NCBI GenBank assembly: GCA_013298595.1
Contig: JAAFIG010000006.1
Coordinates: forward strand, 96,503 to 160,502
Origin: Deinococcales bacterium
GTDB lineage: Bacteria > Deinococcota > Deinococci > Deinococcales > JAAFIG01
Length of the DNA stretch: 64,000 nt
Direction of reading: 5' to 3'
Part shown: in pieces, positions 1 to 64,000 of the stretch
Layout: each line of letters starts with the position of its first letter
Numbering within the stretch: the stretch's first letter is position 1
Made by a program: the position numbers and the translations under genes
Notes under the pieces: model-generated
The model's input: the letters and a program-made list of their open reading frames with translations, nothing else
What the model was told of the DNA's origin: nothing
Databases searched by the model: none

Positions 1-683
1 CCCGCACCAATGTCCAGAACTGTTTTGCCTGCGCCATTCGGTAAATGCTCGAGCAGCAAAGCACTGGCAGCATCGAGTTTACCCGAAGCAAATGTACCAG
101 CGTGTGCCACAGCTTGTAATTGCTGTCCTCGAGCTTCGACCATAAATTTTTGTGGCTCGAGGGCTGCTGGTTTAGTCGTATTGGTTTTCTCGAGTTTGGC
201 AACTCGAAAGCCTTTACCTCGAGCAATGATTTCGCCATCTCCAAAGAGTTTTATGGCTTCTTTGCAGTACCGATCAAAACCTTTGTCTTTGTCACCTGCT
301 AAAAATGCAGTACCACCATCTTTGGTGGTCTGAAAGGCTTGAAGAATAATCTGCTGCACTCTGGCATTGCCACGTTCACCATTGAGAATCGCCACAGTGA
401 TATCCGCATTTTCCAGCGTTCCAATGGTTAATTTGGTTTTTGCTAGGCAAGAAATTGCAGCTGCACTCGAGTCGGTGGCGCTCACACTTAAACCTTTGGC
501 TTGTAATGCCAATGCGACCGCGCCACCTCTGGCACTTACATCTGCAACAGAACCTGTTAATTTCAAATCCTCGAGTGTTTCCAGTAGTAACACTTGTGCG
601 TATTCGAGGTACGGATAACCTGCAATACCTGCTTTGGTTAGTGCACCATTCTCAAGGGTTTTAGGTTCAAAATAAGTTGTCAT
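1..683 (-). CDS. RsmC-like class I SAM-dependent methyltransferase, C-terminus cut off by window edge
   Basis: The gene reads leftward from an ATG at 683 and runs off the window, leaving about 227 residues. The N-terminal half looks like a degenerate methyltransferase-like domain. It is followed by a segment of the type HAGTFASGKLDAAS and then a Rossmann glycine motif VLDIGAG at the edge. This two-domain plan and the FASGKLD-type lead-in are typical of the RsmC/RlmG family ('methyltransferase small domain'), which methylates guanine in rRNA. The target here cannot be told from sequence. The start ATG overlaps the mutS stop as ATGA, so translation is probably coupled to mutS. The catalytic NPP-type motif lies outside the window. 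Confidence 0.7.
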   Translation of the reverse strand, partial: MTTYFEPKTLENGALTKAGIAGYPYLEYAQVLLLETLEDLKLTGSVADVSARGGAVALALQAKGLSVSATDSSAAAISCLAKTKLTIGTLENADITVAILNGERGNARVQQIILQAFQTTKDGGTAFLAGDKDKGFDRYCKEAIKLFGDGEIIARGKGFRVAKLEKTNTTKPAALEPQKFMVEARGQQLQAVAHAGTFASGKLDAASALLLEHLPNGAGKTVLDIGA

Positions 684-3205
684 AATGTACTCCGTAATTG
701 ACTTTGTAATTGCTCAAGAATTTTCAGAGCATCCAACGGGGTTAAACGAGCAATATCCAACTCGAGAATCTGAGCACTGGTTTGCATGGCAATATCTTCG
801 GATTGTTGTTCTAAGGCTTGTAAAATACTGTTAGCTCGAGTGGTCACAGCGGGTGGTAAACCAGCCAGTTGTGCCACATGCACACCATAACTTTTACTCG
901 CAGCCCCAGGCATAACTTGATGATAAAACCGCAATCCATTCTGGGCTTCTTCTTCGGCAGCCACATGTAAATTACTGATACCCGATAAGGTTGTCTCGAG
1001 CTTTGTTAATTCAAAGTAATGCGTGGCAAACAAAACAGCAGCCTTGGTTTGGGATAGAAATTCTATGGCTGCTTGGGCAATTGCCAGTCCGTCATAGGTA
1101 CCTGTGCCGCGTCCAATTTCATCAAGAATCACAAGGCTGTTGGCAGTCACACCATGCAAAATATGGGCAAGTTCGCGCATTTCGACCATAAAAGTACTGG
1201 CACCACCTGCCAGATCATCCGAAGCTCCAATACGAGTAAAAATACGATCAAAAATTCGCAGTTGTGCGCTTTGGGCAGGCACAAAAGAACCAATTTGTGC
1301 CAACAAAACAACCAACGCCGTTTGGCGCAAAAACGTGCTTTTGCCACTCATATTCGGACCCGTAATGAGTTGGATTCGGCTCGAGTTAGACAGGGTAATA
1401 TCATTAGGCACAAAATTGTCTAAGGTTGTTTCAACCACAGCATGACGAGCTTGTACCACCCTGACTTCACCTGACTCGAGGATGGTTGGTAAAACATACC
1501 CTCGGTTAGCTGCAATATCGGCAAGGTTTGCTAAGACATCCAAATCGGCAAGGGCACTGGAAAGCAGTTGTAAACGTTCAGTATGGTTCGTCAGTTGCGC
1601 TCGTAACTCGAGAAAAACGGTGTATTCTCTGGCTTGGGCGCGTTCTTCGGAATGCAGCACTTCACGTTCTTTTTCTCGTAAATCTTGGCGAGTAAAACGC
1701 ATTCGGTCTTTCAGAGTAGCAACCGCTCGGTAATCATCTGGAACAAGGTGTTTATGGGCATTGGTGATCTCGAGGTAATAACCAAAAATATTATTAAAGC
1801 CAACTTTTAAGCTGTTAATACCAGTTCGCACCCGTTCTGAAGTCTCGAGATGAGCAATCCATGTTCTACCCTCAAGTGCTCTGGCACGGCATTCATCAAG
1901 TTCGGCATCGAAGCCATCGCGGATAAAACCGCCTTCGGTTAAACGCAGTGGCGGGGTTTCGATTAAGGCTGCTCGAATAATTTTGGCAGCGTTGGCAATC
2001 GGGTCTAAACGGGTTTGTAAATCGCGCAGCAACCTTGCATCCAAAGGTTCAAGTAAAACTTTTAATTCTGGTATTAACTCGAGGGTTCGTAACAAAGCAT
2101 TAAAATCTCTGGCATTAGCCCGTTGCATTGCCACTCTGGTAGCAAGTCGCTCGAGGTCATGAGCATGATGCAAAGCCGCCCGAATACTTTTACGACTTTC
2201 GGAATCACGGTGCAAAACACTGACCGCCTCGAGCCGTTCAGCAATCAAATGAGCATCTAATAATGGTGCTCTCAACCAAGCTTTTAAGCGCCGTCGCCCA
2301 GGAGCTGTGCGAGTATCGTTTAATGCACCAAACAATGTGGCACTTTCAGGGGCTGTAGGCGATAACGGCGTAAAAACCTCGAGTGCTCGCAATGCCGCTT
2401 CATCTAAACGCATATGCGCTCCAGGGTCGTACCGTTGCACCCGCCGCACTGCTGGCAAATTGGTATGCTCGAGGACTTTACTGGCATAAGCCAGCACTGC
2501 CCCACAAACCCGTTGCAAAGCCGTGGTCTCGAGCATTGTAGGCGCAGAACCAAATTGTACTGTCAAAGCAGCAATGGCATCGGACAAAGCAAAACTGGCA
2601 CTTGAACGCATAATTGGGAATCTGGCATTAAATTCCTGCATAAACGTAGCATTGTCCTCGAGTTCAGGAGCCAGTAAAACCTCGGCTGGTCGGTACCGCG
2701 ATAATTCATCGTATAATGCCCCTCGGCTTGAAACTTGGCAACAGCGAAATTCACCAGTACTCACATCGAGTAATGCCAGCGCGTACCCATCACCAGAAGC
2801 AACACTGGCAAGAAAATTTTCTTCACCCCGTAAAATATCCTCGAGCGCCACTGTGCCAGGAGTAATAATTTGTGTCACAGCCCGTTCGACCAAACCTTTG
2901 GCTGTACTTGGGTCTTCAACTTGTTCTGCCACTGCAATACGCTGCCCAAGTTTGAGTAAACGCTCGATATGGGTTTCGGCAGCTCTGACAGGAATACCTG
3001 CCATTGGCGTGGAAAAATCCTTAGATTGCTTATGGGTTAAAGTGATATTGAGTAACCTCGAGAGGCGTTCGGCATCCTCACCAAAAGCTTCAAAAAAATC
3101 ACCCACCTGAAATAACAACACATACTCTGCGTACTGATCACGCAACCGCACATACTGCTCGAGCAGTGGCGGCAAAATACCTGAACCTGTTCCCTTCAAC
3201 GACAT
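680..3205 (-). CDS. mutS: DNA mismatch repair protein MutS
   Basis: MutS1 recognises mismatches and small loops and recruits MutL. The 841-residue length is normal for MutS1. The N-terminal mismatch-binding domain has the Phe-x-Glu signature in the GDFFEAF segment near residue 37. The C-terminal ABC-type ATPase has Walker A GPNMSGKST at residues 616-624, the Walker B/signature segment DEIGRGTGTYDG, and the switch-like ATHYFELT. All of this points to the mismatch-repair MutS1 and not the MutS2 family, which lacks the N-terminal domain and carries a Smr domain. It lies 33 bases downstream of the EamA gene and overlaps the following methyltransferase by four bases. Confidence 0.97.
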   Translation of the reverse strand: MSLKGTGSGILPPLLEQYVRLRDQYAEYVLLFQVGDFFEAFGEDAERLSRLLNITLTHKQSKDFSTPMAGIPVRAAETHIERLLKLGQRIAVAEQVEDPSTAKGLVERAVTQIITPGTVALEDILRGEENFLASVASGDGYALALLDVSTGEFRCCQVSSRGALYDELSRYRPAEVLLAPELEDNATFMQEFNARFPIMRSSASFALSDAIAALTVQFGSAPTMLETTALQRVCGAVLAYASKVLEHTNLPAVRRVQRYDPGAHMRLDEAALRALEVFTPLSPTAPESATLFGALNDTRTAPGRRRLKAWLRAPLLDAHLIAERLEAVSVLHRDSESRKSIRAALHHAHDLERLATRVAMQRANARDFNALLRTLELIPELKVLLEPLDARLLRDLQTRLDPIANAAKIIRAALIETPPLRLTEGGFIRDGFDAELDECRARALEGRTWIAHLETSERVRTGINSLKVGFNNIFGYYLEITNAHKHLVPDDYRAVATLKDRMRFTRQDLREKEREVLHSEERAQAREYTVFLELRAQLTNHTERLQLLSSALADLDVLANLADIAANRGYVLPTILESGEVRVVQARHAVVETTLDNFVPNDITLSNSSRIQLITGPNMSGKSTFLRQTALVVLLAQIGSFVPAQSAQLRIFDRIFTRIGASDDLAGGASTFMVEMRELAHILHGVTANSLVILDEIGRGTGTYDGLAIAQAAIEFLSQTKAAVLFATHYFELTKLETTLSGISNLHVAAEEEAQNGLRFYHQVMPGAASKSYGVHVAQLAGLPPAVTTRANSILQALEQQSEDIAMQTSAQILELDIARLTPLDALKILEQLQSQLRSTL

Positions 3206-3238
3206 CAGGCGATTATGACAGGTTTTCTTGAGGATAGG

Positions 3239-4117
3239 TTAGCTTGCCTGAGGTTTTTTTGCCATTGGTAACATATTGTTAATTAAACCAACACCACTAA
3301 AAATAATTGCACACGCCAAAACTTTCTCGAGGGTAATACTTTCTCCCAGAAAAATTCGACTCCAAATCATGCCAAAAATTGGCACAATCAACGTGACCGT
3401 ACTAGCTTGCACCGCGCCAACATCGAGAATTAAACGAAAATACAAAATATACGCCACCGCTGTACAGATCAATGCCAAAGCCACCACACAAAGCACCACT
3501 CGCAAATCTGGCACAGCTCGAGGTAAATCGAAGGGCAATGCAAAAGCCAAAACCACACTCGAAGCAATTTGCGAACCCACCGCTGCTCCAAGCGGTGCAC
3601 CTGCTAAAAACGTTTTAGCAAGATTGCTCGCTAAACCATAAAAAAATGTGGCTGTCAGCATTGCCAGAATACTTAACGTGGTTTGTAAACTTGGCTCGAG
3701 TGGCGACCAACCCACCAGCACAGCCACACCTACAATACCAAGCAGTAAACCCAACCCTCGAGACAACGTAAACTGCCCTTTGAAAAACACCATACCAACT
3801 ACCACACTCCACATTGGCGTTGTCGCATTGAGAATTGCCGCCATCGAAGCAGTTAATTTTAATTGAGCAAAAGCAATCAAAGCAAAAGGCAAACCGCTAT
3901 TTAACACACCAACAATGCCATACCAACGCCAACGATGAACCTCGAGATTAGCTTTAGAAAACACAGCAAAAACCAGTAAAGCCAACCCAGCCAGCAAAAC
4001 TCGAGTTTCGGCTGTCCAGATAGCGCCTAACACAGGCGCAATGATTCGATAAAAAATAAAACTTGCGCCCCAAATAGCCGATAACAACAACAAGCGCAAC
4101 CAATCAGCTTGTTTCAT
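3239..4117 (-). CDS. EamA/DMT-family membrane transporter
   Basis: This is a 292-residue very hydrophobic protein with about ten membrane segments arranged as two tandem EamA repeats, typical of the drug/metabolite transporter superfamily. The first repeat opens with the usual AIWGASFIFYRI-like helix. The second ends in a helix with an F-GE-T segment (IFLGESITLEKV), a common signature of the family. Members export amino acids, metabolites or drugs; the substrate cannot be inferred. It overlaps the upstream ogt gene by four bases (ATGA), so the two are co-translated, but no functional link is evident. Confidence 0.85.
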   Translation of the reverse strand: MKQADWLRLLLLSAIWGASFIFYRIIAPVLGAIWTAETRVLLAGLALLVFAVFSKANLEVHRWRWYGIVGVLNSGLPFALIAFAQLKLTASMAAILNATTPMWSVVVGMVFFKGQFTLSRGLGLLLGIVGVAVLVGWSPLEPSLQTTLSILAMLTATFFYGLASNLAKTFLAGAPLGAAVGSQIASSVVLAFALPFDLPRAVPDLRVVLCVVALALICTAVAYILYFRLILDVGAVQASTVTLIVPIFGMIWSRIFLGESITLEKVLACAIIFSGVGLINNMLPMAKKPQAS

Positions 4118-4626
4118 AAAAACAACCCACTTTGTACAGGTGAACGTTCATGCTCAAGCAACCAGCGTTTGCGCTCCAAACCACCCGCGTACCCTGTTAA
4201 ATTGCCATTCGAGCCAATCACTCGATGACACGGCAAGACCAAACTAATCGGATTTAAACCATTGGTCATGCCAACCGCTCGTACCGCCGCAGGCTGACCA
4301 ATAAACCGTGCTAACTCGAGATAACTCCACGTTTGCCCAATTGGAATTTGTAACAAACCCTGCCAAACAGCTTGCTGAAATACTGTGCCACCCGTATCCG
4401 TGGGGATACCATGCAAAGCCTCGAGCTGCCCAGCGAAATAATCTGCCACCATTTGCGTCCACGGCAAAACCCGAGGTCGTAATGTAAACCCACCAAAGCG
4501 TTTCTCGAGCAATAACTTAATCCGTGCTGAGTTATCCGCAAAATCCAGTAACACCACAGCTTTTTCGTGCGCGACAAGCTGCACCACACCCAATGGCGTC
4601 TCGAGCGAATCCGTCAGTAATTCCAT
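4114..4626 (-). CDS. ogt: Methylated-DNA--protein-cysteine methyltransferase
   Basis: This suicide repair protein transfers the methyl group from O6-methylguanine in DNA to its own cysteine. The protein has 170 residues. The active-site motif PCHRV puts the acceptor Cys at residue 133. It is preceded by the helix-turn-helix region with the Arg-finger segment RAVG near residue 115, and followed by GYAGGLERKRWLLEHE, typical of the family. There is no Ada-type N-terminal regulatory domain, so it is the Ogt/MGMT form. It heads the minus-strand group ogt-EamA-mutS-rsmC-like, which places two DNA repair genes together. Confidence 0.93.
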   Translation of the reverse strand: MELLTDSLETPLGVVQLVAHEKAVVLLDFADNSARIKLLLEKRFGGFTLRPRVLPWTQMVADYFAGQLEALHGIPTDTGGTVFQQAVWQGLLQIPIGQTWSYLELARFIGQPAAVRAVGMTNGLNPISLVLPCHRVIGSNGNLTGYAGGLERKRWLLEHERSPVQSGLFL

Positions 4627-4709
4627 AAACCCATTCTGACCTTTTTATACCACCAATACCATCCAGAACTTGTTAGGCAATTCGCACCGAGTTTGCTACA
4701 CTAACCCCC

Positions 4710-5039
4710 ATGAAACTAATCGTCGTGATCGTCCAAGACACCGACGCAAACGCCCTCATCAAAGCGTTAAGCAAAGAACGGCTCGAGGTCACCAAACTTG
4801 CCAGCACAGGCGGCTTCCTACGCGAAGGCAACACCACCCTCTTAATCGGCGTTGAAGAAGAACGCCTCGAGACTGTCAAAACCATTGTTAAAGAAACTTG
4901 CCGCTCGAGAAAACGCCTTGTCATGCCCACCGCACCCGTCGCTGAGCAACCCGAACCACTGCTCTCCGAACCAGTCGAAGTACCCGTGGGAGGCGCTATT
5001 GCCTTTGTGGTCAACATCGAAGAAACATTTAAAGTCTAA
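4710..5039 (+). CDS. Cyclic-di-AMP receptor (DarA/PstA family, PII-like)
   Basis: This 109-residue protein matches the DUF970 family of c-di-AMP binding proteins, which are PII-like homotrimers first described as PstA/DarA in Firmicutes. Diagnostic segments are the N-terminal MKLIVVIVQDTDAN, the T-loop start TGGFLREGNTT and the C-terminal strand PVEVPVGGAIAFVV. The family has no enzymatic activity and relays c-di-AMP levels to partners that are still poorly known. The gene stands alone, divergent from ogt, with an 83-base gap. A TACACT -10-like element lies about 12 bases upstream of the ATG, but no convincing -35 was found. Confidence 0.9.
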   Translation: MKLIVVIVQDTDANALIKALSKERLEVTKLASTGGFLREGNTTLLIGVEEERLETVKTIVKETCRSRKRLVMPTAPVAEQPEPLLSEPVEVPVGGAIAFVVNIEETFKV

Positions 5040-5202
5040 ACTCGAGCCAAAAACGCGGGCTTTCGCTCATATCTGGCTTCTTGACCCTAACAGCGGCATC
5101 TCACAGTCTTGGGGCGCTTGAACCTTTTTTGTTTGGAAAACGACAGGGCAAACCGAACAACCCTCTCCCGCACTTTTTGGCGACACAATAGATCGAGAAA
5201 AG

Positions 5203-5311
5203 CTCGTGGAAAATAGATAAATACGTTTTGGCAAGGGAGGGGACAAGCCCCAACATTGGCATGTAGGGGCGACCCTTGTGGTCGCCCTGCCCAAGTATTC
5301 TCGTGGAAAAT
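5203..5311. repeat. Palindromic repeat unit between 12-base direct repeats in the 5040-5344 gap
   Basis: The 305-base gap between the c-di-AMP receptor gene and the EF-G-like gene holds no gene. At 5263-5290 is a palindrome with arms GGGGCGACC and GGTCGCCC. It belongs to a family of GTAGGGGCGA-type repeats widely dispersed in bacterial genomes; translated, it gives the familiar artefact GDHKGRPY. Related copies occur at 22117-22146 and 57011-57038. The direct repeat CTCGTGGAAAAT lies on both sides, at 5203-5214 and 5300-5311. This could be a target duplication or chance. Confidence 0.55.
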
Positions 5312-5344
5312 GTAACCGTAGAACGAGCCATGCTTTGCCCCAAA

Positions 5345-7387
5345 TTAGGCTCGAGCCGCTTCAATCTCGAGTTTTCTGGCAGCAATAATTTTTTCGGTGT
5401 TGCTATTTGGCACATCTGCATAATGATCAAATTTGAGGCTGTACACGCCGCGTCCACCTGTTAAACTTTGCAAATCAGGACTGTAATTTTGCACTTCAAC
5501 GAGGGGAACAAAAGCACTGATGGTGGTGACTGCACCATCAGGATCCATACCTTGAACTCGAGCACGACGGGTGTTTAAATCTCCAAGTATTTCGCCTGTG
5601 AATCGTTCTGGTACCCGAACCTTTATCAGCATGATCGGCTCGAGTAAAACGGGTTTGGCTTTTTCCATAGCCGCACGAAATGCCAGAATCCCCGCTTGTT
5701 TGAATGCCATGTCCGAGGAGTCCACATCGTGGTACGTACCTTCGTAGACAACAGCTTTGATGTTCTGAACTAAAAACCCACCGAGTACGCCATGATGTCT
5801 GGCTTCTTCGACACCTTTTTCAACACTGGGAATGTATTTGGTGGGAATGGTGCCACCCACCACTTCGGAAGTGAACATAAAATCTTCTAAACTTGGCTCG
5901 AGCCGCAACCAACAATCGCCGTATTGCCCATGTCCACCACTTTGTTTTTTGTGTTTACCTTGAGCACTGGCAGTGCCACGCACGGTTTCACGATACGCAA
6001 TTTTAGGTGTGCTTGCCAGCACATTGACTCCCATAATGCCAAGTTTTTCGACTGCCACCTCGAGATGGGTATGCCCCATGCCCTCGAGTACACTTTCGGC
6101 AGTTTCGGTATTGCGAACCAAATGCAGTGTGGGGTCTTCCTCGAGTAATTTACCAATGGCATTGCCGAGTTTGTCCTCGTCAGCTCGAGAAGCTGCATGA
6201 ATGGCAATGCTGGTGATCGGTTCGGGTAACTCGAGTTGACCAAAATCAATTGGGTTATGAGGATCACAGATGGTATCACCTGTATGCAAATCAGGGATTT
6301 TGGTAATCGCCCCAATCATACCTGCTTCGAGTGCAGGCACTTCTTTTAAATCTTTACCAACCAAAGTGTAAACATGAGCGGGCTTAAAATCCTTATCGGT
6401 GTGGGAATTATGCACAGTGTCACCTGCGTGTAAAACCCCGCTCCAGACACGCACATAGGCAACCTTACCCACAAAAGGGTCGATTGCCACCCGCCACACG
6501 CGAGCTGATAACGACGCAGACAGACTGCATTCACGCTCCGAGCCATCAGTACCAATCACAGGGCGGCGTTCTTCGGGGGCGCGTAAGCAACCACGCATCA
6601 GATCAAGCAGCGGTTCGATACCAACCACACCCGTACCAGACACAGGAATCACAGGAAAAATTTCGGCATGATGCACCGCATCTAAAAAAGCTTGTTGCAA
6701 AACAGCATCCTCGATGGGTTCATCGGCTAAGTACAACTCGAGCAATGCCTCATTGGTTTCAACGATTGCCTCGAGCAACTTAGTGCGTTGCGCCCGAGCC
6801 GACTCTGCCAATGCTTCGGGAATAGAACTCACCTCGAGTTTATTGTTCTGGTAGACATACGCTTTATCGGATAGTAAATCGATCACCCCACGGAAATTGC
6901 TTTCCGTACCAATTGGAATAAAAACTGCCACAGCATGCGGTGAAAGCGTATCTTGCACACTGGCAAGCGCTCCAAAAAAACTGGCATGCTCACGATCTAA
7001 TTTAGTAATTGCAACCACTCGAGGTAAACCAAATTCCTCGGCAGTATTCCAAACACGTTCTGTACCAACTGCCACACCTGCTGTGGCATTGACCACCACC
7101 AAGGCACTATCAGCAGCCCGCAATGCCCCGCGAATCTCACCGACAAAATCGGCATACCCAGGGGTATCCAACAAATTAAAATGCGTATCCTGCCAAACCA
7201 CATTCAGCACACTGGTGGCAATACTCATGCCACGGCGTTTCTCGGCTTCAGAAAAATCTGAGGCACTCGAGCCATCCTCGACCCGACCCAAACGATCCTT
7301 AGCACCACTTTTATACAGTAACGCCTCGACCAAACTTGTTTTCCCAGCCGCATTATGACCAACCACTGCCACATTTCTGACGCGCAT
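5345..7387 (-). CDS. Elongation factor G-like GTPase
   Basis: This 680-residue translational GTPase is related to EF-G. The P-loop is GHNAAGKT at residues 10-17 and the G3 box is DTPGYADF. The G4 box reads TKLD where canonical EF-G has NKxD. EF-G domains II to V follow, including the domain IV segment KKQSGGHGQYGD. This matches the 'elongation factor G-like' paralogue found beside true EF-G in Deinococcus/Thermus and Actinobacteria. Its role is unclear and may be a non-canonical translocase or ribosome rescue factor. An in-frame GTG lies two codons upstream, but the ATG at 7387 is preferred because GAGTGAGG precedes it at normal distance. Confidence 0.9.
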   Translation of the reverse strand: MRVRNVAVVGHNAAGKTSLVEALLYKSGAKDRLGRVEDGSSASDFSEAEKRRGMSIATSVLNVVWQDTHFNLLDTPGYADFVGEIRGALRAADSALVVVNATAGVAVGTERVWNTAEEFGLPRVVAITKLDREHASFFGALASVQDTLSPHAVAVFIPIGTESNFRGVIDLLSDKAYVYQNNKLEVSSIPEALAESARAQRTKLLEAIVETNEALLELYLADEPIEDAVLQQAFLDAVHHAEIFPVIPVSGTGVVGIEPLLDLMRGCLRAPEERRPVIGTDGSERECSLSASLSARVWRVAIDPFVGKVAYVRVWSGVLHAGDTVHNSHTDKDFKPAHVYTLVGKDLKEVPALEAGMIGAITKIPDLHTGDTICDPHNPIDFGQLELPEPITSIAIHAASRADEDKLGNAIGKLLEEDPTLHLVRNTETAESVLEGMGHTHLEVAVEKLGIMGVNVLASTPKIAYRETVRGTASAQGKHKKQSGGHGQYGDCWLRLEPSLEDFMFTSEVVGGTIPTKYIPSVEKGVEEARHHGVLGGFLVQNIKAVVYEGTYHDVDSSDMAFKQAGILAFRAAMEKAKPVLLEPIMLIKVRVPERFTGEILGDLNTRRARVQGMDPDGAVTTISAFVPLVEVQNYSPDLQSLTGGRGVYSLKFDHYADVPNSNTEKIIAARKLEIEAARA

Positions 7388-7608
7388 AACCACCTCACTC
7401 GGTAATCAGGGCTTAGAAGCGAACAACGCCATCGGTACTATGGATGGTAAAAGTCTACACCTTCGAGCGAAGCGAGGTGATAAAAAGATAAAGAGAGTTC
7501 AGGGTAAAGACTTTTGCAGAAACTAGAAGAATTAAATCGTATTGAGCGAAGTAAACTGCAATCCCGAGATACCTTGACAATTTGATAGGCTATTTGTAAG
7601 GTTTTGCC

Positions 7609-7746
7609 ATGAAATCTGAACCAAAATCCATACCTATGACACCAGTAAAAAAACCATTCCAAGGTATGAAACCTTTGGTTTTATCGCCACGTCCACAATT
7701 TACGGTCAATATTACGGCTGCTATTCGTAAGTTACGTGACCAATGA
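7609..7746 (+). CDS. Small putative antitoxin paired with PIN toxin
   Basis: This 45-residue reading frame ends in TGA overlapping the ATG of the PIN-domain gene as ATGA. It has several Pro and Lys residues near the N-terminus and ends in a short basic helix (AAIRKLRDQ). It is not similar enough to a known antitoxin family for me to name one. The position immediately upstream of, and coupled to, a PIN gene is the standard VapB-like arrangement. A TTGACA hexamer lies at 7574-7579. The 215 bases between the EF-G-like gene and this start hold nothing else that I recognise. Confidence 0.5.
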   Translation: MKSEPKSIPMTPVKKPFQGMKPLVLSPRPQFTVNITAAIRKLRDQ

Positions 7747-8261
7747 ATATTTCGCGGCATTACATCATTGACTCGAGTATTGCTTTATATGGTGCATTGC
7801 CAATTGAAATGTTTCCTGATCAAGAACAAAATAAGGTCAGAGCAGCCACCGCGTTTCTCAGTCGCGCTACTTTTCATGGTGCAGAATTACACGTTCCAGT
7901 CAGTTTCTTTTCAGAAATCATGAATTTGGTCTATCAAGAATTTATTCAAACCCAACAATTGAGTCTCGAGGAGGGTCAGTTGTTATTGGACATGATTTTT
8001 TCAACAACATGGGAATTTCACTTTCCTGTTTTCCGCACTGTTTTTGATATTCAGCATCGTTTAGCATCACGCCCAACTGTTACCGATGCCGAGTTTTTAT
8101 CGCTTGCAATGGATTTAGGTTATCCAATACTGACAACCGACCCTGAACTATTGTTAGAAGTCCAAAAAAACATTCCTGAAATAGCAACCCAACTTATCAC
8201 CGAGCATATTTGGGCAAGCAGCGGCGCACTCGAGGAATTTCCACCAACAGATGAAGGATGA
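7743..8261 (+). CDS. PIN-domain protein, putative VapC-like toxin
   Basis: This 172-residue protein has the spaced acidic residues of a PIN nuclease. Asp10 is in IIDSS, a Glu in FFSEIMNLVY lies near residue 58, an Asp in VTDAEFLSLA near residue 117, and a second Asp in LTTDPELL near residue 132. These ligate Mg/Mn in the active site of RNA-cleaving VapC toxins. The four-base overlap with the 45-residue protein before it supports a toxin-antitoxin pair. It is longer than typical VapC (about 130 residues), with a C-terminal extension. It contains three CTCGAG sites, so it seems adapted to this genome. It ends one base before the stop of the converging next gene. Confidence 0.72.
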   Translation: MNISRHYIIDSSIALYGALPIEMFPDQEQNKVRAATAFLSRATFHGAELHVPVSFFSEIMNLVYQEFIQTQQLSLEEGQLLLDMIFSTTWEFHFPVFRTVFDIQHRLASRPTVTDAEFLSLAMDLGYPILTTDPELLLEVQKNIPEIATQLITEHIWASSGALEEFPPTDEG

Positions 8262-8262
8262 G

Positions 8263-9165
8263 CTAAAACTCGTAAACTTCGGGTTTGAAACCCAATTGAT
8301 TGATATAGGCTGTGTATTCATCTGGCTCGAGTGGACGATTCTTCCCAGCCAGTGCCACAAAAAAGGCTTCCATGACGTTATTACCAAAGTTTCGTCCATT
8401 GATTTTTGGTGTGGTTGCAATCAAGCGTTTTAAGCCAGCCGCTTTGAACGCTGCCATATCCGATTCGGTAATGGTTTGGGTCAGCACTGTTTTACCTGTT
8501 AATTTCTCAGGCATGTAACGTTTCACATAATGCGTATCGCCTGCGATTACTTCTGCCCAATCGTAATACTTGGTACGCCAATCTCGGATACTGGTTTCTT
8601 GTTTTTCGCCTGTTGGATAAAACCATTCAAACGGCAAATTCGTCACAATCGGCAAGACAATACTGGCAGTTCGCTCGAGTGCCGCTTCGGATTTAATTGG
8701 GATATCAAGACCAATACCATACACAACATCGCCAAAAACCATATCTGCGCCAGCTCGAGCCAGTGCTTGCGCCATACCAAAACGATCCACGGCACTGACC
8801 ATCAGTGTTTTACGACCCCGCCATTGCACCACAGACTCGAGTTCAGTTACTGCAATTCGCTCGAGGGTATGTTTTAAACCACCACCATCTACAATCGGTG
8901 TGATTTTGGCGTTACTGGCTAGTTTGATAATGTCCTTGAAGCTATATCGTTTATTACCAGCCACAATATGTAAATCGGTACCACCCAAACCAAAAGCTGC
9001 GACTTTGCCATCTAAATCGCGCAGCATTTGCGCTGCGCCGGCCATACTGCCATCAGTACCAATACGCTCGAGAATAAATTGTTGCCCTAGCACTTCGAGT
9101 TCGGCAGTGGCGTTGCGTTTGCTCGAGCCGAGTGAAACGCTAACAATTCGTTTAGGGGAAGTCAT
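8263..9165 (-). CDS. Conserved protein of the family labelled quinate 5-dehydrogenase
   Basis: This 300-residue cytoplasmic protein begins with VSVSLGSSKRN and contains ERIGTDG, FGLGGTDL and VDGGGLKHTLERIAV. The same architecture occurs in Deinococcus and some Firmicutes proteins that databases name 'quinate 5-dehydrogenase'. I see glycine-rich turns but not the clear N-terminal Rossmann GxGxxG or the shikimate-dehydrogenase Lys/Asp pair, so the name may be misleading. No quinate or shikimate gene is nearby. I treat it as a conserved protein of uncertain function. It is transcribed toward the PIN gene. Confidence 0.6.
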   Translation of the reverse strand: MTSPKRIVSVSLGSSKRNATAELEVLGQQFILERIGTDGSMAGAAQMLRDLDGKVAAFGLGGTDLHIVAGNKRYSFKDIIKLASNAKITPIVDGGGLKHTLERIAVTELESVVQWRGRKTLMVSAVDRFGMAQALARAGADMVFGDVVYGIGLDIPIKSEAALERTASIVLPIVTNLPFEWFYPTGEKQETSIRDWRTKYYDWAEVIAGDTHYVKRYMPEKLTGKTVLTQTITESDMAAFKAAGLKRLIATTPKINGRNFGNNVMEAFFVALAGKNRPLEPDEYTAYINQLGFKPEVYEF

Positions 9166-9277
9166 GGCAGCTGATTGTAACAGGAAAAAAAGGCAGAAAG
9201 CAGTTTTAACCAGAAAATACTAACCGATGAACGATACGATGTTTAGGAATTTAAGCGTTATTCACACAGGGAGGCAC

Positions 9278-12070
9278 ATGCTCATACAACAATTACTCAA
9301 AGAAGCTAAAAACCCCAACACCAGCCCAGAACGCCTTTCTCAGTTAGGACTACTCGAAATAGAAGTAGCTCGAGCAGTGGCAAAGAATATCAATACACCT
9401 TCTGAAACCCTAAAAACTCTTAGCTCGAGTAAAGATGATACGACCAGAAAATACGTGGCTGGCAATCCAAACACACCACTCGAGGTTTTTAGTAAGTTAG
9501 CAATGCAATTTCCCAAAGAAGTGCTGAATAACCCATTGCTACCAATTTTATTGATGTCCGATGCGAATTTTCTCGAGCAATTCCCAAGTGCCAGTTTGAA
9601 AAACATGCTTAAACGACCCGAGATGCCCGTAGAATTTATTGAATGGGCAGCGCAAAACGCAGATTGGAAAGTTTGTGAAGGAATTTTACAGAATGAAAAG
9701 GCGACTTTGAGTGCTTTGCACAGTCTCGAGCAACGTTTTTCAGATCAGGTAACAAAAATTCAAACACATCTAGCATTTTCAAACTCAATAGTTGCACCAG
9801 TTTGGACAACCCAAGCACTGATAGAGGATGTCTTAGCAAAACGTGCGACTTATTCTCTGCCTGATGGAAGATTACGTCAAATTGGTTGGTTTTCTCGAGA
9901 TGAAAACAGCAAAGCTATTTTACCTCTTTTAACCTATGCCAAGTGCGAAATTGCTAGTGATCCAAATACACCAATTGCTACATTACAAACTTTGGCTCGA
10001 GATATGTATGATGATGTACAAATTTGTGTGGCAAGTAACCCTAATACACCAATTGAGGTTTTGCAAGAATTAACTTTAGCAAGTGATACGGTACGGTTGA
10101 GTTTAGCAAAAAATCGTTCAGCACCTATTCAATTGTTACAAGTTCTAGCAAATGATTCCTCACCAGATGTTCGGCGTGCTGTCACGGAAAATCCGATTTC
10201 TCCAATCGAATTGCGAGCAAGTATTCTTGATGGTGTAGGTGTTAAAGACCATATTGAAAACTCGATTAAAACACTAATTGCTTTTGCCTTAAGTCCTTTT
10301 CTGCGTTCCAGATGGGTGGCAGCAGGTAATCCTAAAACACCAAGTGAGATTTTGCATTTATTAGCAACTGATACCAATTCTGATACGCGTAGGCTGGTTG
10401 CGAATAATAATGCTACTGCTCCTGACACACTAAAGCTGTTGGTTGCACCAAGCGAAGATAATCATATTCGGACTTGTGCTGTTACAAATCCGAATATACC
10501 AATTGAAATTTTGCAACAAATGATTCGTGAACAAAGTTTTGCTTTAGACGTTGCTTACCATTCCGACATTCCAATTAGTATTTTGCAAGTATTAGCAACA
10601 AATACCGATGCTCGTGTTCGTACAAATGTGGCTAAGAACCCTAGTACCTCAGTAGAAACGCTTTGTTTCATGTATGAAAAAGAATCTGATTTAGGGGTAA
10701 TTGGCACTATTGCATTAAATCCAAATACGCCAATCGAAATACTCGAGAAAATCTTTGTCAATCATGTAAATCTTCATCCAGAACTCGCGCAAAATCCAAG
10801 TGCGTCAAGTGAACTGCTTATCAAGTTGGCACAAGGCAAGGGTTTACATATTCGTAATCTGGTCAGCTTGCATCCTGCTACACCAGCTGAAGTTTTATTT
10901 CATATTGTCAGTAGAACAAATTCTATTGGTCGGGCATATATTGCACAAAATCCAAAGGCACCTATCCAATTGCTGTCTCAATTAGCTGAAGATGAATCTT
11001 ATGGTGTTCGAGCAGCAGTGGCACAAAATCCTAACACAACCACCCAATCGCTATCGCAACTTGCAGAAGACGAACACGAAAAAGTACGACAATACGTTGC
11101 TAAAAACATGCTCACTCCAATCTCTACTTTAGAAAAATTAGCAACTGATAGCATCGTAGAAATTCGTCAAGCAGTTGCTAAAAACCCTAGCACTCCAACT
11201 GCTTTATTAGCTATTTTAGCCCAAGATGCCAAAGTTGAAGTCCGTTGGTATGTTGCAATTCATACCAATACAGCTATTGAAACACTGCAATTACTGGCTC
11301 GAGATAAAGTAGCGATAAGTTCATGGATTGTAAAACACCCCAAAGCTCCTATTGAAGCCCTGATACAAGTTGACAGTTCCACTCGAGTACCACTCGAGAC
11401 ATTACAGCAATTAGCTTTGGAGAAAAGCAAGTGGATTCGGGCTGGTGTAGCTAAAAACGTTCACACTCCAATGGCATTATTGCAACAATTGCTAACGGAT
11501 AAAGATGCTGATGTTCGACTCGAGATTGCCCTGAATCGCAATTCACCTTTAGAAATCCTGAGCACACTAGCAAAAGATACGAATTGGGAAATCCGTGTCG
11601 GTGTTGCTGGAAACGAGAATGCCAGTTCAGACTTGCTCATGCTAATGGCATCAGACGAAAATCTAAAAGTTCGACTCGAAGTTGCAAAAAACACGCAAAC
11701 GCCTTTTGTTGCATTGCAAATACTCGCAATAGATAAGGATTCCAAAATTCAAGAAACAGCATTACAAAATTATGCGTTATCTCGAGAACAACGTTCGCAG
11801 TTACTCCACAACGCAAACTTGGATTTTGCAGTCGAACTCGAGAAATTGCTTGGTTCAATCAGTAAATCCGAGGAAGGGTTAGTGGCTTATTTGCATCCAC
11901 AAGCACCAACTCCCATATTGGCGAAAGCAGGACGACATGATGACCCACTGATTCGGGCAGCTGTTGCACTACACCCAAAAACACCAGAGAACACCTTGAA
12001 AGTGCTCTGCCAAGACGGCGATGCTCGAGTTCGCGCCACTGCTCTGGCTCGAATGAAAGACACACCATGA
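9278..12070 (+). CDS. Giant leucine-rich-repeat-variant (LRV) protein
   Basis: Of 930 residues, nearly all is a tandem array of about thirty units of roughly 24 residues. The consensus is NPNTPIEVLQ-LA-D----VR--VA. This is the LRV helical repeat first seen in Azotobacter, related in shape to HEAT/ARM solenoids and likely a protein-binding superhelix. The N-terminal Fe-S cluster of the Azotobacter protein is not seen. I chose ATG 9278 because GGGAGG lies just before it; an in-frame ATG at 9227 has no ribosome-binding site. The stop overlaps the AAA ATPase start (ATGA). I infer a scaffold or substrate-recognition subunit for the AAA/VWA pair that follows. Confidence 0.88.
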   Translation: MLIQQLLKEAKNPNTSPERLSQLGLLEIEVARAVAKNINTPSETLKTLSSSKDDTTRKYVAGNPNTPLEVFSKLAMQFPKEVLNNPLLPILLMSDANFLEQFPSASLKNMLKRPEMPVEFIEWAAQNADWKVCEGILQNEKATLSALHSLEQRFSDQVTKIQTHLAFSNSIVAPVWTTQALIEDVLAKRATYSLPDGRLRQIGWFSRDENSKAILPLLTYAKCEIASDPNTPIATLQTLARDMYDDVQICVASNPNTPIEVLQELTLASDTVRLSLAKNRSAPIQLLQVLANDSSPDVRRAVTENPISPIELRASILDGVGVKDHIENSIKTLIAFALSPFLRSRWVAAGNPKTPSEILHLLATDTNSDTRRLVANNNATAPDTLKLLVAPSEDNHIRTCAVTNPNIPIEILQQMIREQSFALDVAYHSDIPISILQVLATNTDARVRTNVAKNPSTSVETLCFMYEKESDLGVIGTIALNPNTPIEILEKIFVNHVNLHPELAQNPSASSELLIKLAQGKGLHIRNLVSLHPATPAEVLFHIVSRTNSIGRAYIAQNPKAPIQLLSQLAEDESYGVRAAVAQNPNTTTQSLSQLAEDEHEKVRQYVAKNMLTPISTLEKLATDSIVEIRQAVAKNPSTPTALLAILAQDAKVEVRWYVAIHTNTAIETLQLLARDKVAISSWIVKHPKAPIEALIQVDSSTRVPLETLQQLALEKSKWIRAGVAKNVHTPMALLQQLLTDKDADVRLEIALNRNSPLEILSTLAKDTNWEIRVGVAGNENASSDLLMLMASDENLKVRLEVAKNTQTPFVALQILAIDKDSKIQETALQNYALSREQRSQLLHNANLDFAVELEKLLGSISKSEEGLVAYLHPQAPTPILAKAGRHDDPLIRAAVALHPKTPENTLKVLCQDGDARVRATALARMKDTP

Positions 12071-13065
12071 CCCCATCAGAACTCAAATCCACTTTGGATC
12101 GTTTTGTGATGGCTTCTTTGCGTCATTCGATTATGATTTGGGGTGCACCTGGCATTGGCAAAAGCAGTATTGTTGCCCAAGTTGCTCAAACTCACAACCT
12201 CGAGTTTACGGATTTACGCCTCTCACAACTTGCGCCGACTGATTTGCGTGGGTTGCCTGTGCCTGAAAATGGAGTCTCGAGGTGGTTTCCGCCAATTTTT
12301 TTGCCTCGAGCAGGACGTGGAATTCTTTTTTTGGATGAGTTGAACATGGCTCCTCCTGCTTTGCAAGGCGTTGCTCAACAACTGATTTTGGATCGTAAGG
12401 TCGGGGAGTACATCGTGCCTGAAGGCTGGTTTATCTGGGCGGCTGGCAATCGCAAAGAAGACCGTGCCAGTGTTTTTGATATGCCCGCGCCGTTGGCGAA
12501 TCGTTTTGTGCATTTTGAAGTTGAACCTGATTTTGATGCGTTTAAGTTCTACGCTTTTGAACGCGGTATCCACGAGCAGATTCTTGGTTTTTTGTCGTTT
12601 CGCCCGACCCTTTTGCATCGCATGGATGATGACCGTCCCGCTTGGGCAAGTCCGCGTTCGTGGGAGATTGCCAGCAGTTTGCACAGCACAGGCTTGGAGA
12701 TTGGTTCAGCCGTTGGCGCTCCTGCGGCTGCTGAGTTTTACGCTTTTCTCGAGGTTTACGCGGTACTGCCAAGCATCGAGCCGATTCTAGCGGGCAGCAG
12801 CACCGCCAATTTTCCGACTGAACCGAGCGCTCAGTTTGCGATTACCACCGCCCTTGCGACTCGAGCCAAAACCGCTAAAGAGGCTGTGGCAGCCTTTCGT
12901 TGGGTGGCAAGGGGAGCGCCGAGGGATTGGTTGGCGCTGATGGCGAATGATTTGCGGGTGCAAATGCAATCCAAAGGACAAGTTGGTGCATTCGCACAAT
13001 TGCTGATGCAGGACAAAGAATTACGTGAGGCGACTCAGGCGTTTCAGGCGCTTTTAAACCTATGA
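12067..13065 (+). CDS. MoxR-type AAA+ ATPase
   Basis: This 332-residue single-module AAA+ protein has Walker A GAPGIGKS at residues 26-33, Walker B ILFLDE ending at Asp90-Glu91, sensor-1 Asn128 in AAGN, and an Arg-finger-like Arg146 in PLANRF. MoxR ATPases act as remodelling chaperones, usually together with VWA proteins that load metals or assemble complexes. It overlaps the LRV gene before and the VWA gene after by four bases each, so all three are translated as one unit. Similar AAA proteins paired with DUF2201/VWA proteins exist elsewhere, but their substrate is unknown. Confidence 0.88.
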   Translation: MTPSELKSTLDRFVMASLRHSIMIWGAPGIGKSSIVAQVAQTHNLEFTDLRLSQLAPTDLRGLPVPENGVSRWFPPIFLPRAGRGILFLDELNMAPPALQGVAQQLILDRKVGEYIVPEGWFIWAAGNRKEDRASVFDMPAPLANRFVHFEVEPDFDAFKFYAFERGIHEQILGFLSFRPTLLHRMDDDRPAWASPRSWEIASSLHSTGLEIGSAVGAPAAAEFYAFLEVYAVLPSIEPILAGSSTANFPTEPSAQFAITTALATRAKTAKEAVAAFRWVARGAPRDWLALMANDLRVQMQSKGQVGAFAQLLMQDKELREATQAFQALLNL

Positions 13066-14279
13066 ACCTCGAGCCAGATGATGCTAAACGCCTCAGTGCG
13101 AGTTTGTTTCGCCTGACCAGTGCTGCGCCGTTTTTTGCTGCTTTAGCACGGTACGCTCGGCTTGAGAGCAGTTTGGAAATTCCCACGGCTGCGACAGATG
13201 GTATCAGTATTTTTTGGAATCCAGATTTTCTGCGTTCACTTTCTAAACTCGAGCGTGATGCTGTTTTGCTGCATGAGGTACTGCATTGTGCTTTGTCGCA
13301 CATCACCCGCCGAGGTATGCGCGAAGCTAGACTCTGGAACATTGCTTGCGATATTGTGGTCAATGGCATGATTGCTGCAGAAGGTAAGTTTACCTTGCCC
13401 AAAGGTCATATCCGATTGCCTGATCTCGAGCATTTGGCAGTTGAAGAAGTTTATGCATTATTAGAAAAGCAAATACCGATACTTGAGTTGCCAATGCTAG
13501 ATTTGCTCGAGATTGCTCCAAGCGATTGCCAAGGCGATAAGTCTGGTGATAGCAAGGGCGAAAAAGACCGTGATGAACAGGGCAACAATGACTCAGAAGG
13601 CAACCCAGATGGCAAAAGCAAAAAAGCCCCGATGGGTTTGACTCCAGCTCAAAAAACTCGTCTCGAGCAGCATTGGCACGACGCAATGCGTCGTGCCGAA
13701 ATGACTTGCCGTAACCAAGGGACAATGCCACTCGGGATGCAGCGTGAATTGGCTCGGCTGGGGCGTTCACAACTGAATTGGCAGGCTTTGCTGGCGAGGT
13801 TCTTGATTCGCACCCCAACGGATTTCTTGGGTTTTGATCGGCGTTTCCTGCACCAAAAATTGTATCTCGAGGCACTTGAAGGCGAAAGTGTCCAGACGTA
13901 TGTTTGCATAGACACAAGCGGTTCAATTAGCAATAAAGAAATGAATCTGCTGTTTACCGAAGTCCAAGCTGTACTACGGGCGTACCCGCAAGTCAAATGC
14001 GAATTATTTTTTGCTGATGCAGATTTATATGGCGGGTTTAAAATTCAAGCTCGAGATAAAATGCCAATGCCTCAAGGTGGTGGTGGTACCGATTTCAGAC
14101 CTTTTTTTACTCAACTCGAGCAGCAGCGTTTGCAGTTGGAAGCGGTTGCCATTTACTTAACCGATGGTTTTGGCTCATTTCCACAAAAAAAGCCGCGTTT
14201 GCCTGTGCTATGGGTGGTAGTACCTGGTGGTCTCGAGTCTAGTGCTTTTCCGTTTGGTACAGTCATTCGGATGGTATAA
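13062..14279 (+). CDS. VWA-like protein with zinc-metallopeptidase motif (DUF2201 type)
   Basis: This 405-residue protein has two parts. The N-terminal half carries HEVLH at residues 71-75, followed by ACDIVVN near residue 98. This is the zinc-binding arrangement of the DUF2201 putative metallopeptidase domain. A polar, low-complexity Gly/Asp/Lys linker spans about 155-190. The C-terminal half is a von Willebrand A-like domain with the complete metal-ion site: DTSGS at 284-288, Thr343 in GGGGTDF and Asp368 in LTDG. It has no signal peptide, so the system is cytoplasmic. It closes the LRV-AAA-VWA operon and probably partners the ATPase. Confidence 0.85.
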   Translation: MNLEPDDAKRLSASLFRLTSAAPFFAALARYARLESSLEIPTAATDGISIFWNPDFLRSLSKLERDAVLLHEVLHCALSHITRRGMREARLWNIACDIVVNGMIAAEGKFTLPKGHIRLPDLEHLAVEEVYALLEKQIPILELPMLDLLEIAPSDCQGDKSGDSKGEKDRDEQGNNDSEGNPDGKSKKAPMGLTPAQKTRLEQHWHDAMRRAEMTCRNQGTMPLGMQRELARLGRSQLNWQALLARFLIRTPTDFLGFDRRFLHQKLYLEALEGESVQTYVCIDTSGSISNKEMNLLFTEVQAVLRAYPQVKCELFFADADLYGGFKIQARDKMPMPQGGGGTDFRPFFTQLEQQRLQLEAVAIYLTDGFGSFPQKKPRLPVLWVVVPGGLESSAFPFGTVIRMV

Positions 14280-14306
14280 AAAAGACGAAAGCTAAATGCT
14301 TTCGTC
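14278..14306 (-). terminator. Intrinsic terminator downstream of pilT
   Basis: Read on the minus strand, the stem GACGAAAGC / GCTTTCGTC (nine pairs, five-base loop) is followed by six T, a textbook rho-independent terminator for the pilT transcript. It sits in the convergent gap with the VWA gene, whose stop codon shares the T-tract. It may also stop plus-strand transcription weakly. Confidence 0.85.
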
Positions 14307-14321
14307 CTTAAAAATATCTTT

Positions 14322-15446
14322 TTATGCAATCCGAAAATTTTCTTTTTCAGTGTGTGCATTTGCAGCAGTCGAACCTCGAGTTAACATCAACTTGAACTCG
14401 TGTGGACTGGTGGCTGTGGACAGGGCTTCCTCGTAAGAAATCAGCCCACCATTGTATAAATCGACTAAATGCTGGTCAAAGGTTCGCATACCACGCATAT
14501 TATCCTCGAGCATGGCATCTTTAATGAGTGGGGTTTTGGTTTCATCTTTGATGTAATCGCGGATCAGTGGGGTGTTAATCATCACCTCGAGCGCTAATAC
14601 CCGCCCTGAGCCATCTGCTCGAGGCAGTAAACGCTGTGACAGCACACCGACGAGGGATTCGGCAAAGAGAATACGAATTTGGTCGCGTTCGTGTGGTGGG
14701 AAGAAGTCAATGATACGGTTGACGGTACGGACAGCATCTTGGGTGTGTAAGGTGCTGAGCACCAAGTGACCTGTTTGAGCGGCAGTAATGGCAGCTTCGA
14801 CGGTTTCTTTGTCACGCATTTCGCCAATCATAATGACATCGGGGTCTTGACGCATGGCGTACTTGAGAGCGCTTTTGAAATCGGAGGTATCCGAACCAAC
14901 TTCGCGTTGCACAACTAGGCTGCGTTGGTTGCGATGCAGGTATTCGATTGGGTCTTCGATGGTGATGATGTTATGGGCGTAAGTACGGTTGATTTGGTCT
15001 ATGAGGGCTGCCATGGTGGTGCTTTTGCCTGAACCTGTTGGACCTGTGGTGAGAATAATACCGCGTTCTTTACCACAGAAATCTTCCATTAAATTTCCAG
15101 GTAAACCCAGTGATTCAAAACTGGCAATCGCATCTGGAATAACACGCATAACCAAACCAATACTGCCGCGCTGACGGAAAATGTTGCAACGGAAACGTGC
15201 CACATTTGGTACAAGATACGCAAAATCGAGTTCGTGACGATACTCAAATTCTTCCCATTGCTCGGCTGTTAAGAGGGTACGTCCAATAATTTTGGTTTGA
15301 TCTGGTTTTAGGGCTTCAGTGTGAAATGCAATCAATGTGCCATGCACCCGACCCATTGGTGGTGAACCGACTTGCAAATGCACGTCTGAAACGCCTCGTG
15401 CTACCATCGTCCGCAGCAAATCTACAATTGTTAAGGTTTGCGCCAT
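14322..15446 (-). CDS. pilT: Type IV pilus retraction ATPase PilT
   Basis: This 374-residue hexameric motor ATPase depolymerises type IV pili, driving twitching motility and DNA uptake. The Walker A GPTGSGKST is at residues 135-143. It is followed by the Asp box (ITIEDPIEYLH), the Walker B VIMIGEMRD and the His box (TGHLVLSTLHTQDA). No other pilus gene is in the window. The minus-strand neighbours DUF4388, mutY and purU share its direction. The start is preceded by a GGAGAC ribosome-binding site. A PilT in a Deinococcota-like genome fits natural competence, which may matter for the repeated CTCGAG motif. Confidence 0.95.
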   Translation of the reverse strand: MAQTLTIVDLLRTMVARGVSDVHLQVGSPPMGRVHGTLIAFHTEALKPDQTKIIGRTLLTAEQWEEFEYRHELDFAYLVPNVARFRCNIFRQRGSIGLVMRVIPDAIASFESLGLPGNLMEDFCGKERGIILTTGPTGSGKSTTMAALIDQINRTYAHNIITIEDPIEYLHRNQRSLVVQREVGSDTSDFKSALKYAMRQDPDVIMIGEMRDKETVEAAITAAQTGHLVLSTLHTQDAVRTVNRIIDFFPPHERDQIRILFAESLVGVLSQRLLPRADGSGRVLALEVMINTPLIRDYIKDETKTPLIKDAMLEDNMRGMRTFDQHLVDLYNGGLISYEEALSTATSPHEFKLMLTRGSTAANAHTEKENFRIA

Positions 15447-15490
15447 ATCCGTCTCCTTGCTTAGTACTTACACTGTACACCTAAAAATGC

Positions 15491-16315
15491 TTAGACTTCA
15501 GGTTTTAATAACACATTACCACCTGCACGTAAATCAAAACGAGTCAACGCATTGTTGGAAAACAAGGCGTACGCCCCCAAATTAGGGGCACTGATCGCTT
15601 CAAAAATAAATTCTCGACCACCTTCGTCACGCATTCGCACTTTTTTAATTGGGTTGCCATGTTGCCGATCCCAAGCTCGTAAAATCACATCATCCACACA
15701 GACCTGCATACCTGTCATTTCTCGAGATAAACCAATCACCAATCTTGCCACTCGAGCTTTGCGTTTTTTCATCTCAAGTAAACCCATGCTAGAAAGTCGG
15801 ACTAAGGTTTTTTGCACTGCCTCAAGTGGTTGGCTGGTGGCTTGCGAGAGCGTCACTACAGTGCGTTCGCCATCTATCAGTTGCACAATGGCAAATTCAT
15901 CTGCTGACATGGTTAGGGCGCTGACTCGTTGAATATCAAGGATTCTTGGCGCATCGAGTTCCTCGGGTAAAGGAATTTGTTTTTCGATAGTACTTGTACC
16001 GTCGTCTAAACTACGAATCACTTCGAGCATCAGGTTGTCAAAGGCTTGATCTATGGTTTTTTTCGCTGGCATTTTTGAGGGTTGAAATTCAAAATTGCCG
16101 CGTTCATCTTTGAGCATGGCTCGCAGTGCATCAGCATCCAATGTTGTCCCAAAGGAAACATGGGTTATTCGCCCAGTTTCAAAGAAAACCCGTCCTTCTC
16201 GTTCCGAAGGGTGATAAATTTGCAAGCACCCTTTCGATTGATTCTGCGAAAGTAACTGCAATAAATCCAGTAAATTAAAAACACCTAATGAGCCGCGCAC
16301 ATTGTAATTGTACAA
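15491..16315 (-). CDS. DUF4388 (PATAN-like) domain protein
   Basis: This 274-residue cytoplasmic protein opens with GSLGVFNLLDLLQLL, then SKGCLQIYHPSEREGRVFFETGRITH. This is the standard DUF4388 signature found in response-regulator partners and motility proteins of Deinococcus/Thermus, myxobacteria and cyanobacteria. Residues about 110-205 form a second alpha-helical region resembling a winged-helix 'IDGERTVVTLSQATSQ' module often attached to DUF4388. The C-terminal 70 residues are unassigned. It lies 44 bases upstream of pilT on the same strand, so a role in pilus or twitching control is a reasonable inference. Confidence 0.75.
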   Translation of the reverse strand: MYNYNVRGSLGVFNLLDLLQLLSQNQSKGCLQIYHPSEREGRVFFETGRITHVSFGTTLDADALRAMLKDERGNFEFQPSKMPAKKTIDQAFDNLMLEVIRSLDDGTSTIEKQIPLPEELDAPRILDIQRVSALTMSADEFAIVQLIDGERTVVTLSQATSQPLEAVQKTLVRLSSMGLLEMKKRKARVARLVIGLSREMTGMQVCVDDVILRAWDRQHGNPIKKVRMRDEGGREFIFEAISAPNLGAYALFSNNALTRFDLRAGGNVLLKPEV

Positions 16316-16324
16316 CCAAGATTG

Positions 16325-17410
16325 TCAAACGGGCGTAAATAACACACCTTGCTCGAGTAACACGAGGATTTTCTTGTCCAAATTGGCTATTGCACGGGTT
16401 TTTGGGTTCTCGAGGGCAGGGTGAGGGGCGGCTAAGGCATACACTTCGATACTAAATTGCCGATGGGTCATTGTGTGCGAAACATTGCCGAGATACACAG
16501 TTTTTTGATTTTTAGCCGTTTTAACCAAAACGGCTAATGCCGCTTCTGGGGTGGTGGTGATTGACTCGAGCGGCACACCGTACAAACCACCAAGTAACCC
16601 TTTTTTGGGTCGCTCGAGAAGTAAAACCCGTCCTTGCCAATGCCAAATCAGGGCAACAGCATCTATGGCAGTTATGGTAGCTCGAGGTTTCGGAGCAGGG
16701 ACATGACTTGTTGTGCCTGATAAGTTGGCTTGACAGTGCATGGCAACTGGGCACTCAAGGCAACGTGGTTTTTTGCTACAAATAGTTGCGCCAAGTTCAA
16801 TCAGGGCTTCGTTCCAAGCCCCTGCACGGTTATGCTCGAGGTAAGTTGTGGCTGTTGCCCATAACCAATCTTCATTTGGCTTTGCATTGTTCTCAAGCCG
16901 TGACAAAACCCGTCGGATATTGCCATCCACAGTCGCCACTGCCTCGTTACGGGTCAGACTGGCAATAGCTGCGGCTGTGTAACGCCCAACCCCTGGTAAG
17001 GCAAGCCATGCGTCAGCAGAATTGGGAATTCCTTGTGTTGCCATTTGCCCAGCTGCTTGGTGTAAATTCCGCGCTCGAGCGTAATAGCCAGCACCTTCCC
17101 AAAGCTTTAGCACCACCTCCAAAGGTGCAGCCGCTAAATCCTGCATTGTTGGAAAAGCCTCAAGAAAAGTTTGAAAATACACAGATGCCCGAGATACCTG
17201 CGTTTGTTGCAATAAAATCTCGGATAACCAAACCACATACGCATCTCGAGTACCTGCTAAAGAACCACGCCACGGTAAAATTCGGGCATTATTGTCGTAC
17301 CACTCGAGTAAACGCTGATGCAAAGCAGCCATTCGATGTTTTGATGAATCAGGATTGTCAAAAAAATCAGTCAGTATCGTTTTGCCTTCATCCTTCATCC
17401 TGTCATCCAT
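16325..17410 (-). CDS. mutY: A/G-specific adenine glycosylase MutY
   Basis: MutY removes adenine mispaired with 8-oxoguanine. The protein has the helix-hairpin-helix LPGVGRYTAAAI (about 138-149), the catalytic Glu in LSEILLQQTQV (about 64) and the catalytic Asp in VDGNIRRVL (about 162). The 4Fe-4S ligands follow as C-x6-C-x2-C-x5-C. The C-terminal part is a NUDIX-like domain for 8-oxoG recognition, with the mutY-typical segment THRQFSIEVYAL. The start is uncertain: ATG at 17410 or 17398, or a TTG at 17416. It follows purU by two bases, so the two are co-transcribed. Confidence 0.94.
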   Translation of the reverse strand: MDDRMKDEGKTILTDFFDNPDSSKHRMAALHQRLLEWYDNNARILPWRGSLAGTRDAYVVWLSEILLQQTQVSRASVYFQTFLEAFPTMQDLAAAPLEVVLKLWEGAGYYARARNLHQAAGQMATQGIPNSADAWLALPGVGRYTAAAIASLTRNEAVATVDGNIRRVLSRLENNAKPNEDWLWATATTYLEHNRAGAWNEALIELGATICSKKPRCLECPVAMHCQANLSGTTSHVPAPKPRATITAIDAVALIWHWQGRVLLLERPKKGLLGGLYGVPLESITTTPEAALAVLVKTAKNQKTVYLGNVSHTMTHRQFSIEVYALAAPHPALENPKTRAIANLDKKILVLLEQGVLFTPV

Positions 17411-17412
17411 TC

Positions 17413-18303
17413 TCAAAACACCACTGTTTTATTCTGATAGACCAACACCCGATCCTCGAGATGCGCCTTGACTGCTCGTGCCAGCACGGCTCGTTCAATA
17501 TCACGCCCGACTCGAGTTAAAGCTTTGACATCATCTCGGTGTGTGACCCTCGCCACATCTTGTTCGATGATCGGACCGCCATCAAGTTCGGCTGTTACGT
17601 AATGAGCGGTTGCGCCAATAATTTTCACACCGCGCTGAAACGCACTTTTATACGGATTTGCCCCAATAAAAGCAGGTAAGAAACTATGGTGAATGTTAAT
17701 CACAGGTACTGCTAATTGCTCGAGAAAATCGGCTGATAAAATCTGCATATACCGAGCTAAAACCACAAAATCGGCTTGACCACGTAGCAACTCGAGAATT
17801 TGGCTTTCTGAAACGCGTTTATCCTCACCTTTTTGCGAAGCCACAAGATGATACGGAATATCAAAAGCTTTGACATCTACCTCGAGATCGGTGTGGTTAC
17901 TAATGACCATGGGGATGTCACAATCAAATTCGCCTCGACGCACCCGCCACAGTAAATCCATCAAACAATGATCGTATTTACTACATAAAATTGCCATGCG
18001 TTTAGGTTCGTTGGCATAAGACAAACTCCACTCCATTGTAAAAGGCGTTGCCACAACCTCCTGAAAGGCTTTCTCAAATTGCGCCCTAGGCACATCTAAA
18101 CCCTCGAGTGAGAATTCTTGACGCATAAAAAAACGTCCACCTTCAGGGTCGGTACTATGCTGATCTGAAGACATGATATTGGCATTATGATTAAATAAAA
18201 ATTGCGATACTGCCGCAACAATCCCGCGTTTGTCAGGGCAACTAATCAGCAACCGTGCAGTGTTTGGGCGACTCGGAATTTTAGGTAAAGGAAGGTCAGA
18301 CAT
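17413..18303 (-). CDS. purU: Formyltetrahydrofolate deformylase PurU
   Basis: PurU hydrolyses 10-formyltetrahydrofolate to formate and tetrahydrofolate, balancing one-carbon pools and supplying formate to PurT. It has an N-terminal ACT domain ([16 protein letters not shown]) and a formyltransferase domain. The catalytic motif is [11 protein letters not shown], with the Asp in the downstream [12 protein letters not shown]. An in-frame start 14 codons upstream adds a non-conserved stretch, so I chose ATG 18303. Of possible relevance, a formate-dehydrogenase-like protein and purC lie a few kilobases away. Confidence 0.94.
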
Positions 18304-18359
18304 CGGCGCACATTGTAACGGACAAAAAGCAAAGGGCAAAGCCATAGATGCTTTGCCTC

Positions 18360-18400
18360 AGAATAAGCGTAGCGGCGGGGCTTGCCTCGCCTTCTCGCAT
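18360..18400. repeat. Possible degenerate copy of the G-rich palindromic repeat
   Basis: The divergent gap between purU and cobS contains GGCGGGGCTTGCCTCGCC, which resembles half of the GTAGGGGCGAGGCATGCC family. It is less symmetrical than the other copies. Confidence 0.25.
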
Positions 18401-18428
18401 AGAAGCCCAAAGCTGTTAGCATGCACGT

Positions 18429-19148
18429 ATGAACTCGAGGCTTTCGGTATTGCGTGGTTTGCATTTGGCTCATACTTTTTTGACAACATTACCGTTTCCT
18501 CATGTCGGTGAAGTTCGGGATGGGGAGTTTCGGTATGCCAGTGGTTTTTACCCAGCAGTGGGTTGGACACTTGGTATTTTATTGTGTTTAACGCATTGGT
18601 TGGTCTCGGGTTTGCCCAGCACAGTTGGCGCAGCGTTATTATTGGCTGTTTGGCTTGGTTTAACGGGAATGCTGCATTTTGATGGTTTAGTGGATTGTGG
18701 TGATGCGTTACTGGCAGCTAAGCCCCCCGAGAAACGACTCGAGATTCTTTCGGATGTTCATATGGGTGCGTTTGGTTTAGCAGTTGGTGCCGTGCATATT
18801 TTACTGAAATGGAGCGCAATCTCGAGTTTAACCGTGTGGTTACCGTTGCTACTGGCACCAGTGTTAGCTCGAGCGGCACTTCTAATTCCGATGAATGTTT
18901 TTCCGAGTGCTCGAGCCGAAAGCTTAGGGGCAAAATCTCGAGAAGGCAATTGGAGTGTTGGTTTTCTGATTGCCTTACCCGCTGTTTTGCTTGCCCCACA
19001 ACTCGCCTTAGTTGCAGTACTGACCGCGCTTGGCGTAGCTTGGTTTGCCTCGAGCCGCTTAAACGGTGGTATTAGCGGTGATGTGTACGGTGCAATTGTA
19101 GAAATTTGTGAGGTCGCAATTATTATTGCTGCTTTAACTCGGGGTTAA
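18429..19148 (+). CDS. cobS: Adenosylcobinamide-GDP ribazoletransferase CobS
   Basis: This integral membrane enzyme joins adenosylcobinamide-GDP to alpha-ribazole in the last stage of B12 assembly. The 239 residues include the metal-binding signature HFDGLVDCGDAL near residue 83, RLEILSDVHMGAFG near 103, and the C-terminal GGISGDVYGA. The last is a variant of the usual GGxTGDxxGA. The remainder forms several membrane helices. No other cobalamin gene lies in the window. The organism needs adenosylcobalamin for the class II ribonucleotide reductase at 32748. Confidence 0.93.
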   Translation: MNSRLSVLRGLHLAHTFLTTLPFPHVGEVRDGEFRYASGFYPAVGWTLGILLCLTHWLVSGLPSTVGAALLLAVWLGLTGMLHFDGLVDCGDALLAAKPPEKRLEILSDVHMGAFGLAVGAVHILLKWSAISSLTVWLPLLLAPVLARAALLIPMNVFPSARAESLGAKSREGNWSVGFLIALPAVLLAPQLALVAVLTALGVAWFASSRLNGGISGDVYGAIVEICEVAIIIAALTRG

Positions 19149-19149
19149 A

Positions 19150-19431
19150 TCAATTGGTTCGGGTACTCGAACCACTAATCCGAACACCTTTTTGTTCAAT
19201 CACACCAAATTCGGCTTCGTAACGCTGAATATTCTCGGCGAGTGCTTGCAAAACAGCTTTGGCATGTTGCGGGCTGGTCATCAGCCTCGAGACGACCAAA
19301 GCAGGTTGGCTTGGTACTGTGAAAACAAAATCTAAAATAAATTCGTGTGGTGTGTGCGAAATCAAGGCAAAATTGGTGTATTTACCCTGGGCAATTTCTG
19401 GGGTGATCTCGAGGTGCAAATCTTCATTCAT
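19150..19431 (-). CDS. DUF3467 protein
   Basis: This 93-residue protein matches the DUF3467 family: the segments GKYTNFALISHTPHEFILDF and LVVSRLMTSPQHAKAVLQAL are diagnostic. The function is unknown and the fold is probably a small beta-rich protein. It is transcribed toward cobS, with only one base between the stop codons. Confidence 0.8.
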   Translation of the reverse strand: MNEDLHLEITPEIAQGKYTNFALISHTPHEFILDFVFTVPSQPALVVSRLMTSPQHAKAVLQALAENIQRYEAEFGVIEQKGVRISGSSTRTN

Positions 19432-19543
19432 GTATATAGTCTACTCGAGGCAAAGTTGAGTTCCAAATAATGCTTTGGGTTGATGCTCAAATGTCAATAC
19501 TTTATACCGATGCAAGACATCCTTAAACTGCTAAACTATTTTT

Positions 19544-20152
19544 ATGGCAACAATTCACGTTCCAACAACCACTCGTCAGGCTTTTGCTGGTTGGTTACTC
19601 GGCGTTTTTGGTTGGAAAGCCATTCTCGAGCCACCAAAAGACAAAAAATACGTTTTAGTTGGCTATGCCCATACCAGCAACTTAGATTTCTTTCCAGCCA
19701 TCGCTTGGATTTGGGCAACAGGTTTACGCGCCAGTTGGGTTGGTAAAGCCCAATTATTTAAAGGCTTAATGAAACCAATCATGACTTGGTTAGGTGGTAT
19801 TCCTGTAGACCGCGACAAAAGCCGTAACTTTGTACAAAAAGTCGCAGATTTATTTGCTGCTCGAGACGAATTATTCTTAATTATTGCCGCCGAAGGAACC
19901 CGCTCGAGAGCTGAGTACTGGAAAACAGGTTTTTATTACATTGCCTTAGAAGCCAAAGTACCACTAGCACTGGCTTATATAGACTGGAAACGCAGAGAAG
20001 TTGGCATTGGAGCGTATTTTACACCCACTGGTAATTTAGAAGCCGATTTTGCAGCCATTAAAGGTTTTTTTGAACCCGTTGTTGGACGCGACCCCAATAA
20101 ACAAAGCCCAATTCGGTTAAAGCCAAAAGACAGCATCGAAGAGGGGAAGTAA
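19544..20152 (+). CDS. Acyltransferase of the PlsC/LPLAT superfamily
   Basis: This 202-residue protein has the acyltransferase catalytic box HTSNLDF (His-x4-Asp) near residue 43. The glycerol-phosphate-binding block is shifted to AAEGTRSR near residue 115, where the family has EGTR. The middle segment GGIPVDRDKS is also typical. It resembles the short 1-acylglycerol-3-phosphate acyltransferase-like proteins, which are probably membrane-associated through the N-terminal helix. The acyl acceptor is not predictable. The upstream gap has TTGATG and TTATAC hexamers in promoter-like spacing. A small stem (GGCAAG/CTTGCC, 20157-20173) follows the stop. Confidence 0.82.
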   Translation: MATIHVPTTTRQAFAGWLLGVFGWKAILEPPKDKKYVLVGYAHTSNLDFFPAIAWIWATGLRASWVGKAQLFKGLMKPIMTWLGGIPVDRDKSRNFVQKVADLFAARDELFLIIAAEGTRSRAEYWKTGFYYIALEAKVPLALAYIDWKRREVGIGAYFTPTGNLEADFAAIKGFFEPVVGRDPNKQSPIRLKPKDSIEEGK

Positions 20153-20290
20153 ACAAGGCAAGCCTGTCTTGCCCAACAACACTTACCTGACAGGCATAGT
20201 CACCCAACCCTACCATTTTGCCTTCATCTTACCTCCTTTGCCTTTTGCTCCCTTAATTTCCCTCATGACCGACGGTTATACTTCGCGCCA

Positions 20291-21049
20291 ATGCTCCCGA
20301 GTGCTTTAGCTGCTGCGATTTTATTTAGTGTTTCCGACCCGTCAAGTGATGCTTTAGGGGATGGTGCTTATACATTACCTGCCGCTAAACGTGATGCTTC
20401 ACAATTGGATATCCGCACCTTTAGTGCTTTGGACAACAACGGCAAACTCGAGTTTCAATTTTCAATGGGTCGGGTACAAAACCTAGATAAAGCCCCAAAT
20501 GGTTTCTCAAATGCTGTCATTGATGTTTTTATTGGCACAGGACGTGGAGGCAACACCGATTTAGGCAATAGTGGTTTTGTCACTCGAGCTAACAGCGGTT
20601 GGTATTACTGGATTCGGGCTACACCGTGGGGAGTGACTCTAAAACGTGATAAAAATGCTGATCTGGTCAATTTACCAAGCTCGAGAACCGCTAAAGCCAA
20701 CGCCGATGCTGCCAATATTTTTATTCAAACTGATATTCCTGTTGGGGCATACACCTATTACGCAATGTCGAGTTTGTACGATAGTTTAACACCAACAGGC
20801 ATTGCCCAACCACAAGCCGAGCCTTCGCCACTTAAACTATTATCACCACTCGAGAATGCACCCAGTGCTTTAGATATTGTCTTCGAGAATCGGCAAATTC
20901 TGCTTTGGTCTAATCGTGAAGTGCCACCACTCAACGAACCACAACTTGGTACAAACCCGTTGTTATTCACAGGTATTGTTGGTGCGGCACTGGTGTTAAT
21001 CACCACCATTTGGGGATTATTTAATTTTTCAAAACGCGATACGTTTTAA
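20291..21049 (+). CDS. Surface/secreted protein with glucodextranase C-like (DOMON-type) domain
   Basis: This 252-residue protein begins with a short hydrophobic segment that may be a signal peptide. It continues with SDPSSDALGDGAYTLPA and the block DIRTFSALDNNGKLEFQFSMG, characteristic of the glucodextranase C-terminal carbohydrate-binding-like domain. A single hydrophobic helix near residues 222-243 followed by Lys/Arg anchors the C-terminus in the membrane. Family members are cell-surface sugar- or haem-binding modules; the ligand is unknown. The start is the only suitable ATG, but its ribosome-binding site is poor, so the N-terminus may be misassigned. Confidence 0.68.
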   Translation: MLPSALAAAILFSVSDPSSDALGDGAYTLPAAKRDASQLDIRTFSALDNNGKLEFQFSMGRVQNLDKAPNGFSNAVIDVFIGTGRGGNTDLGNSGFVTRANSGWYYWIRATPWGVTLKRDKNADLVNLPSSRTAKANADAANIFIQTDIPVGAYTYYAMSSLYDSLTPTGIAQPQAEPSPLKLLSPLENAPSALDIVFENRQILLWSNREVPPLNEPQLGTNPLLFTGIVGAALVLITTIWGLFNFSKRDTF

Positions 21050-21092
21050 AAACCCGAATGATTGGGCAACATCAGGTCTGCTTTGCTGATAC

Positions 21093-22049
21093 TTATTTTG
21101 TTAAAGTCTGTAAATTCTCGAGAATCCGAGGAGCAGCTGGTTGAGCAGCTGGCACAAATTGCAAACCTGTTAATTGCTCGTAAGCGGCAATATAACGCGC
21201 TGCTACTTGGGCAACAAATTCGGCTGGCATGATGGGTGGTGTGCCATCGCCGTTATAACCTTGTTCGGCAAACCATAAACGCAAAAATTCCTTATCAAAA
21301 CTGGTTGGAGACGACGGGTTTGCTTGATATGAATCCAGCGTCCAATAACGGCTCGAGTCTGGTGTATGAACCTCATCTATCAGCACTAACTCACCATCAA
21401 TTGTGCCAAATTCGTACTTGGTATCCACCAGCACCAAACCAGCTTTTTGGGCAACAGCTTGTCCTCGAGCAAACAATGCTAAAGCTGCTTGTTCAACTTG
21501 CGCCCACAATGCAGCACCAACTAAACCCTGTTCGAGAATTTCGGTTTTGGTGATCGCATGGTCATGACCACCTGCTTCGGCTTTAGTGGTTGGTGTAATA
21601 ATTGCTTGTGGCAAACGATCATTTTTTTGTAAACCATCAGGTAAAACCACACCATACGCATCTCGAGTACCACTTTGATACATCGTCCACAAACTGGTTT
21701 TGGTCACACCTGTAATAAACCCACGCACCACCACTTCAACAGGTAAAGGCTTAGCCTCCTTAGCAATGGTCACATTGGCATCAGGCACGGATAAAACATG
21801 ATTAGGCACGATGTCTGTTGTTTGTGCAAACCACCAAGCTGACAATTGATTAAGCACCTGCCCCTTAAACGGAATCACACCTAGCACCACATCAAAAGCA
21901 CTGACCCGATCTGTGGTCACAAGCAACCTCGAGCGATTAGGTAATGCCACCATTTCACGTACCTTGCCACTGGTTTGTGCACCAAAAGTTGTTAAATCAA
22001 GACTCGAGAGAGCCGTTGGAATGGCGTTGAGAAGGTCGGTATGCGTCAT
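21093..22049 (-). CDS. purC: Phosphoribosylaminoimidazole-succinocarboxamide synthase PurC
   Basis: This enzyme ligates aspartate to CAIR in purine biosynthesis. At 318 residues it is the long form, like fungal ADE1. Family segments present are SGKVREM near the N-terminus, VVVRGFITG, TPTTKAEAGGHD, DTKYEFG and IDEVHTPDSSRYW. It is a single gene, convergent with the DOMON-type gene and separated from fdhD by a dispersed palindrome. Confidence 0.95.
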   Translation of the reverse strand: MTHTDLLNAIPTALSSLDLTTFGAQTSGKVREMVALPNRSRLLVTTDRVSAFDVVLGVIPFKGQVLNQLSAWWFAQTTDIVPNHVLSVPDANVTIAKEAKPLPVEVVVRGFITGVTKTSLWTMYQSGTRDAYGVVLPDGLQKNDRLPQAIITPTTKAEAGGHDHAITKTEILEQGLVGAALWAQVEQAALALFARGQAVAQKAGLVLVDTKYEFGTIDGELVLIDEVHTPDSSRYWTLDSYQANPSSPTSFDKEFLRLWFAEQGYNGDGTPPIMPAEFVAQVAARYIAAYEQLTGLQFVPAAQPAAPRILENLQTLTK

Positions 22050-22116
22050 CGGGCACAGGTTAGCAGAAAAGCAAGGGGAGTTTTAGCTTTTGGGCAAGGC
22101 TAGCCTGTATTGAGTC

Positions 22117-22146
22117 GTGCAGGGCGAGGCATGCCTCGCACCCTAC
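22117..22146. repeat. Dispersed GGCGAGGCATGCCTCGC palindrome
   Basis: A near-perfect palindrome centred on GCATGC with arms GCGAGG/CCTCGC lies between purC and fdhD, and its right edge overlaps the fdhD stop codon. It is closely related to 57011-57038 and more distantly to 5263-5290. An AAGGCTAGCCT segment at 22096-22106 just before it may be another half-copy. It may also serve as the transcript end for fdhD. Confidence 0.6.
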
Positions 22147-22973
22147 GGCTTTTCGTTCGCCGTTATTCTCTCAGCACTCGAGTAAACATTCATTCGTTGT
22201 CCTCGTAAAAAACCGACCAAAGTAAGTCCAAATTTCTGGGCAACTTCGACAGCTAAACTCGAGGGCGCAGAGACACTGGCAAGGATTGGTATTTGAGCTG
22301 CGATGGCTTTTTGGGCAATTTCAAAACCTGCTCTACCCGAGACAACCAACACCGTTTGCTCGAGGGGTTGAGCGTTGAGTAATGCCCAGCCGATTAACTT
22401 ATCCACAGCATTGTGTCGTCCGATGTCTTCGCGTAATGCAAGTAATACACCTTGGCTCGAGAAGAGAGCAGCTGCATGGTTTCCGCCCGTAAAGTCAAAT
22501 AATACTTGTTCTGCACGAAGTTTTTCGGGTAAATCATAAAGGGTTTGCGGGCTGATTTGCAGCGGATTCTCGAGGGGGCTACATCGCATATCTAGTGCTT
22601 CGAGGCTGGCTTTTCCACAAACACCACAAGCGCTTGTGGATAACGAAGTTCGGATAAAATTCGAGATTTCGACTTGGACATTGGCTTGTAATTTGATATT
22701 CACAATATTGAATCGTTGCTCGAGTTTATTGGTCACACAATACGAAATTTTTTGGATTTGCTCAGCATTGTCAATAATACCTTCGGCAAAGCACCAACCC
22801 GCTGCAAGTTCAAAATCATGTCCAGGGGTTCGCATTGTGGTGGTTAAAGTATGGCGTTGTCTTGCAACCTCGAGCCGAAGCTCGAGGGGTTCTTCGAGCA
22901 CCACAGCATCTGTTCGCATGGTTTTGTTTGTACCATCGAAAATGGTGATTCGCGTTTTACGACTGCCTTTCAT
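22143..22973 (-). CDS. fdhD: Formate dehydrogenase accessory sulfurtransferase FdhD
   Basis: FdhD transfers sulfur from IscS to the molybdenum cofactor, which activates formate dehydrogenases. The 276-residue protein has the catalytic pair CGVC at Cys116/Cys119 and the nucleotide-binding block GRHNAVDKLIGWALL. Its start overlaps the stop of the molybdopterin oxidoreductase gene by four bases, so enzyme and activator are coupled. This is the main reason to think the upstream enzyme carries a sulfurated bis-MGD cofactor. Confidence 0.95.
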   Translation of the reverse strand: MKGSRKTRITIFDGTNKTMRTDAVVLEEPLELRLEVARQRHTLTTTMRTPGHDFELAAGWCFAEGIIDNAEQIQKISYCVTNKLEQRFNIVNIKLQANVQVEISNFIRTSLSTSACGVCGKASLEALDMRCSPLENPLQISPQTLYDLPEKLRAEQVLFDFTGGNHAAALFSSQGVLLALREDIGRHNAVDKLIGWALLNAQPLEQTVLVVSGRAGFEIAQKAIAAQIPILASVSAPSSLAVEVAQKFGLTLVGFLRGQRMNVYSSAERITANEKP

Positions 22974-25198
22974 ATTTTTTCGATTCGCACCAAAGCATTG
23001 TAATCGGGAATATGGCTTTCACTCGAGCGCTTAGTTTTATCAAGTAATGGATTTCCTTCGGGAAAATGCACTTGCAGATTTTGTGGTTTGACATTGGCTA
23101 TGCAGACTCGAGCCAGCATCTCTCCAACGTTTGAAACCAGTCGAACTGCATCGCCGTGTTGTAAACCAAGCTGAGTAGCATCTGCCATATTGACGAGTAC
23201 AGCATCACGGGTTGCTCCATTGATACTGTCTTTTTGTTCGTGAATCATACTGTTAAATTGCTTACCACGCCGTGTGGACAAGCGAAAATACCCATTTGGC
23301 ACAGCGCTACTACTGGGGTTGACAATACTGAACTTACCTCTCGAGTCAGGTGTTTTAAAAATGCCACCCGCGCATAAATGCCGTCCAGCAATTTGGAATT
23401 GATCGCCTTGTTTCTCGAGGTGTTGAATACCATCATACATTGGTATGATAGTGGCAATTTCGGTGCGAATTGCAGCGGTACTGGGGAATGTTAACTGCTG
23501 GGTTAATTCTGGGCGAACTCGGCGAGCTAGATCCATAAAAACATCCAGCTCAGCTCGAGCTTCTGGGATGCGATGCCCTGTTATTTCTGGACTGAAAATC
23601 ACACGGCGTTCAGTGCTGGTTTCAGTCACACCACCAGCAATTTCGTAACGCGTACAAGCAGGTAAGACAATCACATTTTCGCCATCCACAAGCATTTGAC
23701 TGGATAACACCAAATCCATATGCACTCGCAATGGCACTTGCTCGAGTGCATTAGCAACAAATTCAGGATCGGGTAGCACCTCGAGGAAATTTCCACCAAC
23801 AGCAAACAGAACATCCAGTTCTTTTTGAGCGGCTGCATCGATCATTTCAGGTACAGTTAAACCTATTTCTCGAGACAAGCTAAACCCGTATTTTTGCTCG
23901 AGGGCCACGTAATTTTCTTCGGTTGGGGCTGCGCCGCTAGGTAGCATTGTGCTGTATGCACCCATTTCTGCGCCAGCCTGCACACCACTATGTCCACGAA
24001 TTGGCATCAGACCACAGTGGTCTCGTCCGACCCAACCTCGAGCTAAGCCCAAATTCACAATGGCTCGGACTGTATCTTCACCACAAAAATGCTGGGTAAC
24101 TCCCATACTCCAGACCAGCACCCCTGTTTTCGCGTTGCCAAGTTGTCGCGCTAAAGCCTGCATTTCGGCAGTACTCGAGCCGCTTTGCACCTCGAGTTCG
24201 GCATAACTAAGTTGCTCGAGATGGGTTTTAACAGTTTCAAAATTATTGGTATGAGCCGCAATAAATTCTTTATCCTCGAGATTTAATTCAAGCAAATGTT
24301 TGAGCACACCAGACAGGAAAGCCGCATCGCCACCTGTATTAACAAGGTAAAAATTATCCGTGATTTTTGTGCCAAACAATGCGCTTTCGGGTGCACTTGG
24401 CACCCAATACCGTTCCATGCCAGGTTCGCGGTAGGCATTGACACAAATTACTTTTGTCCCAGCCACTTTTGCATGATGTAAGTATTTGGTGGCAACAGGT
24501 TGGTTAGTAGCAACGTTACTGCCAATAAACACCACCACATCCGAACCAATCCAATCGGTGTAAGAACAGGTTGTGGCTGCCACACCCAACGTCTCTTTCA
24601 GTGCCACAGTACTCGGGCTATGACAAAGCCGCGCTGCATTATCAATACTGTTTGTGCCCATTGCCCGAACCGCTTTTTGCACTGCGTAATACCCTTCGTT
24701 GGTCATCCCTCGAGAGGTTAAGAAAAAACCCATGCGCTGTGCCGAACTACTCTGCACCTCAATGGCAATACTGTTAAGAGCATCATCCCAAGAAATTCTC
24801 GAGAAACCTTTTTCACCACGTTTGCGACGCATCGGAAAAGGTAATCTGCCAAGGTCGCGTAACTCGGCACTCGAGAGTGCTTGTAATGCACCAACATCCT
24901 CGAGCCATGCTGGTTCAAGGGCTGGCATGGTGTTTAAACGCAACAAACGCAATCGGATGTTACATAAATGCACACCATCTAAAGTCCAATCTTTTAAACC
25001 ACTGGTACCAAGGGCGCAACCATCACAGACACCTTCGGATAGCACTTTCCAAGCGTAACTTAAATTATCTCGAGATTCCCAAGCTGCTCGAAAGACCTCA
25101 AAGTAATTATTAGGGCGTTGTTGCCCAATACCAAATGGCACAGGACTCGCCCAGCGCTCTGGTTTCCATGTTAACGGATTAAATTCAGAGAGTTTCAT
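22970..25198 (-). CDS. Molybdopterin oxidoreductase, formate-dehydrogenase-like alpha subunit (YdeP family)
   Basis: This 742-residue protein is of the FdhF-like/YdeP type. Near residues 58-65 it has VCDGCALG in place of the usual N-terminal CxxCxxxC Fe-S motif. The Moco-binding blocks include GSNVATNQPVATKY, SMGVTQHFCGEDT and MPIRGHSGVQAGAEMG. The C-terminal MGD domain ends with NYNALV-type residues (DYNALVRIEK). E. coli YdeP is linked to acid resistance and its substrate is unsettled. No electron-transfer subunit is nearby. It sits between the S9 peptidase and fdhD with ATGA overlaps on both sides. Confidence 0.9.
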   Translation of the reverse strand: MKLSEFNPLTWKPERWASPVPFGIGQQRPNNYFEVFRAAWESRDNLSYAWKVLSEGVCDGCALGTSGLKDWTLDGVHLCNIRLRLLRLNTMPALEPAWLEDVGALQALSSAELRDLGRLPFPMRRKRGEKGFSRISWDDALNSIAIEVQSSSAQRMGFFLTSRGMTNEGYYAVQKAVRAMGTNSIDNAARLCHSPSTVALKETLGVAATTCSYTDWIGSDVVVFIGSNVATNQPVATKYLHHAKVAGTKVICVNAYREPGMERYWVPSAPESALFGTKITDNFYLVNTGGDAAFLSGVLKHLLELNLEDKEFIAAHTNNFETVKTHLEQLSYAELEVQSGSSTAEMQALARQLGNAKTGVLVWSMGVTQHFCGEDTVRAIVNLGLARGWVGRDHCGLMPIRGHSGVQAGAEMGAYSTMLPSGAAPTEENYVALEQKYGFSLSREIGLTVPEMIDAAAQKELDVLFAVGGNFLEVLPDPEFVANALEQVPLRVHMDLVLSSQMLVDGENVIVLPACTRYEIAGGVTETSTERRVIFSPEITGHRIPEARAELDVFMDLARRVRPELTQQLTFPSTAAIRTEIATIIPMYDGIQHLEKQGDQFQIAGRHLCAGGIFKTPDSRGKFSIVNPSSSAVPNGYFRLSTRRGKQFNSMIHEQKDSINGATRDAVLVNMADATQLGLQHGDAVRLVSNVGEMLARVCIANVKPQNLQVHFPEGNPLLDKTKRSSESHIPDYNALVRIEKI

Positions 25199-26973
25199 AC
25201 AACCTCGGGTTGCAGATGTTGCTCGAGAAACGCAGCAATTTTTGGGTACGCATCCAAGCGATTATGCAGCTTCGCTAAACCATGCCCTTCGTCGGCATAC
25301 ACCAAGAATTCCACTGGCACACCTTTGGCAATTAACGCATCACGCATTTGCTCAGCTTCAAATAACGGCACTCGAGGATCGTTAGCACCATGCACAATAA
25401 AAAGTGGTGCTCGCAATTTATTCAAATGCGTGATTGGGCTGATACTGGTCAAAAACTCGCGGTCATGCTCGAGGCTGCCATACTCCGATTCACGCAATGA
25501 CCGACGATACGCACTGGTACGCTCGAGGAAAGTTACAAAATTGCTAATACCCACAATATCCACACCTGCTGCGAATAATTCTGGGTATGTGGTCAGGCAA
25601 CTCAGCACCATAAACCCACCATAACTACCACCATAGACCGCGATTCGTTTGGCATCAGCGCTACCTTCAGCAACCAACCACTGCACCGCAGCGCGAATAT
25701 CTGCCACGCTATCCATACGTTTACGCACATCATCTAAAGCCATAAAGGTTTTGCCGTACCCTGTACTACCACGCACATTTGGGTATAACACCGCCATGCC
25801 TCGAGAAACCCAGTACTGAGCTAATGCCATAAAATCTGGACGGCTTTGCGATTCGGGACCACCATGAATACTGATAACCACTGGAACTTTGCCAGTTACA
25901 TTTTTGGGTTGATAATACCAACCTGAAATCTCGAGACCATCAAAACTCTGCCATTTAACAAGTTTGGGTTCAACCAACGAAGCCTGTGGTACAAGCCCTA
26001 AATCAGCCTGAGTCCAAGCAGTTAATGTACCATCTGTGGTTAGTATAAAAACGTTATACGCAGCCCTCGAGCCATTGGCAATCACCAAAAAAGTATTTGC
26101 CACTAAACTTGGCAACACTTGTGCAACACCAACAGGTACACCCTGCACCACTTGCACTTCACCTGTGATCTGATGCTTTAACTCGAGCACACTCAAACCC
26201 GCTTGATTGCTGCTAACACACAAGTAATCCCCACTAAAAGCAAAACTTTCTTCATCCCAAGCTCGATCAGATTGAAACTCGAGTACTCCTGACTCGAGAT
26301 CAATCCGAGCCAAGTTTGAGAATTCACGCTCGAGGTTACTGGAACACCAAACACAACTTCCATTGTTATGGAATTTTGCACCACTAAAAAAAGCTTTGCC
26401 TACGTGGGCTGTTAAAAGTTTAGTTTCACCAGACTCGAGGTTGACCAAGAGCAAATTATTATCATCATTACCATTGGCTTGGGCTACCAGTAAAAACTGT
26501 TCATGCCAATCTTGCACATAACAATACCCAGCCAAATCCGAGACTTTACGAATTTCTCGAGAAGCCAAATCCATGACATAAACATGAAAATCTGTATTGT
26601 TTTCTCGAGTGGCAGTAAACGCAATTTGCGTAGCGGCTGCATTCCAACAACCCCACACATGTTTCACTTCTGGGTTATTGGTTAAAGCTACAACTTCTTG
26701 CCCATCATCAGAAGAAAGAAAAAATTGTGTTTGTTCATTGCCACCCTCATCCATACCAAAAATGTATCGATTTCCAACAGGTGCGTACTGCACAAACATC
26801 ACACGATTTGGGTAGAAGGTACGTTGGGCAGCCCAACCTCGAGCCGCATCAGACGTAAAGACTTGATATGTGCCAGTAGGGTTGTACAAAAATGCCATCC
26901 GCTGCCCATCGGCACGCAATGAACCATCAATGACCCCACGAATATTTAAGTAATGCAAAAAATCCATACGCAT
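25195..26973 (-). CDS. S9-family prolyl oligopeptidase/acylaminoacyl-peptidase-like
   Basis: This 592-residue protein has an N-terminal beta-propeller of WD/TolB-like repeats and a C-terminal alpha/beta hydrolase. The catalytic triad can be placed at Ser450 (GGSYGG), Asp532 (NDPRVP) and His564 (GHGLAK). There is no signal peptide, so it is cytoplasmic. Such enzymes cleave short or N-acylated peptides. It is first in an operon with the molybdoenzyme and fdhD, with a four-base overlap; the functional connection is not clear. A second ATG two codons in is equally possible. Confidence 0.9.
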   Translation of the reverse strand: MRMDFLHYLNIRGVIDGSLRADGQRMAFLYNPTGTYQVFTSDAARGWAAQRTFYPNRVMFVQYAPVGNRYIFGMDEGGNEQTQFFLSSDDGQEVVALTNNPEVKHVWGCWNAAATQIAFTATRENNTDFHVYVMDLASREIRKVSDLAGYCYVQDWHEQFLLVAQANGNDDNNLLLVNLESGETKLLTAHVGKAFFSGAKFHNNGSCVWCSSNLEREFSNLARIDLESGVLEFQSDRAWDEESFAFSGDYLCVSSNQAGLSVLELKHQITGEVQVVQGVPVGVAQVLPSLVANTFLVIANGSRAAYNVFILTTDGTLTAWTQADLGLVPQASLVEPKLVKWQSFDGLEISGWYYQPKNVTGKVPVVISIHGGPESQSRPDFMALAQYWVSRGMAVLYPNVRGSTGYGKTFMALDDVRKRMDSVADIRAAVQWLVAEGSADAKRIAVYGGSYGGFMVLSCLTTYPELFAAGVDIVGISNFVTFLERTSAYRRSLRESEYGSLEHDREFLTSISPITHLNKLRAPLFIVHGANDPRVPLFEAEQMRDALIAKGVPVEFLVYADEGHGLAKLHNRLDAYPKIAAFLEQHLQPEVV

Positions 26974-27029
26974 AGTCTACCTGTTTACCAATACTCGAGC
27001 GATTACTCGTACAGAACAACCTTGATTCT

Positions 27030-27052
27030 TTGTGACGCTTCTTGTGACGCTT
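27030..27052 (+). promoter_or_regulatory. Two direct TTGTGACGCTT repeats
   Basis: TTGTGACGCTT occurs at 27030-27040 and again at 27042-27052, a 12-base period, just upstream of the lipoprotein gene. Each contains TGTGA, as in CRP/FNR half-sites, but in direct orientation. It could be an activator site or coincidence. Confidence 0.3.
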
Positions 27053-27089
27053 GGTCTTTAAAGTGAAACTCGAGGTTCAAAGGAGATTT

Positions 27090-27509
27090 ATGAAACACTG
27101 GTGGATCGGAATACTTGTTGGCATTACCTTGATTGGTTGTGGGAACACCACACCGCCTAGCCCAGTCGGAACTTGGACTGACTCTGCTGTGAACGGGAAT
27201 GGCATTTGTGTAAGTGGAAATCAGGCTCTGTTTCAGTTTATTTTTATCATTGCTGAACCTAGTAGTTCAGGGGCAATCTCGGCAACCCTCAGAGTAAAAC
27301 AGCAAGGTAATCAAGACACTGTGCTGGCTCTTTCTGGAACATTTAATGGTTCGAGCATGAGCATAACAGACCCGAATAATTCATTTTTACCTGTTGTCAA
27401 TGGTTCATTTGATTTTTCGCAAAAACGCTTTACAGGTACGCTCAGTGGAAAGTGCTACAGCAGTAGCAATACAATTGGAACATTTAACTTCACAGCTATT
27501 AAGCAATAA
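27090..27509 (+). CDS. Putative lipoprotein
   Basis: This 139-residue protein begins MKHW, has a hydrophobic stretch, and then the lipobox LIGC, with the lipidated Cys near residue 17. The rest is a Ser/Thr/Asn/Gly-rich beta-like domain ending in GTFNFTAIKQ. Two later Cys could form a disulfide. An in-frame start 13 codons earlier lacks a ribosome-binding site, whereas AAGGAG precedes 27090. I recognise no family. There is no CTCGAG inside the gene. It is followed 11 bases later by the first of two secreted paralogues, so they probably form an operon. Confidence 0.72.
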   Translation: MKHWWIGILVGITLIGCGNTTPPSPVGTWTDSAVNGNGICVSGNQALFQFIFIIAEPSSSGAISATLRVKQQGNQDTVLALSGTFNGSSMSITDPNNSFLPVVNGSFDFSQKRFTGTLSGKCYSSSNTIGTFNFTAIKQ

Positions 27510-27520
27510 AGGAGGCACTT

Positions 27521-28147
27521 ATGAAAATAGCTCGAGTTATTCTTAGCATTGGTGTGGTTTCGGTACTCGGTTTTGCCTTAGCACAAGCAGTTAAGCAAGT
27601 CAGTGTTTCGCTGGCTGGGAAATCCCTAAAATTAGACAGTGTTATTGTCAAAGGCAAAACGTATGTTTCGCTCGAGCAGCTCAAAAAAGCCCTACCCAAC
27701 CCTGTTGGTGGTGCTAACCAAGCGGCTGGAACAACTGGTTGTATCAATCAAATGCTGTTTAATGGCGCGTGGCGTTTTCGGGTTCAAAAAGTCTTTTTTA
27801 GTGTGGAAGAAAAAACTTGGTTTATTACTGTGGAGCTTCGCAATGCCATGAACCAATCAGCAATGGCTTTTAACAATGGCTCGGAAGGGTTAGGCGGCGA
27901 TATTACGCTTTCAATGGCTTCAGGTAATACTTTGAATATTGCCAATGTCAACGAAACCCAAGATAAAATTCTTTTAAAAAACCTCGCTCCTGGAGCCGGC
28001 GTGGTGACAAATTTCGAGTTTAGTGCCGACTCAGATGCTGATAAACCCACCAAGTTCTTATGGGCAATGTCGGCAGCCAATAATTCTTCTAAAGCACCTT
28101 TATCTAAAGAACCGGCTTTTCGGGTTGATTTAACGTGTGCAAAGTAA
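27521..28147 (+). CDS. Secreted protein with stalk-like domain, paralogue A
   Basis: This 208-residue exported protein has the signal peptide MKIARVILSIGVVSVLGFALAQ. A copper-amine-oxidase-N/stalk-like segment follows (VKGKTYVSLEQLKKAL). The second domain starts near Cys72 with FNGAWRFRVQKV and ends with Asp-rich and ..DLTCAK segments, with a second Cys near the end that probably pairs with the first. The start is supported by AAGGAGG five bases upstream. It is clearly paralogous over its full length to the next gene. The function is unknown; beta-sandwich exoproteins of this plan occur in Deinococcus. Confidence 0.72.
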   Translation: MKIARVILSIGVVSVLGFALAQAVKQVSVSLAGKSLKLDSVIVKGKTYVSLEQLKKALPNPVGGANQAAGTTGCINQMLFNGAWRFRVQKVFFSVEEKTWFITVELRNAMNQSAMAFNNGSEGLGGDITLSMASGNTLNIANVNETQDKILLKNLAPGAGVVTNFEFSADSDADKPTKFLWAMSAANNSSKAPLSKEPAFRVDLTCAK

Positions 28148-28174
28148 TTTGATTTTTTCGAGTAAAGTACTTTT

Positions 28175-28825
28175 ATGAAACTTTCTCGAGTATTTTTGGG
28201 TCTTGGTTGTGCAACCCTTCTTGGTTTGGCTGTAGCACAAACTGTTAAACTTGTATCGATTAACATTGCTGGCAAGGACGTAAAGCTCGAGAGTGTCGTG
28301 GTGCAAGGTAAAACTTTTGTTTCGCTCGAGCAATTAAAAAAAGCTTTTCCTGTGGTCTCTAAACCCCAGACCGTTCCAGGTGGCACAAATCAGGTTGCGG
28401 CAACGCAGGGTTGTATTAAAGAGTTTTTGTTTAATGGCGCTTGGCGTTTTCGGGTTTTAGCCATTGCTTACGACCCTGCTAAACAAGGCTGGTTGACCAC
28501 CGTAGAATTGCGGAACGGCATGAAAAAAATTGCTCAGGTTCGTGGTTCAGGTGCCGATAATGCCGCTAGGGATATTTCTTTAGCTTTGGCTTCTGGCAAT
28601 GTGCTCGAGTTATCAGTTGGGCAATCCTCGAATGTGCAAGAAAAATTGTTGTACAAGCAATTGGCTCCTGGGGCTGCAACGGTGGTGGATATGATTTTTT
28701 ATGCCGATTCTGACGCGGATAAACCACGTAAGTTTTTGTGGGTGATGTCCGCAAAGAATAATGTGGATAATGCGCCGCTGATTAAAGACCCTGCTTTTCG
28801 TATTGATTTAACTTGTATTAAGTAG
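28175..28825 (+). CDS. Secreted protein with stalk-like domain, paralogue B
   Basis: This 216-residue protein starts with a signal peptide ending in LGLAVAQ. It repeats the layout of the gene before it: VVQGKTFVSLEQLKKAF, FNGAWRFRVLAI, FYADSDADKPRKFLWVMSAKN and a terminal IDLTCIK. The 27-base spacing, the same orientation and the colinear similarity indicate tandem duplication. The two copies differ mainly in the loops after the stalk segment (PVVSKPQTVPGG here). No transmembrane anchor follows the signal peptide. The pair could form a heteromeric surface structure, but that is a guess. Confidence 0.72.
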   Translation: MKLSRVFLGLGCATLLGLAVAQTVKLVSINIAGKDVKLESVVVQGKTFVSLEQLKKAFPVVSKPQTVPGGTNQVAATQGCIKEFLFNGAWRFRVLAIAYDPAKQGWLTTVELRNGMKKIAQVRGSGADNAARDISLALASGNVLELSVGQSSNVQEKLLYKQLAPGAATVVDMIFYADSDADKPRKFLWVMSAKNNVDNAPLIKDPAFRIDLTCIK

Positions 28826-28899
28826 GATTTTTTGCTGTATCAAAAGCCAACAGTAGCATCCATCAAGCATTTTTTGGCTCGAGGCTTTAGACTATTGGC

Positions 28900-31329
28900 A
28901 TGATTGCCCAAGGTTTGCTCGAAGTGCATTTATTTGGTGTTCCAGCACTTCGCCTTGATGGGCAGGTTTTATTGCTGCCAACCAAGCGGGCTTGGGGTTT
29001 AGTGGCGTTCTTAGCGCTCGAAGGGGCAACTTCTCGAGATAATTTAGCCAAATTGTTGTGGGATGAAGCTTTTTTCGAGAATCCTCGTAAGAATTTACGA
29101 CAAGAATTATATCGGTTAATGCAAACGCCTTTAGCTCAGTTTCTTGAGATAGCCAATGATCTTGTGAGATTACAGTGCAGTTCGGATGCGGCTCAAGCTC
29201 GAGCTGATGAAACATATTTGATTTCGGGTGTTTTTTTAGAAAGGTTTGATGTGCCTCAAGCGCCTGATTTTCAGAGTTGGTTGCAAATGCAGCGCGAAAC
29301 TTTTTCGCGTTCACGTATCAGCCGCTTGGAAACTCGAGCTAAACATGTAACTGGTTTAGTTGCTTTAGATGCGTGGCTCGAGGTGCTTAAAGCCGATAAT
29401 TTGCATGAAACAGCGGTGCAAGCAGCCTTACAACTCGAGGCGGAACATCTTGGTAAGACAGCCGCTTTAGAACGTTACCGAGGCTTTAAGACACTTTTAC
29501 AAGCCGAACTTGGTCTTGAACCTCTGCCCGAAACACGGGCTTTAGCCCACCAATTGGGTTTGGAAGCAAAAGCAGTTGTTCAACCTAAAACCGATGTGCG
29601 AATGCAGCGTTTACTCGAGGCTGCTGGTTTATTCAATCAACCTTTTGAAGCCCAAATGCTGCTTGATGTGACTGGTTTAACTGATTTTGAAATTCTGGAG
29701 GTACTCGAGATAGCCGCCACAAAGGGTTTTTTGCGTCGTTCAGGGACTCAGTACACTATCTTAGAAAAAAATAATACTTTAAGCACTGAACGCAAACGGA
29801 TTCTCGAGCGGCGCATTGCTAAACGTTTATTGGCACTTGGCGCAATGCCTGAAATTGTGGCAGCTCATCTCGAGCAAGCTGGCGAGCATTTAGAAGCCAC
29901 AGGCAAATACCTCGAAGCAGCAGAATTGGCTAATCGTCAGGATCGCATGACCGAAGCGATGCAGTTTTACAACAAAGTTATTCAATTAAGCCAAACCCCC
30001 GAGCAACGATTTGAGGTTCTGCAATCCAGAGTGATTTTGGCACGGCGTTTAGATAATCGAATATGGCGCGAAACAATTCGGGATTTAGAACGTGAAGCTC
30101 GAAACCGAACAGCCGAGCATCGAGTAATTGCTGATTTACAACGCGCTTTGTGGCATTTGACCAATGCTGAATACGATAAAGCCCTCGAGTTTGTCTCGGC
30201 TCATCTCGAGCGAACTGGTCAACAAGGGGCAATGGCAGCTTATTTACAAGGCACAATACTGGTTAAAACAGGACAATTAGCAAGTGCTGAAAAATTCTTA
30301 CAACGAGCCTTAGAAAATAAGAGTGCACTCGAGGATATACAAAACGCCGAAGTGCATAATGTGTTGTGTGTTTTGGCTGTACAACGAGCAGATTTCCATA
30401 ATGCCAAAATCCATAATCAGGCTTCCTTAAAAGGCTTTGCTCGCAGTGGACACAATTCGGGTTTAACTCGAGCACTTTCCACAGCTGGTGCACTCGAGAT
30501 GTTAACGGGTCAACATCGTGCAGCTGAACGCATGTTTAAACGTTCACTCGAGACTGCCCAGAAAATTGGCGATTATGCCAGTCAAATTGCCACATTACTG
30601 AATTTAAGTAAAACCTGTTTTGAAACTTCCCGATTTGATGCCAGCCACGAGTGTCTCGAGCAAGGATTAGCACTCCTCGAGATACATTCAGACCCCAATA
30701 TCATGGGTTCATATTTGGTCAATATGGCTGCTATAGAAAGAATTCAATTGCATTTAGATAGCGCTTGGCAACGAGTGACGACAGCACTTGAACTTGCTAA
30801 AACGCAAAATGCCATGCCAAAAGTAGCCAGTCGTAGTTTGGTTTTGGTCAGCATGGCAATTGAACGAAACCGTTTCGAGCGTGCACAGCAGTACCTCGAG
30901 CTGGCTGCAGAGCACATCACACCAGAAATACAATCTGAGTTAATTTTACAAAAAGCACATTTGGCACTTTTACGGCAACAACCTTGGCAAACAATTGATT
31001 TACTTACAGACCAAACATTGCAAAACGATGACCTCGAGTTTCAGTCAGCCCTGATGGCATTTGCTTATCTTGCTCTCGAGCAACCAAGCGCTGCTAAAAC
31101 CATACTCAATTTAACTGCCTCGAGTGTTTATGCACCATATGTGCAAGCCGCACAGATTCAAACCCATGCTACGCTTGGCACTTTACAACCCGAGCATTTT
31201 GTACTTGTACCAAGCAAAAATACCTTACCGTTTACGCGTTATGCTCTCAATCTTGCATTTGCAAAACACAGTTCAGAGCAGCAAAAGTACACAAAAGAAT
31301 TGCAGTGGCTCGAGAAAAAACTCAAGTGA
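28900..31329 (+). CDS. BTAD-domain transcriptional regulator with TPR solenoid
   Basis: This is an 809-residue cytoplasmic protein. Residues 5-95 form an OmpR-like winged helix (VHLFGVPALRLDG, then LLWDE and NLRQELYRL). Residues about 100-225 form the bacterial transcriptional activation domain with FQSWLQMQRE and ALERYRGFKTLLQAELGLEPLPET, as in SARP/AfsR regulators. There is no NB-ARC ATPase with a P-loop between BTAD and the C-terminal TPR array (about 330-790), unlike AfsR. The DNA target is unknown; the preceding secreted-protein operon is the nearest candidate. The gene is rich in CTCGAG, most copies read as Leu-Glu in helices. Confidence 0.85.
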   Translation: MIAQGLLEVHLFGVPALRLDGQVLLLPTKRAWGLVAFLALEGATSRDNLAKLLWDEAFFENPRKNLRQELYRLMQTPLAQFLEIANDLVRLQCSSDAAQARADETYLISGVFLERFDVPQAPDFQSWLQMQRETFSRSRISRLETRAKHVTGLVALDAWLEVLKADNLHETAVQAALQLEAEHLGKTAALERYRGFKTLLQAELGLEPLPETRALAHQLGLEAKAVVQPKTDVRMQRLLEAAGLFNQPFEAQMLLDVTGLTDFEILEVLEIAATKGFLRRSGTQYTILEKNNTLSTERKRILERRIAKRLLALGAMPEIVAAHLEQAGEHLEATGKYLEAAELANRQDRMTEAMQFYNKVIQLSQTPEQRFEVLQSRVILARRLDNRIWRETIRDLEREARNRTAEHRVIADLQRALWHLTNAEYDKALEFVSAHLERTGQQGAMAAYLQGTILVKTGQLASAEKFLQRALENKSALEDIQNAEVHNVLCVLAVQRADFHNAKIHNQASLKGFARSGHNSGLTRALSTAGALEMLTGQHRAAERMFKRSLETAQKIGDYASQIATLLNLSKTCFETSRFDASHECLEQGLALLEIHSDPNIMGSYLVNMAAIERIQLHLDSAWQRVTTALELAKTQNAMPKVASRSLVLVSMAIERNRFERAQQYLELAAEHITPEIQSELILQKAHLALLRQQPWQTIDLLTDQTLQNDDLEFQSALMAFAYLALEQPSAAKTILNLTASSVYAPYVQAAQIQTHATLGTLQPEHFVLVPSKNTLPFTRYALNLAFAKHSSEQQKYTKELQWLEKKLK

Positions 31330-31341
31330 AGCTCGGGCGTA

Positions 31342-32220
31342 TTACAGTGCTATTTTTTTTGGTAATTCTTCACGTAATCCTGGGAGCATGATAGTTTCGA
31401 CGTACTCGCGGTCTTGTACTCGAGGAGCAAGAAACGCCAGATTGGTCAGCCATTCGGCAATGGTGAACAAATGGCGTTGCTGCCCAAATTCTTTTGGTAA
31501 TGGTTGCACAGTCCCGTAGCCACGCAAAAAAGCCTCTCGAGGTTCAGATTCGAGATAGCCTAAGGCTGTGACAATATCAAATGTGATTGGTCCAAAACCA
31601 CAACGGTCAAAGTCTATGATTGCTACTTTTTCATTGTGCCAAATCATATTGCCCGCATGTAAATCCGCATGAATAAGACTCCATGTTGTTACACCATCCA
31701 TAAAAGCTGTTTGCGCTTTTCGCATGGCTTGCTCGAGCAATGGCATGTCAGGTTCTAGCCATTCAATACCACGCAAAATATTCAGTGTGTCCTCGAGATA
31801 TGCAATGTTGTAATGAAGCCGTTCAAAACCAATGGGTGCCTTAAAATCTTGGGCAATGACATGGAGTTTTGCCAGTAATGCACCCACCATTTCAGCTTGG
31901 GTTTCGTTGATTTCCTCGAGTACCGTGCCTTCGATCCATGTCAGTAAAGAAAAACGCTTGGATGCTTGCTCGAGAATAAAATTACCACTGGCTAAAGCAA
32001 CAGGTTTTTGCACCTCGAGTCCGTGTTGTTGTAAGTGATGCAGCCAAAGCATCTCGGATTCAAGGGCTGCTAGGCTATAGGAAGCTGTTTGATGTTGTCT
32101 TAGAATATATTTTTCACCTGCAGCTGTGCTAATCACATGGTTAATATTTTGAGTATCACCGAGGAGTTCAGTGGTGACAGGCTGTATGGCAAATTGCTCG
32201 AGCACAGATGCTAAATTCAT
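31342..32220 (-). CDS. Phosphotransferase (APH/choline-kinase-like)
   Basis: This 292-residue kinase-fold protein has the catalytic loop LIHADLHAGN (Asp near 183) and the metal-binding IIDFDRCGFG (Asp near 202). It has the N-terminal ATP-Lys-type motif KYILRQHQ. The family phosphorylates aminoglycosides, choline, homoserine or sugar hydroxyls, and this member has no feature that picks one. It converges on the BTAD gene with 12 bases between the stops. Confidence 0.8.
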   Translation of the reverse strand: MNLASVLEQFAIQPVTTELLGDTQNINHVISTAAGEKYILRQHQTASYSLAALESEMLWLHHLQQHGLEVQKPVALASGNFILEQASKRFSLLTWIEGTVLEEINETQAEMVGALLAKLHVIAQDFKAPIGFERLHYNIAYLEDTLNILRGIEWLEPDMPLLEQAMRKAQTAFMDGVTTWSLIHADLHAGNMIWHNEKVAIIDFDRCGFGPITFDIVTALGYLESEPREAFLRGYGTVQPLPKEFGQQRHLFTIAEWLTNLAFLAPRVQDREYVETIMLPGLREELPKKIAL

Positions 32221-32519
32221 ATGTATTTGTTATAGCTGTTGCAGAAACACCTCGGCAATAGGCGGATTGACATAGCTTCTGATCACAAGTACATCGAGGT
32301 AGCTCGAGTGTGTTCTTTTTGTAGTAATAACAAAATTGCATCGGAATCTAAGCTGCTTTGGTGTTACGTCAGCAGAGACTCGAGTTAAAAGTTTTTATGC
32401 TGCATAATGACTTGTTAGAGACAGTCTTTACACTTGCCTTAGGTTAATCATTCGTCTGAGGCGCTATTCTCTTGCATTACTACGTCTATAGCGAAATGAT
32501 TATTTGTAAGCTACTTAAC

Positions 32520-32547
32520 TTGACGCTGCCCCCAGATGTGGTATGCT
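32520..32547 (+). promoter_or_regulatory. Putative sigma-70 promoter for nrdJ
   Basis: TTGACG at 32520-32525 and TATGCT at 32542-32547 are separated by 16 bases. The -10 lies inside the small palindrome GGTATGCTACC, which may be part of an operator. A second TTGACA at 32570-32575 has no good -10. Confidence 0.45.
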
Positions 32548-32625
32548 ACCAATATCAAAGCACGAGATATTGACACTTGATGGTCAAAACCGACATCAAA
32601 CTGGCGTATTTCAAGGGAGTGCGAC

Positions 32626-32673
32626 ATGAACGAACCAACAGTCGAACAGCCACGCCTCCCCAACATCAACTAA
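32626..32673 (+). CDS. 15-codon leader ORF upstream of nrdJ
   Basis: The short frame ATG AAC GAA to TAA encodes MNEPTVEQPRLPNIN. It is preceded by AAGGGAG at the right distance, a better ribosome-binding site than many real genes here have. It lies downstream of the likely promoter and 75 bases before nrdJ, with a hairpin in between. It may be a regulatory leader peptide; it is not rich in any one amino acid. Confidence 0.35.
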   Translation: MNEPTVEQPRLPNIN

Positions 32674-32689
32674 ACCCTCACCCCAAGCT

Positions 32690-32706
32690 TCTCGAAAACT
32701 TCGAGA
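32690..32706 (+). promoter_or_regulatory. Hairpin between leader ORF and nrdJ
   Basis: TCTCGAA and TTCGAGA pair perfectly across a three-base loop, followed about ten bases on by a short AATTTT. It is too weak for a strong terminator but could be an attenuation stem. Confidence 0.3.
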
Positions 32707-32747
32707 CGCTACAATTTTGACCCCAATCCACTCGGAGGCAACAAATC

Positions 32748-35700
32748 ATGACTGCATTGCTCGAACCCACCCCACCTGTTTATCACTTCGACGATCACGC
32801 TCAAAGCATCGCCAAACGCCAATATATGCAACCCTCTGATGGCGATGTTTTCGGCATGTTCCGTCGTATTGCCAATTGGGTCTCGAGTGCCGAACCAACC
32901 TCTGAATTAAAAGCCAAATGGGGCGAAACCTTCTACGATCTCATGGCAAGTAAACGCTTTTGCCCAGGTGGGCGCGTACTAGCAGGCGCAGGCACGCAGC
33001 ACGGCAATGTACTCAATTGTTTTGTTCAAGGCGCAACCGAATACGACCCTGCCAGCTTTGAAGGTGTCATGGAAGTCGCCAAGAAACTTGCCTTGGTCAC
33101 CAAAGTTGGCGGTGGCAACGGCGTTAATTTAGATGTCTACGCCCCAAGAGCCACCACCAGCCGCTCCGACAATGGTGTACGCGGTTGGGCATACATGAGC
33201 GCTACCCACCCCGATGTCGAAGATTTTATCAAAGGCTTAATGCGCCCACCAACCATGCCAGACGGCGAAAAACAACCCACCAGCATCCGCAACTGGTCAA
33301 AAGTGGTTTACGGCGTGATCTCCCCTGCCTTATCTAGCTTAGCAAGGCAATACGGAGTCAACTTAGTCAGTAGCCTGCCCGATAATGTCAATACCATTCA
33401 CGACGATATGGGTGGCATTCTCGAAGCAGCCAAACAAGTCTGTGCCACTGCCAAAGCTGGACTCGAGCCACGCATAGACCTTTCAGGCTTACGCGAAGAA
33501 GGCGCACCCATTAAAGGTTCAGGGGGCACCTCGAGCGGACCTGTATCCTTCTTATTCGAGATTTTTGATAACTTCCTCGAGTGGGCAAATTTGGGCGCAG
33601 AAACATCTGGTCCAGTGGCTACACTTAGGTATTGTTATGCGCCAGTGTTGAGAGTTGTACGCCAGGGCGGAACCAGAAGGGGCGCTGGGATGGCAACCAT
33701 TTCCATAGACCACCCAGATGTCCTCGATTTTTTAACTGCTAAGGATTTAGATCGTGAAACAGGTGAAGGTGACATTAGCACTTTTAACATTTCGATTCTG
33801 CCCACCGAGAAATTCTGGAATACCCTGCAAGCCGATGGACTGTGGAATATTGCACCACTCGAGGTGATGGCGAAATACCATATTGTGCCACTCGAGGGAA
33901 CCTATAACGGCACTGTGCCAACATTACCAACTCGAGCACTCGATGGTGCAAAGGGTGTACCAGTCTACGCAGGTGGAATTCCTGCTAAGTGGTTATGGCG
34001 ACAAATTGCTGAACATGCGTGGAGCACAGGCGAACCGGGCTTAATTTTTATTGATCGCGTCAACGAACAAAGTGCAATTCGGAACCTTGGTGAACGTTAC
34101 CAAATTAAATCCACAAACCCATGTGGCGAAATCCCGTTGACAGTTGGCGAACCTTGCGATTTAGGTGCAATCAACCTCGCAGCTTATGTCCAAGGCAATA
34201 CTTTTGATTACACAACCTTCCGCTCAGATGTTCGCAACTGTATTCGCTTCTTAGACGATGTGCTTGATGTGAACGTTTTTGCGCTCGAGGATAACCGAGT
34301 TGCTAGTCAGAATTTGCGCCGCCTAGGACTTGGTGTCATGGGACTTGCCGATGCACTGATTTTGCTTGGTCAACGATACGATAATGCCCAAGGACGCGAG
34401 ACAATTCATAAAATCATGAGTGTCATGCGTGAAGAAGCCGTTGCCGAAAGTCAAAACCTTGGACTCGAGCGTGGTGTCTACCCGATTTTTGAACAAAACA
34501 TGGATAAAATTCCGCATGCTCCACGTCGTAATGTGGCTGTCCTAACCGTGGCTCCAACAGGTACAACCAGTATGTTGATGGGTGTCTCGAGCGGTATTGA
34601 ACCTGTGTTCAGCCCATTTATTTGGCGTAAAATTGGCGCAGATTACAAAGCTTTGATCGCACCACTCTTTCAAGAACTCCTTGAGCAATACCCAGCTCAT
34701 CCACAGTATTCTCGAGATAGCCGTTGGGATTGGGATAAAGTCACCGATGCCATCGCTGGGAATCACGGTAGTTGTGTCGGACTCGAGTTTGTACCAGAAG
34801 CTGTGCAGAGCGTATTTGTTTGCGCCCACGACATCGCACCTCTGGATCATGTGCGAATGCAAGGCACTGTCCAACAAGCTTTTGACGCTGATGGCTTTGC
34901 CGCTAACAGCCTTTCTAAAACCATTAATTTACCAAATTCTGCCACCGTCGAAGATGTTGAAGCTGCCTACTCCGAAGCGTACCGCACAGGTTGCAAAGGC
35001 ATCACAGTGTACCGTGATGGCTCGAGACAATTCCAAGTGCTTTCGACCAGCAAAGAAGAGAAAAAAGAAGAACCCACTGCCGAAGCTATCGCAGCTAACA
35101 TCCCTGCAAATCTGAACGCCAGCATTGATGAAACACTCTGGGGAGCAAGTCAACACTTCCAACCAGGTTCACCCATTTTCTCGAGACCAACGCGTTTAAC
35201 AGGCGTGACTGACATGGTTAAACTCACCGATCTTGCCGCTGGAACAAAACGTACATTCTTAATTACCACCAATACCCTCGAGGGTAAACCTGTGGAAATT
35301 GTGGTGGTATCGGGACGGGCTGGTGACGAAGCCAATGCTGACAGTGAAGCCCTCGGACGGGTTGTTTCAATTGCATTGCAATACGGTGTACCAGCCGAAG
35401 CGATTCAAAAAACCTTACGCGGCATTAATGGTGGTTTATATGGCAGTTACAACGGCAGATTAGTCGGCAGCAAAGCTGATTTAATTGCAGTTGCCCTCGA
35501 AAGTACAGCCTCGGGCGGTGCAATGCGCCCAGCCGAACAACCACTGCTCTATAACGATACTGCCATGCAGCAAACCTATCCAGCCTTAGCAGGAGCTGCT
35601 CCGAGTGCCGAGGAATTACAAGCACCCCTGTTTGCAACTCCAAGCAGTACTAAAGTGGCGATGAAAGGCGAAAAATGCCCAAGTTGCAGCAGCCCAAACT

Positions 35701-35759
35701 TAGTTCGTGAAGAAGGTTGCTTAAAATGCCAAAGCTGCGGCTATAGCAAATGCGGTTAA
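32748..35759 (+). CDS. nrdJ: Adenosylcobalamin-dependent (class II) ribonucleotide reductase
   Basis: This enzyme reduces ribonucleotides to deoxyribonucleotides with a B12-generated thiyl radical. Of 1,003 residues, Cys91 in LNCF is one redox thiol. The active-site loop NPCGE places Asn457, Cys459 and Glu461, followed by APTGTTSM. The C-terminal domain has a zinc-ribbon-like tail with CxxC at 977/980 and at 991/994, plus Cys997 and Cys1002; the last pair probably re-reduces the active site. There is no N-terminal ATP-cone. GGAGG lies nine bases before the ATG. The ORF around 35,100-35,500 is the family's usual extra C-terminal domain. Confidence 0.96.
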   Translation: MTALLEPTPPVYHFDDHAQSIAKRQYMQPSDGDVFGMFRRIANWVSSAEPTSELKAKWGETFYDLMASKRFCPGGRVLAGAGTQHGNVLNCFVQGATEYDPASFEGVMEVAKKLALVTKVGGGNGVNLDVYAPRATTSRSDNGVRGWAYMSATHPDVEDFIKGLMRPPTMPDGEKQPTSIRNWSKVVYGVISPALSSLARQYGVNLVSSLPDNVNTIHDDMGGILEAAKQVCATAKAGLEPRIDLSGLREEGAPIKGSGGTSSGPVSFLFEIFDNFLEWANLGAETSGPVATLRYCYAPVLRVVRQGGTRRGAGMATISIDHPDVLDFLTAKDLDRETGEGDISTFNISILPTEKFWNTLQADGLWNIAPLEVMAKYHIVPLEGTYNGTVPTLPTRALDGAKGVPVYAGGIPAKWLWRQIAEHAWSTGEPGLIFIDRVNEQSAIRNLGERYQIKSTNPCGEIPLTVGEPCDLGAINLAAYVQGNTFDYTTFRSDVRNCIRFLDDVLDVNVFALEDNRVASQNLRRLGLGVMGLADALILLGQRYDNAQGRETIHKIMSVMREEAVAESQNLGLERGVYPIFEQNMDKIPHAPRRNVAVLTVAPTGTTSMLMGVSSGIEPVFSPFIWRKIGADYKALIAPLFQELLEQYPAHPQYSRDSRWDWDKVTDAIAGNHGSCVGLEFVPEAVQSVFVCAHDIAPLDHVRMQGTVQQAFDADGFAANSLSKTINLPNSATVEDVEAAYSEAYRTGCKGITVYRDGSRQFQVLSTSKEEKKEEPTAEAIAANIPANLNASIDETLWGASQHFQPGSPIFSRPTRLTGVTDMVKLTDLAAGTKRTFLITTNTLEGKPVEIVVVSGRAGDEANADSEALGRVVSIALQYGVPAEAIQKTLRGINGGLYGSYNGRLVGSKADLIAVALESTASGGAMRPAEQPLLYNDTAMQQTYPALAGAAPSAEELQAPLFATPSSTKVAMKGEKCPSCSSPNLVREEGCLKCQSCGYSKCG

Positions 35760-35800
35760 TGTAATACGGCTACAGATTAACTCGAGAAACCAGGGAAGTT

Positions 35801-36157
35801 ATGTCAGAAACACTCGCTTATTATATGGATGTACATATTGCAGAAGCTATTACCAAAGGACTTCGCACTCGAGGAATCAAAGTCATTACAGCTCAAGAAG
35901 ATAAAACCCGCGAAATGCCCGACTCAGACTTACTGGATCGGGCATTTGCTATGAAGTGCATTTTATATACGCAAGATACAGATTTCTTTGTGATTGCTTC
36001 AGAGCGTCAACAGCAACAAAAAGCATTTACAGGAATCATTTATAGTAAGCAACAAACATTACCTTATGGTCAGATCATCGAAGAACTTGAATTAATTGCG
36101 CGTTGCTATTCATTTGTAGAATTGCAAAATCGACTTGAATACTTACCACTCAAATAA
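35801..36157 (+). CDS. DUF5615 PIN-like protein, putative toxin
   Basis: This 118-residue protein has the DUF5615 pattern: YMDVHIAEAITKGLRTRGIKVITAQ at the start, then DSDLLDRAFAMKCILYTQDTDFF and FTGIIYSKQQ. DUF5615 is a minimal PIN-related fold, typically the toxin partner of DUF433 proteins. The conserved Asp residues (Asp10, the DSD pair near 40, and Asp59/Asp61) suit a metal-dependent nuclease. It starts 42 bases after nrdJ on the same strand, so it may share its transcript. Its stop is immediately adjacent to the stop of the opposing DUF433 gene, with no base between. Confidence 0.8.
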   Translation: MSETLAYYMDVHIAEAITKGLRTRGIKVITAQEDKTREMPDSDLLDRAFAMKCILYTQDTDFFVIASERQQQQKAFTGIIYSKQQTLPYGQIIEELELIARCYSFVELQNRLEYLPLK

Positions 36158-36469
36158 TTAACGCTGTATTCGAGATTCAAGATTCGCTCGAGATAAATTA
36201 CTAGGATTTGCTTGTTTATAATTTTCAGCGAATGCTTCCACTTTCATAATCTGAGCGTCTATAACGGCTTTATTATCCCAATAATACGCTAATGCAGAGT
36301 GGATTTCACCCATTGTCAAATCGGGATATAAATCATGTAATACAAGAGTATTAAAACCAACCATCAAGTACGCTTCGATAAGCATCCGCACCTTGATACC
36401 CGATGAAGAAATAACGACAATTCCATCAGATCGAGTTTCGATATATGGGTACAAAATTTGTGTTGTCAT
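36158..36469 (-). CDS. DUF433 protein, putative antitoxin
   Basis: This 103-residue protein matches DUF433: VISSSGIKVRMLIEAYLMVG and LYPDLTMGEIHSALAYYWDNKAVIDA, a winged-helix DNA-binding module. In most genomes DUF433 precedes DUF5615 on the same strand; here the two are tail to tail. The start is preceded by a GAGGAG ribosome-binding site. Its promoter region holds a palindrome and two direct repeats, consistent with autoregulation. Confidence 0.8.
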   Translation of the reverse strand: MTTQILYPYIETRSDGIVVISSSGIKVRMLIEAYLMVGFNTLVLHDLYPDLTMGEIHSALAYYWDNKAVIDAQIMKVEAFAENYKQANPSNLSRANLESRIQR

Positions 36470-36485
36470 ACGTACTCCTCAAAAT

Positions 36486-36536
36486 CACTAATTAAAGCAA
36501 TAATAGCACTAATTAAGATAATAACAGTACTGTCAA
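36486..36536 (-). promoter_or_regulatory. Promoter and operator-like repeats of the DUF433 gene
   Basis: Reading toward the DUF433 gene, TTGACA (36531-36536) is a perfect -35 box and overlaps the palindrome ACAGTACTGT (36524-36533). Two direct copies of TTAATTAGTG lie at 36507-36516 and 36486-36495, 21 bases apart or two helical turns. This suits cooperative binding by a winged-helix dimer. A likely -10 is ATTAGT inside the first copy. Confidence 0.5.
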
Positions 36537-36584
36537 AAAACGGATTCAAGCAGTGCGTTTTTGTGTGCGGTGTTTTACTTGGTC

Positions 36585-36629
36585 TTGACAAATCTTATTT
36601 ATCGCTTTACGATATCGAGAAGCGATAAA
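36585..36629 (+). promoter_or_regulatory. padR promoter with overlapping palindromic operator
   Basis: A TTGACA -35 (36585-36590) and a TACGAT -10 (36608-36613) are 17 bases apart. The inverted repeat TTTATCGCTT (36598-36607) / AAGCGATAAA (36620-36629) has perfect ten-base arms spanning the -10 and probable start site, with a CGATATCG core between. This is the layout of a self-repressed PadR promoter. Confidence 0.7.
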
Positions 36630-36639
36630 TGGAGGTCAC

Positions 36640-36975
36640 ATGGACGCACATCAACTCAAAGGCAACCTCGAGCTAATCCTCCTGAGTATCCTCGAGCCAA
36701 CAGAAATGTATGGTTTAGAAATTACCAAAGAAGCTCAGGAACGCACCAATGGCATGTTTACTTTTTCGATTGGTAGTTTATACCCAGCGCTGCATCGGCT
36801 CGAGAATGCAGGTTTTATTCAAGGCAGATTCCAAGCTGCTCCACGTGGTGGTAGCCCTGTGAAGTTCTACAAAATCACGCCCAGCGGTATTCAAGAATTA
36901 AAAAGTCGGCAACGCGAATTCGAGGCTTTTGCCAGTGCCATCAGGAGCTTATGGAGTCCCTCGAGCAATACGTGA
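36640..36975 (+). CDS. PadR-family transcriptional regulator
   Basis: This 111-residue winged-helix repressor matches PadR: LKGNLELILLSIL, MYGLEITKEAQERT, FSIGSLYPALHRLENAGFI and the wing GSPVKFYKITPSGIQEL. It is a short PadR (subfamily 2) with only a brief C-terminal helix. GGAGG is four bases before the ATG. It overlaps the next gene by 25 bases, the common pairing of PadR with a HAAS-domain membrane protein. The palindrome just upstream is the likely binding site. Confidence 0.92.
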   Translation: MDAHQLKGNLELILLSILEPTEMYGLEITKEAQERTNGMFTFSIGSLYPALHRLENAGFIQGRFQAAPRGGSPVKFYKITPSGIQELKSRQREFEAFASAIRSLWSPSSNT

Positions 36976-38132
36976 ACCAAGCCACAAAGTTCTTGTGGGG
37001 CAAAAAGAAACACGAAATTCGTACCGAACTCATTGGCAATATCAAAGAAATGGCACTCGAGTATCAATTGCGTGGTTTGAGTGCTACTGAAAGTATCTCC
37101 GAGGCAATCAAAGAATTTGGTGATGTTCGACAACTCAGCCGTCAATTTATGGAGGTTCACACCATGCCAACAGTTCATAAAACCATTACTTTACTTGGTT
37201 TTGTTTCGGGTTTTGCTTTGCTTGCTGCTGTTTCGAGTGCAGCTCCGCTACAAATTAGCACGACTGCTCCACTGCCTGATTGCAGAAGTGTTAATCCAAC
37301 AGGGGCTATCAATGCAGCATTTCATTGTACATACGGTGGTCCTTGGGTACGATTATCGGAATTGCAAGATGAAATTAAAAGTGCTGGTGGGGCAGTACTT
37401 TTAGCCAATCAAGAATTACAAATTGGTTTTGCTAATGATAAAAGTATTGTGCGTTTCTCGATTAAAAACCCTGAACCTTTGACACCTGTACCTGGAGGTA
37501 TGCCCGAATTTGTGTTTTATCAGTTTTATAGTTTCCAGCGCGATGGAGAAACGTTTATTAACATCAATACACTGCTCGAGAATGTCATTCGTCAATCTCA
37601 ATTGGTGGTGCAGCTCGAGGGTTGGCAAAATCCTAATTTATTGGTTGGAAAAACAAAACTGACCATTGGCACAACTCAAACACCGTTTATTGCTCAGCAT
37701 ATGTACAGTTTTACTTTAACCGAAGCACTGCGTTTACAATTACCGAACCGCGATCAAGATACCAAATTTGGGAAAATCTGGGGCGTGCAATACCAAAGTG
37801 CAGATTCAGATAATGTTCGTTACACATTTAAACCGCACCGCTTAGAATTACTAGACAAAAGTAATGGTATTTACGCTGTTGTGAGCCAAAATATTGCGGG
37901 TAATCTGCGTGGCACATTTCAGTATACCATTGCTCAAAGTCAAAATGGCATCCTCGAGATTGCCTTACCCAGTCAGAAAGCCAATTTTGTGGGTTCTTTC
38001 AAAGATATGCTTGGTACTGCGTCTGAACTCGAGCAGAATATGGTGTTGATAAAACTGACTGGTCAGTTAAATGGGAATACGTTTACTGTTGTCCAACCAA
38101 AGAACACGTTTAGTTTGGCAGGCACGCGTTAA
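36951..38132 (+). CDS. Permease-prefix/HAAS-domain membrane-anchored exoprotein
   Basis: This 393-residue protein starts with an approximately 65-residue HAAS-like ('permease prefix') domain: LEQYVNQATKFLWGKKKHEIRTELIGNIKEMA, then ATESISEAIKEFGDVRQLSRQF. A single membrane helix follows (about 78-98, LLGFVSGFALLAAVSS), then an approximately 290-residue external region of beta character with no family I recognise. HAAS domains usually sit in the cytoplasm and pair with PadR regulators. This one would link a cytoplasmic sensor helix bundle to an exported domain. The start overlaps padR. A terminator lies 37 bases downstream. Confidence 0.72.
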   Translation: MESLEQYVNQATKFLWGKKKHEIRTELIGNIKEMALEYQLRGLSATESISEAIKEFGDVRQLSRQFMEVHTMPTVHKTITLLGFVSGFALLAAVSSAAPLQISTTAPLPDCRSVNPTGAINAAFHCTYGGPWVRLSELQDEIKSAGGAVLLANQELQIGFANDKSIVRFSIKNPEPLTPVPGGMPEFVFYQFYSFQRDGETFININTLLENVIRQSQLVVQLEGWQNPNLLVGKTKLTIGTTQTPFIAQHMYSFTLTEALRLQLPNRDQDTKFGKIWGVQYQSADSDNVRYTFKPHRLELLDKSNGIYAVVSQNIAGNLRGTFQYTIAQSQNGILEIALPSQKANFVGSFKDMLGTASELEQNMVLIKLTGQLNGNTFTVVQPKNTFSLAGTR

Positions 38133-38168
38133 TAATTGAAGTTTTTCTCGAGATTCTGACATCCTCTA

Positions 38169-38200
38169 ACCCCAAATCTATTAGGGGTTGTTTTTGTTTT
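38169..38200 (+). terminator. Intrinsic terminator after the padR operon
   Basis: AACCCC pairs with GGGGTT across a ten-base loop and is followed by GTTTTTGTTTT. It separates the PadR operon from the 38237 gene. Confidence 0.7.
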
Positions 38201-38236
38201 CACAACGCAATGTTAAACTCTCAGCGGAGGTGCGTT

Positions 38237-38530
38237 ATGGCAACCATTACTTTCTTTAACAATCAACAACCCCTAAAACTCGAGAACATCGCTGTTGCAC
38301 AAGCAGCAATGGAATCCTGGGCAGCACAAAATGGGTTTGAAAGTGTTTCTTTGCATCTCGAAGCTGAAAATAAATTATTTGTTCAATTTGATACTGGTGT
38401 TCTACTCTCGAGTTGGCTGGATTTACATGCCGTCGAGCGCAACGATACCGAAGCGCTTGAGGAACAACTGGATTTTGCTCGAGGCGAATTTCGTCGGCGA
38501 GCCGCAGGTTATGGGCAGTTTGATCGTTAA
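38237..38530 (+). CDS. Small conserved-looking protein, function unknown
   Basis: This 97-residue acidic soluble protein (MATITFFNNQQ..., LEEQLDFARGEFRRRA near the end) belongs to no family that I recognise. The start is chosen for GGAGG six bases upstream; an ATG nine codons earlier has none. Its stop overlaps the tsaD start as TAATG, so the two are translationally coupled. That suggests a cytoplasmic house-keeping role, but nothing else supports a function. Confidence 0.65.
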   Translation: MATITFFNNQQPLKLENIAVAQAAMESWAAQNGFESVSLHLEAENKLFVQFDTGVLLSSWLDLHAVERNDTEALEEQLDFARGEFRRRAAGYGQFDR

Positions 38531-39543
38531 TGCTTGTACTGGGTATAGATACCAGTTGTGATGACACTGGCGTGGGTATTGTGCGTGATGGCACGATTCT
38601 AGCCAATGTCATTGCTTCACAAAGTTTGCACCGAGCTTTTGGTGGTGTCATGCCAGAACTGGCTTCTCGAGCGCACTTAGAAAGCATTGATCAAGTGGTT
38701 GGTTTGGCATTATCCGATGCCAATGTACAACTTGGGGATATTGATGTGATTGCTGCCACCAGAGGTCCTGGTTTAGCAGGTTCTTTGTTAATTGGTTTTT
38801 TATATGCTAAGGGTTTAGCTTTTGGTTTACAAAAAACCTTTTATGCGATGCACCACTTAGAGGGGCATATTCAAAGTGCTTTAGCTTCCGAACCGAGTCT
38901 CGAGCCGCCTTTTTTGGCATTGATTGCTTCGGGTGGTCATACGCATTTATTTGATTGCCAAGTTGTTGGGCAGTACACACTCATTGGTGCCACAAGGGAT
39001 GATGCTGCTGGTGAGGCATTTGATAAAGTGGCGCGTTTACTCGAGCTTGGTTTCCCTGGTGGACCTGCGATTTCTCAGGCGGCAAAATCAGGCAACGACC
39101 AAGCTTATCCGTTTACGATGCCGTTAATTGGGCAAAAAGGCTTTGATTTCTCGTACAGTGGCATTAAAAACGCTGCTCGCTTAGCTGTTGAAGCACGCAA
39201 CAAAGGCACACTCGAGATTTCGGTGTCAGATCTGGCTGCCAGTTTTGAACGTGTCATGGTTGAAAGCTTGGTCAAAACCACACTGCGTGCTGCCAAAGCA
39301 CACTCGAGAACCACTATTGTTGTGGCTGGTGGCGTGGCTGCTAATCAGCGTTTACGCCAGACCTTAATCAATCAAGCCAGTAAACTCAAAACTCGAGCGG
39401 TATTTCCACCTGCTCAGCTTAATACCGATAACGGCGCAATGATTGCTCTTGCTGCTTGGTTACGCAGCACTCGAGCTGAACCCAGCGATTCACTGGATTT
39501 AGGTGTGATTCCGTATTGGGCATTGGATAGTAGTCAGTTGTAG
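38530..39543 (+). CDS. tsaD: tRNA N6-adenosine threonylcarbamoyltransferase TsaD
   Basis: TsaD, with TsaB/TsaE, transfers threonylcarbamoyl to A37 of ANN-decoding tRNAs. The 337-residue ASKHA-fold protein begins LGIDTSCDDTGVGIV. It has the metal-binding HHLEGH near residue 110, the nucleotide-binding LIASGGHTHLF, and the C-terminal TDNGAMIALAA. Length and motifs are normal. It converges on the amidase gene with six bases between. Confidence 0.96.
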   Translation: MLVLGIDTSCDDTGVGIVRDGTILANVIASQSLHRAFGGVMPELASRAHLESIDQVVGLALSDANVQLGDIDVIAATRGPGLAGSLLIGFLYAKGLAFGLQKTFYAMHHLEGHIQSALASEPSLEPPFLALIASGGHTHLFDCQVVGQYTLIGATRDDAAGEAFDKVARLLELGFPGGPAISQAAKSGNDQAYPFTMPLIGQKGFDFSYSGIKNAARLAVEARNKGTLEISVSDLAASFERVMVESLVKTTLRAAKAHSRTTIVVAGGVAANQRLRQTLINQASKLKTRAVFPPAQLNTDNGAMIALAAWLRSTRAEPSDSLDLGVIPYWALDSSQL

Positions 39544-39549
39544 CAGCAG

Positions 39550-40881
39550 CTATTCTTTAACCTGTTGGCGTTCCACCCACCACCCAAGCTCGAGAGCGGT
39601 TGTGTCCTCACCTCGAGCTGTGACAATTTGTAAACCAACAGGTAAACCATTGTCTTGGGTAAATGGAATAGAAAGAGTTGGAACACCAACCAAACTAAAT
39701 GGCACTGTGAGTTCGATAAAAGCATTGCGGTGCGAGCGTTTGCCGCTTTCAAGTTCGACTTCTTGTGTGCCTCTGGGTGGGGCAGCAAGTGGCGCGGTTG
39801 GCAGAATGAGGGCATCCACTTGTCTCAGGGTTTGCTCGAGTCCTGAGCGCACTTGGCGGCGTTGTTCTCGGGCGGTTAAGTAATCTCGAGCAGTGATGGT
39901 CGCTCCGTTCTCGAGAGCAGGACGTACCAGTGCAGAAAATCCTGCTGGGTTTTGCTCGAGGGCTGCTTGGTGAATATACGCTGCTTCGGTACGAACAATT
40001 GGGGTGTAGCAAGTGTTAGCAAGCTCGAGGTGCTCGGGGTTGATTTCAATAATTTCTGCTCCAGCCTGACGGCATTGCTCGAGCAGGGTATTAAAGGCTT
40101 GACGCACAGTTGTCCCAAGCCGACCTTCAAGAAATCGCACAGGCACACCTAATCGAATGCCACGTAAATGCTGGAGTTGATGCAAAGGCAAATTGCGATG
40201 GGCTAATACCTCGAGCATGGTGTGGGCATCTTGCACAGAACGGGTGATTGCCCCAGCGTGATCGCAGGTGGTGGATAAATGCAGCGCACCTGTCAGTGGA
40301 ATCCAACCAAAAGTAGGTTTGAAACCAACCACACCACAAAAACTGGCAGGAATACGCACTGAACCGCCCGTATCCGAACCCAAACTAGCAAAACCAATAT
40401 CGGCAGCCACAGCCGCCGCACTGCCACTGCTCGAGCCTCCTGCTTGACGGTCTGGGGCTAAGGGATTTTGCACATCGCCTGTCCAGAGGTTTTCGCCAGT
40501 GATGCCCAAAGCAATTTCGTGCATATTGGTTTTACCAAGAAGAATTGCCCCTGCATCCACAAGGTGCTGCACCGCTTGGGCATGAAGACTTGGGTTTTGG
40601 AAAGCTGCGGGTAACATAGCTCGAGTACCCGCTTGGGTTGGCATACCTGCCACATTAAATAAATCTTTGATGGTGATTGGAATACCATGCAATGCACCTT
40701 TACTTGGGTGAGCATCTGCATTTCTGGCAGCTTCTAAGGCTTTCTCAGCCGCTAAATGCGCGAAAATATTGAGATCAGCTCGAGCCGCAGCCGTGTTTAA
40801 TGCTGTCTCAACCAGTTCTACACTGGTTATTTCGCCATTTTTTAAAGCAGCTCGAGTTTCTTGGATGGTTTTTGCTGGCAT
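39550..40881 (-). CDS. Amidase (amidase-signature family)
   Basis: This 443-residue hydrolase has the Ser-cisSer-Lys triad: Lys72 in TIKDLF, Ser151 in GGSSSGS and Ser174 in DTGGSVRIPA. It resembles GatA in the signature domain. No gatB or gatC is nearby and the C-terminal half is not specially GatA-like, so a stand-alone amidase or allophanate/aryl-acylamidase-type enzyme is as likely. An in-frame start 28 codons upstream adds non-conserved sequence; ATG 40881 gives the normal N-terminus MPAKTIQETRAAL. It is divergent from the solute-binding protein. Confidence 0.85.
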   Translation of the reverse strand: MPAKTIQETRAALKNGEITSVELVETALNTAAARADLNIFAHLAAEKALEAARNADAHPSKGALHGIPITIKDLFNVAGMPTQAGTRAMLPAAFQNPSLHAQAVQHLVDAGAILLGKTNMHEIALGITGENLWTGDVQNPLAPDRQAGGSSSGSAAAVAADIGFASLGSDTGGSVRIPASFCGVVGFKPTFGWIPLTGALHLSTTCDHAGAITRSVQDAHTMLEVLAHRNLPLHQLQHLRGIRLGVPVRFLEGRLGTTVRQAFNTLLEQCRQAGAEIIEINPEHLELANTCYTPIVRTEAAYIHQAALEQNPAGFSALVRPALENGATITARDYLTAREQRRQVRSGLEQTLRQVDALILPTAPLAAPPRGTQEVELESGKRSHRNAFIELTVPFSLVGVPTLSIPFTQDNGLPVGLQIVTARGEDTTALELGWWVERQQVKE

Positions 40882-40936
40882 GGTGTCATCATAGCCGATT
40901 GCTCTCTGCCAACCAATTGACATAGACTTGGCAACC

Positions 40937-42241
40937 ATGAAGAACGTTCTCACTCGAGTTATCACTGCAACGCTGCTGTGCTTTGTTGGAGCGGCGCTGG
41001 CATTACAAGTACAGCATCAAGAACCACTTGCCCCACTCCCAGAAGCCGATGCTGTACTCGAGGTATGGAGTACGGCTCCAGGGCTGGATGATTTAGCCAC
41101 TATGTTCAAAGCACGGCATAACAATGTGGTGATAAAAGTAAAAACTTTTCCCACGGGCGCAGATTTATATAAGAGTTTACAAGCTGCTTTGCTACGCGGC
41201 GAAGGTATGCCTGATGTGGCTCGAGTTGAGTATGCGTTTTTGCCGTGGTTGCAACGCAGCAATGGTTTACTTGATTTACGTAACAATGCCAATCTTGGTT
41301 CGGTTTTTGTACCTTGGGCATGGTCGCAAGTCTCGAGTTTAGGTGGTGTGTATGGTGTACCACAAGACATCGGAGCACTGGCTTTGTTATACCGCGAAGA
41401 TATTTTTGGACGCTACAGCATTGCGGCTCCGCGCACTTGGGCAGATTTTGCTCGGGTTGGTGAAGCTTTACAAAGTAAAACCAAAGGGCAAGTCAAACTG
41501 ACCAATTTTGATCGTTCAAGTTTGTTTTTTGCAGCTTTACTTTGGGCACAAGGTGGACGTTTATGGACCAGTGAGGATAGTGGCTATACCCAAACCCTCG
41601 ATTCGGTATTAGCAAGACAAATGCTTTCGTATTGGGGTGGTTTAATTCGTAAAAACATTGTCACAACCCTACCCGAGTACAGTGTCGAACATTGGAATGC
41701 ACTGCGTAGCGGCAGGCTTGCTAGTGCGATTATCCCAGCGTGGGCGCTAGGCGCTTTTGCACGCAATCTCGAGCCTGCTGTACAAAAAGGTGCTCAGTAT
41801 CGTTTAGCTGTTTTGCCCAATGCAGGTAAAACCAGCAGTGGCAATTGGGGCGGCTCGAGTTTAGTGGTGGCTAAAGCAACCCGTTTTCCTGATGCTGCTA
41901 CAGCTTTTGCTTTATATAGCACCACTGCTGCTGATGCCATCGCTTCGATGTGGACTAAAGAATCACGCTTACCTGCCATGCAAAGTGGTTTTAATCTTGC
42001 CGAATTAAATGGCAGTCCAACTTTTGCTTTTGGCGAAAACCCTGCCGAGTTTTACCAACAAGCTTCGAGTAGTATTCCCGAAAAATTTGAATGGTCGCCG
42101 TGGTTACCCACAGCCGATGCTGTGTACCGAAAATTATTTGACAGTGCCTTAAATAATCAAATTTCCTTTGGGCAACTGGCAGAACGCTGGCAAAAACAAA
42201 CCCTCGAGTTAGCATGGCGTGAAGGTTTTACTGTTCGTTAA
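40937..42241 (+). CDS. Extracellular solute-binding protein, family 1 (ABC sugar-type), orphan
   Basis: This 434-residue exported protein has the signal peptide MKNVLTRVITATLLCFVGAALA. The mature part follows the bilobal family-1 pattern: VLEVWSTAPGLDDLATMFKARH, MPDVARVEYAFLPWL, GVPQDIGALALLYRED, NWGGSSLVVAKATRFP. Such proteins capture sugars or oligosaccharides for ABC importers. No permease or ATPase gene is adjacent. There is no lipobox Cys at the cleavage site. TTGACA at 40917-40922 lies only 15 bases from the ATG, too close for a standard -35. An upstream TTG at 40928 is less likely as the start. Confidence 0.85.
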   Translation: MKNVLTRVITATLLCFVGAALALQVQHQEPLAPLPEADAVLEVWSTAPGLDDLATMFKARHNNVVIKVKTFPTGADLYKSLQAALLRGEGMPDVARVEYAFLPWLQRSNGLLDLRNNANLGSVFVPWAWSQVSSLGGVYGVPQDIGALALLYREDIFGRYSIAAPRTWADFARVGEALQSKTKGQVKLTNFDRSSLFFAALLWAQGGRLWTSEDSGYTQTLDSVLARQMLSYWGGLIRKNIVTTLPEYSVEHWNALRSGRLASAIIPAWALGAFARNLEPAVQKGAQYRLAVLPNAGKTSSGNWGGSSLVVAKATRFPDAATAFALYSTTAADAIASMWTKESRLPAMQSGFNLAELNGSPTFAFGENPAEFYQQASSSIPEKFEWSPWLPTADAVYRKLFDSALNNQISFGQLAERWQKQTLELAWREGFTVR

Positions 42242-42246
42242 GCAGA

Positions 42247-42852
42247 TTATTTTTGTAAAACACCATACAAGAAAACATCGCTGATTAAATCTGCCAGATT
42301 GGTTGGTGGTACAGAAAAATCGCTGGGTACAAAAGCCCGTTTGATACTGGGTTGGAATACCAAAGTGGTCAGCATTCCCGCGTACTCGAGTGGGTCTGCT
42401 GGACGTAAACGCTGTTCGGCAAAGCCAAGCGCAAATACACTACTAATGATGTAAATAAAAGGTTTTAAGGATAAATCGGCTTGTAAATCGCTGGAGAAAC
42501 TCGAGGATAAAAGCACATGAAAAAAACCTTGGTTTTCGCTTTGGTATTGCACAGTTTCTTGCACCACAGCCCGTAATTGCTTTTCAAATCCAGTTTGTTG
42601 CCCCACAACAGCTGCGACGCGTTGGGCAAGCTCGAGTAATTTGTATTCGCGTAATGCCACCATTAACGTGGTTTTATCCTTGAAGTGTTTGTACAAACCC
42701 ACTCGAGTCAGCAGTGCCCGTTCAGCAATTTTATCCATCGAGGCGCTGCCATAACCATCTTCGGATAGTACAGCCAAGGCAGCCTCGAGAATTTCGATTT
42801 TGCGTTTCTCGGCACGGCGTTGCCCTAACGTCGGAACAGTCATTAACCACAT
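42247..42852 (-). CDS. TetR/AcrR-family regulator
   Basis: This 201-residue protein has an N-terminal TetR helix-turn-helix of the usual form (ILEAALAVLSEDGYGSASMDKIAERA, then RVGLYKHFKDKTTLMVALREY). The ligand-binding C-terminal domain is not recognisable. Two ATGs (42852, 42843) are possible starts. It follows the epimerase gene by six bases on the same strand, so the regulator probably controls itself and the reductase through the palindrome at 43931. Confidence 0.88.
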   Translation of the reverse strand: MWLMTVPTLGQRRAEKRKIEILEAALAVLSEDGYGSASMDKIAERALLTRVGLYKHFKDKTTLMVALREYKLLELAQRVAAVVGQQTGFEKQLRAVVQETVQYQSENQGFFHVLLSSSFSSDLQADLSLKPFIYIISSVFALGFAEQRLRPADPLEYAGMLTTLVFQPSIKRAFVPSDFSVPPTNLADLISDVFLYGVLQK

Positions 42853-42858
42853 TCTATA

Positions 42859-43899
42859 TTAAGCTCGAGCTATTTTTTGGGTTGGGGCAAGTGGATTGAT
42901 ATACCCGTTTTCTTGGTACCAAGTAAGTGTGTCGCGCAGCGTTTGCTCGAGTGGTCGGAAAGTAATGCCTAGTTCGCGTTCGGCTTTGGCGCTGGACAAT
43001 GTGTGCAATGCCAACATGGTTTGAATACCATCAAAAGGCATGGTTGGGGTTTTCTTTTGCAAACCCGAAACAAAAGTATCCACTTTTGCCAGTGTAAGCA
43101 CCAACCAATTTGGCATTTGTAGCGTAGGGGATTTCACACCAGAGATTTGCTCGAGTACTGGGAACATCTCAGCAAATTTGACTAAACGCCCTGCCACAAT
43201 GTACTTCTCGCCATGTTGCCCAAGTTGTACCGCTTTCATCATGGCAGTAGCAACGTCTCTGGCATCTACAGTGCTTGTACCAGCATTGATCACACCAGGA
43301 ATCTTCTTGTTCATAAAATCCAGAATGAGTTGCCCAGCCGCTGTTGGCGCAGCATCTCTGGGTGCAATCATCCAACCAGGCAAAATGGATACCAGCTTCA
43401 TGGCTCGAGGTGCCGCTTGTAACCATTTGGCAATGGCAAGATCACCTTCGACTTTACTTTTAAAATACAAGTTTTGAGTATTTGTAGCAAAAGGTGTGTT
43501 TTCATCTGCTATCGCATGATTGGCAGGAATAGCAATTGAACCGCTCGAGGAAACATGGATAAACGATTTCACACCCATTTTTTCGGATAACCCAATCAAC
43601 TCGAGAGTAGCATCTATGTTGATGGCTTTTAATTTCTTCCAATGGTCTTCGCCAGCCGAGTAATACTCGCGGAAATACGCGGCTGTATGAAAAACTGCAT
43701 CCACTCCTTCGAGCGCAGCAGCAAATCCTGCCACGTTTTCCATATCCCCTTCGATGATCTCGAGGGATAAGTTGCCAAAGAGCTTCTGGGCTTTTTGTTT
43801 GGAACGCACCAACGCTTTAACTTGCCAGCCTTGCTCGAGTAAAGCACGAACCAAGTTGTGACCGAGCATACCTGTGCTACCTGTAATAAGTGCTTTCAT
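42859..43899 (-). CDS. NAD(P)-dependent epimerase/dehydratase (extended SDR)
   Basis: This 346-residue oxidoreductase has the Rossmann motif GSTGMLGHNL at the N-terminus, Ser in VSSSGS and YFKSK as the YxxxK catalytic pair (residues about 145-149). It resembles dihydroflavonol-4-reductase-like and hopanoid-associated sugar epimerases. The substrate is not predictable. The start is preceded by AAAAGGAGTC. It is first in an operon with a TetR regulator. Confidence 0.85.
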   Translation of the reverse strand: MKALITGSTGMLGHNLVRALLEQGWQVKALVRSKQKAQKLFGNLSLEIIEGDMENVAGFAAALEGVDAVFHTAAYFREYYSAGEDHWKKLKAINIDATLELIGLSEKMGVKSFIHVSSSGSIAIPANHAIADENTPFATNTQNLYFKSKVEGDLAIAKWLQAAPRAMKLVSILPGWMIAPRDAAPTAAGQLILDFMNKKIPGVINAGTSTVDARDVATAMMKAVQLGQHGEKYIVAGRLVKFAEMFPVLEQISGVKSPTLQMPNWLVLTLAKVDTFVSGLQKKTPTMPFDGIQTMLALHTLSSAKAERELGITFRPLEQTLRDTLTWYQENGYINPLAPTQKIARA

Positions 43900-43930
43900 A
43901 ATGACTCCTTTTGCATTGCTATGTCAATTT

Positions 43931-43967
43931 AGTTTACATTATGTATACTTTTCTTAGCATTTGTCAA
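43931..43967 (-). promoter_or_regulatory. Promoter and TetR-like operator for the epimerase-tetR operon
   Basis: On the minus strand, TTGACA (43962-43967) and CATAAT (43938-43943) are 18 bases apart. The quasi-palindrome AGTATACAT-A-ATGTAAACT (43931-43949, one mismatch between arms) covers the -10. This is a typical TetR operator location. Confidence 0.6.
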
Positions 43968-44025
43968 CTGTGATTTATGCGCCATTTCTCAGATACCAGA
44001 GTCCATAACCAATTAAACTCGAGAC

Positions 44026-44047
44026 ACTTGACATCAAGTCCACTTGA
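44026..44047 (+). promoter_or_regulatory. ACTTGA repeats upstream of the merR-like gene
   Basis: ACTTGA-CA-TCAAGT forms a perfect inverted repeat (44026-44039), and a third ACTTGA follows at 44042-44047, ending 18 bases before the ATG. TTGACA is embedded in it but has no clear -10. It is a candidate self-binding site. Confidence 0.4.
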
Positions 44048-44065
44048 CGTTTCAAACTAACAACC

Positions 44066-44740
44066 ATGAAATACGAAACAGGTATCAGCATGAACAAACC
44101 TTCCCCAACACAAACCCTCGAGTACGAAGCTAAACGTTTTTCGGCGATGCTCGAGCATCCCAAACTAGGAGCAATGACATTAGCCTTAGTTCAAAACAAC
44201 AGTGCTGCTCTTAGCAACCCAAAAGGAATTGGCATTGGAGATTTTGCCAAAATACACAATATCCCCACTTCCACACTTCGGTACTATGTCGAACTGGGTT
44301 TGGTGACACCAGTCACAGTCAATGGTAAATTCCGATTCTCATTTCAAAATATTGCCGAAATCGAACAAGTCCTCCACTGGTCATCTTTAGGCATGAAACT
44401 CGAGGAAATAGCCAAGCGTCATAACACAAGTTTGGGTGGTAGCGAGATCAACGGCAAACCAATACTGCATCACAAAATCACTGACCCAGCCATGCTCAAA
44501 GCCATTCAGGAACGCTTTACCAAAGAAGGCAACCCTGCCATTCTGACAGCCGAAGCAGCCCTTGAACTTGTAGCACAACTCGGATTAACCCCAGAAGCCC
44601 CCAAACAACGTTTACTCGAGGATTACGACGAAATCATTGCACGACTCGAGGTAAAGCAACAAGAAATTCAAACGCAACTCGAGCGTGCCAAAGCCAGCCG
44701 TGAACGTTTGCAACAAGAACAAATCTGCGAATTGCAATAG
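44066..44740 (+). CDS. MerR-like transcriptional regulator
   Basis: This 224-residue protein has a MerR-type winged helix at residues about 53-120: IGIGDFAKIHNIPTSTLRYYVELGLV, then FSFQNIAEIEQVLHWSSLGMKLEEIAKRHN. It is unusual in having 50 residues before the helix-turn-helix. The C-terminus is a long predicted coiled coil (LEDYDEIIARLEVKQQEIQTQLERAKASRERLQQEQ) that probably dimerises. There is no conserved metal-binding Cys, so the signal is unknown. A start at 44090 is also possible. Confidence 0.8.
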   Translation: MKYETGISMNKPSPTQTLEYEAKRFSAMLEHPKLGAMTLALVQNNSAALSNPKGIGIGDFAKIHNIPTSTLRYYVELGLVTPVTVNGKFRFSFQNIAEIEQVLHWSSLGMKLEEIAKRHNTSLGGSEINGKPILHHKITDPAMLKAIQERFTKEGNPAILTAEAALELVAQLGLTPEAPKQRLLEDYDEIIARLEVKQQEIQTQLERAKASRERLQQEQICELQ

Positions 44741-44762
44741 TTCCTTTTAAGCTCGAGCTTAT

Positions 44763-45725
44763 TTACATTCCAAAATCCCCAGTAAAGTCCCGCCAAACAC
44801 TATGAATATGTGTTCCCGAATTTCTTGAATTATCAAACTCGAGCAAAAAATCATTGCCTTGCAAACGATAATACTGTGGGTTTCGCGGCTCGAAACTGCC
44901 CGCCCAAGCAAAGCGAATACTGTTAAACCCTTTTTGTAATCGCTCGAGCAACGGCTTACCAACCGCTTCGGGCAAAGTGCCAAGGTAAATGCGTAGAATC
45001 TCGAGGGCTAAATTTTGTTGGGCGCTACTCAAGGCAGACATTTCAATACCAAGCGTTGGCAAAGGCTTCACTTGCACAGCATTCTGCGTGATGTGCTGAG
45101 TTAAACTTTCTGTTTGAAACACCGCGATTTTTCGTTGCTCTGGTTTTAAGGAACGCACCAATTCCCTTGCCGCATCTTCTTCGCGTGGCATGGCACGAAA
45201 TTTAGCATCGGTTTCGGTTGGGTACGAACCCAGAAAAAATGGGGTAAGAAAAAGGCTCGTACCTTTGATTGTAAAGTGCCTCGAGAGATGATGCCCTTCT
45301 ATTCGCCAACCCCACGCAGCACTGCTCGGTGTGCCAAAGATCGAAACATAATACAAACCATCATCTGACCCAAGCTCGAGTTGCAAAGCAATAATTGCCA
45401 CAGCTTGTTTGTAACCCGCTTCGGATAAACTGGTACGCAAAAGCGCTAAAGCAAGTGTGCGACTTTCGGAACTCATGTCACGTAGCGCCAAGCCATTACG
45501 AGGCACCGCACTGGGTGTTGTCCAATGCCAACGGGTGCGCTCGGCATTAGCAAAAGCGAAACTGGCTTGGTTGCGTCCAGCGCTACTGAGCGAAGCCAAG
45601 AAGCGCGTTGCAGCTTGTGCCATATCGGTGGCTAAACCCTGCGTTGTTTGTGCTTGGGTGTTTGAACCCAGCAAAGCTGTACTTGCACCAAGAGCGGCAA
45701 TCCTAAGAAACGTTTGACGATTCAT
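44763..45725 (-). CDS. DUF3500 exported protein
   Basis: This 320-residue protein has the signal peptide MNRQTFLRIAALGASTALL ending near residue 25. The mature domain matches DUF3500, with blocks RTRWHWTTP, RNGLALRDMS, GLYYVSIFGTPSSAAWGWRIEGHHLS, SRNSGTHIHSVWRDFTGDFG. The conserved His residues in GHHLS and HIHSVWRD may bind metal. The function is unknown; the family is exported. The start at 45725 has GGAGG upstream. An upstream frame of 50 codons lacks a ribosome-binding site and is not used. Confidence 0.85.
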   Translation of the reverse strand: MNRQTFLRIAALGASTALLGSNTQAQTTQGLATDMAQAATRFLASLSSAGRNQASFAFANAERTRWHWTTPSAVPRNGLALRDMSSESRTLALALLRTSLSEAGYKQAVAIIALQLELGSDDGLYYVSIFGTPSSAAWGWRIEGHHLSRHFTIKGTSLFLTPFFLGSYPTETDAKFRAMPREEDAARELVRSLKPEQRKIAVFQTESLTQHITQNAVQVKPLPTLGIEMSALSSAQQNLALEILRIYLGTLPEAVGKPLLERLQKGFNSIRFAWAGSFEPRNPQYYRLQGNDFLLEFDNSRNSGTHIHSVWRDFTGDFGM

Positions 45726-46178
45726 GATTTCCTCCGTTTGCTTAAACGTTAGCAAGCTCGAGTGAATAAATGATGCAGCTGTGCTGGTATATTCTTTCGG
45801 TGTTTGTATGTTCCATTTTACTACCGCTTGTGCGAAATAATATTTGACAAACAAACCAGTACCATGACTAAGCACAAGCCAAAATAGTAAGAAAATTGCT
45901 GAAGCTTTGTTTTAGAAGCAGATAAATTAGAATATAGTCGAATCTGGGTATTCTTCGATGAAGCTTTATTTCACATTTGTACTTTACAAGACTCGGGCGA
46001 TAAGCGTTTCAATTGACAATGAAAAACTCATTGATTTTATGTGCAGCCATAATCGGGATATACAAGTCCACACATTAAAATATAATTTATGCTAAATTGT
46101 CTCATAGTATAATCTAGACTAATTCTATGTTTTTTACATAGAATTATATTGATTCTTTGAAAGGAGCGAGAACAAATC
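45726..46178. other. 453-base divergent intergenic region
   Basis: The region is AT-rich and almost free of CTCGAG (one copy at about 45755). It holds the probable promoter and operator of the ImmA gene (46108-46145), and TTGACA at 46013-46018. I see no gene and no RNA I can name. Confidence 0.5.
46108..46145 (+). promoter_or_regulatory. TATAAT and perfect 10-base inverted repeat upstream of the ImmA gene
   Basis: A consensus -10 TATAAT (46108-46113) is followed by AATTCTATGT (46121-46130), five T, and ACATAGAATT (46136-46145), a perfect inverted repeat at the expected transcription start. A convincing -35 is missing. The site most likely binds a repressor. No helix-turn-helix gene is in this operon, so the regulator would be elsewhere. 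Confidence 0.6.
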
Positions 46179-46742
46179 ATGACTAAATTACTTGACCCAG
46201 AACGTGAAAAAATTGAAGAAAAAGCACTAAAGGTTCTCGAGACTGCCCAAGTGTTAATCTCTGAGCCGCCTATTGATTTAATGCGTGTAGCTGAATCAAT
46301 GGAGATTAAAGTGTATTCCGCGCGTTTTAATGACCCAACTATTTCTGGGCTTGTTACCACAGACCCTAGACATAATCCTGCACCTGTAGAAGCAGGCAAA
46401 ACAGCAACTGTTTTTGTGAATATGGATCAACCAGCAACACGAAGACATTTTACGGTAGCCCATGAATTAGGTCATATTGCCCTTGGTCATCACGGAACTG
46501 GAATCTTAAATAGAGCTATTGGGCATCCTTATGAACCTCAACAAGAACGTGAGGCAAATGCTTTTGCAGCAGGTTTACTCATGCCAGCTCAGCCATTCAT
46601 TTCTGCCTTATATAGACAAAACGACATTGTACGAGTTGCACTTACTTTCGGTGTTTCAGTAGAAGCAGCAACGATCAGGGCTAGTATCCTTAGTGGAAAG
46701 CTCAATTTGGATTTTGGGAATTTACAGGATGTTCGTTTGTGA
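46179..46742 (+). CDS. ImmA/IrrE-family metallo-endopeptidase
   Basis: This 187-residue zinc protease has HELGH at residues 95-99 and the third-ligand block EREANAFAAGLLMP near 123. Family members cleave repressors: ImmA acts on the ICEBs1 repressor, and Deinococcus IrrE/PprI acts on DdrO after DNA damage. This protein lacks the IrrE HTH and GAF-like domains and the usual N-terminal HTH of phage-type proteins. AAGGAG precedes the start. It ends in a GTGA overlap with the membrane-protein gene. It is likely horizontally acquired, with only one CTCGAG. Confidence 0.87.
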   Translation: MTKLLDPEREKIEEKALKVLETAQVLISEPPIDLMRVAESMEIKVYSARFNDPTISGLVTTDPRHNPAPVEAGKTATVFVNMDQPATRRHFTVAHELGHIALGHHGTGILNRAIGHPYEPQQEREANAFAAGLLMPAQPFISALYRQNDIVRVALTFGVSVEAATIRASILSGKLNLDFGNLQDVRL

Positions 46743-47380
46743 AGGATAGTCAAGATACCGAAGAAAACGCACTGCTTGAAGAGTCCGAATCTACTTCTAC
46801 AAATAGTATAGATATAATAGATCAAAGTTCTGTCGTTTTGTATGAGCAAAAACCGATAAACCTTCACGCCGCTGTCGGTTCTGAGGTTTCTGCAAGTGGT
46901 GCTTCATTTCCTGGATTTGTTGAAGGTCTCGCAGAAGCGGTGAAAGATTCAATTATCGCAAGTACTGAATTAACAAGAGCCAATGCAGAGTCAATGAAAA
47001 CAAAAGCGCTTTCCGAATACAAAGTCGCAGAAGCAACTTCAGCAAAATTACAATCAGAAGCAGCTAGAATAGATCAGGATACTCGAAAAGAAAAAATTTC
47101 TAATGACAATGTTCAAGTATCACAGCGATTATACAAATTGGTGATATGGGTTTTGCCTGTCATAGGATTTGGATTTTTAGGTTTCGATATTTACTTCATT
47201 TATTCAGGAATTGTAGAACTTGGAGTTATTCAGTTCATTCAAAATAATTGGATAATAGTGCTGTTTTTCCTAGCTGCATCAATTGCTTCAATAATACTAC
47301 CATTCGCACCTTTAGTTCAAAATTTTGCGAATGTGATAGCTAAATTAAAAAATCAGAGTAATGATGAGGATAAAAAGTAA
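46739..47380 (+). CDS. Coiled-coil protein with two C-terminal membrane helices
   Basis: This 213-residue protein starts with GTG overlapping the ImmA stop. Residues 1-60 are acidic, Ser/Glu-rich and probably disordered. Residues about 65-120 form a polar helical segment, likely coiled coil. Two membrane helices (about 131-157 and 170-195) are joined by a short loop, and the C-terminal tail is basic. I recognise no family. The N-terminus is predicted to be cytoplasmic. As the translationally coupled partner of a protease, it may be its substrate, anchor or effector. No CTCGAG occurs in this gene. Confidence 0.65.
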   Translation: MKDSQDTEENALLEESESTSTNSIDIIDQSSVVLYEQKPINLHAAVGSEVSASGASFPGFVEGLAEAVKDSIIASTELTRANAESMKTKALSEYKVAEATSAKLQSEAARIDQDTRKEKISNDNVQVSQRLYKLVIWVLPVIGFGFLGFDIYFIYSGIVELGVIQFIQNNWIIVLFFLAASIASIILPFAPLVQNFANVIAKLKNQSNDEDKK

Positions 47381-47382
47381 AA

Positions 47383-47414
47383 AACATGTCTCGAGATAAC
47401 TCTCGAGACATGTT
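47383..47414. terminator. Bidirectional intrinsic terminator with CTCGAG in both arms
   Basis: AACATGTCTCGAG and CTCGAGACATGTT (13 pairs) close a six-base loop. T-rich tracts lie on both sides, so the stem can end both the plus-strand ImmA operon and the minus-strand alpha operon. Confidence 0.88.
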
Positions 47415-47429
47415 AATTTTTACAACTGC

Positions 47430-47801
47430 TTACGCGGCTGCGATATCGTATGTGACCAATTCAATCAAGGCTAATGGTGCGCTGTCGCCTTTGCGAATTC
47501 CTGTTTTCAGAATGCGGGTGTAACCACCTGCACGGTTTGCCATAGCTGGGGCGATTTCTTCAAAGAGCTTTTTCAAAACAGCTTTGTCTTTGATGTCGGC
47601 GCTGATAATACGACGGTTGTGCAATGTGCCGCCTTTAGCGGTGGTAATCAGACTTTCGACGTATGGACGCAATTCCTTGGCTTTGGTCAAGGTTGTTTCG
47701 ATGCGTCCGTGACGGAAAAGAGCTGTGGCTTGGGCGGTGCTAAGGGCGCGACGGTGGCTCGAGGAGCGTCCTAATCGTCTGCCTGCTACTTGGTGTCTCA
47801 T
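47430..47801 (-). CDS. rplQ: 50S ribosomal protein L17
   Basis: L17 (123 residues) begins [20 protein letters not shown] and has the [20 protein letters not shown] block. It is the last gene of the alpha operon, 70 bases after rpoA and followed by the 47383 terminator. It binds 23S rRNA near the exit tunnel. Confidence 0.98.
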
Positions 47802-47871
47802 GGTGTTGCTCCTGTCCCATCTTTTGAGGGTGGGGTGAATGGTCGCGCTGTTAAAAGCACGTTGGGGAGTC

Positions 47872-48936
47872 TTATGGTTTTAACTCGAGTCCGCTCATGG
47901 CGAGTTGCTTCTTGATTTCATCAAGGCTGCGTTCGCCAATGCCTGGAACTTTTTTCAAGTCTTTTTCCGAAAGGCTGGTGAGTGCGGCTACACTGTCCAC
48001 GCCTTCTTCTTTCAGGCTGTGCAGGGTGCGCGTAGTTAAGCCTAATGCCTCGAGTGATAAGCCATTATCGTTGGTTTTTTCTGCCACAGGAGCAGCTGCA
48101 ACAGCAACGGCTTTAGGTGCGGCTGGGGTTTCAACAATCACAGCTTTTGGTGTTTCAATCACTTGACGCACAGGTACGATAGGAGCACTGAGTTTCTCGG
48201 CGCTCGAGAAAACCTCGAGTTGGTCGCGTAACAGTGCAACGGCTTGCTCGAGGGCGCTGTCTGGGCTGACGCTGCCGTCTGTCCAAACGCGAAGAATTAA
48301 ACGGTCAAGGTCTGTTTGTGAACCTAAACGTGCATCTTCGACGTGGTATGCGACTCGAGAAACTGGGGTGTAAACAGCATCTACAGGCATACTGTTGATG
48401 CGGTCTTTGGTGTTGTGCTTTTCCGATGGTACGTAGCCAACGCCTTCTTCAACGCGAACTTCCATGACCAATTTGCCACCTTTTCCGAGGGTGCAAATGT
48501 ATTGGTCTGGGTTAACGATTTCTGCGTCTGATGGCACATCGAGGTCTTTGGCAAAAATTTGTTTTGGACCTTCAGCGCGAATCGAAAGGGTTTTTGGACC
48601 TGCGGAGTGGAATTTGACAACCAATTCTTTGAGGTTGAGGATGATGTGAACCACATCTTCTGTCACACCTTGGATGGTACTAAATTCGTGCAGTACATCC
48701 TCGATGTAAACACTGGTGACAGCTGTGCCTGGAATGCTCGAGAGCAAAATGCGGCGCAGTGGGTTGCCAATGGTGACACCATAGCCACGTTGTAGCGGCT
48801 CGAGGACGAATTCGCCGTAGTTGTCGGTGGTTTTTGCGGTGAGGCGGGGTTTAAATTCCACAGTGCCTCCATGTGATTTCTCGAGGTAGGTTTCGATGTG
48901 AGAGAAAGTGCGCGTAGCTCGCACCTCGAGAGTCAT
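47872..48936 (-). CDS. rpoA: RNA polymerase alpha subunit
   Basis: This 354-residue protein has the assembly domain with [28 protein letters not shown] near residue 40. An Ala/Val/Pro-rich linker of about 40 residues spans 250-290, longer than in E. coli. The C-terminal DNA/activator-binding domain (about 295-354) contains the double helix-hairpin-helix signature [20 protein letters not shown] and [18 protein letters not shown]. An approximately 25-residue N-terminal stretch precedes the usual start of homology. Confidence 0.98.
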
Positions 48937-49033
48937 TGGGTTGAGAGAGGGCTTAGGGTTGATCTAGCGCTGCTGATTGTTGACCTCTAGGCAGAAGTTA
49001 ACAACTTTTATCGGCTGTTGTAATACATCACCA

Positions 49034-49651
49034 TTATCGGCTGTAATACTCAACAACGAATTGTTCGTTGACTGGGATAACAACGTCTTCTCGAGCTGGT
49101 AAACGATCAAATTTACCCTCGAGTTTATCAGCATCAAACGATACCCAGTTTGGGGTGCGACGACGCTTTGAAGCTTCGGCATTTTCTTTGAAGAAGGTTA
49201 AGGATTTGCTACCTTCTTTGACAGAAATCACATCGCCTGGTTTAACACGGTAACTTGGAATAGTCACGCGTTTGCCATTGACTCGGATGTGGTCATGCCC
49301 GACAAATTGACGGGATTGACGACGAGTAGTCGCAATACCCATGCGGTAAACCACGTTATCCAAACGGCTCTCGAGCAATTGAATAAAGATGGTACCTGTT
49401 ACGCCAACGCGGTTAGCTGCTTCGCCAAACAAATTACGGAATGGTTTTTCGGACATTCCATAAATGCGGATCAGTTTTTGCTTTTCGCGCAAACGCACAC
49501 TAAAATCGCTTGGGCGACCTTTGCGGCGTTGACCGTGTTGACCTGGAGCGTATTCACGCTTGGCGAGGTATTTTGCGACCTTGTCAGAATCAAATAAATT
49601 GACTCCTTCACGGCGGCACAATTTAATTGCGGGTCCAGTATAGCGAGCCAT
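49034..49651 (-). CDS. rpsD: 30S ribosomal protein S4
   Basis: This 205-residue 16S-binding primary assembly protein has the S4 RNA-binding domain ([35 protein letters not shown]). The sequence resembles Deinococcus/Thermus S4 in detail, including [27 protein letters not shown]. It lacks the zinc Cys cluster of Thermus S4. The ATG at 49651 overlaps the rpsK stop by one base (TAATG); an ATG-like frame extending 10 codons upstream is not used. A 97-base gap separates it from rpoA. Confidence 0.98.
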
Positions 49652-50043
49652 TACAACCTCATCTTCTTTCGCGCACGGCAACCGTTGTGTGGTACCGGAG
49701 TGTCATCCATGATTGAACGAACATCCAAGCCGCTGGCTTGAATCGCACGAATTGCTTGTTCGCGTCCAGAGCCTGTGCCGCGCACAACCACATCTACAAT
49801 GGTCATGCCCATGCCTTGGGCTTTTTTGGCAGCGTCGGCAGCAGCTAGTTGCGCGGCGTAAGGAGTGCCTTTTTTGCTGCCTTTGTAACCAATGGTGCCA
49901 CCGCTCGACCAAGCAACAGGGTTGCCTGCGCTATCGGCGATGGTCACAATGGTGTTGTTATACGAAGCATTAATGTACGCTTTGCCGCTGGGTATATTGC
50001 GGCGTTTGGCTTTTGGAGCCTTTCCTTTAGCAGGTTTCGCCAT
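49651..50043 (-). CDS. rpsK: 30S ribosomal protein S11
   Basis: This 130-residue protein has [26 protein letters not shown] and ends with [18 protein letters not shown]. It lines the mRNA-exit platform with S7. It lies two bases after rpsM and overlaps rpsD by one base. Confidence 0.98.
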
Positions 50044-50045
50044 GA

Positions 50046-50542
<497 letters not shown>

Positions 50543-50682
50543 GTTTCCTCCTTCGCGCCGCCGTTATTTTTGGTTTTGCAACCTTAGCAGCGCTCGACAG
50601 CCGTAGAGCACTGTCTGAATGGACTAATTGGGGGGATAAAACAAGCTCGAGCTAAACTTCTCTCTCGAGAAAAATAATTTCT

Positions 50683-50964
50683 TTATTTGCGGTACACAAT
50701 CCGACCCTTGCTTGGATCGTACTTGCTAATCTCGAGAACCACACGGTCACCAGGCAGAATTCGGATGTAATTCATTCGCATTTTGCCAGATACGTAACTG
50801 AGTAATTCATGACCACTGTCGAGTTTAATCATGAAAGTGGTGTTGGGCAGAGCCTCGAGTACCACACCTTCGGTGCGAATGACATCTTCGGCTTTTTCTT
50901 GGCGTTTTGCGTCTTTGGCTTCGCGGGATGCGCCTGGTTTGCTGCTGCGGTTTCTTCCTGCCAT
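50683..50964 (-). CDS. infA: Translation initiation factor IF-1 with N-terminal extension
   Basis: IF-1 blocks the A site during initiation. The OB-fold core ([45 protein letters not shown]) is intact. The protein has 93 residues against the usual 72 because of a basic [24 protein letters not shown]-type extension. The start is firm: GGAGG is four bases upstream, and no start codon lies nearer the core. The 140-base gap to rpmJ is the longest in this part of the operon. Confidence 0.96.
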
Positions 50965-50989
50965 TAATCCTCCGTCTTGCGGGTTATAA

Positions 50990-51030
50990 CCCCGCTTAAA
51001 CGGGGGTGTTCGTGTCCCGTGGTTACGGGT
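50990..51030 (-). promoter_or_regulatory. Paired small hairpins between map and infA
   Basis: CCCCG-(6)-CGGGG at 50990-51005 and CCCGT-(4)-ACGGG near 51016-51029 are two adjacent stems in the 115-base leader of infA. They may influence translation or mRNA processing. Neither has a T-tract. Confidence 0.3.
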
Positions 51031-51079
51031 TGAGTGAGCTTTACAATTCTGCTTGATACTGGGGCTTATATATGTCCTG

Positions 51080-51874
51080 CTATTTTTTCAACTCGCTTTT
51101 GTGCACAGGTCCCCAAGGGCTACCTTTGGGTAGCGTTAAAACTCGAGGTCCTTTTTCGGTAATAGCGATGGTGTGTTCAATTTGGGCACTTAAACTGCCA
51201 TCTTTGGTTTTGGCTGTCCATTTATCCTCAAGTACGACCACATCGGTGCGTCCTACGGTGACCATTGGCTCGAGGGCAAAAGTCATGCCGGGTTTTAAAA
51301 CAGGTCCTTTGCCGGGTTGTCCCCAGTTTGGGACTTGTGGTTCTTCGTGCATTTTACGTCCGACCCCATGTCCAACAAATTCGCGCACGACAGAGAATCC
51401 TGCCGCTTCCACGGTTTTTTGGACTGCCCAACTCACATCTCCCAAACGTCTCCCAGCTTGTGCGGCTTTGATCCCTGCCCAGAGGGCTGCATCGGTTACC
51501 TCGAGTAATTTTCTGGCAATTGGTGAAACATCGCCAACCGCATAAGACCGTGCGCTGTCCGCCACCCATCCTTTGTAATGTAAGCCAATATCAACGCTGA
51601 TAATGTCTCCGTTACGCAGTTTTTGTTGGCTTGGAATCCCGTGGACAATCACATCGTTGATACTCGAGTTAATTGTGGCAGGAAAACCGTTATAACCAAG
51701 AAAGGCAGGTCTAGCACCAAACTCGAGAATAGCACTTTCGGCAAGTTCGTTCAAGTGCTTGGTGCTCACACCTTCAGCCACCGCTTTTTCTACAATGTCA
51801 TGGACTTTGTAGAGGATTTCTCCAGCGGCTGCCATCATTTCGAGTTCGTTGGGGCGTTTATAAATAATAGACAT
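51080..51874 (-). CDS. map: Methionine aminopeptidase, type I
   Basis: This enzyme removes initiator methionine. The 264-residue pita-bread fold has the metal ligands in [18 protein letters not shown] (two Asp), [13 protein letters not shown] (His) and LEPMVTVG and [11 protein letters not shown] (two Glu). There is no N-terminal zinc or SH3 extension, so it is the bacterial type Ia. It lies nine bases after adk. Confidence 0.97.
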
Positions 51875-51883
51875 GATTGAAAG

Positions 51884-52444
51884 TTAAATAACTGCCCGTA
51901 GTCGGGCGTAGACTTCGTCGGTGGTACCAAGTGCATCAATGCGTTTGAGGTTGCCTCGAGGTTCGTAATAACCAATCAGTGGAGCCGTTTCGTCGCGGTA
52001 AACTTGTAAGCGTTTTTCAACCACTTCTGGGGTGTCATCAGCACGGTTTTCTTTAGCTGCCCGATCCAAAATGCGTTGTCGCAAAATTGCTTCGGGTACT
52101 TCAAACAAAGGCACACTCGAAATTGGTGCACTCAGTTCCTCAAGTAATACATCAAGGGCTTGAGCTTGGGCAATGGTGCGCGGAAAACCATCAAAGATCA
52201 CACGGATACTTTCCATTGCCGAGAGCTTATCGCGGATTAATGCCACAACAATTTCGTTCGAGACAAGGCGACCAGAGTTTTGAATCTCTTTAATTTGTTG
52301 CCCCAACTCTGTACCTCGAGCCATATGATCGCGCAACATATCACCTGTGCTCAGTTGCACTAACTCGAGTTCGCTGGCTAAATGTTTGGCTTGGGTACCT
52401 TTGCCTGCACCTGGCGGTCCTAAAAAAATAATGACTTTGTGCAT
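51884..52444 (-). CDS. adk: Adenylate kinase
   Basis: This 186-residue enzyme interconverts ATP + AMP and 2 ADP. The P-loop GPPGAGKGT is at residues 9-17, the AMP-binding segment is LSTGDMLRDHMARGTELG, and FDGFPRT is present. The LID is short, with no zinc Cys, as in Thermus/Deinococcus. It sits in the canonical secY-adk-map order. Confidence 0.97.
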   Translation of the reverse strand: MHKVIIFLGPPGAGKGTQAKHLASELELVQLSTGDMLRDHMARGTELGQQIKEIQNSGRLVSNEIVVALIRDKLSAMESIRVIFDGFPRTIAQAQALDVLLEELSAPISSVPLFEVPEAILRQRILDRAAKENRADDTPEVVEKRLQVYRDETAPLIGYYEPRGNLKRIDALGTTDEVYARLRAVI

Positions 52445-52462
52445 TGTTCTCCGAGAAAGGCT

Positions 52463-52507
52463 GTGAGCTATTTGCTTTGAGGTTTTCGCTCATAGCTTAT
52501 AGCTCAC
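52463..52507. repeat. GTGAGCTAT/ATAGCTCAC inverted repeat between secY and adk
   Basis: The 77-base spacer has a nine-base inverted repeat (52463-52471 and 52499-52507) built from GCTATRAGC-like units. Further partial units (CATAGCTTATAGC, GGCTGATAGCC) run to 52518. It resembles degenerate tandem spacer repeats and may form a stem in the mRNA. Confidence 0.4.
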
Positions 52508-52521
52508 GGCTGATAGCCTAT

Positions 52522-53850
52522 TTATTGTTGAAAGCCACCACGTCCACGGAGCTTACCTTTTTGTAGGAAGCCACCATAGTTACGAATAGCCAGTTGTGAC
52601 TCGAGTTGCTTGAGGGTATCAAGTGCTACACCAACCACGATTAACAAAGTGGTGCCTGCCAGTGGAAAGGTATTGACTTTGGTGATGTTTTGTACGACGG
52701 TTGGAATAACCGCAAGTGCTCCTAAGAACAAGGCACCCCACAATGTAATACGTCCAGAGATACGCTCGAGATGAGCTTGGGTATCTGTGCCTGGTCGTAC
52801 ACCCGGTACAAAGCCACCTTGCTCACGAAGATTCTCGGCAACACGTTTAGGATCAAAGGTGATGGTTGTATAAAAGTACGTAAAACCAATAATCAGCAGC
52901 ACTTCAACCAGTAAGCCCGTTACACCTCGAGTATTGAGGAAATCAGCAATTGATTGTGCCCAAGGAGCACTATTAAAAGCTTGTGGAATTAGTTGAATCA
53001 GTTGCAAAATCGAACTGGCAAAAATGACGGGAATCACACCAGCTGTATTGATTTTTAATGGAATAAAACTGGCATTAGCGGCACTCGAGGCAGCCCCACC
53101 AGCTCGAGCGGATATTTTACGTGCATACTGCACGGGTATTCGTCGCTCGCCTTGTTGCACCAGCACAATCAAACCAATGACAATTAAGATCATGGTAAAG
53201 AAAGCAATGACAGCAAGTAAGTCAAATTGAGTTCCCATTAAGGCAAAGGTTTGTTGGACTTCAGTTGGGAAACGGTGCACAATACCCGCAAAAATCAACA
53301 TACTTGTACCATTACCAATACCATATTCAGTGATTCGCTCACCAAGCCACATGGTAAAAGCACAACCTGCCATTTGCGTGACAACCACAACAAACATAAA
53401 GATAATAGGGTTCCAACCAACTCGAATAAAAGTGCCTTGGGACAGTAATAAATTAGCAAAGAAAATAGCTTGTACACCTGCTAAAGCAATCGCACCCATA
53501 CGAGTGTATTGATTGATGCGTTTAGAACCTTCAGGTCCTTCTTTTTGCATTTTCTCGAGAGCAGGCACAGCCGTGGTCATAATTTGCATGACAATGCTGG
53601 CAGTGATATAGGGCAGTACACCTAGTGCAAAGATCGAGAATTGCTCGAGGTTACCACCGCTGACCAAACCAAGAATGTTAAGTACCCCGCCCAAGTTTCC
53701 TTGTCCAAGGTTGTTGCTTAGGCTACTTGCATCTACACCTGGTGTTGGAATCGCTGCACCAAGTCTATACACTGCCAGTAAAGCCAGTGTAAACAGGATT
53801 TTGTAACGAAGTTCAGGGATTTTGAATGCGTCTAAGAATGCGCGCCACAT
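52522..53850 (-). CDS. secY: Preprotein translocase subunit SecY
   Basis: This is the central pore subunit of the Sec translocon, with 442 residues and ten membrane helices. It opens MWRAFLDAFKIPELRYKILFTLAL and has plug-region GVDAS and the cytoplasmic loop block GERRIPVQYARK, which contacts SecA and the ribosome. It lies after rplO in the usual spc order with a 71-base gap. Confidence 0.98.
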   Translation of the reverse strand: MWRAFLDAFKIPELRYKILFTLALLAVYRLGAAIPTPGVDASSLSNNLGQGNLGGVLNILGLVSGGNLEQFSIFALGVLPYITASIVMQIMTTAVPALEKMQKEGPEGSKRINQYTRMGAIALAGVQAIFFANLLLSQGTFIRVGWNPIIFMFVVVVTQMAGCAFTMWLGERITEYGIGNGTSMLIFAGIVHRFPTEVQQTFALMGTQFDLLAVIAFFTMILIVIGLIVLVQQGERRIPVQYARKISARAGGAASSAANASFIPLKINTAGVIPVIFASSILQLIQLIPQAFNSAPWAQSIADFLNTRGVTGLLVEVLLIIGFTYFYTTITFDPKRVAENLREQGGFVPGVRPGTDTQAHLERISGRITLWGALFLGALAVIPTVVQNITKVNTFPLAGTTLLIVVGVALDTLKQLESQLAIRNYGGFLQKGKLRGRGGFQQ

Positions 53851-53921
53851 AATTTACCTCTGATAAGCATACAATGCCGCAACCTTTTTAGGTGCGGCAT
53901 TGTGACTTAGTATTTCGAGGT

Positions 53922-54392
53922 TCACGCGCCCTCAGCAACAGCACTGGTTACGGTGATGCTGCCCCCTGCGCTTTTAACCTTTTCGATAGCGGCTTGGCTG
54001 GCATTATCAACATTGACTGTTAAAGCCACGTTCACTTCGCCTCGAGCCAATAATTTAATGGCATGGTGCACTTTTTTGATTAAGCGCTTTGCCACTAGGC
54101 TTTCGCCATTGACGACTTCGCCAGCATTAAACACATTTAAATCCGACAAATTCACAATATGGAATTGTTGTTTGTTTGGATTATTAAAACCGCGTTTAGG
54201 CAAACGACGAATCATTGGTGTTTGACCACCTTCAGCTTTGTACGAACCGCTCGAAGGAAGACTCGAGCCTGAACGACTTTGCTGACCCTTATGTCCACGT
54301 CCGGATGTTTTATCCGTTCCGCCAGGTCCACGTCCCACGCGCTTCTTGCGGTGGCGTGCTCCTGGATTGGGTTTGAGTTCATTGAGTTTCAT
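53922..54392 (-). CDS. rplO: 50S ribosomal protein L15
   Basis: This 156-residue protein begins with the Lys/Gly/Arg-rich MKLNELKPNPGARHRKKRVGRGPGG and contains the PMIRRLPKRGFNN block. It helps late 50S assembly. It is preceded by a perfect stem in the rpmD-rplO spacer. Confidence 0.97.
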   Translation of the reverse strand: MKLNELKPNPGARHRKKRVGRGPGGTDKTSGRGHKGQQSRSGSSLPSSGSYKAEGGQTPMIRRLPKRGFNNPNKQQFHIVNLSDLNVFNAGEVVNGESLVAKRLIKKVHHAIKLLARGEVNVALTVNVDNASQAAIEKVKSAGGSITVTSAVAEGA

Positions 54393-54419
54393 GAAGACCT
54401 CTCAGCTGGTAACCTCTTA

Positions 54420-54455
54420 TTTCTTGCTTCTCGTTTTCAGGCAAGAAGCAAGAAA
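54420..54455 (-). promoter_or_regulatory. Perfect 12-base hairpin between rpmD and rplO
   Basis: TTTCTTGCTTCT and AGAAGCAAGAAA pair exactly across a 12-base loop in the 70-base spacer. The minus-strand stem is not followed by a clear U-tract, so it is more likely an mRNA processing or stability element than a terminator. Confidence 0.5.
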
Positions 54456-54462
54456 CTTGTGG

Positions 54463-54630
54463 CTACTGGCTAATCTCGAGAATAAATTTGATCGCTTCGA
54501 CTTGCCCGCGAGCGGCAGGGTTGTCTTGGACGCTGACAGTTTGACCAATTTTTTTCAAGCCGAGTGCTTTGGCAGCGGCAAGTTGTGGTTTGGTCAGTTT
54601 AATCAGGCTGCGGCGTAAGGTGACGTTCAT
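54463..54630 (-). CDS. rpmD: 50S ribosomal protein L30
   Basis: This 55-residue protein reads [20 protein letters not shown], then [25 protein letters not shown]. It binds 23S rRNA near the 5S. The start overlaps the rpsE stop by four bases. Confidence 0.95.
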
Positions 54631-55217
54631 TGTGCTGTCTCCTTGAGTTTGGCAAGACCGTCCTTGGTTTGCAAGCGGCTTAGCCCATCAAACACAGCAT
54701 AAGCTACATTGACTTTGGTACGGCTACCAAGTTCTTTGGAAAGAAGATCGGTGATACCTGCAAGTTCGGCAATGGCACGAGGTACGCCACCTGCGATAAC
54801 ACCTGTACCAGCGCTGGCTGGACGAAGGATCACGTTGCTGGTGGTGTTCTTGCCAATGATGTCGTGTGGGATTGTACCGTTTTGCAAAGGCACACGAATC
54901 AAGTTTTTACGTGCATTAGCGTTGGCTTTTGCCACTGCCAAAGGCACTTCTCGAGATTTGCCGATACCGAGTCCGACTCGTCCGTTGCGGTCGCCGACAA
55001 CGACAACTGCTTGGAATTTAAAGCGTCTGCCACCTTGGTAGGTTTTGGCATTACGCTCTAACGAGATCATTTTCTCTTCAAATGGGTCGGTGCTACGTTC
55101 GGCTGCATCATTGTTGCGGCGATTGCCACCACGGTTGTTGCCGCCTCGTTGGTTGCCGCCGCCGCGCTGATTGCCGCCGCGTCCGCCACCAGAATTGTTG
55201 GAGCGTTCAGAAGTCAA
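54627..55217 (-). CDS. rpsE: 30S ribosomal protein S5 with RGG-like N-terminal tail
   Basis: S5 affects decoding fidelity. The core ([21 protein letters not shown], then [18 protein letters not shown] and IPHDIIG) is normal. The first approximately 40 residues are repeats of Gly-Gly-Asn/Arg with several RGG triplets, absent from typical S5. TTG at 55217 is the preferred start because GGGAGG is six bases upstream; an ATG at 55238 is inside rplR and less likely. It overlaps rplR by 11 bases. Confidence 0.93.
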
Positions 55218-55548
55218 GACCACCCTCCCGCGCCGCATCCGCGAGCGCTTTCACACGACCGTGGTATTGGTACGCACCACGATCAAATACTACTGCTTTA
55301 ATGTTGGCGCTTAATGCAGCTTGGGCAATGGCTGCCCCAACGGCTTTAGCAACTTCGGTTTTGGTTCCAGATTTTGCATCCAATGCCACACTTGATGCAG
55401 CAGCTAGGGTCGCCCCTGCCACATCATCAATAATTTGAGCATAGATGTGCTTGTCGCTGCGGAACACGCTTAAACGTGGACGGCTCGAGACAGCTTTGAT
55501 CTTGTTGCGGGTACGAAATGTACGACGCGTTTTGGCTGTTAAGCTCAC
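55207..55548 (-). CDS. rplR: 50S ribosomal protein L18
   Basis: This 113-residue 5S rRNA-binding protein has [20 protein letters not shown] and the ending [17 protein letters not shown]. It overlaps rplF by four bases and rpsE by 11. Confidence 0.97.
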
Positions 55549-56102
55549 TTCTTACCTCCCTTACCACCGGCGGCTGATTTACCGGGCTTGAGGGTGAGTT
55601 GTTCGCCTTCAAAGCGTACACCTTTGCCGTGGTACGCATCTGGGACACGAACTTTACGAACATTAGCGGTGACTTGTCCAACTAGTTGTTTGTCAATGCC
55701 GTGGATTTGAATCTTGGTTTGTTCTGGCACAACAAAGCTAATACCAGCGGGTGGTTCGATAATCACTGGGTGGCTGTAACCAATGGCTAACTCGAGGATT
55801 TTGCCATTAAGTTTAGCGCGGAAACCCACACCGTGAAGCTCGAGATTCTTTTGGAATCCTGCACTGACACCTTGGATTGCGTTTGCCACCAAGGTACGGG
55901 TTAAGCCGTGCATGGCACGGTGGGTGCGGCTATCGGATGGACGGGTAACGTTGATGTTACCAGCTTCTTCTTTAATTTCGATTTCAGGGTTGACAGGCAC
56001 TTTTAATTCGCCTTTAGCACCTTTAACCGTGACTAAACCAGTACCGATATTGACAGTTACGCCCTTAGGGAGCGCAATGGGTTGACGACCGATGCGGCTC
56101 AT
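55545..56102 (-). CDS. rplF: 50S ribosomal protein L6
   Basis: This 185-residue protein has the duplicated L6 fold starting [19 protein letters not shown] and ending in [25 protein letters not shown] 56102 overlaps the rpsH stop by one base; a further upstream codon is not needed. Confidence 0.97.
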
Positions 56103-56500
56103 TACCACACCTCGCAAATAACTTCGCCGCCGATGCCGCTTTTGCGAGCATCGCGGTCAACCATCAGACCTTTGGAGGTACTGACAATGGACATTCCTAA
56201 ACCTGCATGAATTTTTGGCAAGTTATCGGAAGTAACGTAAGCACGACGACCTGGGCGGCTGATACGGGTAATGCTTTTAATTACGGGTTCACGTTTTGCA
56301 CCGTATTTCAAGCCTACACGAATCACTTCAAAGCCACTTTCGAGTTTGACGCGCTCAACACCTTTGACGTAACCCTCGTTTTCGAGGATTTGGGCGATGC
56401 GCTCTTTAAACTTAGAAGCGGGGATATCCACCGTTTCTTTGTAACCGCGTACCGCGTTGCGGATGCGGGTGAGCATATCTGCGATTGGATCTGAAAGCAT
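56102..56500 (-). CDS. rpsH: 30S ribosomal protein S8
   Basis: This 132-residue protein starts [17 protein letters not shown] and has the C-terminal 16S-binding block [33 protein letters not shown] 56500 has AGGAG nine bases upstream. An in-frame extension of 17 codons upstream is not conserved. Confidence 0.97.
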
Positions 56501-56728
56501 TTTTGCTTCTCCTGTTAATCGGCTCATGCTCGTTTTCTCGAGGCATGGCACCGTTTTCTAGCTTCGCGGGTGGTATCAGGCGAAACCGTCTGACCATCCC
56601 CGCACCGACTCGAGACTCTGCTACTAGGCTTGCACCCCTAGCACGACAACTCGAGAAACTTCTTTTCTTGGAAACCCAAGCGCTAAAGCATACACTTTTT
56701 TAACTTGGCTCGAGAGGCTTTTGACCCC
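56501..56728 (-). other. 228-base gap between rpsN and rpsH
   Basis: These two genes are normally adjacent. Here the spacer carries three CTCGAG sites and small stems such as CTAGG/CCTAG and GCGGG/CCCGC. I find no ORF, tRNA or known RNA. It might house an internal promoter or the S8 regulatory leader. Confidence 0.4.
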
Positions 56729-56998
56729 TTAACGACTTGACTTGGTAACGCCTGGTAATTCGCCTTTGTGGGCTTTTTCGCGCAACACAATGCGGCTAAC
56801 ACCGAAGAAGCCAACGAAGCCACGAGGACGACCTGTTTCGGAGCAGCGATTGCGAAGACGTACTGGGCTGGCATTACGTGGCAGGCTTTGCAGTCCAACA
56901 TAATCACCAGCGGCTTTCATGGCAGCACGTTTGGCGGCAAATTTTTTGACCAGCACTTCGCGTTGCTTTTGACGAGCTTTCTTTGATTGAATTGCCAT
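56729..56998 (-). CDS. rpsN: 30S ribosomal protein S14, zinc-free form
   Basis: This 89-residue protein is of the long, zinc-independent type: [13 protein letters not shown] at the start and [34 protein letters not shown] at the end. It lacks the CxxC pairs of the 61-residue zinc S14 of Thermus. The ATG at 56998 is the normal start. Confidence 0.96.
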
Positions 56999-57010
56999 AT
57001 CTCTCCTAGT

Positions 57011-57038
57011 GTAGGGGCAAGGCATGCCTTACCCCTAC
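57011..57038. repeat. Dispersed GTAGGGG...CCCCTAC palindrome inside the spc operon
   Basis: A 28-base palindrome with arms GTAGGGG/CCCCTAC around AAGGCATGCCTT (one mismatch) fills the rplE-rpsN spacer. It is the cleanest member of the family also seen at 22117 and 5263. It will form a strong stem in the ribosomal protein mRNA. Confidence 0.75.
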
Positions 57039-57043
57039 GGGAT

Positions 57044-57589
57044 TTACTTTTTGAATGGGAATCCGAGTCCCTCGAGTAACGCACGGGCTTCTTCGTCGTT
57101 TTTGGCAGTGGTGACAACCGTGATATCAAATCCACGGGTAGCATCTACCATTTCGTAGGTAATTTCTGGGAAAACCATTTGTTCTTTGATACCAAGGTTG
57201 TAATTACCACGACCATCAAAGCTATTTGGGTTGACTCCACGGAAATCACGGATACGTGGCAAAGCAATGTTCAAAAGCTTCTCGAGGAAGGTATACATTT
57301 TCTCGCCGCGCAATGTCACTTTTAAACCAACATTCTGACCAGCGCGCAATTTGAAGTTAGAAACGCTTTTCTTAGACTTGGTGACAATTGGCTTTTGCAG
57401 CGTAATCATTGCCATGTCTTTTTGAGCTTTCTCGAGCAACTTACTATCGTCTTTGGCTTCGCCTAAACCTTGGTTGACCACAACTTTGACCAGAGCTGGT
57501 ACTGCCATTGGGCTGGTGTAACCAAAACGCTTCATCATGTCCTCGCGGACAGTTGTTTGGTAGGTTGTTTTTAATCTCTCCATTGCCAT
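57044..57589 (-). CDS. rplE: 50S ribosomal protein L5
   Basis: This 181-residue 5S-binding protein has [24 protein letters not shown] and [33 protein letters not shown] precedes ATG 57589; a GTG three codons upstream is less likely. It follows rplX by five bases. Confidence 0.97.
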
Positions 57590-57594
57590 ATGAC

Positions 57595-57909
57595 TCACCT
57601 ACTCTCTTCGATGGTTACGCCGCTCTTCTTCGAGACGCGTACCTTCTTGCCGTTGACTTCTTTGTGGGCAATACGGGTGGCTTTGCCTTCGGAATCAACA
57701 ACCATGACTTTACTAGCATGGATAGGAGACTCAAAACGGGTAAACCCGCCTGTGCGATTTTCTTCGGATGGTTTGACAGATTTGGTGACGATGTTCACGC
57801 CTTCAACCAAAACAGTTTCTTTTTTAGGCAAAACTTTTAAAACTTTTGCCACGGTGCCACGGTCTTTGCCGCGCAGCACTTTAACGGTGTCGCCGGTCTT
57901 AACGTGCAT
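57595..57909 (-). CDS. rplX: 50S ribosomal protein L24
   Basis: This 104-residue assembly initiator has a KOW motif ([34 protein letters not shown]). Its start overlaps the rplN stop by one base (TAATG). Confidence 0.97.
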
Positions 57910-58292
57910 TACAACACCTCCGGTGCAAGTGAAACAATCTTCATGAACTTGCGGTCACGAAGTTCTCGAGCGATTGGTCCGAAGACACGGGTGCCACGAG
58001 GTTCGCCTTCTTTGTTGATGATCACAGCGGCATTGCGGTCAAAGCGGATGGCACTGCCATCGGCACGTTTAACGACTTTGCTGGTACGAACAACCACACA
58101 TTTAACAACATCGCCTTTTTTGACGGTGCCTCGAGGGGCGCATTCTTTGACGCTGGCAATGATGACATCGCCTACGCCAGCGTATTTTTGGTTGCCGCTA
58201 CCACGAGCTAATCCGCCCATGACACGAAAACACATGACTTTTTTAGCGCCTGTGTTATCGGCAACATCGAGTTCTGTAAAAGATTGAATCAT
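57909..58292 (-). CDS. rplN: 50S ribosomal protein L14
   Basis: This 127-residue protein has the universally conserved [17 protein letters not shown] start and [20 protein letters not shown] end. It contacts the 30S at bridge B8. The gene lies two bases after rpsQ. Confidence 0.98.
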
Positions 58293-58294
58293 GT

Positions 58295-58543
58295 CTAGTC
58301 CTTCTTCGACTCGACCAAACGATTAACTTTCCACGTTTTGGTCTTGCTGATTGGGCGCACGGCAATGATTTCAACGATGTCACCTGTTTTGAATTCGTTG
58401 TTTTCATCGTGCGTGGCATACTTCTTCGAGCGGGTCACGACTTTACCGTACAAGGGGTGGGTGAACTTGCGTTCGACCTTGACCGAGATGGTTTTGTCAG
58501 CTTTGTCAGACACGACTGTGCCAATAAAGGTTTTACGAGCCAT
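58295..58543 (-). CDS. rpsQ: 30S ribosomal protein S17
   Basis: This 82-residue protein has [34 protein letters not shown], an OB-fold 16S-binding protein. Its start shares one base with the rpmC stop. Confidence 0.98.
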
Positions 58544-58767
58544 TACTTCACCTTCTTTTCAAGACCAGCATGGCGCTTTTCAGTAGCGATGGTCAAGAGT
58601 TGCGCGATTTCTTTGCGAAGAAGGTTGAGTCTCGAGGTGTTTGGCACAGTACTCACGACTTTTTGGAAGCGGAGTTTCATCAACTCTTCTTTACGGGCTG
58701 CAACTTCCTTGTCGAGATTGGCAACGTTCATCTCGCGGAAGGCTTTTAGGGACTCACTGCGCTTCAT
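58543..58767 (-). CDS. rpmC: 50S ribosomal protein L29
   Basis: This 74-residue helical hairpin at the tunnel exit reads [20 protein letters not shown], then [15 protein letters not shown]. It overlaps rplP by 14 bases. Confidence 0.96.
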
Positions 58768-59179
58768 CGTATACCTCTCGAGTCACGAACTTCGTTTTGA
58801 TTGGCAATTTATGTCCAGCCAAACGGAAAGCTTCGCGGGCTTGTTCTTCGGTTACACCTTCAACCTCGAACATGATGCGTCCGGGTTTAACCACGGCAAC
58901 CCAGTATTCGACAGCACCTTTACCGGATCCCATGCGGGTTTCGGCTGGTTTTTTGGTGATTGGTTTGTCTGGGAAAATGCGGATGTAAATTTTACCGCCG
59001 CGCTTAAAGAAGCGGCTCATGGTGATACGGCAGGCTTCGATGTGGTTGCTGCGAATCCAAGCGGCTTCCATAGCGACCATACCGAAATCTCCGAAGGCGA
59101 TGTAATCTCCGCCTTTGGTGGCACCACGCATACGACCCTTCATTTGCTTACGGAATTTCATGCGTTTAGGAAGTAACAT
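58754..59179 (-). CDS. rplP: 50S ribosomal protein L16
   Basis: This 141-residue protein begins [19 protein letters not shown] and has [15 protein letters not shown]-type blocks and [23 protein letters not shown]. It touches the A-site tRNA and is assembled late. It overlaps rpsC by one base. Confidence 0.98.
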
Positions 59180-59964
59180 TATGCGCCTCCCTTCTCTGGA
59201 CGACGAGCACGTGCACCTGGACGAGTGCGATTGCCACCTGCTCCACCACGACGATCATCACCACCACTCTTAGCGGCATCAGAGCCACCTCGAGTCATTG
59301 GACGTGGGGCTGGGCGGGTACCATCTTGTTTGCCAATCACTTCGCCGTTAAAGACAATCACTTTGATACCGAGTTTACCGTAGGTGGTTAAGGCTTCAGC
59401 AAATCCGTAGTCAATGTCGGCACGCAATGTATGAAGTGGCACGCGACCTTCCATACGGGTTTCTTTACGACCTTGTTCAGCGCCACCAAGACGACCCGAA
59501 ACAATGATCTTGCAACCCTTTGCCCCAGATTCCATGACTTTTTGCACAGCTTGTTGCATAGCGCGCTTATAGGCAAAACGGCGTTCGATTTGTTCGGCAA
59601 TACGTTGGGCAACCAGTGGTGCACTGGTATTAGGATTGCCAACTTCTTCGACATTAACAGCCACAGTGCTGGTATTCCCAACAACAGCAGTTAAGGTGTC
59701 GCGCAATTTCTTGATGTTAGCGCCGTCTTTACCAATCACCACACCAGGCTTTGCAGCCTTAACGGTAACATTGACTTGATGGGCAGCCCGTTCGATATTG
59801 ATGGTAGCCACGCCAGCGTTATTCAGTTCTTTGGCAACCATTTTACGGATTTTGCTGTCTTCGACAATCAATTTCGCGTAGTCTTTTTTGCCAGCGAACC
59901 ATTTGCTGGTGTGTTCTTTGTTAATCCCGATGCGTAGACCGAGTGGATTGATTTTATTACCCAT
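59179..59964 (-). CDS. rpsC: 30S ribosomal protein S3 with Gly/Arg-rich C-terminal tail
   Basis: This 261-residue protein has a type II KH domain ([17 protein letters not shown]) and the C-terminal domain with [33 protein letters not shown] final tail of about 45 residues carries RGG, DDRRGG and [11 protein letters not shown], longer than the roughly 215-235 of E. coli/Thermus. It is the mRNA-entry helicase-site protein. Confidence 0.97.
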
Positions 59965-60338
59965 TATCGCTTCCCACCTTTACCGCCAGGACGAGTCTTA
60001 CCTTCTGGCATTTCCTCGAGAATAATGGTGACATGGCTGGTGCGCTTCAACAAACCGTCGCCACGACCACGAGCACGAGGAATAATCCGTTTCAGTGTTG
60101 GACCTTCGTTGACAAAAGCACTCTTGATGTAGAGTTGCTCCTCGAGCATTTCAAAGTTGTTGGTTGCATTGGCTTTGGCGCTCTTTAGGACTTTCGCAAT
60201 TGGTGTGGTTGCACCTTTTGGGATGAACTTCAAGAGGTCTTCTGCATCTTTGACGGTTTTGCCACGAATCAGGTCAATCACCAAACGCATTTTGCGAGGT
60301 GTGATGCGGACAAATTTAGCTTGGGCAAAGGCTTCCAT
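59964..60338 (-). CDS. rplV: 50S ribosomal protein L22
   Basis: This 124-residue protein has FVRITPRKMRLVIDLIRGK and the tunnel beta-hairpin RIIPRARGRGDGLLKRTSHVTIIL. Stop and start overlap by one base on both sides. Confidence 0.98.
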   Translation of the reverse strand: MEAFAQAKFVRITPRKMRLVIDLIRGKTVKDAEDLLKFIPKGATTPIAKVLKSAKANATNNFEMLEEQLYIKSAFVNEGPTLKRIIPRARGRGDGLLKRTSHVTIILEEMPEGKTRPGGKGGKR

Positions 60339-60625
60339 TATTTCTTACCTGTTGCTTTAGCGTCTTTGCCACCACTGTGACCCTTAAAGACTCGAGTTGG
60401 CGAGAATTCGCCGAGCTTATGACCGACCATATTCTCAGAAACATAGACTGGTACGTGTTGCTTGCCGTTATGCACAGCTAAGGTTAAACCAATCATTTCT
60501 GGGACGATGGTGCTGCGGCGCGACCAAGTTTTGATGACACGCTTATCGTTTTTAGCGGTAGCGGCATCGACTTTGTCGAGCAGGTGGAGATCCACAAATG
60601 GACCTTTTTTGGCACTCCTTGGCAT
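60338..60625 (-). CDS. rpsS: 30S ribosomal protein S19
   Basis: This 95-residue protein begins [19 protein letters not shown] and has [38 protein letters not shown]. It forms bridge B1a. Confidence 0.98.
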
Positions 60626-60638
60626 TATTTAACTCCTT

Positions 60639-60655
60639 GCTGGGGTATGCCCAGC
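60639..60655 (-). promoter_or_regulatory. Small hairpin upstream of rpsS
   Basis: GCTGGG and CCCAGC pair across five bases in the 76-base rplB-rpsS spacer. It has no T-tract on the minus strand. Confidence 0.3.
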
Positions 60656-60701
60656 GCAGATCAGGGGGTATCGCCACAATCGCAGCGACCCGACCTGTCC
60701 T

Positions 60702-61538
60702 TTATCTCGAGCTCTTACGACGAGAAATGATGAAACTACTCGAGGTGTTACGCTTACGACGTGTCTTACCACCTTTAGCGATTTTGCCCCACGGGGAAAC
60801 TGGTGTACGACCAGTTGGAGCGCGACCCTCACCACCACCGTGTGGGTGGTCAACAGGGTTCATTGAACTGCCGCGTTGATGTGGTTTGTTGCCCATCCAA
60901 CGTTGACGACCTGCTTTACCAATGACCACATTTTTGTGATCGGCATTGCCGACAACGCCAACAGTGGCATAGCACTCGGTGTGCACCCGACGCAATTCGC
61001 CTGAAGGTAAACGCAGCACCACATAATCGCCTTCTTTACCTTGGACTTGAGCGCTGGTACCAGCACTACGAGCCATTTTTGCACCACGTCCAGGCACCAA
61101 TTCGATGCTATGAACAACAGTACCAACAGGAATAAAACGCAAAGGCATGGCATTGCCAACTCGAGGTTCAGCTTCTGGACCCGACACAATGCGGCTACCA
61201 ACTTCTAAACCATCTGGCGCGAGGATGTAACGCTTTTCGCCATCGAGGTAATGCAACAAAGCAATGTTTGCCGAGCGGTTTGGATCGTATTCGATTGCAG
61301 CGACTTTGGCAGGAACGCCACCTTTGTCACGGCGTTTGAAATCAATCACACGGTATAAACGCTTGTGTCCGCCACCGATGAAACGGCTGGTGGTACGACC
61401 TGTGTTGCTACGACCACCGGTTTTTGGCAATGGCGCAGTTAACGACTTTTCAGGACGCTTCTTGGTGAGGTTACTAAAGTCAAGGGTCGTGATGTAACGA
61501 CGGCTTGGCGTATACGGACGATATTCTTTGGTTGGCAT
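60702..61538 (-). CDS. rplB: 50S ribosomal protein L2
   Basis: This 278-residue protein near the peptidyl-transferase centre has [18 protein letters not shown]-like blocks and [19 protein letters not shown] with the essential His. It is basic and ends in [11 protein letters not shown]. Confidence 0.98.
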
Positions 61539-61539
61539 T

Positions 61540-61830
61540 TTAGTTTGCCCCCTCGAGCGCTTCGATCTTTTGTCCTTCGGCTAACTGCACAATTGCCTTG
61601 CGGCGAGCAGCAGTTAAACCAGCAAAACGACCAACGCGCTTTTGCGTACCGCGCACGTTCTGCACATTCACGGACACAACCTTAACGCCAAATGCTTTTT
61701 GCACAGCGTTCTTGACTAAAGTTTTATTGGCTTGTGGGTGAACCCAGAAGCTGTACTTGCCATCCGCCATACCAGCGTAGGCTTTTTCACTCGAGACAGG
61801 CTCGAGCAGTACGTCATAAACGGAGTTCAT
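61540..61830 (-). CDS. rplW: 50S ribosomal protein L23
   Basis: This 96-residue tunnel-exit protein docks trigger factor and SRP. It has [45 protein letters not shown]. It overlaps rplD by four bases. Confidence 0.97.
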
Positions 61831-62873
61831 GCGTCACCTTCTTCTCTGCGTCCGCCAACCAATTTCTCGGTCAGGGCAACAAATCCTGCTTCGTCACCAC
61901 GGGCTAAGTAACCAGCTTGTTCTGCCCATGTACCAAGGCTCGGGTGTGAGCGCATACCAGCAGCCTCGAGAGCAGCTTTTAAGCTATCTTCGCTGGCAGC
62001 AGCTAATTCGGCAAATGTGGTAATACCAGCGGCAATCAAAGCATCATTGATTTTTGGTCCGATGCCTTCAACACGTTTCAAGTCATCGCCAGCAGCCACT
62101 TTCTTAGCAGCTTTTGGTGCAGCTTCGACAGGAGCAGCTTTGACAGCTTGGACTTCGGTATGAGCAGCTTTTGGTGCTTTTTCGACTTTTGGTGCTTTTG
62201 CAAGAGAAGTAGCTTTTGGAGCGGCTTTTAATGCAGCAGCTTTACCTTCGGCTTTATCAGCTTGATCAAGCTTGAAATTCAAGCTTGTGCCAACAGCCTC
62301 GAGCACAGCTTTGTCTGCCACCAATTGCTCGTGACGCAAGACATCGTAGCAGTTTAAGCCAGCGGCTTTGACAGCTGTGACCCAATGCAAGTTCTTGGCT
62401 GCACGGATTGCCATTTCGTCGTTGGTGACTAAAAATATGCGTTCCGAACCATCTAAACCATGTTGTTTAGCCCAGGCTAAAAAGCTTTTGGTTTTGCCAT
62501 CAAGGTTAAAACCATCGACAGCTAAAACTTTACCTTCAGCAACTCGGCTCGAGACTGCCATAGCTAAGCCAAGCTTACGGACTTTTTTCGGCAAGGTGTA
62601 ATCGTAACTGCGTGGTTTAGGACCGAAAGCCGCGCCACCACCGACATAAATCGGAGCGGAACGATCACCGTGACGAGCATTACCTGTGCCTTTTTGGCTG
62701 TACAACTTCTTACCTGTACGGCTGACTTCGGCTCGAGTTTGGGTACTGGCTGTGCCACGACGACGCTTGGCGAGTTGCCAATTAACAACTTCGTACAAGA
62801 CATGGGTTTTTGCTAACGGGAGGTTCAGTTCTAAGCTGCCTGGGTTTTTACCCACAACATTGATACTCGACAT
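61827..62873 (-). CDS. rplD: 50S ribosomal protein L4 fused to a helix-hairpin-helix domain
   Basis: The normal L4 core is residues 1-205 ([35 protein letters not shown]). It is followed by an Ala/Lys/Pro-rich linker (about 206-262, with AAPK and KAPK repeats). A C-terminal domain (about 263-348) opens [31 protein letters not shown], a helix-hairpin-helix fold common in DNA-binding proteins. L4 usually stops near 205-210. The continuous frame and unchanged neighbour rplW show that this is a real fusion. The linker should leave the extra domain projecting from the subunit. Confidence 0.96.
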
Positions 62874-62875
62874 GA

Positions 62876-63496
62876 TTACTTCCCTCCCTTCTTGGCTTGT
62901 TTAATGACCACAAGACCACCATTTGCGCCAGGAATTGCGCCTTTAATTAACAGCAAATTCTCGGCAGCACGAACCTCAACAACCTCGAGGTTCTGGGTGG
63001 TAATGCGTTCAACACCATAATGACCAGGCATTTTCTTACCTTTAATAACCCGACCTGGGGTTTTACGAGCGCCAATCGAACCACCACGACGATGCCACTT
63101 TTTCGCACCGTGCGAAGCAGGACCACCTTGGAAGTTCCAGCGCTTCATCACACCAGTAAAACCGCGACCTTTGCTGGTACCAACCACATCAACTTTTTCG
63201 CCAGCGGCAAAAATTTCGGCAGTAATGGTGTCAGCTTCAGGCGCGTAATCACGAAATTCACGCAAATGACGCATAGGAGCGCTTTTTGCTTTCTCGAGAT
63301 GACCAAGTTCTGGTTTTGAAAGAGCTTTTTTCGGGGTTTCACCGAAACCGATTTGTACTGCACTGTAACCATCGTTTGCTGGGGTTTTACGCTGCACAAC
63401 TGGGCAGGGTCCCGCCAGCACGACAGTCACTGGGATAACCTTGTCATTTTTCCAGACTTGGGTCATACCGACTTTTGTGCCGAGGATGCCTTTCAT
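62876..63496 (-). CDS. rplC: 50S ribosomal protein L3
   Basis: This 206-residue protein begins [26 protein letters not shown] and has [45 protein letters not shown]. It is an early 23S assembly protein. It overlaps rpsJ by four bases. Confidence 0.98.
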
Positions 63497-63813
63497 GCAG
63501 CACCTCCTACCGTTTTAACTTCGATTTCAACACCACTTGGCAAATCCAAGGTGCTTAAACTTTCGATAGTCTTTTTGGTTGGGTTGGTGATATCAACAAG
63601 GCGATTGTGGGTGCGAAGCTCAAAGTGCTCACGGCTATCTTTGTGCTTGAACGGTCCACGAATCACAGTGAAACGACGAATACGTGTTGGCAACGGAATT
63701 GGTCCAGCCACATCTGCGCCACTACGCTTGACAGCATCCACGATTTTCGCGGCGCTCGAGTCTAACGAGCGGTGGTCAAAGCCACGCAATTTAATACGAA
63801 TTTTAGGTCCCAT
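63493..63813 (-). CDS. rpsJ: 30S ribosomal protein S10
   Basis: This 106-residue protein has [18 protein letters not shown], then [42 protein letters not shown] 63813 has GGAG at the right spacing. S10 is also the NusB partner in antitermination. Confidence 0.98.
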
Positions 63814-63834
63814 GCTTACTCCAGACGACAAAGT

Positions 63835-63875
63835 ACCGCGCAGAGGTGATCAAACCCGTGCGCGGTGTATTTTTT
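63835..63875 (+). terminator. Terminator-like stem in the tuf-rpsJ spacer, oriented on the plus strand
   Basis: ACCGCGCA and TGCGCGGT pair across 16 bases and are followed on the plus strand by GTAT and a run of T. Both flanking genes are on the minus strand, where the T-run precedes the stem. It may be an mRNA processing stem, or a terminator for an antisense transcript. Confidence 0.45.
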
Positions 63876-64000
63876 TTACTCAAGGATTTCTGTGACAACA
63901 CCAGCACCGACAGTACGACCACCTTCACGAATTGCGAAACGCAACTCTTTCTCCATAGCAATCGGTTTAATCAATTCAACTTCAAAATTAATTTGATCAC
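63876..64000 (-). CDS. tuf: Elongation factor Tu, C-terminal end only
   Basis: The last 40 residues of EF-Tu are present: [23 protein letters not shown], then [11 protein letters not shown] and TAA at 63876-63878. The rest lies beyond the window. The tuf-rpsJ order is the usual one. Confidence 0.93.

What the first reader, a model, noticed from the sequence alone, without database searches (positions are those of the whole stretch)
1..64000. CTCGAG is a highly iterated palindrome in this genome
Ten copies lie in the first kilobase, about forty times chance. It occurs in coding and non-coding DNA, on genes of both strands and in every codon frame. It behaves like HIP1 of cyanobacteria but with a different sequence and in what looks like a Deinococcota-like lineage. 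Its job (methylation mark, DNA-uptake signal, nucleoid or repair landmark) is unknown.
Basis: partly seen in the sequence, partly recalled or inferred. Interest (0 to 1): 0.88.

Follow-up and report, generated by a model that had tools for sequence, protein, structure and literature searches.

The report
CTCGAG saturates a bacterial genome
In a family of uncultured Deinococcales bacteria the six-letter palindrome CTCGAG is written about once every 170 bases, in genes, between genes and in at least two associated phages, so insistently that it has changed the make-up of the proteins, and no DNA-methylating enzyme that could explain it was found to be shared by its carriers.

Summary
Confirmed, and larger than claimed. 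CTCGAG occurs 377 times in the window (52x a dinucleotide-Markov expectation) and 27,159 times in the 4.58-Mb genome; reversed GAGCTC occurs 15 times. The host is Deinococcales. All four species of its family carry about 6 per kb; other families carry graded levels, some genera none. Density is equal in coding and non-coding DNA and all codon phases are used. The pressure reshapes proteins: Leu-Glu is 2.3x over-represented (Glu-Leu 0.97), and 66-76% of Leu-Glu are spelled CTCGAG. Codon-pair conservation is 81-86%, against 4-42% for other dipeptides. Sites exclude each other below 21 bp but are independent beyond about 70 bp. Two associated phages carry 5.3-5.6 per kb, against 0.11 in distantly related phages, so an uptake signal is unlikely. 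No methyltransferase of five Pfam families is shared by all carriers. Best reading: a HIP-class motif held by a uniform per-site drive from an unidentified CTCGAG-binding factor with a footprint near 20 bp, perhaps biased conversion between genome copies. It works like HIP1 but differs in sequence, phylum, density, phage carriage and the missing methyltransferase partner. The protein responsible is unknown.

The parts
1..64000 (.). 377 copies of CTCGAG, mean spacing 169 bp, 12 to 33 per 4 kb; a perfect palindrome, so without orientation
48..1000 (.). The ten copies in the first kilobase (48, 128, 156, 189, 218, 466, 570, 761, 835, 995)
5345..7393 (-). Elongation factor G-like gene with 15 copies (7.3/kb): an essential translation gene is not spared
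   Evidence: positions, Pfam
680..3205 (-). mutS, mismatch repair gene, itself rich in the motif; used to place the organism in Deinococcales
46236..47390 (.). Longest motif-free gap of the window (1,154 bp)

Best explanation
CTCGAG is a HIP-class motif under a uniform per-site drive. SHOWN: places where the DNA can spell CTCGAG at little cost tend to spell it (odds 19-56 times background at Leu-Glu codon pairs in the window's family), in coding and non-coding DNA, in chromosomes and in associated phage DNA; the preference does not depend on the nearest other site beyond about 70 bp and fails within about 20 bp of one. INFERRED: a cellular protein that recognises CTCGAG and occupies about 20 bp supplies the force. 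Alleles carrying the site win slightly over near-cognate alleles, either because each bound site has a small additive benefit or, as I think somewhat more likely, because mismatches in heteroduplexes between the several genome copies of a cell (or recombining phage genomes) are resolved in favour of the strand that carries the site. In equilibrium the two look the same (scaled strength about 3-4). A resident methyltransferase is not required by the data, though methylation has not been measured.
For: Genome-wide excess and equal density in coding and non-coding DNA. P(CTCGAG|Leu-Glu) 0.67-0.76 against 0.02-0.05 from codon usage, with similar preference in the two other frames; odds ratio 54, 56 and 19 after context control. 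Leu-Glu 2.2-2.3x, Glu-Leu 0.95-0.97; controls G004 1.09 and G034 1.19. Conservation of the codon pair 81-86% against 4-42% for other dipeptides. Pair exclusion at 6-20 bp: 386 observed vs 966 expected, also in G012 and G052, stronger than hairpin avoidance. Plateau of P at 0.79 from 70 to 450 bp. Two associated phages at 5.3-5.6/kb with the same Leu-Glu excess in the one measured, against 0.11/kb in phages with related terminases.
Against: No binding protein has been identified. Enrichment of one-step transition neighbours is not expected at strict equilibrium and may mean graded recognition or recent weakening. Exclusion is not significant in the phages (16 vs 19.8). Polyploidy of this host is assumed from better-known Deinococcota, not tested.
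Confidence: 0.42

Rival explanations
1. Methyltransferase-coupled HIP, as Elhai (PMC4390886) proposed for cyanobacteria: a resident methyltransferase specific for CTCGAG marks the site and methyl-directed mismatch repair ratchets near-cognates into it.
For: Cyanobacterial HIPs go with a matching methyltransferase. Orphan CTCGAG methyltransferases exist elsewhere, e.g. Nocardia (PMC4752239). Excess of CTTGAG at Leu-Glu in G000 could be an m5C scar.
Against: Five methyltransferase Pfam families show no enzyme shared by the carriers. L025 occurs in 4 of 111 genomes only. The G008 methyltransferase loci read are motif-poor, hence recent. Density is about six times the roughly 1/kb set point of that model and sites do not depend on kilobase distance. 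Orthologue substitutions show no excess of C-to-T at the CpG.
Confidence: 0.22
2. A landmark selected for coverage of the genome (mismatch-repair entry point, nucleoid organisation, recombination landmark): what counts is having a site nearby.
For: Genome-wide presence; paucity of closely spaced sites.
Against: P(CTCGAG|Leu-Glu) is flat from 70 to 450 bp from the nearest site and the pair correlation has no longer-range structure. Phages carry it too. Local heterogeneity could mask a weak trend.
Confidence: 0.12
3. DNA-uptake signal of natural transformation, spread by molecular drive.
For: Many Deinococcota are transformable (general knowledge); uptake signals also mark proteomes.
Against: Phage genomes carry it at host density; six bases and 6/kb are far from known uptake signals (general knowledge); no dependence on fragment-scale spacing.
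Confidence: 0.06
4. Pure mutation bias towards CTCGAG, without benefit or conversion.
For: Would act on all DNA in the cell, phages included.
Against: It would have to raise many different substitutions, transversions included, only when they complete the hexamer; no known enzyme does this; conservation is as strong as creation.
Confidence: 0.08
5. Artefact of composition, codon preference, cloning linkers or assembly.
For: CTC-GAG is an ordinary Leu-Glu spelling in GC-rich genomes.
Against: Host GC is 45%; all frames and intergenic DNA are equally rich; CTC and GAG are minor codons outside the motif; the controls G034 and G004 lack the excess; sites are conserved across separately assembled species.
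Confidence: 0.01

Closest known systems
HIP1 (GCGATCGC) of cyanobacteria
   Same: Short GC-rich palindrome, far above chance, throughout the genome, in coding and non-coding DNA, conserved among relatives
   Different: Other sequence and phylum; six rather than eight bases; about 6/kb rather than roughly 0.5-2.5/kb; no shared methyltransferase found; carried by associated phages; strong imprint on the proteome
Alternate HIPs of single cyanobacteria (GGCGCC, rCCGGy, GCsGC; PMC4390886)
   Same: A different palindrome takes the place of HIP1
   Different: Those are sporadic in single strains; this one holds across a whole family and, graded, across an order
DNA uptake sequences of Neisseria and Haemophilus
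   Same: Abundant genome-wide motif in coding DNA with an imprint on the proteome (general knowledge)
   Different: Those are 9-12 bp, not palindromic and about 1/kb (general knowledge); here phages carry the motif and there is no spacing dependence
XhoI/PaeR7I-type restriction-modification sites
   Same: Same recognition sequence
   Different: Restriction leads to avoidance, not saturation; no shared enzyme found here

Membership tests
HIP class (highly iterated palindrome, sensu Elhai 2015) | One short palindrome far more frequent than any other word of its class | tested here: met
   377 vs 45 for the next palindrome in the window; 29.5x vs 2.5x composition in 464 kb
HIP class (highly iterated palindrome, sensu Elhai 2015) | Dispersed singly over the genome, coding and non-coding | tested here: met
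HIP class (highly iterated palindrome, sensu Elhai 2015) | Genome carries a methyltransferase able to modify the site | tested here: inconclusive
   No enzyme shared by carriers in five Pfam families; specificity of the individual enzymes unknown
HIP1 proper | Sequence GCGATCGC in cyanobacteria | tested here: not met
   Other sequence; Deinococcales
DNA uptake sequence | Preferential uptake of DNA bearing it | not testable with these tools
   Needs an uptake assay
DNA uptake sequence | Depleted in phage DNA, which is not selected by uptake (general knowledge) | tested here: not met
   5.3-5.6/kb in two phages
Chi-like recombination site | Non-palindromic, oriented along the replichores | tested here: not met
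   CTCGAG is a perfect palindrome

The most novel reading that the evidence does not exclude
A second, independent HIP system outside cyanobacteria, driven not by a methyltransferase but by a CTCGAG-binding factor through biased allele conversion in multi-copy genomes. It is strong enough to double Leu-Glu in the proteome and to be imposed on the phages of the host, so that the motif is a signature of residence for host, virus and imported DNA.
Probability: 0.3. Interest if true: 0.88.

Novelty: new variant of a known kind. Interest (0 to 1): 0.8.

Why it matters
The cause of HIP1 in cyanobacteria has been open for about thirty years. A second case in another phylum, graded in strength across relatives, lets the methyltransferase, uptake, coverage and drive models be separated: density, phage carriage, spacing independence and a 20-bp exclusion zone already weigh against several of them. 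It also shows a DNA-level force that rewrites amino acids at thousands of places, and gives a cheap marker for the hosts of uncultured phages and for recently imported genes.

Tried and rejected
Conserved orphan methyltransferase: five Pfam families scanned, no shared enzyme; a sixth, PF05063, rang nowhere, controls included, and says nothing. L025 as the driver: only 4 of 111 genomes. Hairpin avoidance as the cause of short-range exclusion: too weak. Restriction or repair of near-cognates: would deplete them, but transition neighbours are enriched. Excess of CTTGAG as an m5C deamination scar: suggestive at Leu-Glu in G000 (3.8x) but not in orthologue substitutions; left open. Portal, capsid, terminase and methyltransferase searches found no close relative of that phage in the viral collection. 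Searches returned errors.

Full report
1. The observation. CTCGAG occurs 377 times in the 64-kb window; composition predicts 13.3 and a first-order Markov model 7.3, and the next palindrome reaches 45. The ten copies claimed for the first kilobase are there. In the whole 4.58-Mb genome there are 27,159 copies, against 15 of the reversed word GAGCTC. In 858 kb read here the density is 5.8/kb in coding and 5.9/kb in non-coding DNA, in all codon phases (genes called mechanically as longest non-overlapping ORFs). Flanks are only weakly informative, so it is not part of a longer repeat.

2. Who carries it. The closest named relatives by MutS are two MAGs titled Deinococcales bacterium (70% and 56% identity), both CTCGAG-rich; contig length indicates that genome G003 is the first of them (isolate 339R_metabat_219). 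Of 111 genomes of the phylum, all four of the window's family have about 6/kb with GAGCTC nearly absent. In the sister family f2, genus g11 has about 6-8/kb, g8 3.6/kb and g4 0.3/kb. Genera g13, g20 and g21 of family f5 have about 1.4-3.4/kb, g28 of f3 about 2/kb, and the large genus g7 shows no excess over the control word. Base composition differs, so the odds at Leu-Glu codon pairs are the fairer measure: about 100 in G012, 19-56 in the window's family, 11-12 in G008, G052 and G101, 2.9 in G044, below 1 in G034 and G004 (the figures are without context control). The trait is thus widespread in the order, graded, and lost or never gained in some genera.

3. Strength. About half of all CTC and half of all GAG codons of the genome sit in the motif. 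Leu-Glu is 2.2-2.3 times its expected frequency in three species while Glu-Leu is 0.95-0.97; in the controls G004 and G034 Leu-Glu is 1.09 and 1.19. So the pressure acts on DNA and alters amino acids; the excess alone is about 0.9% of all dipeptides in the sample. When the peptide permits, the motif is used in 67-76% of Leu-Glu, 39-62% of frame-1 and 36-44% of frame-2 contexts, 15-38 times codon-usage expectation. With codon context controlled, the odds ratio is 54, 56 and 19 in three species, a scaled per-site strength of about 3-4 (inference: natural log of the odds). The same factor applied to the compositional background gives the non-coding density within a factor of about two.

4. It is maintained. 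Between species at 75% nucleotide identity, CTCGAG is exactly conserved in 60% of cases against 20% of other hexamers. Where Leu-Glu is conserved, CTCGAG is kept in 81% (G001) and 86% (G003), while codon pairs of other dipeptides are kept in 4-42%. One-step transition neighbours are enriched, transversion neighbours mostly less so: a cloud of decay products or of partly functional sites.

5. Spacing. Pairs of sites 6-20 bp apart are at 0.40 of expectation (386 vs 966), weakly reduced to about 65 bp, and at or slightly above expectation beyond. The exclusion repeats in G012 and G052 and, weaker, in G008. It is visible in synonymous choice: P(CTCGAG | Leu-Glu) is 0 at 6 bp, about 0.3 at 9-12, about 0.65 at 21-30 and about 0.79 from 70 to 300 bp, with no trend beyond. 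Inverted pairs of equally GC-rich hexamers in coding DNA fall only to about 0.7-0.9. This looks like a protein footprint of about 20 bp. The flat plateau suggests that each site is valued independently of the next, which weighs against selection for coverage, mismatch-repair reach or one signal per taken-up fragment.

6. Phages. A viral contig, IMGVR_UViG_3300049491_000613 (24.7 kb; portal, capsid, terminase, RecT, DnaB, C5 methyltransferase), has 138 CTCGAG (5.6/kb), no GAGCTC, and Leu-Glu 78 vs 37.6 expected. Its methyltransferase is 74-89% identical to one on a 71-kb contig binned with G003, of which the 20 kb read is itself a phage or prophage (major head protein, portal, terminase, primase; 5.25/kb). 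Nineteen phage contigs with related terminases (26-35% identity) have 0.11/kb. The force therefore reaches phage DNA. In both phages the head-gene side is poorer than the rest. Short-range exclusion is not significant in the phages.

7. Methyltransferases. Scans for PF02384, PF00145, PF01555, PF07669 and PF02086 found many enzymes but none shared by all carriers. The C5 enzyme L025 is in G000, G001, G012 and G102 only. Some R-M genes sit in the longest motif-free gaps (L049; a C5 gene on G001 C246), and the G008 loci read are motif-poor: recent arrivals. MAG completeness of 91-96% and divergent families limit this negative; specificity was not determined for any enzyme.

8. Wider palindrome landscape. 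Apart from CTCGAG, palindromic hexamers are strongly avoided: 40-54% of them have observed/expected below 0.2, against 2% of non-palindromes, and GGCC is at 0.01 in three genomes of two genera. The phage contig lacks 20 of the 64 palindromes. CTCGAG is the outstanding exception in genomes otherwise purged of many palindromes.

9. Verdict. A HIP-class motif, a new variant in a new phylum. It works like HIP1; it is not HIP1. The most likely mechanism is a per-site drive or weak selection mediated by an unidentified CTCGAG-binding factor; the factor, the conversion step and polyploidy are inferred. Searches of the open-access library found no report of this motif in Deinococcota; subscription papers are not covered.

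Noticed in passing
G000, G001, G003 samples: GGCC is at 0.01 of expectation and CCGG at 0.13-0.28; 40-54% of palindromic hexamers are below 0.2 of expectation: extreme palindrome avoidance, shared by the phage contig.
   Followed up: partly
L450:9436-11355 (G003 C40:29436-31355): Phage C5 methyltransferase interrupted after residue 71 by an intein-like insert with Hint and LAGLIDADG domains; the close homologue in the viral contig lacks it.
   Followed up: yes
G000 C66:57588-61146, C34:76247-80000, C1:38492-41099: Motif-free stretches of 2.6-3.8 kb, most of them AT-rich, holding R-M, polysaccharide-type or pilin-type genes: the motif marks recently imported DNA.
   Followed up: partly
L014:534-2958 (G000 C11): TaqI-like adenine methyltransferase next to a 307-aa protein without any family match, possibly a new restriction enzyme.
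   Followed up: no
window 5263-5308: Short intergenic sequence (GTAGGGGCGACC...) that recurs at many places in G001 and in G003: an interspersed repeat.
   Followed up: no
window 9227-12070: 947-aa protein made largely of leucine-rich-repeat-variant and HEAT-like repeats.
   Followed up: no
L435 (1,732 bp of a 53.9-kb IMG/VR contig): 25 CTCGAG in about 600 bp at the end of a contig otherwise poor in the motif: a local repeat, not a HIP genome.
   Followed up: partly

Follow-up and report, generated by a model that had tools for sequence, protein, structure and literature searches.

Three tightly coupled genes in the window (the whole 64,000-nucleotide stretch of Deinococcales DNA analysed here) encode an LRV solenoid protein, a MoxR-type AAA+ ATPase and a DUF2201 protein that joins a zincin-like N-terminal domain to a VWA domain, and the same trio recurs in other genomes (Table 1). 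With moderate confidence, we read it as a MoxR/VWA protein-remodelling machine of the NorQD/Midasin kind, in which a dedicated and replaceable solenoid would recognise the target.

Table 1. Positions of the trio and of its sequence features in the window.
Feature	Position	Strand	Basis
GGAGG ribosome-binding site, LRV gene	9270..9274	+	sequence
LRV gene	9278..12070	+	930 aa; Pfam LRV 6.5e-60, LRV_2 3e-45; PDB 1lrv 1.1e-5
N-terminal cap block, trio LRV family	9278..9712	+	alignment; profile match 153 bits
LRV/AAA overlap ATGA	12067..12070	+	sequence
MoxR-type AAA+ ATPase gene	12067..13065	+	332 aa; Pfam AAA_5 2.6e-7; alignment
Walker A GAPGIGKS	12142..12165	+	alignment, sequence
Walker B LFLDE	12325..12339	+	alignment, sequence
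Sensor 1 Asn128	12448..12450	+	invariant in alignment
Candidate arginine finger Arg146	12502..12504	+	invariant in alignment
Candidate sensor 2 Arg197	12655..12657	+	invariant in alignment
AAA/VWA overlap ATGA	13062..13065	+	sequence
DUF2201 gene, zincin-like N-domain + VWA	13062..14279	+	405 aa; Pfam DUF2201_N 6.9e-36, DUF2201 2.7e-17; model pLDDT 82.5
HEVLH zinc motif (His71, Glu72, His75)	13272..13286	+	cellular relatives: His75 84/84, His71 81/84, Glu72 72/84
Variable charged linker, residues 149-190	13506..13631	+	pLDDT about 40-50; alignment
Conserved segment before first VWA strand, residues 236-276	13767..13889	+	Trp240 97%, Leu244 98%, Asp254 88%, Arg260 90%
MIDAS DTSGS (Asp284, Ser286, Ser288)	13911..13925	+	84/84 cellular relatives
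MIDAS Thr343 (GGGGTDF)	14088..14090	+	83/84 cellular relatives, remaining one Ser
MIDAS Asp368 (TDG)	14163..14165	+	84/84 cellular relatives

The three subunits

The gene borders, the four-base overlaps and the numbering of Glu72 and Asp284 given in a preliminary description of this DNA proved correct. The LRV frame opens at 9227, and a start at 9278 is supported by the ribosome-binding site 3 bp upstream and by the N-termini of the relatives. A search of NCBIfam with the three proteins gave no match over cut-off.

With 195.9 bits to the Pfam LRV family, which lies over the cut-off, the first product is an LRV repeat protein. The HMM counts 22 repeats and the predicted structure contains about 33 helix pairs, the latter from a low-confidence model (mean pLDDT 66, built from two sequences) used for the helix count only; the earlier figure of roughly thirty units is thus a fair one. 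Length variation, proposed at the same time as a check, is small: the solenoid measures 843-931 aa. Recent repeat expansion was rejected on this near-constant length and the lack of an LRV-length tandem repeat at the DNA level. In all 78 pairs compared, LRV is the least conserved of the three subunits, with dN/dS values of 0.20-0.38 (AAA, 0.04-0.12; flanking genes, 0.10-0.18); strong positive selection was dismissed, every value being below 0.4. Solenoids evolve fast in general, and the LRV rate alone is no proof of a recognition role.

The active site of the ATPase is complete, as the preliminary description had stated: the window protein and its 13 aligned relatives all carry both Walker motifs, sensor 1, the NRF arginine and the SPRSW motif, with the key residues invariant. 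Its assignment to the MoxR type rests on this motif set together with the adjoining, overlapping VWA partner gene, a pairing that is kept in relatives. Only 25 residues precede Walker A, and the best PDB matches by sequence are to Midasin.

The DUF2201 product passes both Pfam curated cut-offs (PF13203 and PF09967; 124.7 vs 23.2 bits and 63.5 vs 26.4 bits). A known VWA structure matches 130 residues of it with a Z of 13.5, which confirms the fold, and the best Foldseek match of the VWA model is the MIDAS domain of Midasin. As stated in the preliminary description, a HExxH zinc motif is joined to an intact VWA metal site in one protein. No zincin was listed among the fold matches, but these concern mainly the VWA domain and do not speak against a zincin-like fold. 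The HExxH part gave weak PDB profile matches to M48-type metallopeptidases (3c37, E 0.015; BepA, 0.08).

Recurrence of the trio and a different solenoid in one lineage

A search for the trio in other genomes, likewise suggested beforehand, revealed co-occurrence, including a second copy in the window's own genome. LRV stands first, in the middle or last, with tight spacing, and this recurrence in three gene orders rejects a chance neighbourhood. Among 111 related genomes, 15 carry a capped LRV, and all 15 belong to the 18 that carry this VWA clade (Fisher 6e-16, a value that ignores shared ancestry). Full-length matches of the cap profile in this phylum are confined to genomes with the AAA/VWA pair. 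None of 369 gammaproteobacterial genomes has a capped LRV, though 102 have a related VWA; the search was blind to the LRV of Woeseiaceae because that protein lacks a recognisable cap. These counts reject the idea that LRV is merely some repeat protein of local and random occurrence.

One gammaproteobacterial lineage has, in the position of LRV, an LRR protein of 985 aa whose gene overlaps the AAA gene by four bases, and the VWA of this lineage is sister (support 99) to that of the LRV-bearing Woeseiaceae. The LRR form is represented by this single lineage. Moreover, the AAA/VWA pair occurs without any solenoid in phages (LRV was found at none of 80 inspected phage loci of the related pair) and in many gammaproteobacteria. 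Since the pair works there on its own, the solenoid is best regarded as an add-on. Tentatively, exchangeable solenoids on a shared motor and MIDAS protein (LRV in Deinococcota, Woeseiaceae and cyanobacteria; LRR in the sister lineage) could aim one remodelling engine at different targets, with plasmid branches using it in conflict with mobile DNA.

Plasmids with the trio include pSYSA of Synechocystis 6803, where all three genes lie within about 9 kb, and pTHEOS01 of Thermus oshimai, where a 742-aa-type protein, which has no match in Pfam or PDB, and a UvrD-type helicase come after a short LRV, AAA and VWA. Calothrix plasmids and pSYLA of Synechocystis 6714 carry capped LRVs without a VWA on the same record. 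The pSYSA LRV adjoins DUF262 and was hence first taken for a DUF262 partner, an assignment which its cap puts in question.

The relatives on pSYSA, which has been called a defence plasmid, and on pTHEOS01 speak for a different reading, in which LRV would be a client or effector held in check by AAA/VWA and switched on upon a trigger, making the trio an immune or stress switch such as proposed for VMAP-type ternary conflict systems. Couples of MoxR and VWA with a third, variable protein have indeed been proposed as conflict systems (PMC7159879). However, the trio has a single, conserved location on the chromosome in five congeneric genomes, next to ilvA and further genes of an ordinary kind, Pfam recognises no toxic domain in LRV, and the search of PADLOC-DB 2.0.0 with the trio proteins gave no useful defence-family match, only generic P-loop matches with E 0.004 or worse. 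We therefore regard this switch as a minority possibility. The immunity idea of the preliminary description finds no support in the chromosomal neighbourhoods and could hold for the plasmid-borne branches.

Metal sites and the proposed machine

The two metal sites of the DUF2201 protein differ in their conservation. Among 84 cellular relatives the MIDAS is essentially invariant, whereas the HExxH glutamate changed at least eight times on the tree; Glu72 has become Val in the LRV trio of Woeseiaceae and Thr in the gammaproteobacterial LRR trio. Because the glutamate was lost repeatedly, solenoid-linked members included, peptidase chemistry appears to be dispensable for the core function. The preliminary description had matched the parts to a recogniser, a motor and an effector: the three genes do form a unit that includes an AAA+ motor, whereas a system centred on a peptidase effector is not supported. 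A regulated protease, a reading close to that description, for which LRV would select substrates, AAA+ unfold or deliver them and the HExxH domain cut, is accordingly improbable with its glutamate lost in these and other lineages and the MIDAS never lost, even though the window and the Deinococcota trios have intact His71, Glu72 and His75, most trio members keep Glu72, so that cleavage may matter in them, almost all phage relatives keep the glutamate, and the M48-type matches point the same way.

The presumed metal ligands of the N-terminal domain are retained even in relatives that lost the glutamate. This, and the fact that the best-studied MoxR/VWA pair inserts iron, would suit a chaperone that, like NorQD or Mg-chelatase, inserts a metal cofactor into one fixed metalloenzyme with LRV as docking scaffold. 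Such a role is rather unlikely, as no gene for a metalloenzyme accompanies the trio consistently, and a fast-evolving, replaceable solenoid is a poor fit to one fixed, conserved client.

For the remodelling machine that we prefer, we infer assembly, solenoid role and the remodelling itself as follows. Judging from its motifs, the AAA+ protein would form a MoxR-type ring, in which the C-terminal VWA of the DUF2201 protein could dock. Residues 236-276, N-terminal to the MIDAS like the finger of NorD, are a candidate pore "finger" and may enter the ring pore as in NorD. The invariant MIDAS would take hold of an acidic residue on a partner or client protein, while the ring would pull on the linker joining the VWA to the N-terminal domain. 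The LRV solenoid, as third and dedicated subunit, could recognise the target and present it to the VWA side, and another solenoid, such as the LRR protein, could replace it. The zincin-like domain probably binds metal and may cut the client in those members that retain Glu72, cleavage not being the core activity.

Client choice is poorly known for most subfamilies of MoxR/VWA machines, and a dedicated solenoid that can be replaced would make it accessible to genetics. With the copy on pSYSA this idea can already be tested, as Synechocystis 6803 is a transformable model organism. The census is also a reason not to regard every DUF2201 protein as an obligate peptidase, or as an "HNH endonuclease", the name given in many phage records.

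Relation to known systems

The Azotobacter vinelandii LRV protein (1LRV) belongs to the same repeat family as the window LRV (E 1.1e-5) and bears an N-terminal iron-sulfur domain. It measures 244 aa vs 930 aa in the window, where six scattered cysteines form no cluster.

In the literature searched, LRV was nowhere treated together with MoxR, and neither the trio, nor the solenoid-linked form of the AAA/VWA pair, nor a characterised pair bearing LRV was described, in line with the earlier statement that no function had been described for this trio. The pair itself is already known from jumbo phages, where a MoxR AAA+ protein and the neighbouring vWA protein, which begins with a metallopeptidase domain, were proposed to act in virion assembly (PMC7824862). 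Phage relatives match the window VWA over most of its length, but the coupled solenoid gene sets the window apart from the phage loci inspected.

The vWA-MoxR ternary conflict systems (PMC7159879) likewise have clustered genes for MoxR, vWA and one further component. This third component is VMAP, iSTAND, FtsH or a beta-propeller, whereas here Pfam identifies LRV or LRR, and the vWA partner carries DUF2201_N. Moreover, the VMAP-type AAA has an N-terminal region with two aromatic motifs, for which the short stretch before Walker A in the window leaves no room.

Midasin (Rea1/Mdn1) leads the PDB matches both in the sequence comparison with the AAA and in the fold comparison with the VWA, but it is one giant eukaryotic polypeptide without LRV or a HExxH domain. 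Sequence similarity of the window proteins to NorQ/NorD is low, and NorQ is absent among the PDB matches listed. In architecture, NorQ/NorD and CbbQ/CbbO (PMC9976466, PMC13036017) similarly combine a ring ATPase with a protein built of an N-domain, a linker and a C-terminal MIDAS VWA; in the window system the N-domain is zincin-like and a third, solenoid subunit is present.

Gene layout and recurrence of the trio

Rechecking of the window coordinates confirmed the placement of the three genes in the preliminary description as well as both four-base overlaps, each an ATGA. Although an open LRV frame extends upstream to 9227, the start at 9278 is preferred because of a GGAGG just upstream and the agreement with relatives. 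Pfam assigns LRV/LRV_2, AAA_5, DUF2201_N and DUF2201 domains across the trio, and all motifs of the AAA active site and of the VWA metal site (MIDAS) are present in the window sequence, as had been claimed, and in alignments of relatives. Divergent and convergent neighbors bound the unit, for which no promoter or terminator pattern exceeded the shuffled-sequence background. A weak PIN-like protein is encoded further upstream.

Coordinates of the trio, its neighbors and related loci (window positions unless a contig or locus is named)
Feature	Location	Strand	Description
Weak PIN-like protein	7743-8261		
Divergent gene	8263-9165	minus	300-aa protein without Pfam match
LRV	9278-12070		cap block 9278..9712
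AAA	12067-13065		
VWA	13062-14279		
Convergent gene	14322-15446	minus	presumably PilT-like by sequence
Second trio, same genome	C6:66335-71039 (L043:8336-13040)		AAA-LRV-VWA
LRV gene array, same genome	C3:1-20000 (L061)		seven genes of 172-364 aa
LRR / AAA / VWA, genome G114	L152:1302-6576		985-aa LRR protein
AAA / DUF3150 / VWA, Cupriavidus pMTS2	L068:2829-6053		plasmid form
Short LRV / MoxR / DUF2201-VWA / 742-aa-type / UvrD-type helicase operon	L064:6988-15091 (pTHEOS01); L050:3060-11058		

The trio recurs in other genomes with varying gene order: LRV-AAA-VWA in the window, AAA-LRV-VWA in most relatives and AAA-VWA-LRV, with a four-base overlap, on the Woeseiaceae contig L039. The genome of the window carries a second complete trio on another contig (C6), whose AAA protein is 87% identical to that of a congener (G001), and the window trio is about equidistant from all other copies; of the two it has diverged, and the C6 copy, not that of the window, is the vertical copy of the genus.

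Among 111 genomes of the phylum (presumably Deinococcota, from the likeness of relatives' genes to those of Thermus oshimai and from control genomes), 18 encode a VWA protein of the window clade (E below 1e-150) and 15 an LRV protein whose N-terminus bears the window's cap block (E at or below 1e-37). Each of the 15 is also among the 18 (Fisher 6e-16; neither this test nor the counts are corrected for ancestry); in three of the 15 (G064, G068 and G075) the trio genes are split across contig ends, which is consistent with adjacency only, and runs of N render the gene order in G063 uncertain. In the remaining three genomes with this VWA, the LRV-like neighbor is shorter, namely a 320-aa protein with a Pfam LRV match over the cut-off, overlapping the AAA gene (G025), a remnant of the same protein (G073), and a 415-aa protein with no more than an LRV_2 match below the cut-off (G023). 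Moreover, a more distant AAA/VWA pair in G061 is likewise adjoined by an LRV gene (L111), and the trio occupies the same chromosomal place in five genomes of one genus. In the open-licence literature searched, no description of the trio was found; it may be described elsewhere. Besides its two trios, the window genome has on contig C3 a cluster of shorter LRV genes, all in one orientation in a 16-kb stretch and none adjoining an AAA or VWA gene.

Divergence and type of the solenoid

Within 13 trios, LRV was the least conserved protein in all 78 pairs, with a mean identity of 41% versus 67 and 59% for the other two. The length variation proposed as a check was small, LRV spanning a near-constant 843-931 residues including the stop in these trios, and no tandem repeat of LRV length was found at the DNA level in the window gene. 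In close pairs, LRV had a dN/dS of 0.20-0.38, compared with 0.16-0.23 in VWA, 0.04-0.12 in AAA and 0.10-0.18 in flanking genes; judged from these sequences, LRV evolution is relaxed or mildly diversifying, though still purifying.

In G114, reached via the gammaproteobacterial search, a leucine-rich-repeat protein (Pfam LRR_8, 5.6e-99) precedes an AAA/VWA pair of the same clade, its gene overlapping the AAA gene by four bases. As its VWA protein is sister to that of the LRV-bearing Woeseiaceae (SH-aLRT 99), the solenoid type differs between sister lineages in this single case, while motor and VWA are retained. The Cupriavidus plasmid locus has another third partner, its AAA and VWA genes being separated by one for a DUF3150 protein.

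An AAA gene adjoining DUF2201 is widespread. The VWA protein occurred at E below 1e-60 in 102 of 369 sampled gammaproteobacterial genomes; at the inspected loci its gene adjoins that of an AAA, and no LRV or LRR partner was recognised except at L039 and L152. Viral-contig loci contained both AAA and VWA in 72 of 80 cases and LRV in none of the 80; this phage pair is already described, with a proposed role in virion assembly (PMC7824862). DUF2201 metallopeptidase-VWA proteins in PHROG 1314 and in phage records such as NC_023719.1 and NC_019516.2 are labelled "HNH endonuclease," which looks wrong, since almost the whole of the window VWA is covered by the match to this family (4.4e-74). At L038 and L169 the pair lies beside an RmuC gene, on a contig titled as a Klebsiella pneumoniae MAG and apparently mislabelled.

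Plasmid copies and a possible role in immunity

On pSYSA of Synechocystis sp. PCC 6803, described as a defence-specialised plasmid, MoxR (SGL_RS00750) and VWA (SGL_RS00745) genes lie 4.2 kb from an unnamed 638-aa LRV gene on the other strand (SGL_RS00715), whose product bears the cap (92 bits, E 1.2e-29). The cyanobacterial link between LRV and VWA is looser, as a query that also matches pSYSA found capped LRVs on plasmids of Calothrix and on the PCC 6714 plasmid pSYLA, in records that lack the VWA. Thermus oshimai pTHEOS01 and G025 each carry a short LRV, AAA and VWA, followed in overlapping frames by a 742-aa-type protein without a Pfam or PDB match and by a helicase of UvrD type. This operon is a candidate for DNA processing or defence; PADLOC matches of its helicase to GajB most likely reflect a generic UvrD signal. 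Given these helicase operons and the pSYSA location, immunity is a possible function. No defence signs were found near the trio in the window or the syntenic chromosomal copies, some of which have an apparent DNA methyltransferase gene a few kb away.

Zinc motif, MIDAS and comparison with known remodellers

In a set of 84 DUF2201 proteins, cellular except for a few from phage records, the MIDAS residues were kept in all (Thr in 83), as were His75 and His80, with His71 in 81 and the Glu72 of the zinc motif in only 72. Glu72 changed at least eight times on a tree made without the census columns. The solenoid-linked members lacking it, L039 (Val) and L152 (Thr), are sister to each other, so that a single loss may account for both. 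Among relatives on viral contigs, 79 of 80 readable rows retain the Glu. Catalysis is thus probably of use to phages and to most Deinococcota, and would be dispensable for the common function, as Glu72 was repeatedly lost although the MIDAS is nearly invariant.

In NorQD, taken as the template, the VWA sits on the ring with a finger entering the pore; the ring turns the VWA and thereby stretches the linker that leads to the N-terminal domain, with the MIDAS as the presumed holder of the target. In the NorD sequence, the finger (residues 403-448) precedes the MIDAS residues Thr534 and Asp562 (PMC9976466, PMC13036017). The window VWA protein shares this layout: an N-terminal domain (residues 1-130 predicted at high confidence), a disordered linker (149-190), a conserved segment and the VWA. 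This segment (236-276), directly before the first VWA strand and poorly predicted in structure, could be the pore finger. Midasin, another ring-plus-MIDAS remodeller, gave the best Foldseek match of VWA and the best PDB matches of AAA. Building on the gene content and coupling observed, on the recurrence of the trio, its differing solenoids, the invariant MIDAS and the lost Glu, we cautiously favor as most likely that the three proteins would assemble into a remodeller resembling NorQD and Midasin, to which the LRV solenoid would add a target-binding subunit.
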